From Anagrus nilaparvatae (Eukaryota > Arthropoda > Insecta > Hymenoptera > Mymaridae), in assembly GCA_022575985.1 (NCBI GenBank), contig JAKSXM010000247.1:6347501-6411500 (forward strand): a DNA stretch of 64,000 nucleotides, read 5' to 3'. The position numbers and the translations under genes are program-made. Under the pieces are notes generated by a model. The model searched no databases. It worked only from the letters and a program-made list of their open reading frames with translations, and had not been told where the DNA came from. Of the stretch, positions 1 to 64,000 are shown one piece after another. The first letter of the stretch is position 1; every line of letters starts with the position of its first letter.

Positions 1-2150
1 GATAGCATTGAAATATTCGTATTGAATTTAACAGAAACTATACCCCACTTTAATTTTTTTTCGTTAACAACTTAAAAAGATAAACTCATATTGATTGTCC
101 ACAATTTGAAAAACTTCTAAAAATTTAAATACAAGTTGTCGGGTGTGTATTTTGTATTTTTATATTTTTGAATTTTTTATTTGTAAAAATTGTATTTTCA
201 AATATTTTTATTGACTTTAGCACAAACTATACGTCATTCTAAATTTTTTTGTAATAGTGTCCTAAAAATTTTGTAATAGTGATTTATATAAAAGTTGGAA
301 TTTCAAATATTTTTATGCAATGATAGCATTGAAATATTTTTATTGACTTTAGCAGAAACTAAACGCTATTCTAATTTTTTTTCGATTAGTGTACTGTTTT
401 ATATAAAAAATGTAATTTCAAATATTTTTATGCAATGATTGTATTGAAATATTATTATTGACTTTAGCATAAACTATCCGCCATTCTAAATTCTTTTTAA
501 TAATGCTCTGTTATACATAAAAATTGGCATTTCAAATATTTTTATGCGATGATTGCATTGAAATATTTTTACCGACTTTAGCAGAAACTATACGCCATTC
601 TAAATTTTTTTTGAATAATGCTCTTTTATATATTAAAATTGGCAGTTCAAATATTTTTATGCAATGATTGCATTGAAATATTTTTATTGACTTTAGCAAA
701 AACTGTACGCTATTCTAAATTTTTTCTAATATTATACTGTTTTATACAAAAGTTGGAATTTCAAAAGTTTTTATGCAATGATAGCATTGATATTTTTTTT
801 TTGACTTTAGCAGAAACTATACATCACTTTAAATTTTTTTCTAATAGTGTCCTGTTTTATATAAAAATTGTAATTTAAAATGTTTTTATGCAATGTTAGC
901 ATAGAAATATTTTTATTGACTTTAGCAGAAACTATCCGCCATTCTAAATTCTTTTTAATAATGCTCTGTTATACATAGAAATTGGCATTTCAAATATTTT
1001 TATGCAATGATTGCATCGAAATATTTTTACCGACTTTAGCAGAAACTATATGCTATTATAAATTTTTTTCGATTAATGTCCTGTTTTATACAAAAGTTGT
1101 AATTTAAAATATTTTTATGCAATGATTGCATTGAAATATTATTATTGACTTTAGCAGAAACTGTACTCCATTCTAAATTTTTTTGAATAATGCTCTGTTA
1201 TAAATAAAAATTGGGATTTCAAATATTTTTATGCAATGATAGCATTGAAATATTTGTATTGACTTTAGCAGAAACTATCCGCCATTGTAAATTTTTTTTA
1301 ATAGTGTTGTGTTTTCAAAAGTTAATATTTCAAATATTTTTATGCAATGATTGCATTGAAATATTTTTATTGACTTTAGCAAAAACTGTACGCTATTCTA
1401 AATTTTTTCTAATATTATACTGTTTTATACAAAAGTTGGAATTTCAAAAGTTTTTATGCAATGATAGCATTGATATTTTTTTTTTGACTTTAGCAGAAAC
1501 TATACATCACTTTAAATTTTTTTCTAATACTGTCCTGTTTTATATAAAAATTGTAATTTAAAATGTTTTTATGCAATGTTAGCATAGAAATATTTTTATT
1601 GACTTTAGCAGAAACTATCCGCCATTCTAAATTCTTTTTAATAATGCTCTGTTATACATAGAAATTGGCATTTCAAATATTTTTATGCAATGATTGCATT
1701 GAAATATTTTTACCGACTTTAGCAGAAACTATATGCTATTATAAATTTTTTTCGATTAATGTCCTGTTTTATACAAAAGTTGTAATTTAAAATATTTTTA
1801 TGCAATGATTGCATTGAAATATTATTATTGACTTTAGCAGAAACTGTACTCCATTCTAAATTTTTTTGAATAATGCTCTGTTATAAATAAAAATTGGGAT
1901 TTCAAATATTTTTATGCAATGATAGCATTGAAATATTTGTATTGACTTTAGCAGAAACTATCCGCCATTCTAAATTTTTTTTAATAGTGTTGTGTTTTCA
2001 AAAGTTAATATTTCAAATATTTTTATGCAATGATTGCATTGAAATATTTTTATTGACTTTAGCAGAAACTGTACTCCATTCTAAATTTTTTTGAATAATG
2101 CTCTGTTATATATAAAAATTGTGATTTCAAATATTTTTAAGTAATGTTAA
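1..2150. repeat. 115-bp satellite array, segment 1
   Basis: Head-to-tail monomers of 114-115 bp (for example the phrase TTTCAAATAT starts at 301, 416 and 530). Each monomer carries a dyad box CAATG-N4-CATTG, then TTGACTTTAGCAGAAACT, then a T-rich run and an imperfect GTTTTATA stretch. There are about 19 copies here. The 60-120 codon open frames across it arise only because many monomers lack stops in one frame; the same peptide is repeated and no start or coding signal is special. It continues after the MITE at 2151-2676. Confidence 0.95.
662..2027. repeat. 683-bp tandem duplication within the satellite
   Basis: Positions 662-1344 and 1345-2027 are near-identical blocks of six monomers. Shared private variants, such as the AAAAACTGTACGC form and the CAATGTTAGCATAG form of the dyad (about 891 and 1574), recur at exactly 683 bp. 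Boundaries are approximate to one monomer. This is a higher-order repeat made by in-register unequal exchange. Confidence 0.8.
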
Positions 2151-2676
2151 GGTTCTTTACAATTAAAATTACGGTATTTTGACAGATCATTTTTCGTGGT
2201 AGCTTAAATAAAAAAAAAAGTACGACAACGTCGCACAATGTTTGTAGGCACGCGATTTTATTTACATGATTATTATTATAATATTATGCGTGTATTTTGA
2301 ACGTCGACGTTGTCACCTTAAAATTTTCATCGGTTTTTTATTTTTTCTTATTAAAATATCTTTTATAAGAAAACCACAATTTATTTAAAAATCGAATAGT
2401 TGTTTCTTCAACAAGTAATTTACTTGGTGCAATATTTAAAAAAAAAATCTTTTGTTCAGTTTCGGCGTTGACAGTAAATAAAAATCTCAAACCCGTGTTT
2501 TTTGACTCGGCTCCTATGCTTGCAATGTATAAGAATTCAACTTTGGAGCTTTGTATCTCCTAAACGAAAACCACAATTTTCTTAAAATTTTATTTTTATG
2601 TGTATTATTATAATATAAAGCCCCTATAAAAATTTTAGCGATTTCTATTGTCGTCTAAATTACTGGTGAACTACCA
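2151..2676. mobile_element. 526-bp MITE inserted in a satellite monomer
   Basis: The satellite phrase that elsewhere reads AATGTTAACATTG is split here. TAA ends at 2150 and TAA starts again at 2677, giving a 3-bp target duplication around 526 bp of unrelated sequence. The ends are loosely inverted (GGTTCTTTAC at the left; the right end reads GGTAGTTCACC on the other strand). An internal inverted pair GACAACGTCG / CGACGTTGTC lies near 2224 and 2306. No ORF is present. Superfamily is not assigned; a 3-bp TAA duplication would suit several DNA transposon groups. The phrase AACTTTGGAGCTTTGT near 2540 recurs at about 32,863. Confidence 0.7.
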
Positions 2677-2954
2677 TAACATTGAAATATTTTTGTTGAC
2701 TTTGGCAGAATCTATACGTCAATCTGAATGTTTTTCGAATAGTGTCCTGTTTTATACAAAAGTTGGGATTTCATATATTTTTATGCAATGATTGCATTGA
2801 AATATTTGTTTAGAATATTTTTTGAATTTATTGACCAAATATTGACTTTAGCGGAAACTGTGCGCTATTCTAAATTTTTTCTTATAGTGTACTGTTTTAT
2901 TCAAAAATTGGAAATTCAAATATTGTTATGCAATTATTGCATTAATATATTTTT

Positions 2955-5944
2955 ATTGACTTTAGCAGAAACATTACTCCATTCTAAATTTTTTTGAATA
3001 ATGCTTTGTTATATATAAAAATTGGGATTTCAAATATTTTTAAGTAATGTTAACATTGAAATATTTTTATTGACTTTGGTAGAATCTATACGTCAATCTG
3101 AATGTTTTTCGAGTAGTGTCCTGTTTTATACATAAGTTGGAATTTTAAAAGTTTTTATGCAATGATAGCATTGAAATAATTTTATTGACTTTAGCAGAAA
3201 CTATCCGGCATTCTAAATTTTTTTGAATAGTGTTGTGTTTTATACAAAAGTTAACATTTCAAATATTTTTATGCAATGATTGCATTTAAATATTTTTATT
3301 GGCTTTAGCAGAAACTGTACTCCATTCTAAATTTTTTTGAATAATGCTTTGTTATATATAAAAGTTAGGAATTCAAATATTTTTATGCAATGTTAACATT
3401 GAAATATTTTTATTCACTTTGGCAGATACTATACGTCAAACTGAATGTTTTCCGAATAGTTTCCTGTTTTATACAAAAGTTGGAATTTAAAAAATTTTTA
3501 TGCAATGATAGCATTGAAATAATTTTATTGACTTTAGCAGAAACTATCCGGCATTCTAAATTTTTTTGAATAGTGTTGTGTTTTCAAAAGTTAATATTTC
3601 AAATATTTTTATGCAATGATAGCATTGAAATAATTTTATTGACTTTAGCAGAAACTATCCGGCATTCTAAATTTTTTTGAATAGTGTTGTGTTTTATACA
3701 AAAGTTAACATTTCAAATATTTTTATGCAATGATTGCATTTAAATATTTTTATTGACTTTAGCAGAAACTGTACGATATTCTAAAGTTTTTCTAATAGTG
3801 TACTGTTTTACACAAAAGTTGGAATTTCAAATATTTTTATGCGATTATTGCATTGAAATATTATTATTGGCTTTAGCAGAAACTGTACTCCATTCCAAGT
3901 TTTTTTGAATAATGCTTTGTTATATATAAAAGTTGGGATTTCAAATATTTTTATGCAATGTTAACATTGAAATATTTTTATTCACTTTGGCAGATACTAT
4001 ACGTCAATCTGAATGTTTTCCGAAAAGTGTCTGTTTTATACATCTGTTTTTTTCAAAAGTTAAGATTTCACATATTTTTATGCAATGATTGTATTGAAAC
4101 ATTATTATCGACTTTAGCACAAACTGTACTACATTCTAAATTTTTTTGAATAATGCTTTGTTATATATAAAAATTGGGATTTCAAATATTTTTATGCAAT
4201 GTTAACATTGAAATATTTTTATTGACTTTGGCAGAAACTATACATCAATCTGAATGTTTTTCGAATAGTGTCCTATTTAATACAAAAGTTGGGATTTCAT
4301 ATATTTTTATGCTACGATTGCATTGAAATATTTTTATTGACCTTAGCAGAAACTGTACGCTATTCTAAATTTTTTCTAATAGTGTACTGTTTTATACAAA
4401 AGTTGGAATTTCAAATATTTTTATGCAATGATTGCATTGAAATAATATTATTGACTTTAGCAGAAACATTACTCCATTCTAAATTTTTTTGAATAATGCT
4501 TTGTTATATATAAAAATTGGGATTTCAAATATTTTTAAGTAATGTTAACATTGAAATATTTTTATTGACTTTGGTAGAATCTATACGTCAATCTGAATGT
4601 TTTTCGAGTAGTGTCCTGTTTTATACATAAGTTGGAATTTTAAAAGTTTTTATGCAATGATAGCATTGAAATAATTTTATTGACTTTAGCAGAAACTATC
4701 CGGCATTCTAAATTTTTTTGAATAGTGTTGTGTTTTATACAAAAGTTAACATTTCAAATATTTTTATGCAATGATTGCATTTAAATATTTTTATTGGCTT
4801 TAGCAGAAACTGTACTCCATTCTAAATTTTTTTGAATAATGCTTTGTTATATATAAAAGTTAGGAATTCAAATATTTTTATGCAATGTTAACATTGAAAT
4901 ATTTTTATTCACTTTGGCAGATACTATACGTCAAACTGAATGTTTTCCGAATAGTTTCCTGTTTTATACAAAAGTTGGAATTTAAAAAATTTTTATGCAA
5001 TGATAGCATTGAAATAATTTTATTGACTTTAGCAGAAACTATCCGGCATTCTAAATTTTTTTGAATAGTGTTGTGTTTTCAAAAGTTAATATTTCAAATA
5101 TTTTTATGCAATGATAGCATTGAAATAATTTTATTGACTTTAGCAGAAACTATCCGGCATTCTAAATTTTTTTGAATAGTGTTGTGTTTTATACAAAAGT
5201 TAACATTTCAAATATTTTTATGCAATGATTGCATTTAAATATTTTTATTGACTTTAGCAGAAACTGTACGATATTCTAAAGTTTTTCTAATAGTGTACTG
5301 TTTTACACAAAAGTTGGAATTTCAAATATTTTTATGCGATTATTGCATTGAAATATTATTATTGGCTTTAGCAGAAACTGTACTCCATTCCAAGTTTTTT
5401 TGAATAATGCTTTGTTATATATAAAAGTTGGGATTTCAAATATTTTTATGCAATGTTAACATTGAAATATTTTTATTCACTTTGGCAGATACTATACGTC
5501 AATCTGAATGTTTTCCGAAAAGTGTCTGTTTTATACATCTGTTTTTTTCAAAAGTTAAGATTTCACATATTTTTATGCAATGATTGTATTGAAACATTAT
5601 TATCGACTTTAGCACAAACTGTACTACATTCTAAATTTTTTTGAATAATGCTTTGTTATATATAAAAATTGGGATTTCAAATATTTTTATGCAATGTTAA
5701 CATTGAAATATTTTTATTGACTTTGGCAGAAACTATACATCAATCTGAATGTTTTTCGAATAGTGTCCTATTTAATACAAAAGTTGGGATTTCATATATT
5801 TTTATGCTACGATTGCATTGAAATATTTTTATTGACCTTAGCAGAAACTGTACGCTATTCTAAATTTTTTCTAATAGTGTACTGTTTTATACAAAAGTTG
5901 GAATTTCAAATATTTTTATGCAATGATTGCATTGAAATATTATT
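2955..5944. repeat. 1,495-bp tandem duplication (13 monomers)
   Basis: Blocks 2955-4449 and 4450-5944 repeat the same ordered set of monomer variants. For example the AGAAACATTACTCC variant and the CGAGTAGTGTCC variant recur 1,495 bp apart, as do the blocks at 3958 and 5453 and at 4268 and 5763. 1,495 bp is 13 monomers. Edges were placed where the ordered variants stop agreeing and are good to a few tens of bases. Confidence 0.8.
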
Positions 5945-8645
5945 ATTGGCTTTAGCAGAAACTGTACTCCATTCCAAGTTTTTTTGAATAATGCTTTGTT
6001 ATATATAAAAATTGGGATTTCAAATATTTTTATGCAATGTTAACATTGAAATATTTTTATTGACTTTGGCAGAAACTATACATCAATCTGAATGTTTTTC
6101 GAATAGTGTCCTATTTAATACAAAAGTTGGGATTTCATATATTTTTATGCTACGATTGCATTGAAATATTTTTATTGACCTTAGCAGAAACTGTACGCTA
6201 TTCTAAATTTTTTCTAATAGTGTACTGTTTTATACAAAAGTTGGAATTTCAAATATTTTTATGCAATGATTGCATTGAAATATTATTATTGGCTTTAGCA
6301 GAAACTGTACTCCATTCCAAGTTTTTTTGAATAATGCTTTGTTATATATAAAAGTTGGGATTTCAAATATTTTTATGCAATGTTAACATTGAAATATTTT
6401 TATTCACTTTGGCAGATACTATACGTCAATCTGAATGTTTTCCGAAAAGTGTCTGTTTTATACATCTGTTTTTTTCAAAAGTTAAGATTTCACATATTTT
6501 TATGCAATGATTGTATTGAAACATTATTATCGACTTTAGCACAAACTGTACTACATTCTAAATTTTTTTGAATAATGCTTTGTTATATATAAAAATTGGG
6601 ATTTCAAATATTTTTATGCAATGTTAACATTGAAATATTTTTATTGACTTTGGCAGAAACTATACATCAATCTGAATGTTTTTCGAATAGTGTCCTATTT
6701 AATACAAAAGTTGGGATTTCATATATTTTTATGCTACGATTGCATTGAAATATTTTTATTGACCTTAGCAGAAACTGTACGCTATTCTAAATTTTTTCTA
6801 ATAGTGTACTGTTTTATACAAAAGTTGGAATTTCAAATATTTTTATGCAATGATTGCATTGAAATAATATTATTGACTTTAGCAGAAACATTACTCCATT
6901 CTAAATTTTTTTGAATAATGCTTTGTTATATATAAAAATTGGGATTTCAAATATTTTTATGCAATGTTAACATTGAAATATTTTTATTGACTTTGGCAGA
7001 AACTATACATCAATCTGAATGTTTTTCGAATAGTGTCCTGTTTTATACAAAAGTTGGGATTTCATATATTTTTATGCTACGATTGCATTGAAATATTTTT
7101 ATTGACCTTAGCAGAAACTGTACGCTATTCTAAATTTTTTCTAATAGTGTACTGTTTTATACAAAAGTTGGAATTTCAAATATTTTTATGCAATGATTGC
7201 ATTGAAATAATATTATTGACTTTAGCAGAAACATTACTCCATTCTAAATTTTTTTGAATAATGCTTTGTTATATATAAAAATTGGGATCTCAAATATTTT
7301 TATGCAATGTTAACATTGAAATATTTTTATTGACTTTGGCAGAAACTATACATCAATCTGAATGTTTTTCGAATAGTGTCCTATTTAATACAAAAGTTGG
7401 GATTTCATATATTTTTATGCTACGATTGCATTGAAATATTTTTATTGACCTTAGCAGAAACTGTACGCTATTCTAAATTTTTTCTAATAGTGTACTGTTT
7501 TACACAAAAGTTGGAATTTCAAATATTTTTATGCAATGATTGCATTGAAATATTATTATTGGCTTTAGCAGAAACTGTACTCCATTCCAAGTTTTTTTGA
7601 ATAATGCTTTGTTATATATAAAAGTTGGGATTTCAAATATTTTTATGCAATGTTAACATTGAAATATTTTTATTCACTTTGGCAGATACTATACGTCAAT
7701 CTGAATGTTTTCCGAAAAGTGTCTGTTTTATACATCTGTTTTTTTCAAAAGTTAAGATTTCACATATTTTTATGCAATGATTGTATTGAAACATTATTAT
7801 CGACTTTAGCACAAACTGTACTACATTCTAAATTTTTTTGAATAATGCTTTGTTATATATAAAAATTGGGATTTCAAATATTTTTATGCAATGTTAACAT
7901 TGAAATATTTTTATTGACTTTGGCAGAAACTATACATCAATCTGAATGTTTTTCGAATAGTGTCCTATTTAATACAAAAGTTGGGATTTCATATATTTTT
8001 ATGCTACGATTGCATTGAAATATTTTTATTGACCTTAGCAGAAACTGTACGCTATTCTAAATTTTTTCTAATAGTGTACTGTTTTATACAAAAGTTGGAA
8101 TTTCAAATATTTTTATGCAATGATTGCATTGAAATAATATTATTGACTTTAGCAGAAACATTACTCCATTCTAAATTTTTTTGAATAATGCTTTGTTATA
8201 TATAAAAATTGGGATTTCAAATATTTTTATGCAATGTTAACATTGAAATATTTTTATTGACTTTGGCAGAAACTATACATCAATCTGAATGTTTTTCGAA
8301 TAGTGTCCTGTTTTATACAAAAGTTGGGATTTCATATATTTTTATGCTACGATTGCATTGAAATATTTTTATTGACCTTAGCAGAAACTGTACGCTATTC
8401 TAAATTTTTTCTAATAGTGTACTGTTTTATACAAAAGTTGGAATTTCAAATATTTTTATGCAATGATTGCATTGAAATAATATTATTGACTTTAGCAGAA
8501 ACATTACTCCATTCTAAATTTTTTTGAATAATGCTTTGTTATATATAAAAATTGGGATTTCAAATATTTTTATGCAATGTTAACATTGAAATATTTTTAT
8601 TGACTTTGGCAGAAACTTTACATCAATCTGAATGTTTTTCGAATA
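5763..8645. repeat. Nested 343-bp trimer and 1,270-bp higher-order repeats
   Basis: A three-monomer unit of 343 bp is iterated at 5763 and 6106, at 6690, 7033 and 7376, and at 7960 and 8303. The block 6380-7375 also recurs at 7650-8645, a spacing of 1,270 bp or 11 monomers. The same pattern is copied into 10,061-12,300 by the larger 3,681-bp duplication. Confidence 0.75.
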
Positions 8646-11600
8646 GTGTCCTGTTTTATATAAAAATTGGAATTTAAAAAATTTTTATGCAATGATAGCA
8701 TTAAAATATTTTATTGACTTTAGCAGAAACTATATGCCATTCTAAATTTTATTGAAAAGTGTTGTGTTTTTTTCAAAAGTTAAGATTTCACATATTTTTA
8801 TGCAATGATTGCATTGAAATATTATTATCTACTTTAGCAGAAACTGTACTCCATTCTAAATTTTTTTGAATAATGCTTTGTTATATATAAAAATTGGGAT
8901 TTCAAATATTTTTATGCAATGTTAACATTGAAATATTTTTATTGACTTTGGCAGAAACTATACGCCATTCTAAATTTTTTTTGAATAATGCTCTGTTATA
9001 TATTAAAATTGGCATTTGAAATATTTTTATGCAATAATAGCATTGAAATATTTTTATTGACTTTAGCAGAAACCAAACGCCATTCTAAATTTTTTTGAAT
9101 ATTGTTGTGTTTTAGACAAAAGTTAAGATTTCAAATATTTTTATGCAATGTTAACATTAAAAAATTTTTATTGACTTTGGCAGAAACTATACGTCAATCT
9201 GAATGTTTTTCGAATATTGTCCTTTTTTATACAAAAGTTGGTATTTCAAATATTTTTATGCAATGATTGCATTGAAATATTTTTATTGACTTTAGCAGAA
9301 ACTGTACGCTATTCTAAATTTTTTCTAATATTATACTGTTTCATACAAAAGTTGGAATTTCAAAAGTTTTTATGCTACGATTGCATTGAAATATTTTTAT
9401 TGACCTTAGCAGAAACTGTACGCTATTCTAAATTTTTTCTAATAGTGTACTGTTTTATACAAAAGTTGGGATTTCAAATATTTTTATGCAATGTTAACAT
9501 TGAAATATTTTTTTTGACTTTGGCAGAAACTTTACATCAATCTGAATGTTTTTCGAATAGTGTCCTGTTTTATATAAAAGTTGGAATTTAAAAATTTTTA
9601 TGCAATGATAGCATTAAAATATTTTATTGACTTTAGCAGAAACTATATGCCATTCTAAATTTTATTGAAAAGTGTTGTGTTTTTTTCAAAAGTTAAGATT
9701 TCACATATTTTTATGCAATGATTGCATTGAAATATTATTATCTACTTTAGCAGAAACTGTACTCCATTCTAAATTTTTTTGAATAATGCTTTGTTATATA
9801 TAAAAATTGGGATTTCAAATATTTTTATGCAATGTTAACATTGAAATATTTTTATTGACTTTGGCAGAAACTTTACATCAATCTGAATGTTTTTCGAATA
9901 GTGTCCTGTTTTATACAAAAGTTGGAATTTAAAAAATTTTTATGCAATGATTGCATTGAAATATTATTATTGGCTTTAGCAGAAACTGTACTCCATTCCA
10001 AGTTTTTTTGAATAATGCTTTGTTATATATAAAAGTTGGGATTTCAAATATTTTTATGCAATGTTAACATTGAAATATTTTTATTCACTTTGGCAGATAC
10101 TATACGTCAATCTGAATGTTTTCCGAAAAGTGTCTGTTTTATACATCTGTTTTTTTCAAAAGTTAAGATTTCACATATTTTTATGCAATGATTGTATTGA
10201 AACATTATTATCGACTTTAGCACAAACTGTACTACATTCTAAATTTTTTTGAATAATGCTTTGTTATATATAAAAATTGGGATTTCAAATATTTTTATGC
10301 AATGTTAACATTGAAATATTTTTATTGACTTTGGCAGAAACTATACATCAATCTGAATGTTTTTCGAATAGTGTCCTATTTAATACAAAAGTTGGGATTT
10401 CATATATTTTTATGCTACGATTGCATTGAAATATTTTTATTGACCTTAGCAGAAACTGTACGCTATTCTAAATTTTTTCTAATAGTGTACTGTTTTATAC
10501 AAAAGTTGGAATTTCAAATATTTTTATGCAATGATTGCATTGAAATAATATTATTGACTTTAGCAGAAACATTACTCCATTCTAAATTTTTTTGAATAAT
10601 GCTTTGTTATATATAAAAATTGGGATTTCAAATATTTTTATGCAATGTTAACATTGAAATATTTTTATTGACTTTGGCAGAAACTATACATCAATCTGAA
10701 TGTTTTTCGAATAGTGTCCTGTTTTATACAAAAGTTGGGATTTCATATATTTTTATGCTACGATTGCATTGAAATATTTTTATTGACCTTAGCAGAAACT
10801 GTACGCTATTCTAAATTTTTTCTAATAGTGTACTGTTTTATACAAAAGTTGGAATTTCAAATATTTTTATGCAATGATTGCATTGAAATAATATTATTGA
10901 CTTTAGCAGAAACATTACTCCATTCTAAATTTTTTTGAATAATGCTTTGTTATATATAAAAATTGGGATCTCAAATATTTTTATGCAATGTTAACATTGA
11001 AATATTTTTATTGACTTTGGCAGAAACTATACATCAATCTGAATGTTTTTCGAATAGTGTCCTATTTAATACAAAAGTTGGGATTTCATATATTTTTATG
11101 CTACGATTGCATTGAAATATTTTTATTGACCTTAGCAGAAACTGTACGCTATTCTAAATTTTTTCTAATAGTGTACTGTTTTACACAAAAGTTGGAATTT
11201 CAAATATTTTTATGCAATGATTGCATTGAAATATTATTATTGGCTTTAGCAGAAACTGTACTCCATTCCAAGTTTTTTTGAATAATGCTTTGTTATATAT
11301 AAAAGTTGGGATTTCAAATATTTTTATGCAATGTTAACATTGAAATATTTTTATTCACTTTGGCAGATACTATACGTCAATCTGAATGTTTTCCGAAAAG
11401 TGTCTGTTTTATACATCTGTTTTTTTCAAAAGTTAAGATTTCACATATTTTTATGCAATGATTGTATTGAAACATTATTATCGACTTTAGCACAAACTGT
11501 ACTACATTCTAAATTTTTTTGAATAATGCTTTGTTATATATAAAAATTGGGATTTCAAATATTTTTATGCAATGTTAACATTGAAATATTTTTATTGACT

Positions 11601-13625
11601 TTGGCAGAAACTATACATCAATCTGAATGTTTTTCGAATAGTGTCCTATTTAATACAAAAGTTGGGATTTCATATATTTTTATGCTACGATTGCATTGAA
11701 ATATTTTTATTGACCTTAGCAGAAACTGTACGCTATTCTAAATTTTTTCTAATAGTGTACTGTTTTATACAAAAGTTGGAATTTCAAATATTTTTATGCA
11801 ATGATTGCATTGAAATAATATTATTGACTTTAGCAGAAACATTACTCCATTCTAAATTTTTTTGAATAATGCTTTGTTATATATAAAAATTGGGATTTCA
11901 AATATTTTTATGCAATGTTAACATTGAAATATTTTTATTGACTTTGGCAGAAACTATACATCAATCTGAATGTTTTTCGAATAGTGTCCTGTTTTATACA
12001 AAAGTTGGGATTTCATATATTTTTATGCTACGATTGCATTGAAATATTTTTATTGACCTTAGCAGAAACTGTACGCTATTCTAAATTTTTTCTAATAGTG
12101 TACTGTTTTATACAAAAGTTGGAATTTCAAATATTTTTATGCAATGATTGCATTGAAATAATATTATTGACTTTAGCAGAAACATTACTCCATTCTAAAT
12201 TTTTTTGAATAATGCTTTGTTATATATAAAAATTGGGATTTCAAATATTTTTATGCAATGTTAACATTGAAATATTTTTATTGACTTTGGCAGAAACTTT
12301 ACATCAATCTGAATGTTTTTCGAATAGTGTCCTGTTTTATATAAAAATTGGAATTTAAAAAATTTTTATGCAATGATAGCATTAAAATATTTTATTGACT
12401 TTAGCAGAAACTATATGCCATTCTAAATTTTATTGAAAAGTGTTGTGTTTTTTTCAAAAGTTAAGATTTCACATATTTTTATGCAATGATTGCATTGAAA
12501 TATTATTATCTACTTTAGCAGAAACTGTACTCCATTCTAAATTTTTTTGAATAATGCTTTGTTATATATAAAAATTGGGATTTCAAATATTTTTATGCAA
12601 TGTTAACATTGAAATATTTTTATTGACTTTGGCAGAAACTATACGCCATTCTAAATTTTTTTTGAATAATGCTCTGTTATATATTAAAATTGGCATTTGA
12701 AATATTTTTATGCAATAATAGCATTGAAATATTTTTATTGACTTTAGCAGAAACCAAACGCCATTCTAAATTTTTTTGAATATTGTTGTGTTTTAGACAA
12801 AAGTTAAGATTTCAAATATTTTTATGCAATGTTAACATTAAAAAATTTTTATTGACTTTGGCAGAAACTATACGTCAATCTGAATGTTTTTCGAATATTG
12901 TCCTTTTTTATACAAAAGTTGGTATTTCAAATATTTTTATGCAATGATTGCATTGAAATATTTTTATTGACTTTAGCAGAAACTGTACGCTATTCTAAAT
13001 TTTTTCTAATATTATACTGTTTCATACAAAAGTTGGAATTTCAAAAGTTTTTATGCTACGATTGCATTGAAATATTTTTATTGACCTTAGCAGAAACTGT
13101 ACGCTATTCTAAATTTTTTCTAATAGTGTACTGTTTTATACAAAAGTTGGGATTTCAAATATTTTTATGCAATGTTAACATTGAAATATTTTTTTTGACT
13201 TTGGCAGAAACTTTACATCAATCTGAATGTTTTTCGAATAGTGTCCTGTTTTATATAAAAGTTGGAATTTAAAAATTTTTATGCAATGATAGCATTAAAA
13301 TATTTTATTGACTTTAGCAGAAACTATATGCCATTCTAAATTTTATTGAAAAGTGTTGTGTTTTTTTCAAAAGTTAAGATTTCACATATTTTTATGCAAT
13401 GATTGCATTGAAATATTATTATCTACTTTAGCAGAAACTGTACTCCATTCTAAATTTTTTTGAATAATGCTTTGTTATATATAAAAATTGGGATTTCAAA
13501 TATTTTTATGCAATGTTAACATTGAAATATTTTTATTGACTTTGGCAGAAACTTTACATCAATCTGAATGTTTTTCGAATAGTGTCCTGTTTTATACAAA
13601 AGTTGGAATTTAAAAAATTTTTATG
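6264..13625. repeat. 3,681-bp tandem segmental duplication (32 monomers)
   Basis: 6264-9944 and 9945-13,625 appear to be adjacent direct copies. Rare variants prove it: GGGATCTCAAAT occurs at about 7284 and 10,965, exactly 3,681 bp apart, and a 124-codon open stretch at 9217 recurs unchanged at 12,898. At the junction (about 9,930-9,950) a GGAATTTAAAAAATTTTT monomer start is joined inside the ATGCAATGAT box to a monomer of a different type, as expected for unequal crossing-over within homologous monomers. Near-identity of the copies implies a recent event. Confidence 0.85.
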
Positions 13626-14393
13626 CAATGATAGCATTAAAATATTTTATTGACTTTAGCAGAAACTATATGCCATTCTAAATTTCTTTGAAAAGTGTTG
13701 TGTTTTTTTCAAAAGTTAAGATTTCACATATTTTTATGCAATGATTGCATTGAAATATTATTATCGACTTTAGCAGAAAGTGTGCTCCATTCTAAATATT
13801 TTTGAATAATGCTCTGTTATATATAAAAATTGGGATTTCAAATATTTTTATGCAATGTTAACATTGAAATATTTTTATTGACTTTGGCAGAAACTATACG
13901 TCAATCTGAATGTTTTCCGAATAGTGTCTGTTTTATACATCTGTTTTATACAAAAGTTGGAATTTCAAATATTTTTATGCGATTATTGCATTGAAATATT
14001 ATTATTGGCTTTAGCAGAAACTGTACTCCATTCTAAATTTTTTTGAATAATGCTTTGTTATATATAAAAGTTGGAATTTCAAATATTTTTATGCAATGTT
14101 AACATTGAAATATTTTTATTGACTTTGGCAGAAACTATACGCCATTCTAAATTTTTATTGAATAATGCTCTGTTATATATTAAAATTGGCATTTGAAATA
14201 TTTTTATGCAATAATAGCATTGAAATATTTTTATTGACTTTAGCAGAAACCAAACGCCATTCTAAATTTTTTTGAATATTGTTGTGTTTTAGACAAAAGT
14301 TAAGATTTCAAATATTTTTATGCAATGTTAACATTGAAAAATTTTTATTGACTTTGGCAGAAACTATACGTCAATCTGAATGTTTTTCGAATA

Positions 14394-16511
14394 TTGTCCT
14401 TTTTTATACAAAAGTTGGTATTTCAAATATTTTTATGCAATGATTGCATTGAAATATTTTTATTGACTTTAGCAGAAACTGTACGCTATTCTAAATTTTT
14501 TCTAATATTATACTGTTTCATACAAAAGTTGGAATTTCAAAAGTTTTTATGCTACGATTGCATTGAAATATTTTTATTGACCTTAGCAGAAACTTTACAT
14601 CAATCTGAATGTTTTTCGAATAGTGTCCTGTTTTATATAAAAGTTGGAATTTAAAAAATTTTTATGCAATGATAGCATTAAAATATTTTATTGACTTTAG
14701 CAGAAACCAAACGCCATTCTAAATTTTTTTGAATATTGTTGTGTTTTAGACAAAAGTTAAGATTTCAAATATTTTTATGCAATGTTAACATTGAAAAATT
14801 TTTATTGACTTTGGCAGAAACTATACGTCAATCTGAATGTTTTTCGAATATTGTCCTTTTTTATACAAAAGTTGGTATTTCAAATATTTTTATGCAATGA
14901 TTGCATTGAAATATTTTTATTGACTTTAGCAGAAACTGTACGCTATTCTAAATTTTTTCTAATAGTGTACTGTTTTATACAAAAGTTGGGATTTCAAATA
15001 TTTTTATGCAATGTTAACATTGAAATATTTTTATTGACTTTGGCAGAAACTTTACATCAATCTGAATGTTTTTCGAATAGTGTCCTGTTTTATATAAAAG
15101 TTGGAATTTAAAAAATTTTTATGCAATGATAGCATTAAAATATTTTATTGACTTTAGCAGAAACTATATGCCATTCTAAATTTTATTGAAAAGTGTTGTG
15201 TTTTTTTCAAAAGTTAAGATTTCACATATTTTTATGCAATGATTGCATTGAAATATTATTATCTACTTTAGCAGAAACTGTACTCCATTCTAAATTTTTT
15301 TGAATAATGCTTTGTTATATATAAAAATTGGGATTTCAAATATTTTTATGCAATGTTAACATTGAAATATTTTTATTGACTTTGGCAGAAACTTTACATC
15401 AATCTGAATGTTTTTCGAATAGTGTCCTGTTTTATACAAAAGTTGGAATTTAAAAAATTTTTATGCAATGATAGCATTAAAATATTTTATTGACTTTAGC
15501 AGAAACTATATGCCATTCTAAATTTTATTGAAAAGTGTTGTGTTTTTTTCAAAAGTTAAGATTTCACATATTTTTATGCAATGATTGCATTGAAATATTA
15601 TTATCGACTTTAGCAGAAACTGTGCTCCATTCTAAATATTTTTGAATAATGCTCTGTTATATATAAAAATTGGGATTTCAAATATTTTTATGCAATGTTA
15701 ACATTGAAATATTTTTATTGACTTTGGCAGAAACTATACGTCAATCTGAATGTTTTCCGAATAGTGTCTGTTTTATACATCTGTTTTATACAAAAGTTGG
15801 AATTTCAAATATTTTTATGCGATTATTGCATTGAAATATTATTATTGGCTTTAGCAGAAACTGTACTCCATTCTAAATTTTTTTGAATAATGCTTTGTTA
15901 TATATAAAAGTTGGGATTTCAAATATTTTTATGCAATGTTAACATTGAAATATTTTTATTGACTTTGGCAGAAACTATACGCCATTCTAAATTTTTTTTG
16001 AATAATGCTCTGTTATATATTAAAATTGGCATTTGAAATATTTTTATGCAAAATAGCATTGAAATATTTTTATTGACTTTAGCAGAAACCAAACGCCATT
16101 CTAAATTTTTTTGAATATTGTTGTGTTTTAGACAAAAGTTAAGATTTCAAATATTTTTATGCAATGTTAACATTGAAAAATTTTTATTGACTTTGGCAGA
16201 AACTATACGTCAATCTGAATGTTTTTCGAATATTGTCCTTTTTTATACAAAAGTTGGTATTTCAAATATTTTTATGCAATGATTGCATTGAAATATTTTT
16301 ATTGACTTTAGCAGAAACTGTACGCTATTCTAAATTTTTTCTAATATTATACTGTTTTATACAAAAGTTGGAATTTCAAAAGTTTTTATGCAATGATAGC
16401 ATTGAAATTTTTTTATTGACTTTAGCAGAAACTATACATCATTTTAAATTTTTTTCTAATAGTGTCCTGTTTTATATGATAATTGTATTTTTAAATATTT
16501 TCATGCAATGA
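14394..16511. repeat. 457-bp and 1,839-bp higher-order copies at the array end
   Basis: The block starting CTTTTTTATACAAAAGTTGG at about 14,398 recurs at 14,855 (457 bp, 4 monomers) and at about 16,237 (1,839 bp, 16 monomers). The copies differ in the order of the following monomers, so they are partial duplications rather than a regular ladder. Confidence 0.7.
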
Positions 16512-17035
16512 TTATGAAAATGAATACATATGAAAATTAATATTATTATTAAATGGAATTTTAAATATTTGTCTGCAATAATTGCTTTAAAATGTGTTTT
16601 TAATTTCAAAAATTTTTATGCAATGATTGCATTGAAATTTTTTTTGTATTTTTCTTGTTTTATAAGAATATTGTATTTTATTATTGACTTTATCAGAAAC
16701 TATATACCATTATAAATTTTTTTCTAACAGTCTCCTGTTTTATAGAAAAGTTGGAATTTTAAATATTTGTATGCAATAATTGCATTGAGAAAATTTTTAT
16801 GCAATGATTGCATTAAAATGTGTTTTTAATTTCAAAAATTTTTATGCAATGATTGCATTGAAATTTTTTTTGTATTTGTCTTGTTTTATAAGAAAATTGT
16901 ATTTTTTTTTTGACTTTACCAGAAACTATATGCCATTATAAATTTTTTTCTAACAGTCTCCTGTTTTATAGAAAAGTTGGAATTTCAAATATTTTTATAC
17001 AATGATTGCATTTAATTATTTTTTTAATTAGATAT

Positions 17036-17716
17036 ATTTTTATGCAATGTTAGAAATTAAATTTTTTTTAAAGAAATAAAATATAAAATACTTAAAATAA
17101 TATAAAAAATGGATATCAGCTGTCCTAAATATAAAAAAATAAAAAATTCAAAAAATTAGACTCTAATTCGTTTTTTTGACATTTCTCTTTAATGAATGAA
17201 TGAAATTAAAAAAAAATAAAAGTGGCTTTAGAAAAGTGCTTAATAAATACAAAGAAACTTGGTTTTTACATTTTGATACAATCCATTCCGAGATCTGAAG
17301 TGATGAAAATGTCCACTTTTTGATTTTTTTAATTTTGAAGTTCTTAGCTTCAAACAGTTGTCACTCTGAACCGTGAGCTCAAATTAAAAAAAAAAACGTC
17401 AAATCGATAGCATTTTTTCCTAGGAATAATTTGCACTAAACCTCGTTTCAAAAAACCTCTTAGATCCTGAGAAAAATCAGTTTTAGTGAAAAAAAATGAA
17501 ATTATTTTGCGTTTTCGACTACTAACTTCTGATATTGATTTCTCGAAATCATTTAAATATTTTTTAAAAATTAAAAAAAGGTCTGGAGATATTTCTTTAA
17601 AGATTACTTTAAAACCACTTTCATGTATTTTCGTCCGTACAATTCTCCATAAATGCGTGTCCAATAAAATCAAAAATAGTCAATTTTTTAAATTATTTCA
17701 TTTTAATATATATAGG
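17036..17716. repeat. Array-edge module, copy A
   Basis: About 680 bp of non-satellite sequence, beginning around an A-rich run (AAGAAATAAAATATAAAAT) and ending TTAATATATATAGGAT. Near-identical copies lie at 18,960-19,637 and, more diverged, at 60,436-61,114. It holds overlapping open stretches on both strands (minus 17,350-17,673 and plus 17,486-17,752). The third copy has deletions in this stretch (near 60,970-61,000) that are not multiples of three, so coding is unlikely. Function is unknown. It always abuts satellite DNA. Confidence 0.8.
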
Positions 17717-18255
17717 ATATTCAGCAATGATTGCATTGAAATATTTTTTTAATTTCAAAAATTTTTTAGCAATGATTGCATTGAAATATTTTTTTAATTT
17801 CAAAAATTTTTTAGCAATGATTGCATTGAAATATTTTTTAATTATCAAAAATTTTTTAGCAATGATTGCATAGAAATATTTTCTAATTATCAAAAATTTT
17901 TTAGCAATGATTGCATTGAAATATTTTTTTAATTTCAAAAATTTTTTAGCAATGATTGCATTGAAATATTTTTTAATTATCAAAAATTTTTCAGCAATGA
18001 TTGCATTGAAATATTTTTTTAATTTCAAAAATTTTTTAGCAATGATTGCATTGAAATATTTTTTTAATTTCAAAAATTTTTTAGCAATGATTGCATTGAA
18101 ATATTTTTTTAATTTCAAAAATTTTTTAGCAATGATTGCATTGAAATATTTTTTAATTATCAAAAATTTTTTAGCAATGATTGCATTGAAATATTTTTTT
18201 AATTTCAAAAATTTTTTAGCAATGATTGCATTGAAATATTTTTTTAATTTCATTA
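17717..18255. repeat. 45-bp satellite array 1
   Basis: About 12 tandem copies of a 45-bp unit consisting of the dyad CAATGATTGCATTG, GAAATATT, a T-run, AATTTC or AATTATC, and AAAAATTTTTTAG. The unit retains only the dyad-box part of the 115-bp monomer. Because 45 is a multiple of 3 and the unit lacks stops, it is open on both strands for more than 140 codons; the predicted peptides are pure repeats and are not proposed as genes. Confidence 0.95.
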
Positions 18256-18344
18256 AATATTTTAATTTTATTTTATTCCATTATAATTTTTTTTCTAACT
18301 GTCTCTTGTTTAATAGAAAAGTTGGAATGTCAAATATTTTTATA
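18256..18344. repeat. Partial 115-bp monomer between the 45-bp arrays
   Basis: About 90 bp resembling the second half of a 115-bp monomer (CCATTATAA, T-run, CTAACTGTCTC, TTGTTTAATAGAAAAGTTGG). It is repeated at about 18,832-18,919, 575 bp later, so the second 45-bp array and this spacer were duplicated together. Confidence 0.75.
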
Positions 18345-18835
18345 CAATGATTGCATTGAAATATTTTTTTAATTTCAAAAATTTTTTAGCAATGATTGCA
18401 TTGAAATATTTTTTTAATTTCAAAAATTTTTTAGCAATGATTGCATTGAAATATTTTTTAATTATCAAAAATTTTTTAGCAATGATTGCATAGAAATATT
18501 TTCTAATTATCAAAAATTTTTCAGCAATGATTGCATTGAAATATTTTTTTAATTTCAAAAATTTTTTAGCAATGATTGCATTGAAATATTTTTTTAATTT
18601 CAAAAATTTTTTAGCAATGATTGCATTGAAATATTTTTTTAATTTCAAAAATTTTTTAGCAATGATTGCATTGAAATATTTTTTTAATTTTAAAAATTTT
18701 TTAGCAATGATTGCATTGAAATATTTTTTAATTATCAAAAATTTTTTAGCAATGATTGCATTGAAATATTTTTTTAATTTCAAAAATTTTTTAGCAATGA
18801 TTGCATTGAAATATTTTTTTAATTTCATTAAATAT
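18345..18835. repeat. 45-bp satellite array 2
   Basis: About 11 further copies of the 45-bp unit. The order of minor variants matches array 1: two AATTTC units, one AATTATC unit, then a unit with GCATAGAAATATTTTC. This shows a block duplication with a 575-bp period rather than independent growth. Confidence 0.9.
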
Positions 18836-18959
18836 TTTAATTTTATTTTATTCCATTATAATTTTTTTTCTAACTGTCTCTTGTTTAATAGAAAAGTTGG
18901 AATGTCAAATATTTTTATACAATGATTGCATTGAAATATTTTTTTAATTTTATATATTT

Positions 18960-19637
18960 TTTTTTAATGTTTATGATAGCATTTAGGTTTTTTTTTGAAA
19001 TAATATAAAAAAATCATATAAAAAATGGATTTCAGCTGTTCTAAATATAAAAAAATATAAAATTTCAAAAAAGTAAACTCTAAGTCGTTTTTTTAATATT
19101 TCTCTTTAACGAATGGATGAAATTAAAAAAAAAAAAAAGTGGCTTTAGAAAATTGATTAATAAATACAAAGAAACTTGGTTTTTACATTTTGATACAATC
19201 CATTCCGAGATCTGAAGTGATGAAAATGTCCACTTTTTGATTTTTTTAATTTTGAAGTTCTTAGCTTCAAACAGTTGTAACTCTGAACCGTGAGCTCAAA
19301 TTAAAAAAAAAAAAACGTCAAATCGATAGCATTTTTTCCTAGGAATAATTTGCACTAAACCTCGTTTCAAAAAACCTCTTAGATCCTGAGAAAAATCAGT
19401 TTTAGTGAAAAAAAATGAAATTATTTTGCGTTTTCGACTACTAACTTCTGATATTGATTTCTCGAAATCATTTAAATATTTTTTAAAAATTAAAAAAAGG
19501 TCTGGAGATATTTCTTTAAAGATTATTTTAAAACCACTTTCATGTATTTTCGTCCGTACAATTCTCCATAAATGCGTGTCCAATAAAATCAAAAATAGTC
19601 AATTTTTTAAATTATTTCATTTTAATATATATAGGAT
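18960..19637. repeat. Array-edge module, copy B
   Basis: Near-identical to 17,036-17,716 from the GGATTTCAGCTGT region to the terminal TTAATATATATAGGAT. It differs at scattered bases and homopolymer lengths. Beyond it the sequence leaves the satellite domain. Confidence 0.8.
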
Positions 19638-20269
19638 TACTTTTTAATCACGCAGTACTTCTGCAAAAAGAACAAATTCAAAACTCAAATTTAAACTTCC
19701 GTGTATATATTTATCAAATAAATATAAATATTTTATATTAAATGCAGTTTACAAATTATTTTATGGAAAAAAATTAATTTAAAAATAATAAATTATTAGT
19801 TAATTAATAAATATGAAATTACAAATTAAAGAATAATATTAAATTTGTGTTTTTATTTACTATAACCTTAGTGCGCGCGCTTTGTATAATAAACAAATAA
19901 TATGGCGTCCTTGCTGCTAAAACTGGGTTATAAAATTTTCTTCGTTTAATTACACGAAATTTCCCACGTATACCTCATATTTCGAAAGTACCAATAAATT
20001 CTTTAAGCTTTGAACTTTCAATTTATCACTATCTGCATTCGGGAATTCGCGATTTGATGGTAAAAATAATCAACTTCCTGAATTCTTCCCATAAGACTAA
20101 TGTAATATTTACTTATCTTTGGACCTTTATATCTCAAAATTATGCACGACTATCGACTATAAGGCCCATACCATTCGATTCCTGAGACTTTCCTCTAATA
20201 ACCAGTATATGTCTTATTTGGGGAATTCATTGGCCAGAGCGTCCTTAAAAGAAATCTTAAAAAGTCCCA
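19638..20269. other. AT-rich unique sequence, no gene seen
   Basis: No ORF above noise, no repeat and no RNA gene could be recognised. The only small feature is the alternating run GTGCGCGCGC near 19,871. Confidence 0.6.
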
Positions 20270-21420
20270 CAAAAAATTCATTTTTCCAGCCTCAAAAAAC
20301 TCCCTTGTAATGTTGAAAGTTCATTTTTTTAAGATTTCGGTCCACCATCTTAGAAAAAAGAAAAATCTTTTGGGTTGAATAATTTAATATTTTCCACCGC
20401 AAATTCATTTACCTTGCCCTAAAAAACCCTCTTGTAGGGCTAAAAGTTCATTTTTTTAAGTTTTTTGGTCCGCCATCTTGGAAAATATGAAAATATTTTT
20501 GTTCGCAAAATTGAATATTTTCCACCGAAAATTCATTTTTCATGACCCGAAAAACCCCCTTGTAAATCTAAAAGTTCATTTTTTAAGTTTTCCGGTTCAC
20601 CATCTTGAAAAATTGGATAATATTTTGGGTTGAAAAATTAATTCTTTTCCACCGAAAATTCATGTTCCTTGCCCTAAAAAACCCTCTTTAAAAAATAAAA
20701 GTTCATTTTTTAAATGTTTCGGTCCGCCATCTTGGAAAGTAGGAAAATATGTTGAACTATAAAATAGAATATTTTCCACAGCTCAATTCATTTTTCTTGA
20801 CCCAAAAAACCCCCTTGTAAAGCTAAAAGTTCGTTTTTTAAGTTTTTCGGTTCACCATCTTGGAAAATTGGAAAATATTTTGGGTTGAAAAATTCATTCT
20901 TTATCACCGAAAATTCATTTTCCTTGCCTTAAAAAACCCCCTTTGAAAGTTAAAAGTTCATTTTTAAATGTTTCGGTCCGCCATCTTAGAAACTCGGAAA
21001 ATATGTTGAATTAAAAAATAGAATACTTTTTCCGCCAATTCATTTTTCTTGACCCAAAAAACCCTCTCGTAAACCTAAAAGTTAATTTTTTAAGTTTTTC
21101 GGTTCACCATCTTGGAAAATATTTTGGGTTGAAAAATTCATTCTTTTACACCGAAAATTCATGTTCCGTGCCCTAAAAACCCCCTTTGAAAGTTTAAAGT
21201 TCATTTTTAAATGTTTCGGTCCACCATCTTGGAAAGTCGGAAAATATGTTGAATTAAAAAATAGATTATTTTCCACCGCCAATTTCTTTTTTCTTGACCC
21301 GAAAAACCCTCCTGTAAAGCTAAAAGTTCATTTTTTAAGTTTTTCGGTTCACCATATTGGAAATTTCGAAAATATTTTGGGTTGAAAAATTCATTATTTT
21401 CAAAAATTCATTTTTTTGTT
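20270..21420. repeat. About 126-bp tandem repeat, nine copies
   Basis: The phrase AAAGTTCATTTTT recurs near 20,318, 20,446, 20,573, 20,700, 20,955, 21,198 and 21,327, with variant forms near 20,825 and 21,079 (spacing about 119-130 bp). Each unit carries a C-rich AAAAACCCCCTTGTAA motif and a CCATCTTGGAAA motif. Two monomer types alternate (GCCCTAAAAAACC with GGTCCGCCATC, and GACCCGAAAAACC with GGTTCACCATC), so the working unit is a dimer of about 250 bp. It is unrelated to the 115-bp satellite. Confidence 0.85.
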
Positions 21421-22223
21421 TTAAATGTAGAAATTAACAAAGTTACGTTTTACCAAATGGAATTAAACTATTTTCTATTTTTGAATATGGAAATTAATTC
21501 ACTCTTTTTTTTTAACATATAATTCTTTTTTTCAAAACTAGAAAATAGACTTCTTACATTTTGTAAAATAGAATTTTATTATTTTCTATTTTTAAAAATA
21601 GAAATTCACTCCGCCGCATTTACAAAAAAAAAAATTTCAAATTTCTTGTTTCAAAACAAGAAAGTATAGTTATTTCTAGTCTAAAAATGTGAAATAAACC
21701 TATTTTCTCTTTTCATCATCAAAAATTTATATATTGATGCGGAGAGGGTAGCATCTTATACTTTAGCTATACTTATAATAACTATCGATTATAAGTTCGC
21801 TACTTTGTTAATTTATTTGCCTCTACAATAAACCAGCCTTAGAATAAACTTTTATACATTAGTGACATAATATCATTATTTATACACAACTACACGTGGA
21901 AAAGATCAAATGCTAATAGTACTTTTAAATCTTGCAATAAGTGTGCGCATTAGCATATAATATTTTATTATTCAATTTTCTCATTCTTCCACGGCTTTGA
22001 AACAAAAAAAAAGGTACAAAAACACGCTTATTCAAAATTTAAGTATCTGGGTATTATCGATTCTTCTAGGCATAGCATATTATTAACGCATATTATTAAC
22101 AGCGGTGCTATGGTGTTTGTGTTTTATTGTCAGAATTCAAAAGTCCTATAGAAATTTGATGTTGTTACACGTGTACCTGTATAAATAATGATAAATTCTG
22201 TATCACTAATGAATAAAAAACAT
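21421..22223. other. AT-rich sequence, no gene seen
   Basis: Low-complexity A/T-rich DNA with short reiterated TAGAAATT phrases at the left end, apparently a decayed extension of the neighbouring repeat. Nothing else could be supported. Confidence 0.5.
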
Positions 22224-22334
22224 ACTTAGACGTAGTAAAGAATATTTACTCACCCCTCCAGGCATGTAAATATAAATGTACAATAATACATTTACATGCT
22301 GGAGAATGAGTAATATTCTTTACCATGTATAAGT
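22224..22334. repeat. Long imperfect hairpin
   Basis: Arms 22,224-22,271 and 22,290-22,334 are imperfect inverted repeats around an 18-bp loop. The stem includes GCATGTAAAT / ATTTACATGC and GTAAAGAATATT / AATATTCTTTAC. It could be a small MITE or a foldback remnant; no target duplication was found. Confidence 0.75.
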
Positions 22335-22773
22335 ATCTTCTATTAAGGTCCGAATATAAAGAATTTTCGTATCACCTGAAAATAAAATTTGATAATCCGG
22401 CAAATGCGCCACAGTGGGTTCCAAAAATTAAGGATCTATGAATGAAAAATATCTTTAGCTTTTAAAAAATCTATTTTTAACATCTAAGAAAACAAAATAA
22501 AAAATTAAATTAAAAATTTATTTTTAATTTAGAAAAATTTATTAAACTGCTGTTAATACAATACACGCTATGGGCGACTCATTAACAGTAAAGCAGTTTA
22601 AATATTATTCATTAATTACATTAATTTGTATTGGTGAATAATAATATTAGTCCGTAAAGACCGATAAATACAATTTATCATATATATTTCAATTATCATC
22701 GGACGATAAAAAGTATTATTCTAAATAATATATCTTTAGCTTTTATTTAGTTAATTATTAAATTATAAACGCT
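22335..22773. other. AT-rich sequence, no gene seen
   Basis: A/T-rich DNA between the hairpin and the MITE. No open frame, RNA gene or repeat was recognised. Confidence 0.5.
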
Positions 22774-22777
22774 TTAA

Positions 22778-23070
22778 GAGTTCTGCCTGGACGCCATTTT
22801 GTTTTTCAAATTTTTTATTTCTTTAATCAAAAATAAGGACATGATTTGGTGAGAAAAATTTTGAGTAAACTTTTTTCGACAATAAACTTTTCTCACCAAA
22901 TCATGTCCTTATTTTTGATTAAATTAAAAAAAAATTATGCCAAACTTTTCTAAATTGAATAAAGAATGTGGGACGACTCTGATAAGATGCAAAAAAAATT
23001 TCTAATTTAATAAAAAAACGAAAAAGAAATAAAAAATTTGAAAAATAAAATGGCGTTCAGGCAGAACTCT
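22778..23070. mobile_element. MITE with TTAA target duplication
   Basis: 293-bp element flanked by TTAA at 22,774-22,777 and 23,071-23,074. The terminal inverted repeats are about 48 bp with two mismatches, starting GAGTTCTGCCTG. A second, perfect 35-bp inverted repeat lies inside (22,823-22,857 against 22,888-22,922) with a 30-bp loop. The rest is non-coding. A TTAA duplication is typical of piggyBac-like and a few other superfamilies, so piggyBac affinity is inference only. Confidence 0.85.
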
Positions 23071-23074
23071 TAAT

Positions 23075-26000
23075 TTAAAAATACGCCGTAATTTTTTTAA
23101 ATAATTAATTTAAAATAACAATAAATAAAGTTTTATAAAAAAAAAAAAAAAATCGGGTAAAAATCAACAATTTTTTGAACTAATGTTACGAAATTTTTGA
23201 TTATAATTTTTATTAATTTAATATTTATGATGAGTTATTGACTTTACTCCGAAATTCGGTATTAATTTTAATTTTGATATTAAATTTCAAGTATTCGTAA
23301 CTTTAAATCAATTTAATTATTTTGCCTACTTTAGTGCTCGTAACTAATGCAGTTACTCGCACACGGGAAGGCTTATTTTTTATTAAATTAGCAAATCTAA
23401 CTAGAATATATGTAATTTTGTATACATATGTATATAATTATATATATATATATACGTGATAGGTAAGTATATAGGATAGATTAGTGGTATAGAATAGAGG
23501 ATAGAAATAAAGAATACTATTTTGAATTTACTAAAATAACTCTTTGAAACAAAGTTATTTATTGATAGATACAAATGTAGAAACTTAATAAACTTAATAT
23601 AAAAATAACTAATATAATAATATAAATATACTTATTATTCATAACTAACCGTTTAAACTAATTAGTTTCTGAATTCCAATATAAAACGCAGTGATTTTTA
23701 ATTAATAACTTTTTTGAGACTTAGTAAAAATACAGGTATATTTTAACGAAACTTGATAATGACCTACGGCTAAAATTCCAAAGACAATTGAGAGTGTTTT
23801 GACATTTTCGGCTACTATTTATATGATTGACAGATCGACGTGTTAATCTTAATTCGTCATGAAAGAGGGGTGCCCCTTGATTAGCAATCTTGTGGCGTCT
23901 CTTTTTGTCCTTTCTTAATAATCAATTCTTGGATTTGTAATAAGGCCAAATTAATTAGCACCTATATTTATTTTATATCCGTTGATAAAACCATGAGACA
24001 TAAAATTTGTTACTCATCTAATGCGTTAAACAGAGAGTTTAACGCTTTTGCGTTAATTCTTTATTGAGCGCCTTTCTCTTTAGTAGTTAAATCTAAAATG
24101 CGTTCAGGCAAGCTTTATCGCATTTGCGTTAACAGTGCCTTTTATCGCATTTGCTTTAACAGTGTCTGTTAACGCCTTTTCATATTTCACTGCTGTTATT
24201 TTATCTCGCTCTAACACTAACTCCAAACAAATTTCAAACGTCCATTTTTAATAAAAATTTAACTGAGTAAGTATAGATTAGTGCCGAATAAAGTTTTACC
24301 AATTGCGTAAGTAAAATTTTATTATATTTTTTAGATTTTTTACTTTTTAACGAAATTTAAAAAAAAATCTAGTTTTCCCATAAATACTAAAAATGAAATC
24401 TCATCTGAGATATGGTAAAAAATTTTTAGTTGATTTCTTAGCAGAAAAATCATTTGAAAACTTAATTTGGATTTCAGGCGACAATAGAAAGTTAAAAACT
24501 TATCTTTCTAAATTTTTCTAATTTACCATCTTGAAAAATCAAAAAAAAATTTTTGGTTTTACAAGATGAAAATTGAATTAAAAAAAATATTTATGTAGTG
24601 AAACGTGAAAATACGCATTACCCCTCAGAAAAGAATCCTTTTATTGAATAGATCTCCTTTTAATGTGGGAATCGCGGCAATTCGCAAACGATCCAAAAAT
24701 CTAAATTTATTTTCATCAGAAAAACAATCAGTTTGCAATCAGTGGTTCACGTCAAGGTTAAACCGCTGTCAACTACGTGGCAAGCCAGTATGAATACATT
24801 TTCATAGAATGAAGTTTTTTAGAATATGCACAAAATTATTTGGGAATATAATAAAGTTTTATACTGAAAACCAATTTTAAAATCAACGAAGATAGGAGAA
24901 AATCTAACTGATTCTTAAATCTCATAAAGATTAAAGATTACGCAGCTTAATGGCATGGAAAACGTAATTAAAACATTTTTACGTACAAGTAATAATTATT
25001 AAATTAATATTCCTTACCAATTATGGGTCTATTATTTTTTGATTTATAATTATAGCCATATGTTGCTATGTTGTATAGTGCAATTATTAAAAAAAATTTT
25101 AAACAAAAATTGTAATTTTTAGCGTACATTTTTTGTAAATTAATAATTAATTATGTTTCATCAAGTACACACTATTCAAAATTTTTATATTTTAAATAAT
25201 TGAGAAAATAAGACGAAAAAAACAGAATTTTAAAAATAGCAATGTATATATTTTCATAAAAAGCCAAGATAAACATTCTAGCTAAAGCAAAGTACATATA
25301 AACAATGATTCGATTAAAGTTAATGAAGCAGGTATTGCAAAGAAAGAGTATGTACATGTAAATATACAGTCTCTTTCTCAGAAATCTTTTGGGTAATAAA
25401 TCATATTATTTTTTATTTATTTAGGATTTTTATAGAATTTTCAAAAAAAAAAAAAATAAAACAATAGAACTTTATTTTTTAATTATCAATTTTTTAATGA
25501 ATAATTTTTTTACTTTTTTCGAATTTTATTAACAAATAAGTGCAAAAATTGCTAACAAAAAAAAATCAATTCTAATACAATTTGAATGAAAAAAATCAAA
25601 CAACTCGCAGAAAAAGAAACATAATGATTTATCATCTGATTTATCATATGATTTACCATATGATTTACCATAACTTTTTTAAAAATTTTTTTATTTTTTA
25701 TGGTATTTATAATCATCTATTTGTGGGTCTGTGTGTGTATGTGTTTCATCATCAGGGTCAAATCAATGTCAAAAAGAAGTGTCAAAATATAGAAAAATAG
25801 TCTGTGGGCGACATAGACCATAGCTTAGCAACTCAGCTACCGTACTTTTGGAGATATTCAATTTTTACTATTTTTTTTGAAAATTTGATTAAAAGTGAAA
25901 TAACTTCTAAACATGAGAAAATTTTATACGACTCGGCACTAATTTATGCGTATTCAGATAAATTTGTATAAAAAACGGACGTTTCTTTAAAAATTTGTAA

Positions 26001-27178
26001 AATTTTTTTGGAGTCAGAAAATTGTTTTCAGTAAAAATAAAAAAACTAGAGAAAAATTCAAGACATTTTATAGATTCTTTACTATTCAGAAAACAAAAAC
26101 ATGATTGTTGTATCATAAATTAATTTTATTGAAAATTAGTTAATCGTTATTATCATTAACAAAAAAATAGGGCCCTTTGAAAAACTAGATTTTGCGTATC
26201 CAGTAGTCAAACGCACGATTGTTTATTTAAAAATGACTGTACTATTTGCAATTTATATTATTTACGCAACAAAATATTAGGACTATGAAGAGGCCCCCCT
26301 GAAAATTATTTGATAATTTTTTATTATGAGGCCTTAAGTTCACTAGATCAAAAAATACCGAAAAAATTGCAAATCCAGTTAATAACACGAAGTTTAAATT
26401 ATGAAAGCACTAGCTAACTAACATGATTCATAATAGATCTTGAAGTCTCTAAGTCTATAGTATACAAAATAGTACACGAGATATTAATGCTAAAATGCTA
26501 GATTTTGTTGGTGCGGGAGAAACACGTCGATTCCATAAGAAAGAAATTATCTTCGGTATTAGAAATAGTCTCTCCAATACATTTTTAAATTTTTTTCTGT
26601 AATTAATAATTATAACTTTACTGGGGGCAGAACTAGGCTCCTCTGAAAACTCTTAATGAGTTTGAATAATTATAAATTTGCAGTGAAACATGATTTTCTT
26701 AAGCAACATAAACAGTAGTAAATGCAATACAGGGGGGGCGGAGCCCCCCCCCTCCAACTTTTGCTACTATTTAAAATATATGTAACGCAATTATCCCTTA
26801 TATATAGGTTGAGTAAACAGTAAAAAAATTAAGTGTTAAACACTTTAAATTCAAAATATAAAATTTTCAAATTTTTGCTAATTTTAAAATTTTGATAAAT
26901 TTGCTTTTGGCTGACAGTTTTGCTGACAGCAAATTAGTAAAAAAAAAATCAAAACATCCGCAGTGAAATATGAAATAAGATACTTCTAGAAATAGTTTAA
27001 AACCGGATTTAAGTGAATAGCTCAAAAATTGAGTCCAAGAGCGATTTTTGACTGTTATGCCCCACTGTGTGGCGGACCAAAAAAAACAGGAAAAAACACA
27101 TTTCTACATTACCTGGGGGTTTTTGAGGTTGAGAAATACGATTTTTTGAATTGAAAATTTTCATTTTTTCACAAAAAA
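23075..27178. other. AT-rich intergenic DNA with small repeats
   Basis: No gene recognised in about 4.1 kb. Small features: A-run near 23,140; TA microsatellite at about 23,430-23,455; a short degenerate repeat of CGCATTTGCGTTAACAG type at about 24,045-24,180; four copies of a 14-bp ATGATTTATCAT-like unit at about 25,623-25,672. Open stretches of 60-70 codons at 24,605, 25,172 and 25,907 look like chance. Confidence 0.55.
26732..26752. repeat. G7/C9 hairpin
   Basis: Seven G, then CGGAG, then nine C: a very stable hairpin in otherwise A/T-rich DNA. Similar G-run/C-run palindromes occur near mobile-element ends in some insect genomes (general recollection). No partner end was found. Confidence 0.6.
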
Positions 27179-27909
27179 AGGCCCACAAAAAAAAAAGTCA
27201 AAACCCAGAAGGTAGACCTGACTAACTTTACGTTTTTTGGTGTTCTAAATCCAAATTTTCCATCCAAAATTCGATTTGATTGTCCAGTTTCCCCCAGCAC
27301 CCCCCAGCACCACCCAATACCCTCTGGGGGGGATAAAAATAAGTTTTTTATAAAAATTTAAAATTAGTGCATATTCTTAGATATTTTGGTGTAAAATTAC
27401 TAAAAATATTTATTCAAACTGTTTTCGAACTCCATATAAGCCCCTAAAGCACCCCTAGTATCAGTAACTAGACCCCCTAGGGGTCAAAAACTGATTTTAG
27501 TAAAAAATGAAAACTAACGTAAATCCTTTGGTCTTTTTTGTAGGAAAACTAAAAATATTTATGCAGTTATTTGTCAACTCCCGGTGAACCCCTGAAATAC
27601 CCCTAGTATCGGTTACCATACCCCCAAGGGGTCAGAAACTGATTTTTAGTAAAAAATTAAAATTAGTGCATATTCTTTGGTGTTTTGGTGTAGGAAAATT
27701 TAAATCATTTATGCAAACCTCGTATGAGCCCATAGACCTCACCCCCTCGATATTGGTCACCACTCTTCTAGGGGTCAAATACTGCTTTTTTGTAAGATTT
27801 CATTTTTAATGCATATTTCTAGCTATTATGGAGTATGTAATGAAAAAATGTTTATGAGAACTATTTTAAATACTTATTTCAGGCACAAATCCAATTCTAG
27901 CTCATTTGT
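27179..27909 (+). repeat. Left terminal inverted repeat of the transposon
   Basis: 731 bp. Contains three to four diverged tandem subterminal units of about 150-170 bp, each with a TTAGTGCATATTCTTTGG-like phrase and an ACCCCTAGTATC / AGGGGTCA phrase. Arrays of subterminal repeats are typical transposase-binding regions, which is inference here. Confidence 0.8.
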
Positions 27910-27974
27910 AAGAAAGTAAAAAATTCGTGCTTTATAAAAATTTAATAGAAATTGCAAAATTCTTAAATATAATA

Positions 27975-28310
27975 TTACAAAATATTATTGTCTAAAAGCA
28001 GCTGCGGTCTTTCATCGCATCGATTTAAAACGATGCTTAGATTTTTTATAGTAGGTTTTTTTCTTGATGCATTAAACTCTAAGGTAGCCAAGTTACCTAC
28101 TATCTTAGAGCTGCGGTCGCCGGATAACGACGACTGCGGGCACGCTTTCGCACCCTGACCAGCTGCCGATACTGGGGTTATTTGCGCTGCAAATCCCCCC
28201 TGCATCGTAAACTTTTTCCTTTCTACTTTTGCCATAAAGGCATCGGCTTAATCTAGGAGCTTAGCCGGTTAAACCTTTATCCGCCTTCACCAAGGGGAGG
28301 TGTCCTAGTC
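27975..28310. other. GC-richer island inside the transposon
   Basis: Base composition rises sharply compared with the flanks. There is an 86-codon open stretch on the minus strand (27,975-28,235) containing AAGQGAKACPQSSLSGDRSS, which I do not recognise. It is followed by CTAAGATAGTAGGT-type sequence that could be a splice region or an internal motif. No homology to known transposases can be claimed. Confidence 0.35.
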
Positions 28311-28479
28311 GCAAAAGTAAATATGTAATAAATTCTATTTTAGAAAAATAAAATATATTTCAGTATCTACTTATGACGAACATAAAATGTGGTAAGTATG
28401 AAATTGTTGAAATCAGTATGTGGTAAGTTTGAAACAAGTAAGAATCGCAGAATTATTTCTTTCTATGAGGAAAATATAA

Positions 28480-28930
28480 ATCTTATTTGAATTTGCAGAT
28501 TAATAACTGGGATAAGAAACAATTGGGTTCAAAACAGAATTTGTTATCCATGTGGGACTACGTTGTATTTTTCAAAAATCCAAAAAAAAGTATTTATGAA
28601 AACGCTAGCTACGTGGAATGAGCCAAGAACTAATGAAGAATGCTATATTAAAATGACTACATTTAATGGTATGAAAGCATGTTTAATTTTCAAATGCCAT
28701 ATAATTTACCCCACCATTATAGTAATGATGTTGCATTTTCAAGTAATATTGAATATTCAAATGCAATCATGGTGCAGGTTTGGATGAAAGGGAAATGGAT
28801 GCACAAGAGTCAAAGAGTGACATGGATGTTAATGACAATTCTAAAGATTCATGTAGTACGCAAAGTGATTCTGAAAGTGAGGAAGAATATACAAATGGTA
28901 AAAAAGAGAGACGTATAAGATCATGGAATT
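28480..28930 (+). pseudogene. Unrecognised coding-like fragments in the transposon core
   Basis: Short pieces in different frames look like former coding sequence: GIRNNWVQNRICYPCG after a TTTGAATTTGCAG acceptor-like site, and an acidic, serine-rich stretch SDMDVNDNSKDSCSTQSDSE near 28,815-28,875 followed by a lysine-rich tail. Frames are broken by stops, so no product is expected. It may be the N-terminal part of the protein remnant downstream. Confidence 0.35.
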
Positions 28931-29019
28931 AAGAAAAATAAATGAAATGATCAGAAAATAAAGTTAACGAAAAGATTCTGTAGAATATCTGATTTAAAAA
29001 TGAAACATGGATGGAATAA

Positions 29020-29900
29020 TGACAAAAGATACATCAAGATCATACTATCCCGTACAAAGCAAAGAATTTTTACATTTTTAAAAAAGAAGAGTCTCTTGTA
29101 TATTGCACAGATGTTAAAGATCTAATTAACAGCTTTGAGCCCGATTTTTACATAAGTGAAAAATGAAGACTTTTTATTGACTCTTGTTAACGAAGTCTAA
29201 AGGCTCTTATTACCCTCTTAAATTTTACGAACATACCAAGTTCAATACTAATATCCCATTATGTAAATGCAAGATATTGAATGGAAGATATTGAAACAAT
29301 AAAATTTATTCTTGAAAAAATAAAGTATAAGGACCCCAATTGAAAAATTGCTAGGATTTTAAAATAATATCTATCTTGTTAGGGCAAGAATCAGGATTTA
29401 CAAAGTATGCATGGTTATTGTGTATGTAGATCAGTCGCGATCGCCTAAATCATTAGAAGTTCCTTAACTCCAGATACAGTAAACTTTATCCATAAAAGTT
29501 TCCTTTAAACTTTTTCCAGACACTGAATTCATAAAATGCATGGAAAATATAGAGAAAAATGCTTGGGAAAGTTTTAACTATGTAGTTCAACATTTTTTAA
29601 TTAGAGACAAAAATGACAATTACAAAAAGAAAAGAAAAAAATTGCTTGAAAATTATAAAGAGCTTGGTTGTCTAATGAATGCAAAACTGCACTATCTTGA
29701 AACACATGTAGATTAATCCCAAGCAATTTAGGTGACTACAGTGAGGAACAGGGTGAAATATTCCAACAGGACATTAAGGTAATGGAAAAGTGATATCAAG
29801 GTAGGTGGGACAAAAGATTTATCAGAAGACAGCGAGGAAGATAAGAATGTAAAAATAGAAATAAAATTGAAAAGAAAAGCACCATGTAAACTTAAAAGGT
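29020..29900 (+). pseudogene. Decayed transposon-borne protein gene
   Basis: Recognisable blocks lie in order but in shifting frames with stops: KEESLVYCTDVKDLINSF (29,083), RLFIDSC then RSLKAL, EDIETIKFILEKIKYKD (29,284), NYKELGCLMNAKLHYLETH (29,651), LGDYSEEQGEIFQQDIKVM (29,728) and YQGRWDKR (29,793). These match, from memory, a protein family found in many copies in arthropod genomes and probably carried by DNA transposons; I cannot name its superfamily with certainty. The frame changes between 29,651 and 29,728 and several stops interrupt it, so this copy is dead. Its position inside the inverted-repeat element suggests it is the remnant of that element's transposase or accessory protein. 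Confidence 0.65.
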
Positions 29901-30002
29901 TTTTTAAAAGTAACAGTACTCATCAATAAAATTTTTCGTACTCCAAATTTCCCAATATTTTGCAATTTATTTTAAATTTTTATAAAGAACGAATTATTGA
30001 CC

Positions 30003-31071
30003 ACCTAACATATGAGCTAGAATTGAATTTGTGCCTGAAATGAGTATTTAAAAGAGTTCTCATAAATATTTTTTCATTACATACTCCAAAATAGCTAGAA
30101 ATATGCATTAAAATTGAAATCTTACAAATAACTAGTATTTGACCCCTAGAGTTATGGTGACTAACGTCAAGTGGGCAAGGTGTAAAGACGCATATGAGGT
30201 TTAAAGAAAGTTTGCATAAATAATTTGAATTTTCCTAAACCAAAACACCAAAGAATTTGCAATAATTTTAATTTATTATTAAATTTTTGTTTTTGACCCC
30301 TAGGAGGTCTAGTTACAGCAGTAAGTAGCAACTAGGGGTACTAGTATTTGACCCCTAGAAGAGTGGTAACTAACATCGAGTGGGTGAGGTCTATGGGCTC
30401 ATACAAGGTTTGCATAAATGATTTAAATTTTCCTACACCAAAACACCAACGAATATGCACTAAATTTCATAATGCTCGGAAAGGTCGTTTTTTAATATTA
30501 TGAAATTTATTACTCTCCTTATTATCGAGCGATAACAAATATTGGATTTTCTTAAAATTCATTATAAAATTTTGAATATGCACTAATTTTAATTTTTTAC
30601 TAAAAATCAGTTTCTGACCCCTTGGGGGTATGGTAACCGATACTAGGGGTATTTCAGGGGTTCACCGGGAGTTGACAAATAATTGCATAAATATTTTTAG
30701 TTTTCCTACAAAAAAGACTAAAGAATTTACATTAGTTTTCATTTTTTACTAAAATCAGTTTTTTACCCCTAGGGGGTCTAGTTACTGATACTAGGGGTGC
30801 TTTAGGGGCTAATATGGAGTTCGAAAACAGTTTGAATAAATATTTTTCGTAATTTTACACCAAAATATCTAAGAATATGCACTAATTTTAAATTTTTATA
30901 AAAAACTTATTTTTAACCCCCCCAGGGGGGTGCTGGGTGGTGCTGAGAGGTGCTGGGGGGAAACTGGACGATCAAATCGAATTTTGGATGGAAAATTTGG
31001 ATTTAGAACACCAAAAAACGTAAAGTTAGTCAGGTCTACCTTCTGGGTTTTAACTTTTTTTTTCTGGGCCT
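30003..31071 (-). repeat. Right terminal inverted repeat of the transposon
   Basis: 1,069 bp, inverted copy of 27,179-27,909. An additional subterminal unit (near 30,290-30,450 beside 30,140-30,290) and a small unrelated insert around 30,470-30,585 explain the extra length. It ends TGGGCCT at 31,071, with TGTGTTATTAACCC beyond. Confidence 0.8.
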
Positions 31072-31295
31072 GTGTTATTAACCCTTATACAACTCGTGTA
31101 CCCATTTCGCCGAAAAGTTAAATTTTTCACAATTTCTACTCATTATTTTTTTCCCAGCTTCTGGGCCAACTATAAGCATCTAATTGACATTAACTCCCCG
31201 TGAACCAAATATTAAAAAATTTATTTTTAGTACATTTTTTAATTTAGTTAAAAAACAAACCTCTCTACCAACAGATGGGGTACCCATGTACTCAG
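31072..31295. other. Spacer, no gene seen
   Basis: Unique sequence between the inverted-repeat transposon and the gypsy-like LTR. The phrase GTACCCAT occurs twice, without an obvious meaning. Confidence 0.4.
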
Positions 31296-31500
31296 TGTGG
31301 CGACCAGAGCCTCTAGTTCCTATATACAACATGATTGTATTGGTGATATATGTATGCATGTGCTACATCCCGCGTATATGCTACGCGAGCTCAAGCAGTA
31401 CAACTGTACATGTGGCTTGACATACACCTATTATTATACACGAATAAATATATTGTTACTGTTACGTACTCAGTGCATCTATTTCCCCACATTTCTTACA
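31296..31500 (+). mobile_element. LTR of a gypsy-like remnant
   Basis: 205 bp starting TGTGGCGACC and ending TTTCTTACA (TG...CA). It is followed after one base by TGGTGACCCCAACGTGAT, the form and place of a primer-binding site. A second LTR was not found in the window, so the element is incomplete. Two 70-80 codon open stretches in it are not meaningful. Confidence 0.6.
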
Positions 31501-31501
31501 T

Positions 31502-31519
31502 TGGTGACCCCAACGTGAT
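31502..31519 (+). promoter_or_regulatory. Primer-binding site of the gypsy-like remnant
   Basis: TGGTGACCCCAACGTGAT starts one base after the LTR end. The TGG start pairs with a tRNA CCA end, and the TGGTGACCCC pattern is familiar from insect LTR elements. The priming tRNA is not identified. Confidence 0.6.
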
Positions 31520-32129
31520 AAATAATCGTGCAAAAAATTCAAAAGTTATTAAATAACACAAAAGTTTAAATAAAACTATCAACAAAGTAAAAAAATTGTG
31601 AGAAAAACATCGTGCTTTAAAAAAAAGTGTGTTATAAAAAAATTAAAAGAAAAGTGACTAAGAAATAATATTTTTCACTGAAAAATCCTCTTAATTATTA
31701 AAAAAGTGCAGTTTAGTGTTCAATTATTTTATTTTAAAAAAATTAGAAAAAAGGACGCTTCCAGAAAAAGCTTCTATGATTCATCATCAAGAAAGAATTT
31801 TTTCACATGGTATGACTCAAAATTTTAAAATAAAAAAAAAGCAATTAAAAAAAGTATCAAAATAACATCCGGCCAGCTGACACGGCTCTTGAGAAAAACA
31901 CACACTCAGATACATACACCAGCTGATCGTATACATAAATTTCTCCGACTCGTGCGCCTTTAGCTTTAGTATATACTATATACACGGGTCGTTCTCAAAC
32001 TCCCGGCCCACGAGTTTAGATACAGCATATATGCATGTATATATGGGTGATTCTCTGACAACTCGCACGCAAAGAAAATTTTTATAATATATATGGGTTG
32101 TTCCTATATATATAATACTTTTTAACACA

Positions 32130-32324
32130 ACAATACAAACAGTACTATTGTAACAGAAAACAACGGTGACAGTGCAAGCATAAGCGATTCCGACAACGAA
32201 AATTTTCACGACACCGTAGCCTTAGTAGAATCAGAAGAAGAACAAGAAATGGCTACTACTATAAATACTTCCAAAATTAAGCTGCAACCGTTTTATGAGT
32301 CTGAGCAACCGGTTCAAGGGTTCC
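32130..32324 (+). pseudogene. Gag N-terminal fragment
   Basis: An open frame reads TENNGDSASISDSDNENF and continues through DTVALVESEEEQEMATTINT to KIKLQPFYES before the junction at about 32,324. An acidic stretch followed by MATT...KLxPF is how many gypsy-type Gag proteins begin. It is followed directly, in a different frame, by integrase sequence, so the rest of gag and nearly all of pol are deleted. Confidence 0.55.
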
Positions 32325-32547
32325 ACGGATCAAGGTTCTCAATTTGAAGCCTTATTATTTAAAGCCTTGTTACAGTATGCAGGTTGCCAAAGAGTCCGCA
32401 CAATAGCTTATCATCCAGCAGCGAACGGCATGGTAGAACGTCTACACCGTGTCATGAAAGCAGCGCTAATCTGCCTTGGTAAAAAAGAAAATTGGGTAGA
32501 ACTCCTACCTACAGTCATGCTAGGGCTCAGAGCAAGTATTAGTACTG
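32325..32547 (+). pseudogene. Retroviral-type integrase core fragment
   Basis: TDQGSQFEALLFKAL, RTIAYHPAANGMVERLHR and ENWVELLPTVMLGLRA are classic integrase core motifs. The second Asp and the Glu are separated by exactly 35 residues, the DX35E pattern. The first catalytic Asp and the zinc-binding domain are missing, and the frame runs into unrelated sequence at about 32,548. It belongs to the same deletion derivative as the gag fragment. It would integrate cDNA in a complete element; here it cannot act. Confidence 0.85.
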
Positions 32548-32551
32548 GTGT

Positions 32552-32816
32552 CATCTACAGGGCCAAAGAGGTGAAATACATTTTTTGTATACATTTTTGG
32601 AATAAGCGTCCCAAAAAACATGAGTATATAGTTCAATTTTTATTTTTCGAGAAAAAAATTTTTTTTACTTCTTTGGGGGGCTTATGGGGGCGCTGGGAGC
32701 AAATTGGCTAATTTTATTGCATTTCTTTAGCCATATTCAGTTTTAGCACCACCGGAAACCCCCATGCCAGGGGGTCTACCCACTGGTACATTATTTGTTT
32801 TTGTGTGCCTGTGTAA
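32552..32816. mobile_element. Small element related to the inverted-repeat transposon
   Basis: Interrupts the integrase core. The left end reads ACAGGGCCAAAG and the right end, on the other strand, ACACAGGCACACAAA. A phrase inside the right end (GTGGGTAGACCCCC) parallels the GGTAGACCTGAC landmark of the 27,179-31,071 element. No ORF belongs to it. Possibly a non-autonomous relative; ends are only roughly placed. Confidence 0.4.
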
Positions 32817-33419
32817 TAGAGCTATGGAGCTTTCAAGCTCCGTAGCAGCCAAAGTTGAAACTTTGGAGCTTTGTGTCCATGGAGACATTTTTTCAGAATA
32901 ATAAAATCTAAACCATACAAAAATTCACCTAATTTGATCGAACGGCCATATCCTATTCATTTGTGCGGGGTCCTTTTTCGAAAAATCGCAAAATTAAAAA
33001 CAAAAGTTAATTCAGTTTTTTAAATATTTGACCAAATTGCTGTTATGCAATAACTAACAAAAAAATAATAAATAATCAATAATAATTTATATATAATTAA
33101 TAATAAATATTAAACAATTACCTAAGACAATATTTATAAATAAAATATGTAAATACTATTTAAGTTTGTTAATCAAATAAGAAATGTTTTACGTTAAGAA
33201 ATAATAACATAATATTAAGAAATTATAACATAAATTAGGAAAGCATAGTTTATTATTACGCAATCTATAACATAAGATTATATAATAAATAAATAGTTTA
33301 GGAAATTATAATATTTATATTTTGGAATACTTTAAATAATTTAAAAAAACACGATTAATGTATAAGACAATAAAAATTTTAACAAGGCAGTCAGTCAAGA
33401 TAAATCTCGCGACGTATAC
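32817..33419. other. Hairpin and AT-rich spacer
   Basis: Begins near a hairpin at 32,821-32,846 (GCTATGGAGCTT, 2-base loop, AAGCTCCGTAGC). The rest is A/T-rich, without ORFs. It ends in ATAC at 33,416-33,419, the left target duplication of the large LTR element. Confidence 0.6.
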
Positions 33420-34059
33420 TGTTGTGTTTAGATGTGAATAAACACAGATAAATGAGGATGTTCGTATTCGGGTTTAGCCTGTTGGCTAAACTCATTTACT
33501 GGTGACAGGAATTTAAATAACTAAGTCCTTTTGTTATTATAATGCTGATTTATTGACTTATAAAGTGGCTGGCCGTGCTTAGATCTCTTAATAGCGGTAG
33601 AGAGATAACCTGAGTACAAGTTAGTTAGTTCAGTCAGTTCTGTATTTCAGTTCGTTCTCTCTAAGGGACTACATGGTCCCAAGTTCTCTCTGCTCTCCCT
33701 CCTTCTTCTCTGCCGGTCAGGAGCTTGTGCGAGAGCTTTTATAAGCTTACGCTTGAGGGAATAGAAGAGGGGATCGATGCGCGTAATTGGCTTAACGCGG
33801 AAAATTTAGTGTCCTTAGTAACAGTGTCTCCAATCATTGGTAATTAGTCTGTCAAAGCGCATGATGGGGGTGGCTTTATTCCCACCTTCAGGACTTCGTG
33901 TGAGGTCTTATTATGCACTTTCTTGCACGTGCGGTTTCTCGGAATGATGGTGCTGATGAAGAATTTTTAATTATAATATCATATTATTTTAATTCTAATA
34001 AATCTGTCTAGACGTAATTCTTGGTATTTATATTTAATCAATTTGTACCTAACGGTACA
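33420..34059 (-). repeat. 3' LTR of the giant element
   Basis: 640 bp; in element sense it begins TGTACCGTTAGG and ends CACAACA. The AATAAA signal for transcript ending lies at 33,549-33,554 on the minus strand. It differs from the other LTR at 33,718 (C here, T at 53,529). The inverted pair GTTTAGCC / GGCTAAAC can form an 8-bp stem with a 4-base loop. Confidence 0.95.
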
Positions 34060-34070
34060 CCTCCCCCTCT
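34060..34070 (-). promoter_or_regulatory. Polypurine tract
   Basis: AGAGGGGGAGG on the minus strand, directly adjacent to the 3' LTR start. This is the expected plus-strand DNA primer of an LTR retrotransposon. A 15-base stretch including it recurs at 45,194-45,208. Confidence 0.85.
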
Positions 34071-37000
34071 GGGATACATCCCTCCTGGGATGGCTACTAT
34101 CCAAAACTGTCATGTTTTCAGTGAGAACAAAAAAAAACAGGGAGTGGTTCTAAAATGTCTACCTATTAAGAGATCTAGTTACGTTTTAAATTTACATTTG
34201 TTTTTACAGAAAAAAAAATCTTAAATTTACATTTGTATAAAGTTTTGAATAATTAAACTTATGTGGATTACAATATTTCATAAAAACAAAGTTATTAAGT
34301 TCAATTCCTTATTTTTACATCTTTTACAAAAATATTAGTTTATGTTTGATCTTTGTTGAAGTACTGGTTTTTTTATAAATTGATAACTTAAAGAATATAG
34401 CTATTTGTATATAACATTTTATGCTTCATTATTATTTTAGAGATTATTGTTATTTTTACTGCTGTTTTTTTTGAAAAGACAATGTATTTCTACAAATGTT
34501 ATACTAAACTTAATAATTAAAATTCTTATTTTATTTTACATTTTTTTTTGATTTTTGATTATATATTAAAAGAAAAAGAAAAAAAAATTAAGATAGTGTA
34601 AGACATATTTTAGAATTAACGTTACTTGTGATTACCTAGTTATTTTAAACTTATTGCTATTATTTATTTTTTATACATTAAAATTCTTAAAATTATTTGT
34701 GATTACATAGTTGTCTTATAGTTATTGATATTATTATTTTTATACATATTTTTTTTTTGATTTTTGTATTTTGAAAAGAATATTATTAAGATAGTGTAAG
34801 ATGTATTCTAGAAGTTAAAGTTACTTGTGATTACATGATTATCCTAAAATTATTATTATTTTTTTGTTATAAACCTTTTGATTCTTGTTAGTTTTTCGTG
34901 TTTTGAAAAATGAGAGGAATTGAAAATACATTTTTTATAAGTGTTACACTGAAAGATTCAATTACAGTGATTAGGTGATTATTAAAACTTATAGTTATCA
35001 ATATTTCATTACTATTTTTTTTTGGATTTCCTGAATAATATTAACATATAAAATTATAGGAATTTTTTCTACTTTTCATAGTAGTTTGGGTAATTCATTA
35101 TTATTACTATTTTGTAGTGTTTAGAAACTAAGAAAAATTAAGATCAAATTTTACTCTTTTGTTTGATTGTTCGTAATTGTTTATATATGTATATATAATT
35201 TTTTTTTTTTTAATTTGTTTTTTGTGAAAAAAAAAATTTTATACTTAGAGAAATTAAAGAATATAAACTGAAATTATTAAAGAAATAGGAAAAAATTATA
35301 GTGCAGTTAATAATTTTCTGATTATAATAAATTTCTTGGTACATAGAAACACTCCAAGTTTGAATTTATGTTTTTGTTTCGTTTTTAAATTTTTTGTATA
35401 TTTTGTGTTTTTTTTTTTATTAGTCTAATTTTTATACTAGTAAACATTAATTATATAATATTTTGATTATTAAAATTATTGGTTATTTTATGCTTAATTA
35501 AATGAAAAGGAAAAAGTATATGAAAATTATTATAGAAAATAACATGTTAAAATTAGTATATCTTTTCTTTTGCTTGTACTCAGAGTTGGATTTTGTTTTA
35601 TGAAGGTGTCTCAGTTGTCTTTTGAAAAGGAAAGATTCTTTTGTAGTTGTCAAGGCTTCATATAGGATGCGAAGAGCTTCTTGTGGTTGATTGTTTGTCT
35701 GCGTGTTTGGCGTTATGATGTCCAGACTGCTACTGGAATTTGTATTATATCTGGTTTTTTGGCCACCTTAAACGCATCTGTAACTTTCCTAAAATAATTA
35801 GTACCCCTACATTCGAGACAAAACGTGAAAATTAAATTTCATATTAGGATGATAATAAGGATTGTGAGTAAAATTTATTGATTGTGAGTGTAGTTTAATG
35901 TATGTGAAATATCGAAGTTTATTTTTCTAAATTTCATCGTATTCTGATATTTTTGCACCTCGGATTTTATTTTTTTATAATAAAATTTATAGCTATTAAA
36001 TATGTACATAATGTACTACTATATTTTTATAAAATAAAAGTAATTATAACGCATATTAAATGCCAATGATAGTTTTTTTTTGATTACATAAAAAATTTGT
36101 AGTACGATTTTTGATTATGTAATGATTATAATGATCATAACTTTAATTTTTTTTACGGTCACTTTGCTCTATAAATTTATGGCGGTATTTATTCAATGAT
36201 TAGGCGCGGCTATTTTAAAAAAATTATATATAGCCTGTATGGATAAATTGGTGGTAACCAACACACACGTATTTCGAACGCAAATAGGGACCTAAAAAAA
36301 ATAAACTTAATATAGTAATTGTAGTAATTATAGTAATTGTTGTCATATAAAAACAACAATAATTATTTAATATAGTTACTTCCCATTAGTAGGAGAGACA
36401 CAAATATAGGGTATAAATATTTTTTATGCTATAAGATTAAAATGTCACCACTTTTTGCGTTTGTTCCCTTTTTTTTTATTTTTTGAGATGATTATAGAAC
36501 TTTTGTTTTTTTTTTTTATTACAGGTAAAAATAAAATCAATCAACAGAAAATTTATTAATTATGCTAAGAAAAATATGTACCTAAAGGTGGTACTATTAT
36601 AATACGTTTATGTATATTTATATCATTATTAAAAAAAATGCAGTGATAGTTGTATGAAAAATAATAAAAATTTAATTTTGAAAACAAAAATTAATAAATT
36701 CAAAAATCCAAACCTCTATTGGAATAATATTTTTTTTATGATTATTTTTTTTCCTATTTTTTTTTATTTTCTTAATTACTTTATTTTTATATGCATGAAA
36801 AAAAAAACAGCGCTTGGCAAAAAAAAAATCTCCAGTCTATTTCATAAGTAAATTACATAATATTATAACTTATTAGTTATATTTGTAATTATTTATTATC
36901 TTCTATAAAAATCATTTTGTTTATTGTTGAGCTTATTAATTTTCACCTAATCATAAGTAGTTTTTTTTTAAATTAACAATTTTATATTTGTTATTTTTGT

Positions 37001-38633
37001 TTAGATATTTGAAAATAGTCCGTAAAAATTATTTATTCACATCTTTGAGAAAAAAAAATTTCAAAAAAAAATTCTAAGGTGTTAATGGTAATTTTATGTA
37101 CCGGTCATATATAAAAAAATGTTATTTAATATAAAAGGCGCGATAAGCTTTTTATTTGAATATTTTAGTTCAAGTAAAAAGCCATCTATCGAATGTCCTT
37201 GGTTTGTAGCTAAGTGAAATATTTTCGAAAGCTAACTGTAGCCTTATATATAAGTAAGAAAGAGACAGTTAGTTTTATAATATTCAAAGACGTTTAGGTT
37301 TTATCACACGTCTTGTGAGTAGAAATAGTAGTTTTCTTTATAAGGGCGCAGAGTGATACTTCTCGCCCGGACTATACTTTTTTGATTTATCGCGTAATTT
37401 TTTATCGCACTTGTTTTTACTTGATTTGGATCCCATTTCTATATAGTAGTTAAGTTTTTTATATACATAAAAAGGATGTTTCTTTAAAATAAAAGGAAAA
37501 TAATCCAAAATCTTATGATTTTTTTTTTATTAATATATACTTTTGTCATTTGAAGTTAAACTAATTTTAGGTCAATAAATAATCGACATGTTTATAGGCC
37601 ATTTTTTTATTTCAGTTTATATGTGAGGTAATGGATAAAAAAAAATTTAATTAGACTCTGACTTTTTCTGTGGAAAAAAGAATTTTCGTTTGATTTGGAA
37701 ATATTCTTTTTTTTTTACGATACTACCCAAAAAAAATTTTTACTGAATCGTTCATATCTGTAAAAGTTACAATAGTTTTTCAAAAAAAAATTTGAACAAA
37801 TATTATATACTTTTAATTCTTATCGGTCACTAATTTTGGTAATTTAATATACTATTGTGCAGACGCAAAATACTTGAATGTGATAAAAGCTTGGGGCCTC
37901 GAGCTTGAGACATGATTTTTTTTTAAATTTACAAAGGTTTTGGACTAATATTATATATATTTCTAATTTTTACAATGAGTAGTCGAGATAAGCCACGGTT
38001 ACTTGTGGATACAAACTATTCGGTAACCTAAAGTAACCTTTATTTACCACTCAAAAATGCAATGGTCCAGGACGGGCAATTATTTTTTATTTATAGATAA
38101 ACTGAAAAAATTTATATACGTATTATTTTTGTTGGAATTTTTGTTAAGATTATTTTATTAGCATAATTTTTCTTCTTTTTATCTTCCGCTAAAAGCACAT
38201 GTTCCGTATTTTTTGCATTCCTTTGCTAATAAAAAAAAATTCATCATATATAAATGAAGTGTATTTTTTTTTGCGACCCTAATCGTGAAAACATATAGTT
38301 CCCAAAAAGATTGTATTTAAATGCAAAAAAAAATTATATTTATTGTTTATAGATAAAATATTGGAAAGAAAAATACTGCAAGGTAATTGGCGCTATGGTT
38401 TTTTACTAGCAATAAAAAATATTCTTCGTGGCCCGTTTTACCCAGTAAAGCTTAAAAAGCATAACGTTTATTACTATTACAAAAGATTCTGTAGTTTTGT
38501 GACTTTTCAAAAGGTCCATATAATCTAAATTTTGCACTGATACTGCTACAAATATAAAAAAAATAAAATCTACGTGTTATTTTTATGGGGTGTTTTAAGC
38601 TATCAAAGTTTTTTACTTTGGCTATTTTGTTTT
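34071..38633 (-). other. Non-coding interior of the giant element, part 1
   Basis: A/T-rich with long T- and A-runs and no ORF above 67 codons on either strand. A less A/T-rich patch lies at about 35,580-35,765. A block at about 37,185-37,290 resembles 42,712-42,825. No RT, integrase or envelope-like sequence was recognised. Confidence 0.7.
37185..37290 (-). repeat. Diverged internal duplicate, copy 1
   Basis: Shares ordered phrases with 42,712-42,825: ATGTCCTTGG, GAAGCTAAGT or TAGCTAAGTG, a GTTAG-rich stretch with GAGAGACA or AGAGACAG, then TTAGTTTTAT or TTAGTTGTTTTAT. Similarity is patchy, so this is a tentative call of an old duplication or conserved structure. Confidence 0.4.
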
Positions 38634-39415
38634 TTGTGAATATACGTTACTGAATAATTTTCTTGAAAACTGCTTAATATACCCTTAATTTATGTTTAAA
38701 AATACTTTAAAACTATTTAAAACCTTAATTCATATTTTTCAAATTTGCTTGAATTTTCAAGCAAACGCTAATATTTTTCCTTGAAAATTTCTTAATATAC
38801 TCTTAATTTTATGTTCAAGATACTTTAAAACTATTCAAAAGCCTTAATTCACATTTTTTTAAAAATTTTCTCGAATTTTCAAGCAAACACTAATATTTTC
38901 CTGAAAATTACTTAGTATACCCTTAAAAAATACTTTAAAACTATTTAAACCTTAGCTCATATCTTAAAAATTTTTTTTTTGAATTTTCAAGCAAACACTA
39001 CTATTTTTCCTTGAAAATTTCTTAATATACTCTTAATTTATGTTTAGTATACTTTAAAACTATTCAAAAACCTTAATTCGCATTTTTAAAATTTGCTTGA
39101 ATTTTCAAGCAAACGCTAATATTTTCCTGAAAATTACTTAGTATACCCCTAAAAATACTTTAAACTATTTAAAACCTTAGCTCATATCTTTAAAATTTTG
39201 CTTGAATTTTCAAACAAACACTAATATTTTTCCTTGAAAATTGCTTAAAATACCCCTAAAACTATTTAAGGGCCTTAATTCATATTTTTAAAATTTGCTT
39301 GAATTTTCAAGCAAACACTAATATTTTTCCTTGAAGATTTCTTAGTATACCCCTAAAACTATTTAAGGGCCTTAATTCATATTTTTAAAATTTGCTTGAA
39401 TTTTCAAGCAAGCTT
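38634..39415 (-). repeat. Tandem repeat of about 95-125 bp with palindromic core
   Basis: Seven diverged units, each carrying GCTTGAATTTTCAAGC (7-bp stem, 2-base loop), then AAACACTAATATTTT, CCTTGAAAATT, a TTAGTATACCC or TTAATATACTC phrase and ACTATTTAAAACCTTA. The two rightmost full units (starting near 39,203 and 39,298) are most alike. Intervals shrink from left to right because of deletions. Confidence 0.8.
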
Positions 39416-39565
39416 TTCTTTTGTAAACTATTTTAATTTACAAAAAAAAATTACTTGATTTAATCATATTTTGTTTAAAATGTTTCATATTTTACCGGTC
39501 TAGTTATATTATTGTCTAGTTATATACTCATATTATTACACAGTAGCTTGTTTTTATATATATAT

Positions 39566-39790
39566 ATATGTGATTTACTCATACTAAAACATTGTCGCTC
39601 GTTTTTTTTTATATGTGATTCACTTATACTAAAACATTGTCGCTCGTTTTTTTTTATATGTGATTCACTCATACTAATACATTGTCGCTTGTTTTTTATT
39701 ATATGTGATTCACTCATACTAATACATTGTCGCTTGTTCTTTTTTATATGTTATTCACCCATACTAATGCATTGTCGCTTGTTCTTTTTT
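39566..39790 (-). repeat. 45-bp minisatellite, five exact-length units
   Basis: Five units of exactly 45 bp, each beginning ATATGTGATTCACTC-like and containing CATACTAA and ATTGTCGCT. Open on both strands because the unit has no stops; not a gene. It is unrelated in sequence to the 45-bp satellite at 17,717-18,835. Confidence 0.9.
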
Positions 39791-40549
39791 ATATGTTCTA
39801 CTGTATAATCGTCTTAAGTTCTCTCTCCCTTTTTTTTTCTGTGTTTTTATACCCCATGTGCCTTTATACTATATCATTATATTTATTAGGACATTATTAG
39901 AATTTGGTAAGTACTCTAATGTTTATTCTATTTATTATTATTCTTTTTGATAATTAATAATATTACTCCTATAAAATATATGTATATATTTTTTCCATTG
40001 TTATTTTTATTTTAGTAAGCCTCATGCATAAATTAAAAAAATTTATTTAACGTCTTTTTTCCAATCCAAGCACGACTTTATTACTGGTTAAAATCCCTAA
40101 AATTTTTTATTATTCCCTTAAATTGCCAAAGTATGCTAAAAAGTTACTTGGGTTAAAACTCCAAAATTTCTTGTTAAACTTATACATTCCAAAATTTGTT
40201 TAAGTATCCAAAAATTTACTCAAATATTAATAAATTAATTGATTCAAAAAATTTTTTTTTAAACTGCGTAACCGTTTAATTTTATAGTTTTTATGTTTGA
40301 ATATACTGCAAATGACTAAATCCTGTTAAAATTTTTTCAACCGCTCAAGTAGTAAAGAAATAAGTTATTCCTGTAGTTTAACGTATTTTCTTTTTCTTAT
40401 ACTTTAATTAAAAGGATTTTACTTTAAGTATTAACTAAAGTTTATAGCTAAAAGATATTGCAAAAATTTATAATCTTATAACAATTTAAACAAGAAATAA
40501 CTATCCCTATCACTAAATTATTCAATTTTTTCTTAATTCTTTCAACATT

Positions 40550-41650
40550 TCAAATCCCTGCTTGGAATTTCAAGCAAATTACACATTGCTGACATTTTTT
40601 TTGTCTGTAATTCTCTAAATTTTTTGTTCAGATTTTCGCTTAAAGCCAAAATTTACTGAATTCATTTACTTATTTCTATCTTTAACATGATTAATAAAAA
40701 AAATCTCCAAATAATATTTTTAATCTCCCTTAAAAAAAAATTGCTTGAACTTTCAGGCAAACAAAAAATTGCTTTCATTATTTTTAAAATTACTGAAATT
40801 ATTTACTTATTTCTCTTAAACATGGTCTAAAAATAAAAAATGAAAAAAAAATCTCGAAATGACATTTTTAGTTTCCTAAAAAAAAAATTGCTTGAACTTT
40901 CAGGCAAACAAAAAAATTGCTGTCATTATTTTAAAACTTTAAATTTTTTCTTGAACTTTTAAGTAAACATAACTCTTTCACTGGACTTATTCTACAAAAA
41001 TTTACTCTATTTAGAAAAATATTACTAAAAATTAAATCTCTCAATTTTTGCTTGAAATTTAAGGCAAACATAACTTTCATTGAACTTATCCTACAACTTT
41101 TATTCTATTTAGAAAAACACGACTTGAAATCAAAAATTTTTTTTTACCTTTAAAATTTTGCTGGAAATTTCAGACAAATTATAAAATTTATTATATTATC
41201 AAATTTATTCAGTTATTTAATTGTTTTTTATCTTAACTTGATTTAAAATGTCTTAAAATGACATTTTTAAATCCTAACAAAAAAATTGCTTGAAATTTTA
41301 GGCAAACACAAAATTGTTTACCTTATTTCTCTTATTTCAAACAAAAAGGTCTGAAAAACTCTCTAAGTTTCCTGTTTGAAGAATTTTTTTTTTCCAAACC
41401 CAAAATTACTGCCATTATTTAATCATTTTTATCTTAGCATGATTTAAAATGTCTCAAAATGACGTGTTTCTTTTTTTTTTTAATCTTAAAAAAAAAATTG
41501 CTTGAAATTTCAGGCAACCATAAAATTCACTAATAATTTTCTGAGAAAAAAATTTACTTTACTTCACAATTGATTTGAAATGTTTTAAGGTAATATTTTT
41601 ATCCTTAAGCTTTACTTGAAATTTAAACCTAAACTTTACTTGAATTATTT
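40550..41650 (-). repeat. Dispersed TTGCTTGAAATTTCAGGC motifs
   Basis: At least eight diverged copies, near 40,560, 40,742, 40,889, 41,048, 41,158, 41,287, 41,499 and 41,607, each followed by AAACA- or AAATT-like sequence and spaced 100-200 bp. They are a weaker form of the palindromic core seen at 38,634-39,415, so both regions probably derive from one expanded unit. Confidence 0.65.
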
Positions 41651-44600
41651 TTAAAACAATTGCTCTATTTAGAAAAATATGACTTGCAATGACATTATAG
41701 TTAATTTTTATAGTTAATTTTATCGTACTTTCCTAAAAAAATAAATTATTACCCATCTATCATTTTTTCCTAAGTCTCTCAAAAAAAAAATTTTAGTCCA
41801 ATAAAATTATTCTAATACTCTATTTATTATTATAATTTATATTTATAATATATATTCTATTATTGGTACTTAATTATTTTTGTTACTTTATAATAACTAA
41901 TATTATTATTTTTTTTTTTTAATCATTATTATTAATACTTTTTTTACAAGCCCTATACGTTTTACTATAGTTTAAACGTTACCTTAACTAAACCCTTTTT
42001 TTGTCTCATTTTTTTTTATAAAAAAAAAGGCGTTTGATCTACAAGTATATCCTTTAATCAGGTTACGAGTTCCAAAAAATTTTGCTCTTAAACTAAAATT
42101 TTAAACATTCCTACTTAGAAAAACTGTTCTTCAGAAATACCCGCATTGCATTTTATATGGTTTACAATTAGATTTTCCAAAAAATAACTATCATACGTCC
42201 TTATATCTACCTAAAAAAAAATACAACGACTTTGAAAATTTCAACCCACAATTTTTACGTGTTTTCTTCTACTCGCTTTTTTTTTATAACTTTATATCTT
42301 AAATCTTTATTAAAATTTTGAAATTACAAGCAAAACTTATGTGGCTTAAAATAATAGAACAGAAAAAAAACTCTCTTAAATTCTTATAATTATTTAAAAT
42401 CATTCTTTTTTTTTTTAATTTTTGCATAATACAAACAAAATTTACGTGGATTACAAAAGGAAACTCTCTTCAAAAAAAAAATTCCTATTTCTAAAACAGT
42501 CTTAAAAACTTAATAACATTATTTTATGGCTTAATAATTAAAATAACTCCTACTTTATATATTTCAACTCTTTACTAAAACAATTACAAAAATACCAGCA
42601 AATAAATATTTTATGCGTGTTTTATTATTTTTTTTTTTCAGAGTATAAAAATAAAGCTTTATTATTGGTTACTATTTCTTGTATTTGAATATTTGAAATC
42701 AGTAGCTCGCTTCCTCTGTTGATGTCCTTGGGATGAAGCTAAGTAAAATTATATCGGTTGCTAATCGTATTCTTATGTGAAGTTAGAGAGAGACATTTAG
42801 TTGTTTTATTTTTGAACGGCCTATTATTATTGGTTGATATAAACTTATGTGTGTATTCGGCGGGCTTTTGAAATTCTGGGTTATTATTCTATTGTTTCTT
42901 GTAAAAAATTTTTGAATACTTCGTATATTACACACAAAATTTTTTATGTTTGTTGAACAAACTTTTTTTTAAAGATTTTATCAATAATTTGTTAAAAGAA
43001 ATTTATTTAAATGAAATTTTATTAAATTTAGGTCGAAAGTCTGCTTTCTATTTATAGTTTATAATGAAAATTTTTTATTAATCGATTGAAATGTATCTAG
43101 ACATAAAATAAAATTATCCTTCCAAAAAAAATTGAATTAAAATTATTTTCCAACAAATGGAAGGGATGATTTATTTTAAAAAAAAATTCAAAAAAACTAA
43201 TTCTTAGTCAACTGCTATAGACATACGAATTTATAAAAAAAAATTATATTAAAAAAAAAATTTTAGGTGTACTAAAAAAAACTATTTGTGTATACTACGA
43301 TAAAATTCAAATATTCTGGTCTGAAATAGGCTTTTGATGGTATTAAAATGCAAGCGCAAAAAGGGATGGAGAAAAAATTATTTTATATGAAAAAAAAAGG
43401 ACGAAGAAAAAAATAATTTACGCTGGGACAGAGAAAAAATTTGATGTTAATAACTCTAATAAAAAATTAAAAGGTTTTTTATTATTTTTTTTTATTGATT
43501 ATTTTGAGAAAAAGGTGTACTGCATTTTCAGTAATATATAGTTAAATTAAATTAATTAAATTAATTAAATTAATTAAATTAAATTAATTAAAATTAAATT
43601 ATTTGACTTATTTAAATTGTTAATATGTCTACTTTAGAGATGAGGATTCAGATTAGATTTTTACATTCAAATCTTATTATTGGTTGAGATTGAAATAAGC
43701 TGAATAATAAAAAGAAAAATAAACATGTTCAATAATTTAACAAATGGATAAATGAAGGGTAGTTAAACGAATCTAGTTTTATTTATTAAAAAGTATTAAT
43801 AATATTATAATTTTTTCTATTTTGTTTTGTATTTTTTCTTATTTGATATGACGGGGTGTAAAACATTTTTCTAAAGTCTATATTATGTATTAAAATATTT
43901 CTTCATATAAAAAAAATTACGTTTGTGTAAAAAAAAATACAATTATCACCATTCCTTCTCACACTCTCTCAAATCCAACATATTATTATTATTAACATAT
44001 TGTTTTGTAGAATTTTTTTTTTTTTAAATATATTTAGTATTTTTTTGTTATGCGAGTATAAATCTTATTTTTATTTTATAGCCTTTTAGATTGTTCTTAT
44101 ATTATACATGAATTATACGTTTTTAAATGTATGTATAAAAACTATGCTAAACGTCTATTACACCCTTCGCGTTATCCGCCTTCACTTCTCTCTTACTTTT
44201 TTTTCTTTTACTTTCACATGTTTTTCCTATGTTTATATGTATTAGATATATATAATATTTGCAGATGTTTTGATTTTTTTTGCTTCGGTATACTTAAAAG
44301 TGTTATTTAAACGAAGATATTGTCTATGTTCTTCTTCTGTTTATGACTTTTTAACGAAAAAAAAAAGGTTAAGGAAACTACTTTTCGTGACACATAGATG
44401 AGTAATAATTTCGTGTTGATTAATCCAAAAAATCTTTTAGATTTTTGTTTTAAATATTTTTTTGTTAAAATTTACATTTTTTTTTGCAGTTTGTAAACTT
44501 CAAAGTATTTTGTTATCTTAGAAAATTTCTCATCTCTTATGCTGTTTATCTTGATCCCTTAATGATGTTTCGTAGTCCTTTACAAAACTTAGAGGGAAAA

Positions 44601-45192
44601 AGATTTGCTTACAGACTGATTTAGTATGTCTTAAGTTTTTGTTGTCATGATTTTCTTTTCCTAATAGCATCCTTTTATTGCGTTATTTGCTCTTTTTGTT
44701 GTTCTGCATGTGATTTTTGAATGTCTGTTCGTACATATAAAAATATACATATTCTCTAACCAAACTAAGGTAACTCGGAAATTTTCAAAAAGAAAAAAAA
44801 AGGAAGTGAGAAAAAATTAGAAAACCCAAAGGGTCTTAATAGGCTCTTAATTTTTTATTTGTAAGTTATATTTTTTTACTGCATAAGAAAAAAAAAATTT
44901 ACATTATTTATTGCACAGAAAAGGCATTGCTTCGAGAGAGCATAAGGGTGGGGGGTAACACATGTATTCATTTTTATTCTCTCTTATATTTTTTATTTTT
45001 ATCAGTTGATCGATTCTATTCCCGTTAAAAAAATATTATTACCCCATCATATTTTAACACGTAGAGAAGGAAAAAAAAAATCCTTGCGCGAAAAGATAGA
45101 ATTTAATTAAACTAGTTTCGTCCATTTTACCCATCATTAATATACTTAGATAAATTTTATTATAAAAATATAAATAGGGGGGGGGGGTAAAT
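41651..45192 (-). other. Non-coding interior of the giant element, part 2
   Basis: No gene recognised. Contains the second diverged duplicate (42,712-42,825), a simple repeat of AATTAAATT type at about 43,545-43,600, and an 11-base G-run at 45,177-45,187. A/T content is very high throughout. Confidence 0.65.
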
Positions 45193-45208
45193 ACCTCCCC
45201 CTCTGGGA
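45193..45208 (-). promoter_or_regulatory. Second copy of the polypurine tract
   Basis: TCCCAGAGGGGGAGG on the minus strand matches the bases around the 3' polypurine tract exactly over 15-16 nt (compare 34,059-34,074). It sits 11 kb upstream of the 3' LTR in element sense. Lentiviruses and yeast Ty1 use a second, internal polypurine tract to prime plus-strand DNA. For a 20-kb cDNA that would make sense, but the function here is inferred. Confidence 0.55.
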
Positions 45209-47835
45209 ATATAGTTATAAACTAGTCGTTTTCATTTTCAAAATCATTCCCGTTATTATTCTCAGTAAAAGGTAAAATTACGATTTGAATATAATTACTC
45301 TGCCCCGTATCCTTGGCTTAACCATTGACGGCAAAAAAAAATTTATATTTTTTATATATATTTCTTACATAATATTTCACCCTTGAGAAGAAAAAAGAAA
45401 AATATTTAATAAAGAAAAAATTTTCTTATGGTTTTTTATTCTATTTCTCTTTCTCCTTCCTTATAAAAATCGAATAATTGTTTTGTATTTTAAATTAAAG
45501 ATCTTCTAATTCTATCCCTTTCTAAAAGAAAAGAAAAAGAAAAAAAAATTAATGCTTATTCAATGAGAGAAAAAAATATTTAGTTACGTGTATATAGAAA
45601 TTATAAGAGAAATCAAAGGTATACATATCAAATTAGTGATCTTATATATCAGCAGTTTTTATTCTAAGTAATTATTCATAATTTGTATCTTATATATTCC
45701 ATAAGATAAATAAGTCTAGACGATACGAAAATTCTTTATCAAATTTTATATTTGATATTTGATATTATATTTATGCATTTAATTATTTGATATCCGCTAG
45801 ATTAATATACTTTGTTCAAATTCCTGTAACTTAATTAAATTGCTTATTTAGCGTTTTATATTATTTTTCTTATCGCTAGCTTTATATTTATTCCTTAATC
45901 ATAAATGATATATAATAATTATTATTTATGCGTTAGAAAAAAAAATAATATTTCTTATTTTAATTCGTAATATTAGTAATTTTATATTTGTTCTTAATAT
46001 TATAATCGTTAATTTAAATATTTTATTTTATACCCAAAGAGATTTACTCTTCTTTTTTTTACTAATTCTATTTTTTCATAACGAAAAAAAAACTTAGATA
46101 AGAGAACTGCTTAATTTACGGATTTTTGTATCAATTCTGAACTTTCTTTTTGGTAAAAAAAATTAAAAAAAAAAACTTATCCAGTTTCCACACTAAAATT
46201 ATTCCTTAAAATTACCTCCGTTATCTACAAACTAATACATATTTGGGTAAAGGTCATAAAAGATAATAGTAAAGTATACTGAGTGATTACATCTATAGAA
46301 AGAATATACCTAACATAAAATATGTATAAAAATATGCCATATGGCTATATGTCCAAAAAAAAGACCTGTTGCCTTTCGGTTAAACTTGGTTTTTTATATT
46401 TTATTCGCTTTTTCTTTTTTTTACAACTGGAGCCGTTATTTATTTATTTGCTCGCAAAGAAAAAAAAATTTATAAGTAATGGTATAATTACATATTTTTT
46501 GTCTTTTTACAAAATTTATCGTAAGTACATTCATATTTTTATTTATTTCTCTGCGCCCTCTATTTAATTTGTGTTAATATTATGTTCATTGTGTGTCTCG
46601 ATAATTTTATCAGAAAGAAAAAAAAATGATTTATTTGATAATCAAAATCTTTTGTAAAAAAAAACTGTCCAGTAGAATTTAATATAGAATTTAATATAGA
46701 ATAATAATATTTAATAATAATATATATAATATCGTATTCGAATATTTATCGTTTTATTATTTTCGCATTTTCCCGGACATTTTCGCGAATCTTAAGTTTG
46801 GTTTCATTTTTGAGGCTGGCAAATACAAAAGAAATAAATCTTAGGGTATTTCTCTAATGCATAAGGTCTCTTACGTTTTGTTCTTGTACATAAGAAAAAA
46901 AAATTTAAAAGGGTGCTGTGCCTATCTGGTCATGTACAAAACTTTTTGGGATAATTACTTAATGAATCTATTCTATACCATTTCGCAGTTCTAAAAATGT
47001 ATATTAGATATTTTCCATCCGTTTTAGTTTTCCTGAAAATCGGTTTTAAAGTTATCGTAATATTGAATTTTCTTAAAAGACCTCCTCGTGGAATAAGATG
47101 TTTTACGGTATTTTTGAAACAAAAGTGTACTTGACCTAATCTTTACCATTTCGCAGATCTAAAAATATCATTTTGAACTCGGATTTTCTTTTTTGGTCCT
47201 AAAAAAAATTGATTTTAAGTTTAAGAAATTAGTTGTAGAATAAGCCTGTTATGGAGCGCATTAGCACATATAGTAACAGCATATAAGGTTTTTACAATTT
47301 GGCAAATTCTTAAGTCTCTCTTGCAAGTTATTCGTATTAGAATTGATCTTACATTTTTTTTTTTAACATCTGAAAAATACGAAATCCTACTTGGACTAAT
47401 CGAACTTGTTATATTAGCGTATATGTGTCCGTCTTATTTATTAGTGTTAATACATGTAATATTTTTTTTATTTATTTTATAATATTTTTTTACAGTGAAA
47501 TATTTATTTTTTTTGTTTTAACTTGTTTCTTGATAAAATTAAAATTATTTATTAATTATAAGGTTCCTTATTTCCTAGTATTAGTTTAATTTTTCGGTTT
47601 TTCTATTATATTATTCATCTTTTGCTAGATATTGGTTAAGTCTTTTACATAGAAAAGATTTTCATACTCGTTAAATAAATTTTGATCTCTCACTATCAAG
47701 AAATTTTTTCTTTATTTTAATCTATCCGACAATTTCGCAAACATTTTTTGTTTTATCTAATTTTGCTCATAATACTTTGTCTATAAAATGTTTTAAATTT
47801 AAAGAACAGTTGACTATTTAAAGTTTTCAAACATT
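45209..47835 (-). other. Non-coding interior of the giant element, part 3
   Basis: A/T-rich. The only longer open stretch is an 81-codon plus-strand frame at 46,322-46,567, hydrophobic and lysine-rich, which looks like chance. Nothing resembling integrase was seen downstream of the OTU-like ORF. Confidence 0.65.
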
Positions 47836-48411
47836 TTATAGGTTCCGAATTTCGGAGATTTCGTCTTTAGGTCCCCATGGAGGCTTACGTTCCGGTCGTA
47901 GATGATTTTCTTTATCTACAGGTTTTTCTTTTTTTGCATCTTGAGATTTCCGGTAATTATCAATTTCTTTTCTGTCTAATTTTGTTACAAGATCTTTATT
48001 TTGTACAGCTTTACGTTGGTTTTGATATTTGTCGACCTCACTTTTATCTAATTTAATTACTAGCTCTTTATCAGTTTTTTGTTTCAATTTGCCCTTTGTA
48101 GTTATTTTTATTAGAGGAGTATAATGGTTTTCGCTTAAATGTAAATGTATAAAATCTGAATTATTATTATTGCCCGTATGATGTACATAGGTAATTGTTT
48201 TAATTTTATTTTTATTTTTATTTAAACCGTACATTTGTACGCATAAGTTAATTTTATATTTATTTAAAAAAACAAATAGCGCATCTGCGTTCCCCCAAGT
48301 ATTTTTCTTGTTTAATACATTATTGGCTTCTTTGGGTTCCTTGGCTACTTGCATATGTTTACTATATTTTAAATAATCTTTTAATTTATGAAAGTTTAAA
48401 TCACTTTCCAT
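47836..48411 (-). CDS. OTU-like cysteine protease C-terminal half (191 aa)
   Basis: The first half reads TWGNADALFVFLNKYKINL, then VQMYG, then IHLHLSENHYTPLI. This is the pattern of the C-terminal part of OTU-type deubiquitinating proteases (WG, a helix, a strand, then the catalytic His in an HY pair). The N-terminal DGxC box with the catalytic Cys is not in this ORF, nor in the upstream ORF, so activity is unlikely unless another piece joins it. Residues 105-191 are charged and repetitive, with two VTKLD/VIKLD units. It lies in the same frame as the protease ORF, after two stop codons (TGA, TAA) five codons apart; it may be a separate ORF, a readthrough product or a relic. Confidence 0.55.
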   Translation of the reverse strand: MESDLNFHKLKDYLKYSKHMQVAKEPKEANNVLNKKNTWGNADALFVFLNKYKINLCVQMYGLNKNKNKIKTITYVHHTGNNNNSDFIHLHLSENHYTPLIKITTKGKLKQKTDKELVIKLDKSEVDKYQNQRKAVQNKDLVTKLDRKEIDNYRKSQDAKKEKPVDKENHLRPERKPPWGPKDEISEIRNL

Positions 48412-48423
48412 TTAGGGTTTAAA

Positions 48424-49983
48424 TCACTTCCGAGGTATTTCTACTATTCTTTTTAATTTATCTGAGCCGTTGCTTGGGCATATATTTTTGTATGCTATCA
48501 AGTCAGCTTTTTTATTTATTTTAATTTTATTATTTTTATTTTCGTACTCAATTATATTCACTTTATTATTTACTTCTTTTTCATATTTATTTATTTTATT
48601 TATTTTAATAACTTTATTTATTACTTTGTTTTCAATTTTAACTCGTTTAAAATTTTCATTATTAATATTTTTTAAATTACTATCATTAAATATTTGTTCG
48701 ATTATTCTTTGTGGGCTTATATTTTTACTTTCATCTTTCGTCTTTATATCCTCTATAATTTTAATTTTGGGCTTTTCTATTCTCTGCATTTCCTGTTGAA
48801 AGAATACTGCAGGAGATGTTTTGTTTTCTTTATTAATGGAATTTATGCTCTCTAAAATTTCCATTTTTGAGTTTTCTTGATTTTGCATTTTTAATTCTAG
48901 TAATTGACTAGGTAGTCGGTATGGAATTTCGGGTCGGATTTTTTCTGGTTTACCCACAGGTCTTTTTAATGGTAGGGCTTCGTTTAATACATTTTCAACA
49001 AGCTTACGTTTTGTTATTGTTCTTGGTTGTATTAATCTTTTGCTTCTCGTAACAATTATTTTCTTTTTCTTCGTAATTCTGACTTTTTTTGGAATTACGT
49101 AATCTGAGTCAGAACCAGATTCTTGCGTAAATTTAAAATTTTTCTTATTAGTTAGCTTTCTTTCTATCTTTGCGATTTTAAACAAACGTGTATAATTTTT
49201 TGAATCGGACTCTAAAATATTATTAAATACACCTTTATTTGACATTTCAAAGGGTTTAACTTTTAGTTGATCTGGATATGCTTGACTTTTTCCTGCTAAA
49301 TTATCTTTTCCTGGTCTATGTAAAATTTCGAATTCCATTTCCGAGTCCCAATACTCTTCTTCCTGCTCTTGTCTGATTTCGTAGTTTAAGAGATTGACAA
49401 TCGGAGCTTCTAACTCGATAACTTCGTTTGAAATATTTATGCATCTCACATATGCTTGTCCGTTTATATTTGTCGCGAGTGCATTTTTGATAATTAAATT
49501 TGGATCTAAATCTAAATGGGGTATATATCCCTCTCTTATATCTAAATTTTTTACGCATAAGTATATGTTCTCGCAAGAATGGGGTTGAATTAAAAATTTT
49601 TCTCTTTGTAAGAATGGTAAAATAAATTCACCAAAATGTAGTCGCATCCTACCTAAATCGATTTTCCCTTCATATCTCTGTAAGTTATCTAGACCTAATA
49701 TCGCATCTGCTCCGAATGAAAAATTATCGTCAATAACGTGAAATAGGCAGGGTAAATTATTTATATTTAACATAACAGATCCCTTTGTAAGGACTTCTTT
49801 TTGTGTAATTCCTAAGATTTTTACTTGAACTCGTGTATTAACATATTCTGAATATCGTAGAGCAGATTCTTTTACTAAGCTAATACCAGCTCCACTATCA
49901 ATAAAAAAGGTCCCTTTTCCCCCGATAAGATTTTCACTATTTAATCCAACTACAGGTGGAATTTTCCTTGCGCTTGAGAACAT
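48424..49983 (-). CDS. pro: Retropepsin with RNase H-like tail (Pro; RT deleted)
   Basis: 519 codons from the first Met, but the frame is open upstream to the frameshift site at 50,052, so the natural product is a Gag-Pro fusion. FFIDSGAG at residues 26-33 holds the catalytic Asp29 of an aspartic protease, and ADAILGLDNLQ near 91-101 is the second conserved motif. In a gypsy element reverse transcriptase would follow. Here residues 219-232 read FEILHRPGKDNLAG, the end of a gypsy-type RNase H, so RT and most of RNase H are lost while the frame is kept. The last 270 residues are lysine-rich, low-complexity, with VTRSKRLIQP near 315. No integrase motif is present. Would cleave Gag during particle maturation. 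Confidence 0.85.
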   Translation of the reverse strand: MFSSARKIPPVVGLNSENLIGGKGTFFIDSGAGISLVKESALRYSEYVNTRVQVKILGITQKEVLTKGSVMLNINNLPCLFHVIDDNFSFGADAILGLDNLQRYEGKIDLGRMRLHFGEFILPFLQREKFLIQPHSCENIYLCVKNLDIREGYIPHLDLDPNLIIKNALATNINGQAYVRCINISNEVIELEAPIVNLLNYEIRQEQEEEYWDSEMEFEILHRPGKDNLAGKSQAYPDQLKVKPFEMSNKGVFNNILESDSKNYTRLFKIAKIERKLTNKKNFKFTQESGSDSDYVIPKKVRITKKKKIIVTRSKRLIQPRTITKRKLVENVLNEALPLKRPVGKPEKIRPEIPYRLPSQLLELKMQNQENSKMEILESINSINKENKTSPAVFFQQEMQRIEKPKIKIIEDIKTKDESKNISPQRIIEQIFNDSNLKNINNENFKRVKIENKVINKVIKINKINKYEKEVNNKVNIIEYENKNNKIKINKKADLIAYKNICPSNGSDKLKRIVEIPRK

Positions 49984-50018
49984 AACTTTTGCGGTTGTCG
50001 GGTTTTGAAAAATATTTA

Positions 50019-50042
50019 GCTCGACACCACTCAGCGTCGAGC
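50019..50042 (-). promoter_or_regulatory. Frameshift-stimulating hairpin
   Basis: GCTCGAC and GTCGAGC form a perfect 7-bp stem that extends inward with G-U, C-G and U-G pairs to a 4-base loop. It begins nine bases after the TTTAAAC site in element sense, and the gag stop codon (50,031-50,033) lies in its upper part. Position and size fit a -1 frameshift stimulator. Confidence 0.8.
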
Positions 50043-52058
50043 GGCATACAAGTTTAAATTCTGTTGATCATTAGAATTTTCATTTCTCATGTAGGTATTA
50101 CTATTCCGATTTCCGTTGTTTATATTTCTTTCTTGATTAGTATTGTTGTACCTTGGCTGATTTTCTCTCGGAAAATTATTTGCATTTGTAAAATTACCAT
50201 TATTGTTACTACGCAGCATGCTATTTCTGTTAAAATTATCGCTGTTATTATAATTTGGTCTATTTTCATTGCTTGGGAAATTATTATTGTTATTTCGATT
50301 AAAATTATTTGTGTTTCTTTCGCGGAAACCGTTTTGATTTGAACCTGAGTTTTGATTTTGATTATTAAAACGATTAAAATTTTGTCTGTTGAAATCGGGG
50401 TTCCTATTATTTGTAAAATTATTACCTCGAAAATTATTATTTCTTTGCCCGCCAAAATTTCCGAATCTACTATTAAAATTTGCTTGGTTATTAAAATTTC
50501 TATTATAATTGAAACCTGAAAAACGATTTTGCGGATTATAATTATTTCGCGGCCCCATATATCCTTGGTTCGTGTTGTTTTGATAATTTGACCAAAATGG
50601 GTACGGGTAAGGTCGATAATTTTGATTTGTTTGGTTTTGTTCTTGATTTTTCATTTCTTGCATTTTTTCTTCCGTTGGAATGTCTCCTGATTCGATCGCT
50701 TTAAATAGTTTTTGACAATTTTGAACTTGATGACTCCCTTTGCAGAAAACGCATTCTATTTTTGCTGCCATTGCGGTCTTAACGTTTGCCGTCGCTGAGG
50801 CTAAAAGAGCCCAAAGATTTTCTAAATCGGTGTTTTGAAAATTATTCGAATCTGAATCAAAATTATTATTTCTCGTTTGTGGATCAACAGTGTGTAGAGT
50901 TGCAATATTTTTATTAGGTTTTGCAGCACAATTTTCGTGTCTTTGGAGTACCTTACTCCTGCCTTCCAAATTCACTGCAATATTTGCGGCTTCCCTCAAT
51001 GTGGTCGGCTTTTTGGCCGATACCCTATATTCCGGTGGGTCCCTTAATCCGTATAGAAAACATTCTAACGATTCTTGTTTTGTTCTTGTTTTTTGGTATT
51101 CTTTTTCCCCTTGTCTCATACTAACCGAAGAGTCGTATAGGGACAAAAGTCTTTGTTCTAACGTTTGAACTCGTAGTGCATAATCGGCTACGGGTTCATC
51201 TTCCTCTTGTTCAACCCTTCTAAGTTCTAACCTGATAGTATCTGCATCTTGAATACCTCCGAACGTTAATTTAAGATCTTGCAATAACTGTTCAATAGAG
51301 TCATATCCTGGTGCCGTACCTCCATAAGCTAGTTGGGCTCGTCCCTTTAGTTTTGTGGAAATCGTGTTTAAGATCCACTTTTCACTGTTTGGTCCGTAAG
51401 TAGTTAAAATATCCCGTATAACTTTCGCAAATGCGCTTAAGGTTTCTGGACGGCCATCATAATTTGGGATTGTTGTTAGGGCTGCATTTAGCGGTATGTT
51501 TCCATATGGGATTCCCGATCCTTGGGTGTACATAACCCTTCGTTCGCGTGGTTCTCTGTGGTTATTCATTTGTATATTTTCGGTGGGAAAACGTCTTATT
51601 TCAACCATAGGTTCATTATTGATAAAAAATTGCGGCTCGTCTTGTTCCTCAATTTCATCTAATACCGGTTCCCTTAACAGTCTTCTTCTTACAGGCGGTC
51701 TAATAAACGGCACGCGATATCTAACGTTATTTTGTATATCTGCTTCCTCAGGTGATTCTGTCCGGTATTCGGGGTTTTCTGTATTGTTTAAATCGTTAGG
51801 TAAAACTGGACGAGGTAGCAAAACGTCATTCTGACCAAGTTGTGCCCTATATCTTTCTAACTCGCTAACCAGGATATCGTTTTGTTCCTGCATTCTATGT
51901 ACCTCACTAAGGGTTATTGTCCTGTTAGGATTTTGTGTACTATTTTCCCCGGCTGACATTCTTCTAAATTGTTCTGTTATATGTTCTATGTTACCGTTAT
52001 TAGTGCTGCTTATATTTGGAATATTTCTTTGTGTAACTTGTTCGTTTTCGTCTCCCAT
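50031..52058 (-). CDS. gag: Gag polyprotein (675 aa)
   Basis: Complete frame from ATG at 52,058 to TGA at 50,031. Residues 1-190 are acidic and disordered-looking. A capsid-like region at about 195-390 contains NYDGRPETLSAFAKVI, LKGRAQLAYGG and FLYGLRDPPEYR, the general pattern of gypsy-family Gag capsids. A zinc knuckle CVFCKGSHQVQNC at about 435-447 has the CX2CX3HX4C spacing, one residue shorter than the common form. The last 200 residues are Asn/Gln/Arg-rich. Gag would form the particle and bind the RNA in the cytoplasm. No stops or frameshifts are seen, in keeping with a young element. It joins Pro through the frameshift site near its end. Confidence 0.9.
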   Translation of the reverse strand: MGDENEQVTQRNIPNISSTNNGNIEHITEQFRRMSAGENSTQNPNRTITLSEVHRMQEQNDILVSELERYRAQLGQNDVLLPRPVLPNDLNNTENPEYRTESPEEADIQNNVRYRVPFIRPPVRRRLLREPVLDEIEEQDEPQFFINNEPMVEIRRFPTENIQMNNHREPRERRVMYTQGSGIPYGNIPLNAALTTIPNYDGRPETLSAFAKVIRDILTTYGPNSEKWILNTISTKLKGRAQLAYGGTAPGYDSIEQLLQDLKLTFGGIQDADTIRLELRRVEQEEDEPVADYALRVQTLEQRLLSLYDSSVSMRQGEKEYQKTRTKQESLECFLYGLRDPPEYRVSAKKPTTLREAANIAVNLEGRSKVLQRHENCAAKPNKNIATLHTVDPQTRNNNFDSDSNNFQNTDLENLWALLASATANVKTAMAAKIECVFCKGSHQVQNCQKLFKAIESGDIPTEEKMQEMKNQEQNQTNQNYRPYPYPFWSNYQNNTNQGYMGPRNNYNPQNRFSGFNYNRNFNNQANFNSRFGNFGGQRNNNFRGNNFTNNRNPDFNRQNFNRFNNQNQNSGSNQNGFRERNTNNFNRNNNNNFPSNENRPNYNNSDNFNRNSMLRSNNNGNFTNANNFPRENQPRYNNTNQERNINNGNRNSNTYMRNENSNDQQNLNLYAARR
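50052..50058 (-). promoter_or_regulatory. -1 ribosomal frameshift site TTTAAAC
   Basis: Gag codons AAT TTA AAC place the heptamer as T TTA AAC, the classic X XXY YYZ phase. Slipping back one base enters a frame that is open without interruption into the protease ORF. The gag stop is six codons further on, so most ribosomes would make Gag and a minority Gag-Pro. Confidence 0.85.
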
Positions 52059-53209
52059 ATCACCTAAATCCGAGATATTATTTCTTCCGATTCTTAAATT
52101 TTTTGCGATACTTTTAAATTTTCTAAATTTTTCTTTAATTTTTATTTTACGTTTGGGTGGAATTTTGTAATATTTATATTTATGATTTTGGATTTAGAAC
52201 AAGATATTAATGCAAGGTTTAAAAAAAATTTTTTTTTTTAAAATGGTTTTCGATAGTTTATTCAAAAAAAAATTATCAGTTAAAAAAGAGAAAAACGTGA
52301 AAGTTCTATTTTATAGACTGCCCTATATATATGTTGCTAAATGTAAATTCGTTTAATGCTAAATGCTTTTTGCGCGTGCGTAGTTAGTTTGGTAAGATTT
52401 TGCAAAATTCAAGCTCTCTTTGCACAAAATCTAAGCTGCTTGCTTGCTGTCTATATCCAAGGGGTTATGGAATATGTGAATGTTTGCCTAATATTAGGTG
52501 TTAATATGTTAATTTTTTTTATTCTTATTATTTATTATATATTTTTCTTTTTTTTGGAATTAACCCTTGTTAAAATAAGATTATTATGAATTATCAAAAT
52601 AAATTACAGCCCGCAAGTCGCGTATTGCTAGGTTTAATCAATTCAGTAAAGGTATTACTAAGATATTTTGTGTAATTTCAAAGGCAAATGTATTACGTGT
52701 AGTTCAGAAGTTTTTTGTAGATGTATATATTAGAAGTATTTTTCGTAATTAAGTATATAAGTGTATTGATAGTAAAATATTCTGATTTGTAAGTTACGTC
52801 GAAATGTTTATTGTCTCGAATGTTTATTTAAAAATTTTAACTAAAATGTACTCACAGTACTGCAACGATGAAAATCCAGTTTCCTGACATTTTCTGTCGT
52901 TTGGATGACTTCGGTACTGCTTGGCTCTCTCGGTCTCTGGATACCGCTGGTCCTGTTGACTAAACTCCAATGATATTGATTTTGCGTCTTGATCCCTTTT
53001 TGTTCTTGTAGAATAATTTCCCGTAGAGTGGTAAAATCCTTGTTTGGGCGCCTGAACGTATACGATGTTCTTTCCTTCTATGTAAGATTTTGGTATTTAT
53101 CTGGATGTCCTTTTTTTGAAAAATTATTGATTTTTCTCAAAATCTCTTTGCTGCTTGCAAAAAAAAATTTCCAATTTTTTTTGATTATCTATTCCTGACA
53201 CCTCCGAAT
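52059..53209 (-). other. 5' leader of the giant element
   Basis: About 1.15 kb between the primer-binding site and gag. Non-coding in element sense. It should hold the packaging signal, but no motif can be named. Confidence 0.6.
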
Positions 53210-53227
53210 ATCCCACCGGAGCGTCCA
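53210..53227 (-). promoter_or_regulatory. Primer-binding site of the giant element
   Basis: In element sense, three bases after the 5' LTR, the sequence reads TGGACGCTCCGGTGGGAT. Its complement ends in CCA and looks like a tRNA 3' end (T-arm strand, acceptor strand, CCA). I could not assign the tRNA species. Confidence 0.65.
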
Positions 53228-53230
53228 ATT

Positions 53231-53870
53231 TGTTGTGTTTAGATGTGAATAAACACAGATAAATGAGGATGTTCGTATTCGGGTTTAGCCTGTTGGCTAA
53301 ACTCATTTACTGGTGACAGGAATTTAAATAACTAAGTCCTTTTGTTATTATAATGCTGATTTATTGACTTATAAAGTGGCTGGCCGTGCTTAGATCTCTT
53401 AATAGCGGTAGAGAGATAACCTGAGTACAAGTTAGTTAGTTCAGTCAGTTCTGTATTTCAGTTCGTTCTCTCTAAGGGACTACATGGTCCCAAGTTCTCT
53501 CTGCTCTCCCTCCTTCTTCTCTGCCGGTTAGGAGCTTGTGCGAGAGCTTTTATAAGCTTACGCTTGAGGGAATAGAAGAGGGGATCGATGCGCGTAATTG
53601 GCTTAACGCGGAAAATTTAGTGTCCTTAGTAACAGTGTCTCCAATCATTGGTAATTAGTCTGTCAAAGCGCATGATGGGGGTGGCTTTATTCCCACCTTC
53701 AGGACTTCGTGTGAGGTCTTATTATGCACTTTCTTGCACGTGCGGTTTCTCGGAATGATGGTGCTGATGAAGAATTTTTAATTATAATATCATATTATTT
53801 TAATTCTAATAAATCTGTCTAGACGTAATTCTTGGTATTTATATTTAATCAATTTGTACCTAACGGTACA
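53231..53870 (-). repeat. 5' LTR of the giant element
   Basis: 640 bp. A TATAAAA box lies at 53,548-53,554 (minus strand), and the AATAAA of the same LTR at 53,360-53,365, about 190 bp downstream, so U3, R and U5 can be placed roughly. The stem GTTTAGCC / GGCTAAAC lies at 53,283-53,302. The outer end is followed by the ATAC duplication at 53,871-53,874. Confidence 0.95.
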
Positions 53871-53910
53871 ATACCTTAAACCGATTTTATAATAAATTTA
53901 AAAATTATAT

Positions 53911-53927
53911 GTTATGAGAGACATAAC
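53911..53927. repeat. Small hairpin beside the tRNA-like sequence
   Basis: GTTATG, loop AGAGA, CATAAC: a perfect 6-bp stem just 3' of the tRNA-Glu-like sequence. No terminator-like T-run follows on the minus strand, so a polymerase III terminator role is not supported. Confidence 0.5.
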
Positions 53928-53932
53928 AAATG

Positions 53933-54005
53933 GTTCCGGTACCGGGAATCGAACCCAGATCGCTTGGGTGAAAACCAGGAATCAAAACCACTAGACCATC
54001 TGTTT
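53933..54005 (-). pseudogene. tRNA-Glu (TTC)-like sequence, 5' acceptor strand missing
   Basis: The minus strand matches a eukaryotic tRNA-Glu: TGGTCTAGTGG (A box and D arm), CCTGGTTTTCACCCAAG (anticodon loop with TTC), GGGTTCGATTCCC (B box). The 3' acceptor strand TACCGGA is present, but the seven bases before TGGTCTAG (AAACAGA) do not pair with it; TCCGGTA would be expected. Homology therefore stops exactly at the acceptor/D-arm border (53,998/53,999). A CCA-like ACCA follows the 3' end, which could be chance or a trace of a mature tRNA template. Not expected to give a working tRNA. Confidence 0.85.
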
Positions 54006-54223
54006 GCTCCTTCATGAGCAGACGCGTGTTTTTTCGTGGGCGAAAATAAAAATTTTTATTATAAAATTATTTATTTATCGTAGTGAAAAATAAGCAGCCA
54101 AAGATTTTTAAACAAATCCGATATATATTTCTGTTAAAATATACTATAATTTATTGTGTTTGGTGCATATATAAGTGCAAAATTTTAATTTAAAAATCTA
54201 TCTTTTAACATATAAAATTTATC
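54006..54223 (+). other. Putative 5' leader of the LINE
   Basis: Begins near a hairpin (about 54,002-54,023, GTTTGCTC against GAGCAGAC) and runs A/T-rich to the LINE ATG. If the LINE 5' junction is at 53,999 this is its 5' untranslated region. Confidence 0.45.
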
Positions 54224-56246
54224 ATGGCCACGTGGAGGCCTAGTGAAATTGAAATCTTACAAAATTATTTGAATCAAAACAACTACATCCTAAAAAACGA
54301 AGATCTTGAAGTGATAAAAAATAACATACAAACAGCAACTGGAAAATTAAGATCTACTGATGTCATAAAGAAGAAAGTGACTATTTTAAGAAAAAAAAAT
54401 ATACGAGAAAACATCGAACAAGCACAAGGCACGGTGAAAATAAACCGCAAAAGAACAGCAGAGCCTTGGAATAAAGAAGACACTATAAAACTATTAAAAT
54501 TATATTATGAACAACCAGGTAATACCATAAAAAGTAGAATCAATAATATCATACATGAATTTCCAGGTAGATCTGAAAAAGCTTTATCATTAAAATTACG
54601 AGAACAATACCCTCAAATATACTATAAAATAGCTAATCTTGAAGATGTTTTACGTGAATTTGAGGAAGTACAAGGAAATCAAATTAATGATAACGATGAC
54701 ATACAAAATGATGATATTGATAATGCAGAAAACAATCAATCAGTTCTACAAAATTTGTCGATAATAGCAGAATCATCCCATAAAACAACAGATAACGTTC
54801 AAATTACAGAACAACAACAAAACATAGCAGACGAAACAGTTCATAATGATATCAATAAACAAGATATACAAATACCTTTATCTTTAAAGAGACAATTTAA
54901 TCAAATTTATGATAAGGCCATTAATACTCAAATTAAAAATAAAATAAAAATATTACCAACTAAATATAACCAAATAATTGTTCTACAAGTGGATCAATTA
55001 TTAAATGACACCATAAAAGATGTATTAAATAAAAATATGAATTCAAATAAAACTAGAATTTATATAAAAACTGCAATTTATGCTGCTGGTAGAGTACTGT
55101 CACACCATGTAAATAAAAAGCAAAATATAAAACCACCTAATTATGTTTTTACAGATAAAAAAATTTATAATATCGAAAAACAAATAAAATTAACACAAGA
55201 ATTTATTCAAATTAAAAAGAATCAAAGGCTTAATACTACGTTCTGGATATTATCGCGTAAATTAAGGAAGTTAAATATAACACCAAGCAATCATCTACAA
55301 TTACTACAAGAACAACTAAAAATTCTAAAAAACAAAAGCGATTACCAAAAAGCCAGAGCAGAAGCGTACGGTGTGCGGGTAGATTTCAACAATAAACCAT
55401 CTTTAAAAGTTATACAAAATGAACGTAAGGAACAAAAAAATATTCCTGATTTAAAAAAAACTGAAGAATTTTATCGAAATTCATACAAACAAGATCAACA
55501 AAAAAACTCACCATATTTTAATAAATGGTTAAATAAGATAAAATTACTTAAAAACCAGCAACAAAATTTAAATTTAAACAATCAAATATCAGATCAAACA
55601 GTAAAAAATATTATTGAAAAAGTACTAAAAAAATCTTCTCCGTGGAAAACACCTGGAATTGATGGAATTCCATTAGAAATTTACAAAGCTATACCAAAAG
55701 CAAAAAAATATCTCATTACCTTCATTAAACAAATAATAAAGGGAGAAATTTATATAAATAATAATGACACCAGTGGAAGCATAGTACTTATATACAAAAA
55801 AGACAATCCAGATGACCCAAAAAACTACCGCCCAATAACTCTGCTAAACACAGACTATAAAATCATCACAGCAGTAATATCAGAGATTATGCTACAAAAT
55901 CTGCCTACATGGATTTTACCAAAAAACCAATTGGCAAATAGAGGAATATGGGGCACAATACAAGGTACATTATGGGAAAAATCTATAACACAAGTAACTA
56001 GATTATCCAACAAAAAAAATTATTGAACTTGGATTGACTTTGAGAAGGCTTTTGACTCAGTATCACAAAATCAACTAATTAGATACATAAATTCACTATC
56101 ACTACATAAAAATATAAAAAAACTCTTAAAATCCATCATAAAAAATTGGACAGTCGTCATAACAATGGGTAAAACAAACACAGAACCAATAAAAATAAAA
56201 AAAGGTATACTGCAAGGGGATTCTATGAGTTCCTTACTATTTAATT
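54224..56246 (+). pseudogene. R4/R2-type LINE ORF, 3'-truncated with one stop
   Basis: 600 codons from ATG at 54,224 to TGA at 56,024, then the same frame continues to about 56,246. Residues about 80-130 look like a Myb/SANT-type DNA-binding domain (PWNKEDTIKLLKLYYEQ, then EFPGRSEKALSLKLRE). From about residue 470 reverse transcriptase motifs follow in order: PWKTPGIDGIPLEIYKAI, NYRPITLLN near 535, and after the TGA, WIDFEKAFDSV (catalytic Asp) and ILQGDSMSSLLF. The YADD box and the restriction-like endonuclease are lost at the junction with the next LINE. An N-terminal Myb-like domain with a single ORF points to the R2/R4 lineage; R4-like is my best guess. It is strongly A/T-rich, unlike the R1-type LINE beside it. 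Confidence 0.8.
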
Positions 56247-56289
56247 ACAGCTCACATAATATATAACCTACTTGCGGCGGACAAATCCT

Positions 56290-57003
56290 ACGAGGAAACG
56301 CATCTCGATTTAAAGAGAAACGTTAACCTCGAAGAATCTGGCGGAAAGGTCCACCGCCTTAGGAAAACTCAAAACGGCAGCGTCCTTATTGAGTTGGAGG
56401 CCATTGAGGACCGACAAAAACTTGAAGAAGTCGGTCACGGGCCCTGAGTCGAATGTTCGTGACCTGATCCCGACACTAAAACTCGAAATTCGAGATTTGG
56501 ATGGGGTCACGAAATAACAGGAGATTCAGGCAGCTGTTGCCAAGGCCATAGGTGTCGAAAATGGTGACCTATTCCAAGTGTCCATTTTCAAAACCAAAGG
56601 CACAACAAGCCAGATGGCCGTGGTGGACCTTCTTGAGGCGGACGCTCTACGCCTGGCCAAAAAGGGCAAAATCCAAATCGGCTGGGCAACGAGTAGAGTG
56701 CACCTCCGTGCAGACGTGAGGCGCTGCTACAAATGTCTGGGCTATGGACATAGCCAATATGTCTGCAAAGGCCCAGACAGAAGTAAGGCGTGTTTAAAGT
56801 GTGGCGAAGATGGCCATAAGAGGACAGAGTGCAGCAAGGATAAGCCTGAGTGCTTCCTCTGCAAGACCAGAAAGGATGACTGCTCCACGAAGCACTATCC
56901 TGGAGAGGGAAACTGCCCCAGTTACCGGGAGGCTCTGGCTGTGGCGAGAAGCAGGTGTTATCAAGGTTCTCCAAGGGAACATGTGACACGCACGGACAGC
57001 TGG
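56290..57003 (+). pseudogene. R1-type LINE ORF1 (Gag-like) remnant
   Basis: Frames change several times. RLRKTQNGSVLIELEA and LKLEIRDLDG look like the RRM-like region. Then RCYKCLGYGHSQYVC and CLKCGEDGHKRTEC are two CX2CX4HX4C zinc knuckles, and CFLCKTRKDDC...GEGNC is a third, atypical one. The open part is 56,578-57,102. ORF1 proteins of this group bind LINE RNA. A stop near 56,515 and the frameshift at about 56,445 disable it. Confidence 0.8.
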
Positions 57004-60000
57004 TGCATTGTTGGATCAAATCGCTCGCAAAGAGGATGCAAATATCCTCTTACTAAGCGAGCAATATTACAACATGAACCACAAGTACTGGCTTTCCGAT
57101 GACACTGGCTGCTGCACCATATGGCTTCGAGGCAGAGCCCAAACTTCCCTTACCCAACAAGGGAAAGGGAATTGCCACGTTTGAGCCAAATGCGGGGAGA
57201 CAACTTACATAAGTTGCTATCTCTCCCCAAACGACAGCTCGGCAGAGCTGGCTACAAAGCTGGCCAGCATCGAGAGCACGGTCCTAACAACGACTTGTGG
57301 CGTCATCCTTGGTGCAGACTTCAACGCCAGGGCTCTGGAATGGGGGATGCCAACGACTAACCCCAGGGGACGAATGGTGCTCGAAATGGCCACTAGGTGC
57401 AAACTAGTGGTCCAGAATAAAGGCAACAGGCCCACCTACGAGAGGACGGGTTGGGGTGCCTCTATCCCGGACATAACCTTCGCTACTTCGAATCGAGTCA
57501 GCGTCCATCCCCACTTGGCATGAAGGGGCCACAAGTCCCCATGAGGCTGAAATCTTAGTTAAAAAAGTAACGTCTCTATTATGCGGGGCTTGTAATGCCT
57601 CGATGCCTCACCGCAGGCCCTGGAAAGGGAGAAAGCCAGTGTACTGGTGGACTCCCGAAATAGCTGAGCTCCGGAAGGAATGCCACATGACACGACGAAA
57701 GGCGCAAAGAGAACGGGACAGACCTGAGGCCGCCGTGCTTTCTCAGGAACAAAAGGACGCCAAACACCGGCTGGCCAAGGCCATCCGTCAAAGCAAGGCT
57801 CGATGTCTGTGTTCATTACGCGAAGATGTAAACAAGGACCCCTGAGGCCTAGGTTACAAAGTCGTAATGGGCAAGTTGAACCGGGGGTCCGACAACATGA
57901 TGGACGCGGCGTCGACTGAACGGATCGTCGGTGCTCTCTTCCCTGAAAGGCCCATCCGGGAAAACCCGGTTGAGGTGATACCCAGGGAGGAAGTGCCGCT
58001 GTTCAGCGAAGGCGAGATGGTTAAGGCCATAAAGGCCATGAAAAATGGCCAGGCGCCGGGGCCGGACGGGATACCAGCGGAAGGACTCAAAAGAGCGGTC
58101 AAAGTAATCCCTGGTATCCTGTTAAGCATGTTCAATGCATGTTTGGTGGCTGGAGTGTTCCCAAAGCAGTGGAAGGTGGCACATCTCGTGCTCTTGAAAT
58201 AGGGCAAGGGGGGAGTCCCGGACTCTCCATCATCTTACAGACCTTTGTGTATGTTAAATACCATTGGTAAGGTGATGGAGAGCATGCTCCAGGCAAGGCT
58301 CAGAAGGGCAATCAAGGAAGGCGGTGGTCTCTCTGAGGAGCAGCATGGTTTTCGTGAAGGGCATTCCACGATAGACGCCATCCGGCGTGTCGTGGATACC
58401 GTAGAGGCTGAGAGGGAAAAGCGGCCTGCAATTCGCAAGGACGTCCTTCTGGTAACGCTGGACGTCAAAAACGCTTTCGACTCGGCCAGGTGGGATGACA
58501 TGATCCGGTCCCTCGAGAACGATTTCCGGATACCCAGGTATCTGGGTAACGTACTTGTTAGTGCTAAAACCTAACATTTTTATTCCTTTATGTAAATTAT
58601 CAATATTTTTAAATTATCTGATTTTCCCGCGGTTTCCTCCGCTAAAAAGAGATTTACAGTGTCGAAATGCGTGTGTGTATGTATATGTAAAAGATGCGCG
58701 TTCGGCAACAACGGCTCCGTTTGTGCCTTCTTCCCGTTCGAGCTCTTATACCGAGCGGACGTGCCGGTAACATTTTTAATTAATTATATGTAAATCTGTT
58801 ATTCCTTAATTATTCTATTAAACGCTTTATAATAAAGAAACTGAAGTTATGTGAAAGTTAAAATAGTGTATTTTATTCATTTAAATAAATCCTCACTTTT
58901 ACAATTAAATCCTTCAAAAACAGTACAAAAGGATTACCTGCGGGACCGGAGACTGCTCTACGATACGCTCGATGGAAGGCGTGAAGGGGTTTTGAGGTTT
59001 TGAGTGCAGGCATCGCGCAAGGTTCGGTTCTCGGACCGGACCTGTGGAATGCCTTTTACGGTGGCTTGTTGCGGGTCCACCTCCCGGAAGGAGTTTCCCT
59101 GATCGGGTACGCCGACGACGTGGCCCTGACCATAACTGACAGGGACATGGAAGCGACCCAGGAGAGGTTCAATCTAGTCATGAGACGGATCAACCTCTGG
59201 ATGGGCGATCACGGGCTCCAGCTTGCGATCCCAAAAACGGAGATCGTACTGCTGACCCGTCGAAGGGTTCCTACCGACTTCGATGTAATTATCGACGACG
59301 GCGGAAACCCTCACACGATCCGAACCAGAACATCGGTGAAATACCTGGGAGTTCAGCTTGATAATAAGCTGACCTTCTGGGAGCAATTTCAGAGGTCGTG
59401 TGAAAAGGCAGCGTCGGTCGCATCCTCCCTGTCAAGGCTCATGGCCAACATTGGGGGACCCAAACCAGGGAAGCGAAGGCTCCTGATGTCAGTCGTCAAC
59501 TCTGTCCTGCTCTACGGATTAGAAGTCTGGGCGAAGACCACAGAAACTGCCAAGTACAGACATAAAATATCGTCAGTACAGAGGCAAGCGGCAGTAAGGA
59601 TCGCCTGCGGATACCACACAGTATCTCTAGAGGCGATTCAGGTTGTTGCTTCGGTGATACCCATTGACCTGCTAGCGTTGGAGCGGAATTTCATCTACGA
59701 GAGCGTAGATGAGCGTGAAGTGGCATCCATTCGCGCCCGCTTCAACTCTATGAAAGCATGGAAAAAACGATGGAAAAAGAACCAAGAGAAAAAAGCCCAA
59801 TCGACGCGCAGACTGCTCTCAGACCTGCAGGCGACGACAGCATGGGGAGGTAGATTTCTACCTTACCCAGTTCTTAACTGGACACGGTTATTTCCGTGTC
59901 ATGTTGGAGCATTGGCATAAGGTGGCAACAAAGGAATGCTTGCACTGTTCGGGCGTGGGTGATACATTGGAGCACACATTCTTCGAATGTGTGCGCTACG

Positions 60001-60125
60001 CAAAGGGGCGCCCGCCCTTCCCGATTTGGAGGCCGGAGACGGTGGTCCCGGAAATGCTTCGGAGTTCCGAAAATTGAAACAAAGTAGCAGAGTACGTAAG
60101 GACCACCTTGTTGGAGAAGAAGGAG
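57004..60125 (+). pseudogene. R1-type LINE ORF2 (endonuclease-RT) remnant
   Basis: In order, across several frames: an AP-like endonuclease (ILLLSEQYYN near 57,040; GADFNARALEWG near 57,320; ASIPDITFATS near 57,460), a linker (WWTPEIAELRKECHMTRRKA), then RT (APGPDGIPAEGLK near 58,055; SSYRPLCMLNTIGKVMES; LVTLDVKNAFDSARWDD near 58,450), the 368-bp solo LTR, then DYLRDRRLLYDT, GIAQGSVLGPDLWNAF (59,006) and GYADDVAL (59,105) with the catalytic Asp pair. A C-terminal CLHCSGVGDTLEHTFFEC lies near 59,942. Stops occur at several places, including 57,843-57,845 and 58,200-58,202, and there are frameshifts near 58,998 and 59,840. The longest intact piece is 59,000-59,920. Confidence 0.85.
58555..58922. 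mobile_element. Solo LTR, 368 bp, inside the R1-type LINE
   Basis: Flanked by GTAC at 58,551-58,554 and 58,923-58,926. Removing one GTAC and the insert makes the LINE RT frame continuous (LGNV then QKDYLRD). It begins TTGTTAGTGC and ends CAAAAACA. On the plus strand it has a TTATAC promoter-like box near 58,746 and AATAAA near 58,831, which is the layout of an LTR. No internal region, so it is a solo LTR; it is unrelated in sequence to the 640-bp LTRs. Confidence 0.8.
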
Positions 60126-60238
60126 GAGGGCTTTCTATCGTAGAGAGCTCTCCTGCCCCTAGGCAGGGGGGAAGGCAGCGGTCAGCTGCTTAGGCTGCGC
60201 GTCCCAAACCGAAGTTATACCTGAAAAGGGGGTTCCGG
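60126..60238 (+). other. 3' region of the R1-type LINE
   Basis: GC-rich, with a hairpin CCTGCC-CCTA-GGCAGG near 60,152-60,167 and a second imperfect one (GCAGCGGTCAGCTGC). Such stem-loops in the 3' end are the usual RT recognition sites of LINEs. Ends GGTTCCGG. Confidence 0.5.
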
Positions 60239-60435
60239 TTTTTTTTATGCAATGATTGCATTCAATTTTTTGTATTATTCTTGTTTTATAAAAATTGTAT
60301 TTTTTTACTGACTTTACCAGAAACTATACGCCATTATAAATTTTTTTCTAACAGTCTCTTGTTTAATAGAAAAGTTGTAATTTCAAATATTTTTATACAA
60401 TGATTGCATTTAAATATTTTTTTAATTTTATATAT
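60239..60435. repeat. 115-bp satellite edge monomers, third site
   Basis: Resumes with TTTTTATGCAATGATTGC right after the LINE. The monomers are of the same irregular type as 16,840-17,035 (TTGTATT...CTTGTTTTATA, TGACTTTACCAGAAACTATA), not of the homogenised core type. Confidence 0.85.
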
Positions 60436-61114
60436 TTTTATGCAATTGTGGCATTTAAATTTTTTTTAAAGAAATAAAATATAAAATATATAAAATCATA
60501 TAAAAAATAGATATCAGCTATCCTATATATAAAAAAATAAAAAATTCAAAAAATTAGACTCTAAGTCGTTTTTTTGATATTTCTCTTTAATGAATGAATT
60601 AAATTTAAAAAAAATAAAAGTGGCATTAGAAAAGTGTTTAATAAATACAAAGAAACTTTGTTTTTACATTTTGATTCAATCCATTCCGAGATCTGAAGTG
60701 ATGAAAATGTCCACTTTTTGATTTTTTTAATTTTGAAGTTCTTAGCTTCAAACAGTTGTAACTCTGAACCGTGAGCTCTAATTAAAAAAAAAAAACGTCA
60801 AATCGATAGCATTTTTTCCAAGGAATAATTTGCACTAAACCTAGTCTCAAAAAACCTCTTAGATCCTGAGAAAAATCAGTTTTAGTGAAAAAAAATGAAA
60901 TTATTTTGCGTTTTCGACCACTAACTTCTGATATTGATTTATCGAAATCATTTAAATATTTTTTAAAAATTTAAAAAAGTCTGGAGACATTTCTTTAAGA
61001 TTACTTTAAAACCACTTTCATGCATTTTCGTCCGTACAATTCTTCATAAATGCGTGTCCAATAAAATCAAAAATAGTCAATTTTTTAAATTATTTCATTT
61101 TAATATATATAGGA
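60436..61114. repeat. Array-edge module, copy C
   Basis: Third copy of the roughly 680-bp module, with the same start and the same end (TTAATATATATAGGAT). More diverged than A is from B, with small deletions near 60,970-61,000. Together with the preceding monomers it repeats the boundary seen at 16,840-17,716. Confidence 0.85.
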
Positions 61115-61137
61115 TATATAGGATTTATTACTTATTA

Positions 61138-61139
61138 TT

Positions 61140-61170
<31 letters not shown>

Positions 61171-61195
61171 AAATAACATGGCCCATGTTATTTAT
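61138..61195. repeat. ATT microsatellite and perfect palindrome
   Basis: About nine ATT units (61,141-61,168) run into a 13-1-13 dyad at 61,169-61,195 with core AACATGG-C-CCATGTT. No product is suggested. Confidence 0.8.
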
Positions 61196-62690
61196 GTATA
61201 GTTATTATTACAGCGAAAACTATATAAAGACTTTTCAATGAATTTGAATTTAACGTAACTTTATTACCATCTATAACAAAAAAGGAACACAAAATAAAAT
61301 AAAAAAATTATTAATTTTGAATATCGGAAAAATTTTATACTAATTGTTTTTCAAAGAAATTACTTTACTCATTGGTTTTAAGAGGAATGGCAAAATGAAA
61401 AATTATGATTAAAACTGTACAAAAAAAATAATAAAAGACAACTTAAATATGTGTTTTTGATTGTTTATGTATGCTCTGATAGAAAAAAAAATAATTATTA
61501 GTTATATTTTAAATTTGACTTAGGGTATAAATACGGTTTTTTTTTGGTTAATTATGAGGGTTGTAGGTCCATTGTAAGTAAATTAGATTGTATTCTTGTA
61601 TTTTGTTATAATATTATTATTTATTTGTATGATTTTTAAATAATAATTTATAATTTAAAGGATTAAAATTGATAGTCTTTTCAAAATATGAATATGATAC
61701 GGCTTATTTTACATGAATTTGTTGATTAATTTGAAAAAATTAGATTTAGTTTTGAATCGTAAAAATTCATCAATTTTTATAGTTTTTAAGTAATAATTTA
61801 TAATTTAAAGGGTTAAAAATGATTAAAAAATTTAAATTTGGGTGTAATATATCTTGTAGAACATGAATATATCAATTTGTATGGAAAATTTAAGTTAAAT
61901 TTCGGATCATAAAATTTAAATAATTTGAATATAATATAGTTTATTTTGCCTGGATTTACAGGTATAGTAGTTTTAGTTATCGCGAGGAAAGTTTTGAAAT
62001 ATGAAAAAAAATGAATTTTGGGATGTGCGGTTTTTTGGATGTGCAGTTTTTCGGATGTAAGGTTTTTTATTTTATGTATTAAAAAAAATGAATACGGGAT
62101 ATAATGTTTGGATATGCAGTTAAAATATATTTTCGGATGTGCAGTTTTTGATATTATTAAAAAATTGAATTTTGGGAAGTACAGTTTTTCGGATGTACGG
62201 TTTTTTTTTTGTTTCAAATAGGTTCAAATCCGGAGGATAGATTGATAATTTAAAGTATTAGGTAAAAAATATAGCTAGATGTATATATATTTTTTTTTGT
62301 TTTTTTTGTTGTTTTATCGTTTTTTTGTTTTTTTTTTGTTTTATAAAAATTTTAAAAAGAATTATAACTAATAAGATTATTAAATGAATTAAATTTATTA
62401 AGAAATGTTATTAATTTACTACTTTTTTCAGTAGATAGTAAAATGGGTCGATCCTATTAAATTTTTGACCAAGGTGTGGCCCTAGATGGCCGCAAAGGGG
62501 GTCTAAACGAATTAAATAAATTTATGTTGGGCAATGACCAATATCTGAGGGAAATTTCGGGGATCAACCTATGGCTGGTATAAAAAAATTATATAAAAAT
62601 GAGATTAGCATGCATTGTATTTAAGAATATTTAAATGAAATTTACAATGTTGTCATATAGCGATAATGAAAAAAAAATAAGTAACTTAAG
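61196..62690. other. AT-rich sequence with small repeats
   Basis: No gene recognised. Between about 62,010 and 62,215 short phrases such as TTTTTCGGATGTGCAG and TTTGGATGTGCAG recur five to six times, producing a 134-codon minus-strand frame (61,813-62,217) of repeated peptides that I do not regard as a gene. Confidence 0.55.
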
Positions 62691-62699
62691 AAAAATGAA

Positions 62700-64000
62700 A
62701 TTTTGGTAATTTTTTTGATTTTTTTAGTTTAATAGAGATTAATTAATTGTAATTTTACCGATATATGCAAATGCAGTTAAATTTTGAATTTTGAGAATTT
62801 CGTTACTTTGGATTTTTGCAATTAAAATGTTTCCTTTGGAAGATTAATTTAGGCAATATTTTGATAAATTTAGTTTAGTACGAGATAATTAATTATGTAT
62901 TTACTGATGGGCATAAAAAATGCAGTTAGTTTTTAAATTTAAAAAATGTTGCTATTTTCTTAATTTTTATGGATGAAAGTTTTCATTAGCTAGGGTCAGT
63001 GGCTGCAAACTATATATAATTTCAGGCCAATATAATTTACTTGGTATAAAGAAAAAATTTTCGTTTAATACAAGTTAATTATTTAAGTTATTAGTCATAA
63101 ATTTACCGCTTGGTATAAAAATGAAGTTAATTTTAAATTTACAAACTTTCAGTATTTTATGATTTTTGCCCTTAAAAATTGTTTTTGCAAGATTAATTTT
63201 GGTAATATTTTGGAAATTATAGTTTATTATGAGTTAATTAACCAAAGATTTACCGATAGATATAAAAAATGCAGTTAAATTTTGGTTTCAGAAAGTTTCA
63301 GTATTTTATGGTTTTTGCCCTAAAAAATTGTTTTTGCAAGATTACTTTTGGTAATGTTTTGAAAATTTTAGTTGAATATGAGTTAAATAATTAAAGATTT
63401 ACCGATAGATATAAAAAATGCAGTTAAATTTTGTTCATAGATAATTTTAGTATTTTATGATTTTTGGCCTAAAAATTGTTTTTCGTAAATTTAATTTTGG
63501 TAATATTTTGAAAATTTTAGTTTGACCTGAGTTAATTAATTAAAGATTTACCAATAGGTATAAAAAATGCAGATCATTTTAGTTTTGAAAAATTTCAGTA
63601 AACGATATTTATAAGTTATGTTATTAGAAAAAAAAGATAAAACATTTCATTGAATATAAGTTAACTTAATAAATTTAATTATTAAAAATAAATTATATTG
63701 AATTGTAATCTCATAAAATTTTAGTTTTAATAAAATTTACGTTGAAAAATTGCCTTTGGAACGTTAATTTCAGCAATATTTTGATAAGTTAGGGTTCAAT
63801 ATAAGTTAATTGATCTTAATTTTATCAATAGATGTAAAATATGTACTTAAATTATTTTTTTTTTATTTTTTAATGTTTGTGCTAAAAAAAATTCTTTTAC
63901 AAGGCTAATTTTGGCAATATTTCGATATATAAAATATAATATGAGTTAATTTATTATAAATATATCAACAGATGAAAAAAAAATGTAGTTAAAATTATAA
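62700..64000. repeat. About 148-bp diverged tandem repeat, open at the window end
   Basis: Phrases of the type GATTTACCGATAGATATAAA followed by AATGCAGTTAAATTTT recur near 62,755, 62,908, 63,107, 63,249, 63,395, 63,543, 63,828 and 63,968. Each unit also has a TTTTGGTAATATTTTGAAAA phrase and a GAGTTAATTAATTA phrase. The tightest spacing is about 147-148 bp. The array is old and continues past the window. Confidence 0.75.

Follow-up and report, generated by a model that had tools for sequence, protein, structure and literature searches.

The minus strand of the window, the 64,000-nucleotide stretch of Anagrus nilaparvatae DNA analyzed here, carries between positions 33420 and 53870 a young LTR element of the Ty3/gypsy type, 20,451 bp in length. 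Its 5' LTR (TGTACC...ACAACA, 53231..53870) and 3' LTR (33420..34059), both 640 bp long and on the minus strand, differ by the single mismatch reported in the initial annotation, seen at sense position 342 (33718/53529), and the 4-bp ATAC target-site duplication described there is present on the plus strand at 33416..33419 and, next to the 5' LTR, at 53871..53874. The primer site and polypurine tract that it listed were likewise recovered: TGGACGCTCCGGTGGGAT occupies the candidate primer-binding-site position downstream of the 5' LTR (53210..53227, minus strand), where the autonomous copy L015 is identical, and AGAGGGGGAGG precedes the 3' LTR (34060..34070, minus strand). Scanning the whole window for Rfam families and tRNAs gave no match. 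In the leader, a mini-ORF (MSGNWIFIVAVL; 52845..52890, minus strand) runs into a GTGAGT site that resembles a splice donor and presumably functions as one, and both the mini-ORF and this site are identical in all eight copies compared.

The gag gene (50031..52058, minus strand) encodes 675 aa with a CCHC knuckle, and at its end lies a -1 frameshift signal (50019..50058, minus strand) composed of TTTAAAC at 50058-50052, a 9-nt spacer, and a hairpin with 10-bp arms. The pro frame (48424..50067, minus strand; first ATG at 49983) joins the protease (~49980-49325, active site FIDSGA) in frame to a pol linker that runs from the RNase H end onward. The gag and protease frames, described earlier as intact, are indeed present and open as expected of a semi-autonomous element, although the window copy carries small lesions. 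Its Gag stops 5 codons short of the 680-aa form, as it does in 4 of the 13 copies examined, this one included, and the protease active site (DSGA) and the Gag knuckle are kept in 13/13 copies, 10 of them non-autonomous.

The position of the absent RT and RNase H is marked by a junction at 49325 (minus strand). RT/RNase H and integrase queries from two autonomous relatives found no match in the element at E<=1, while the same proteins of these two relatives match each other at 54-55%. The claim that no complete RT, RNase H, or integrase is encoded thus holds, but remnants of pol persist: the linker, which starts right at the RNase H end, an OTU-like part, and integrase-region scraps of 73% identity. 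Relative to the Ty3/gypsy order of protease, RT, RNase H, and integrase, the window copy keeps the protease and has the rest as remains. The scraps (47583..47803, minus strand) match autonomous pol at 73% over 202 bp and 94% over 32 bp. The OTU-like part is the C-terminal portion of the domain in a 191-aa ORF (47836..48411, minus strand), and the stretch for the catalytic motif falls in a segment absent here. The window copy lacks ~150 bp between its second and third ORFs; these form one ORF of 805-806 aa in 5/7 other copies and are broken in 2/7 (L033 and L039). OTU cysteine proteases are recognized by a motif with catalytic Asp/Cys and His. The closest autonomous family, C, has DNGEC...HYT, whereas all seven non-autonomous copies compared have K[YN][ND]KEY at this position and have lost the catalytic cysteine, so the third ORF and linker do not have the catalytic residues of such an enzyme. 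The domain of C itself matched Pfam OTU at E 0.011, short of the Pfam cut-off, and when the linker/OTU stretch of the autonomous form was searched against a database, nothing scored at the threshold.

The remainder of the element (34071..47582, minus strand) is a body with no long ORFs, described at first as non-coding, which occurs only with the RT-less form and contains tandem repeats at ~38.6-41.7 kb; the element-specific body amounts to 13.7 kb. Of its 22 ORFs of at least 60 aa, 19 were run against Pfam with none at cut-off, and the remaining three lie in the tandem repeats. Hidden body genes were also sought by three-base periodicity, and the copy-weighted signals vanished outside gag once distinct sites were counted. 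Variable sites make up 3.2-3.8% of the body versus 9.4% of gag fourfold sites in the window copy and five others, and this lower variability may reflect either constraint or different genealogies. LARDs are large elements without coding capacity, and the gag and pro frames set this element apart from them. Body segments occur at ~30 and ~39 places in the genome after merging of matches, which excludes chance, and ~922 bp missing from the window copy at 47258 are present in 5/7 other copies.

It is clear from these copies that the locus represents a family. Among 267 candidate LTR matches, 40 were scored, and many pairs lie ~20 kb apart. The search for other full-length copies with these LTRs, which the initial annotation had proposed, yielded seven nearly complete ones, and neither RT nor integrase was found in the window or in any of the seven. 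Examined in pieces, they share the same layout, with a divergent part of the body in one of them (L039/L040). Four copies have LTR pairs flanked by a 4-bp duplication, with 1/640 differences in the window copy and no substitution in the other three (0/640, 0/641, and 0/642), which makes a mis-join in the window very unlikely. More generally, nothing was found in favor of a lone defective copy or an assembly error, while seven other copies of the same layout without RT and integrase, and the 24 of 32 gag copies that have no RT among the matches listed, speak against it, and we regard it as a negligible prospect.

An autonomous relative with common LTR ends, primer site, and Gag, for which the initial annotation had proposed a search, resides in the same genome. 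Among the first 32 of 70 gag matches, 8 have a matching RT within 6 kb and 24 have none among the matches listed; this pairing used 18 of 93 RT matches and 30 of 43 body matches, irrespective of body strand, and inspection by eye placed none of the remaining RT matches near the 32 gags. The Gag of the RT-bearing form is 97-98% identical to that of the element. Body segment 2 lies within 40 kb of 0/8 RT-bearing gags versus 17/24 RT-less gags among the matches listed, and body segment 1 lies, by position, near three further RT-less gags of the 24. Three partner copies are 96.4-96.8% identical from U5 through the protease and then continue into RT. The primer site (in L015) and the LTR ends and polypurine tract (in the copy at C79:5.43M) are common to both forms, and the middle of U3 is unlike between them. 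Two more distant families, A and B, were the first candidates for the nearest autonomous partner and were displaced by the closer C. Both have the order protease-RT-RNase H-integrase, which in C is found in pieces. That A or B, rather than C, mainly drives the element is compatible with their open Pol frames (1774 aa in A and 1793 aa in B) and similar primer site, but their LTR similarity is limited to short motifs and their Gag identity to only 58-61%, whereas C has common LTR ends, primer site, and polypurine tract and a near-identical 5' half, leaving a main role for A or B very improbable.

The C partners span about 52, 56, and 63 kb. In the two that measure ~52 and ~56 kb from LTR to LTR, the duplications flanking the element match (2/2 tested). 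It is quite possible, although we lean the other way, that later nested insertions have inflated a partner of ordinary size, as the span lengths vary and, in one copy, only ~0.9 kb was read of the ~42 kb that separate pol from the 3' LTR. The matching end duplications do not fit this readily, and the related family B itself spans 26.5-34.0 kb as judged from seven LTR pairs.

Divergence between the window copy and its partner is 1.1% from U5 into late gag and ~10% thereafter, and past the deletion the two differ by 20-24% (76-80% identity). Compared with L012, the window copy has 36/3192 mismatches before position 3600 and 90/940 after it (Fisher p 4e-32), and across eight copies the step falls near 3600 in four and near 3900 in four. 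These steps look like copy-choice recombination, so that both RNAs very probably share particles; gene conversion between integrated copies could imitate them. The near-identity of Gag to that of the partner would then exist because the 5' half was recently exchanged, not because the deletion is recent, and the sequences point to an old non-autonomous lineage with a young gag.

Whether the element contributes its proteins is a separate matter, as gag exchange by itself could be enough to keep gag looking good. Under a purely parasitic life, Gag and protease would be idle and their frames would survive only through refreshment by recombination, and several observations fit: up to late in gag, the 5' half differs from the partner by ~1%, and Gag is less constrained than the partner's, with pN/pS of 0.22 in 9 non-autonomous copies versus 0.05 in 3 autonomous copies. 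A value from the mixed set of 9 and 3 was discarded and recomputed on the 9 non-autonomous copies apart from the others. Among the non-autonomous copies, the protease has a pN/pS of 0.32, the OTU-like part 0.39, and the linker 0.54, and polarized amino-acid changes are 3-4 times commoner on the non-autonomous branch (13/4, 41/11, and 20/7). The protease, however, lies past the recombination steps and is old, with dS to the partner of ~0.48, and yet omega between forms is 0.12 (0.15-0.17 with wider bounds), DSGA is intact in every copy examined, and the 805-806-aa frame has stayed open in most other copies despite ~20% divergence past the deletion. The protease on the non-autonomous branch thus appears constrained, whereas the looser Gag, the within-family pN/pS, and the branch excess of changes indicate only partial constraint. 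We consider pure parasitism unlikely.

The element is, in all probability, a semi-autonomous Ty3/gypsy-type LTR retrotransposon that contributes Gag and protease and uses partner enzymes in trans, and very likely a partly paying passenger of its enzyme-bearing relatives. Its RNA would be packaged into particles of its own and partner Gag, with RT and integrase supplied by partner Gag-Pol. Reverse transcription of mixed RNA pairs would produce the template switches by which the partner 5' half repeatedly replaced that of the element, and integrase would insert the product via the LTR ends common to both forms. The initial annotation had proposed a recent move with enzymes acting in trans. The recent move is borne out by the LTR pairs and duplications, and the use of enzymes in trans is made probable by the lack of RT and integrase in the other copies together with the presence of an autonomous relative; mobilization by this partner in particular is suggested by the recombination and the young insertions.

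These data also have implications for the size of LTR retrotransposons. At close to, but short of, an even chance, there is a giant Ty3/gypsy clade (B ~27-34 kb, C ~52-63 kb) in which C supports an old satellite with a 13.7-kb body, a selected protease, and a gag renewed by repeated copy-choice recombination. This suggests that LTR retrotransposons may grow well beyond the size to which packaging and reverse transcription usually limit them, and if true, that limit would become directly testable. The pair also allows one to test in nature if a satellite that makes Gag acts as a parasite or contributes, since helper and satellite with near-identical Gag occur in one genome and the steps record the probable meeting of their RNAs in reverse transcription.

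Among animal retroelements, HeT-A/TART of Drosophila provide a case of Gag without RT, the RT presumably being borrowed, and these are non-LTR and telomeric. The division of labor, described at first as unusual, is so, yet it is known from plants in RLG_Sabrina_SA, RLG_Quinta, and TR-GAG. RLG_Sabrina_SA of wheat is, in the accessible text, a multi-copy Gypsy element with an intact GAG-Pro frame and no RT or integrase, termed semi-autonomous by its authors (PMC9744471), and in these respects it is like the element described here. Its homology to the autonomous RLG_Wilma is down to few motifs (PMC9744471), whereas the insect element has a partner with 97-98% identical and recently exchanged Gag, a -1 frameshift, an OTU-like relic, and the 13.7-kb body. 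RLG_Quinta of einkorn is likewise a non-autonomous Gag provider with the primer site and LTR termini of its autonomous partner, RLG_Cereba, for which template switching is discussed; it differs in residing in plant centromeres and in encoding GAG with a domain of unknown function, a protease being unmentioned in the accessible text (PMC11302176). TR-GAG, for which transposition is reported in Arabidopsis ddm1, also encodes Gag without enzymes, but the available description is of one GAG ORF in the ATCOPIA63 family with no protease frame (PMC8704663), whereas the second frame here is a protease. Very long internal regions are known from Burro, Ogre, and other giants, with up to 25 kb internal and more than 30 kb in total for Burro, but full coding sets are described for them (PMC6431247), and the C partner here has ~52-56 kb. 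The C span exceeds every LTR retrotransposon named in the accessible part of that giant-element review (PMC6431247). In the literature available in part, our search recognized no cooperative helper-satellite LTR system of such size and dynamics outside plants. Compared with the known kind, what is new here is the non-plant setting, the specific body, the repeated 5' exchange, and the apparently giant partner.

The element occupies 20,451 bp of the minus strand (33420-53870), and the structural features proposed for it by the initial annotation were all located: 640-bp LTRs that end in TG...CA and have one mismatch (33718/53529), a 4-bp ATAC duplication on both flanks, a polypurine tract, and a primer site, the last as the position following the 5' LTR. 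In sense order, the 5' LTR and primer-site position are followed by a 1.17-kb leader, gag (52058-50031, 675 aa), a frameshift signal, the protease frame, a 191-aa ORF, the long ORF-poor body, the polypurine tract, and the 3' LTR; the 13.7 kb between the 191-aa ORF and the polypurine tract contain no long ORFs. The proposed retention of Gag and protease is borne out by both reading frames, a FIDSGA protease motif, and a CCHC knuckle, the two motifs being kept in all 13 copies compared, three of them autonomous, while Pfam matches were weak and below cut-off for both Gag (PNMA, E 0.0009) and the second frame (Asp_protease, E 0.0003). A slippery heptamer followed by a spacer and a hairpin is the textbook -1 frameshift signal; here, T TTA AAC lies in the gag frame, followed by a 9-nt spacer and a hairpin with 10-bp arms, as it does in the closest autonomous family, C. 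In two more distant autonomous families, A and B, the hairpins occupy the same position with different paired bases. These features suggest that a Gag to Gag-Pro ratio may be maintained in the element. The leader also contains a short frame (52845-52890, minus strand) that opens with AUG, encodes hydrophobic residues, and ends at a GTGAGT/GTAAG-like donor, and a similar frame and donor were seen by eye in B and A (L041 and L042); in all three families, this arrangement resembles the first exon of a spliced mRNA, perhaps of envelope type.

Several other features were observed outside the element. Just beyond it, an integrase-like fragment (32295-32711, plus strand) with 28-29% identity to the Pol A/B integrases probably derives from another retroelement. 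On the other side, a 600-aa ORF (54224-56026, plus strand) has RT-like motifs by eye and no Pfam match at E<=1, and it adjoins a 49%-GC stretch (56578-59920, plus strand) that contains CCHC knuckles and a 306-aa ORF resembling RT. An AT-rich stretch that is itself repeated extends over 1-19000, with frames at ~17.7-18.9 kb repeating KLKKYFNAIIAKKF-like units on both strands.

The Pol frames of A and B are open throughout (1774 and 1793 aa), with a stop in one of four B copies, and in Pfam one Pol of each family contains RT, RNase H, H2C2, and rve integrase domains. Family A copies L022 (898-2247, plus strand) and L021 also carry a 450-aa ORF, antisense to and downstream of pol, that is possibly a captured gene; in L022 it gave no Pfam match above cut-off (weak LRR). 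When the window frames were aligned with Pol B, the protease corresponded to B 32-250 (68% identity) and was fused in frame to B 708 onwards, directly at the end of RNase H, continuing through the linker; the 191-aa ORF aligned to B 1116-1282, and no integrase match was present. The A and B sequences for RT/RNase H and integrase detect each other at 54-55%. In searches of the element and of 14 pieces from seven other copies, they had no match at E<=1; the pieces omitted up to ~0.9 kb at the end of most copies and ~2.6 kb of L039/L040. The original claim that no complete RT, RNase H, or integrase is present stands, with the qualification that integrase-region pol scraps, recognized against the closest autonomous copy, survive at 47803-47583.

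The RT-less form recurs in the genome and is a family rather than an accident. Genome searches scored the best candidates, so that counts are lower bounds and absences apply to the matches listed. The LTR search gave at least 40 matches, scored from among 267 candidates and counting the pair in the window, and many of them form pairs ~20 kb apart; the gag search gave at least 70. Among the best 32 of 70 gags (80-100% identity), eight had RT of the right type within 6 kb downstream and 24 had none among the matches listed; body segment 2 (36400-37900) followed 17 of the 24 RT-less gags, and none of the eight RT-bearing ones, at a distance of up to 40 kb, in a count that took in the best 18 of 93 RT matches and the best 30 of 43 body matches and disregarded body strand. 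The other RT matches, inspected by eye, were not close to these 32 gags. Body segment 1 (43000-45000) was found in at least 39 places after merging (~85-100% identity), including near three more of the 24 RT-less gags. Seven nearly complete further copies likewise lacked any RT or integrase match in the pieces searched. Three of these copies have LTR pairs with no substitutions over 640-642 sites and duplications of AAGG, AGAG, and ACAT. Two copies on contig C95 show the pattern expected of separate recent insertions, as they are identical across the compared leader, gag, and protease stretch and differ in the four LTR-adjacent bases (ATAT, CCAT); the C155 and C1:33.4M copies, very close to each other, may be allelic.

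An autonomous relative, which the initial annotation had proposed to look for, was also found. Gag copies 97-98% identical to that of the window adjoin RTs with 60-64% identity to B, and three of eight such copies (L011, L012, and L015, family C) are 96.4-96.8% identical to the window DNA from within the LTR through protease and run on into RT precisely at the window's deletion junction, with a Pol frame of 1837 aa in two of the three. The L015 primer site is identical to that of the window; in the C79:5.43M copy, the LTR start and end agree, the polypurine tract is the same, and the 700 bp that lead up to the 3' LTR show 79% identity. The mid-U3 is unlike between window and partner, with a 14.5% difference in one bin.

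The similarity to C is highest in the 5' part. From U5 into late gag (positions 402-3600), the window and L012 differ by 1.1% (36/3192), and over 3600-4540 by 9.6% (90/940; Fisher p 4e-32), and past the deletion, identity falls to 76-80%. Such a step occurs in all eight non-autonomous copies compared, near 3600 in the window, L010, L016, and L020 and near 3900 in L013, L018, L019, and L039, and between these positions the two groups differ by 5.7-7.6% (pairs shown). In a 1.3-kb interval covering linker and OTU-like sequence, identity to the partner is 88% for L037 and 76-86% for pieces of the window, L031, and L039. In gag, three of 111 variable sites are fixed differences between three autonomous and nine non-autonomous copies. 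The simplest reading of these sequences would be that the non-autonomous lineage is old and that its 5' half was swapped several times through template switching, gene conversion being the alternative source of the steps. Outside repeats, the body has 3.2-3.8% variable sites versus 9.4% at gag fourfold sites, and this low variability (34071-47582) reflects either constraint or a different genealogy.

Because gag has been exchanged and protease lies past the steps, protease is the better test of selection. In gag, pN/pS is 0.22 among nine non-autonomous copies, with or without two near-duplicates, and 0.05 among three autonomous ones; among six non-autonomous copies including the window, it is 0.32 for protease, 0.54 for the linker, and 0.39 for the OTU-like part. 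Polarized with B as outgroup, amino-acid changes on the non-autonomous and autonomous branches number 13 and 4 in protease, 41 and 11 in the linker, and 20 and 7 in the OTU-like part. From these counts and a protease omega of 0.12 (L031 versus C), we infer that the non-autonomous branch is relaxed yet far from neutral. Five of seven other copies have an open frame of 805-806 aa, which is interrupted in L033 and L039; in the window copy, a ~150-bp loss divides it in two. The OTU-like domain matches Pfam OTU below cut-off (E 0.011), and its top solved-structure match is 6dx3 (E 0.015), which we take to be a viral OTU; where autonomous C has DNGEC, seven of seven non-autonomous copies have K[YN][ND]KEY, a stretch absent from the window copy.

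Pairing partner LTR matches by position, strand, and matched query part gave spans of 51.8 kb (C79:5432125-5483937, duplication ACGG) and 56.1 kb (C79:17684570-17740707, duplication TTAG), and further pairs of ~63 kb on C1 and ~49 kb on C347, the latter without RT. The flanks of the first together form one copia-like frame by eye. Among the matches listed, neither body segment fell within the four C-type intervals. The C347 copy (431510-480457) has a U3 of the partner type, whereas its sequence from leader through gag to protease is identical to that of one 20-kb copy, and it appears to be a mosaic of autonomous and non-autonomous forms. The two C79 partners may be larger than any LTR retrotransposon so far recorded, and nested insertions possibly account for part of their span, since just ~0.9 kb of the ~42 kb that separates pol from the 3' LTR has been read. 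In family B (L023-L026 and L041), seven pairs defined by LTR position span 26.5-34.0 kb, with LTR matches 94-100% identical to the query, and one spans 3.9 kb; B would appear to be a second giant autonomous family; for comparison, a review puts Burro slightly above 30 kb (PMC6431247).

From composition and the neighbouring elements, the host would be an animal, probably an arthropod. Literature searches of partial coverage recognized no animal counterpart and no larger LTR element, a weak negative. Gag-bearing, RT-less LTR elements are a kind already known. Transposition of a TR-GAG element has been reported (PMC8704663), non-autonomous Retand elements have been noted, as have long regions between pol and LTR (PMC11963269), and RLG_Quinta is described as a Gag-contributing partner of RLG_Cereba, the criteria for this pairing being agreement in primer site, LTR termini, and polypurine tract (PMC11302176). 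RLG_Sabrina_SA, termed semi-autonomous, resembles the window element in encoding both GAG and protease (PMC9744471).
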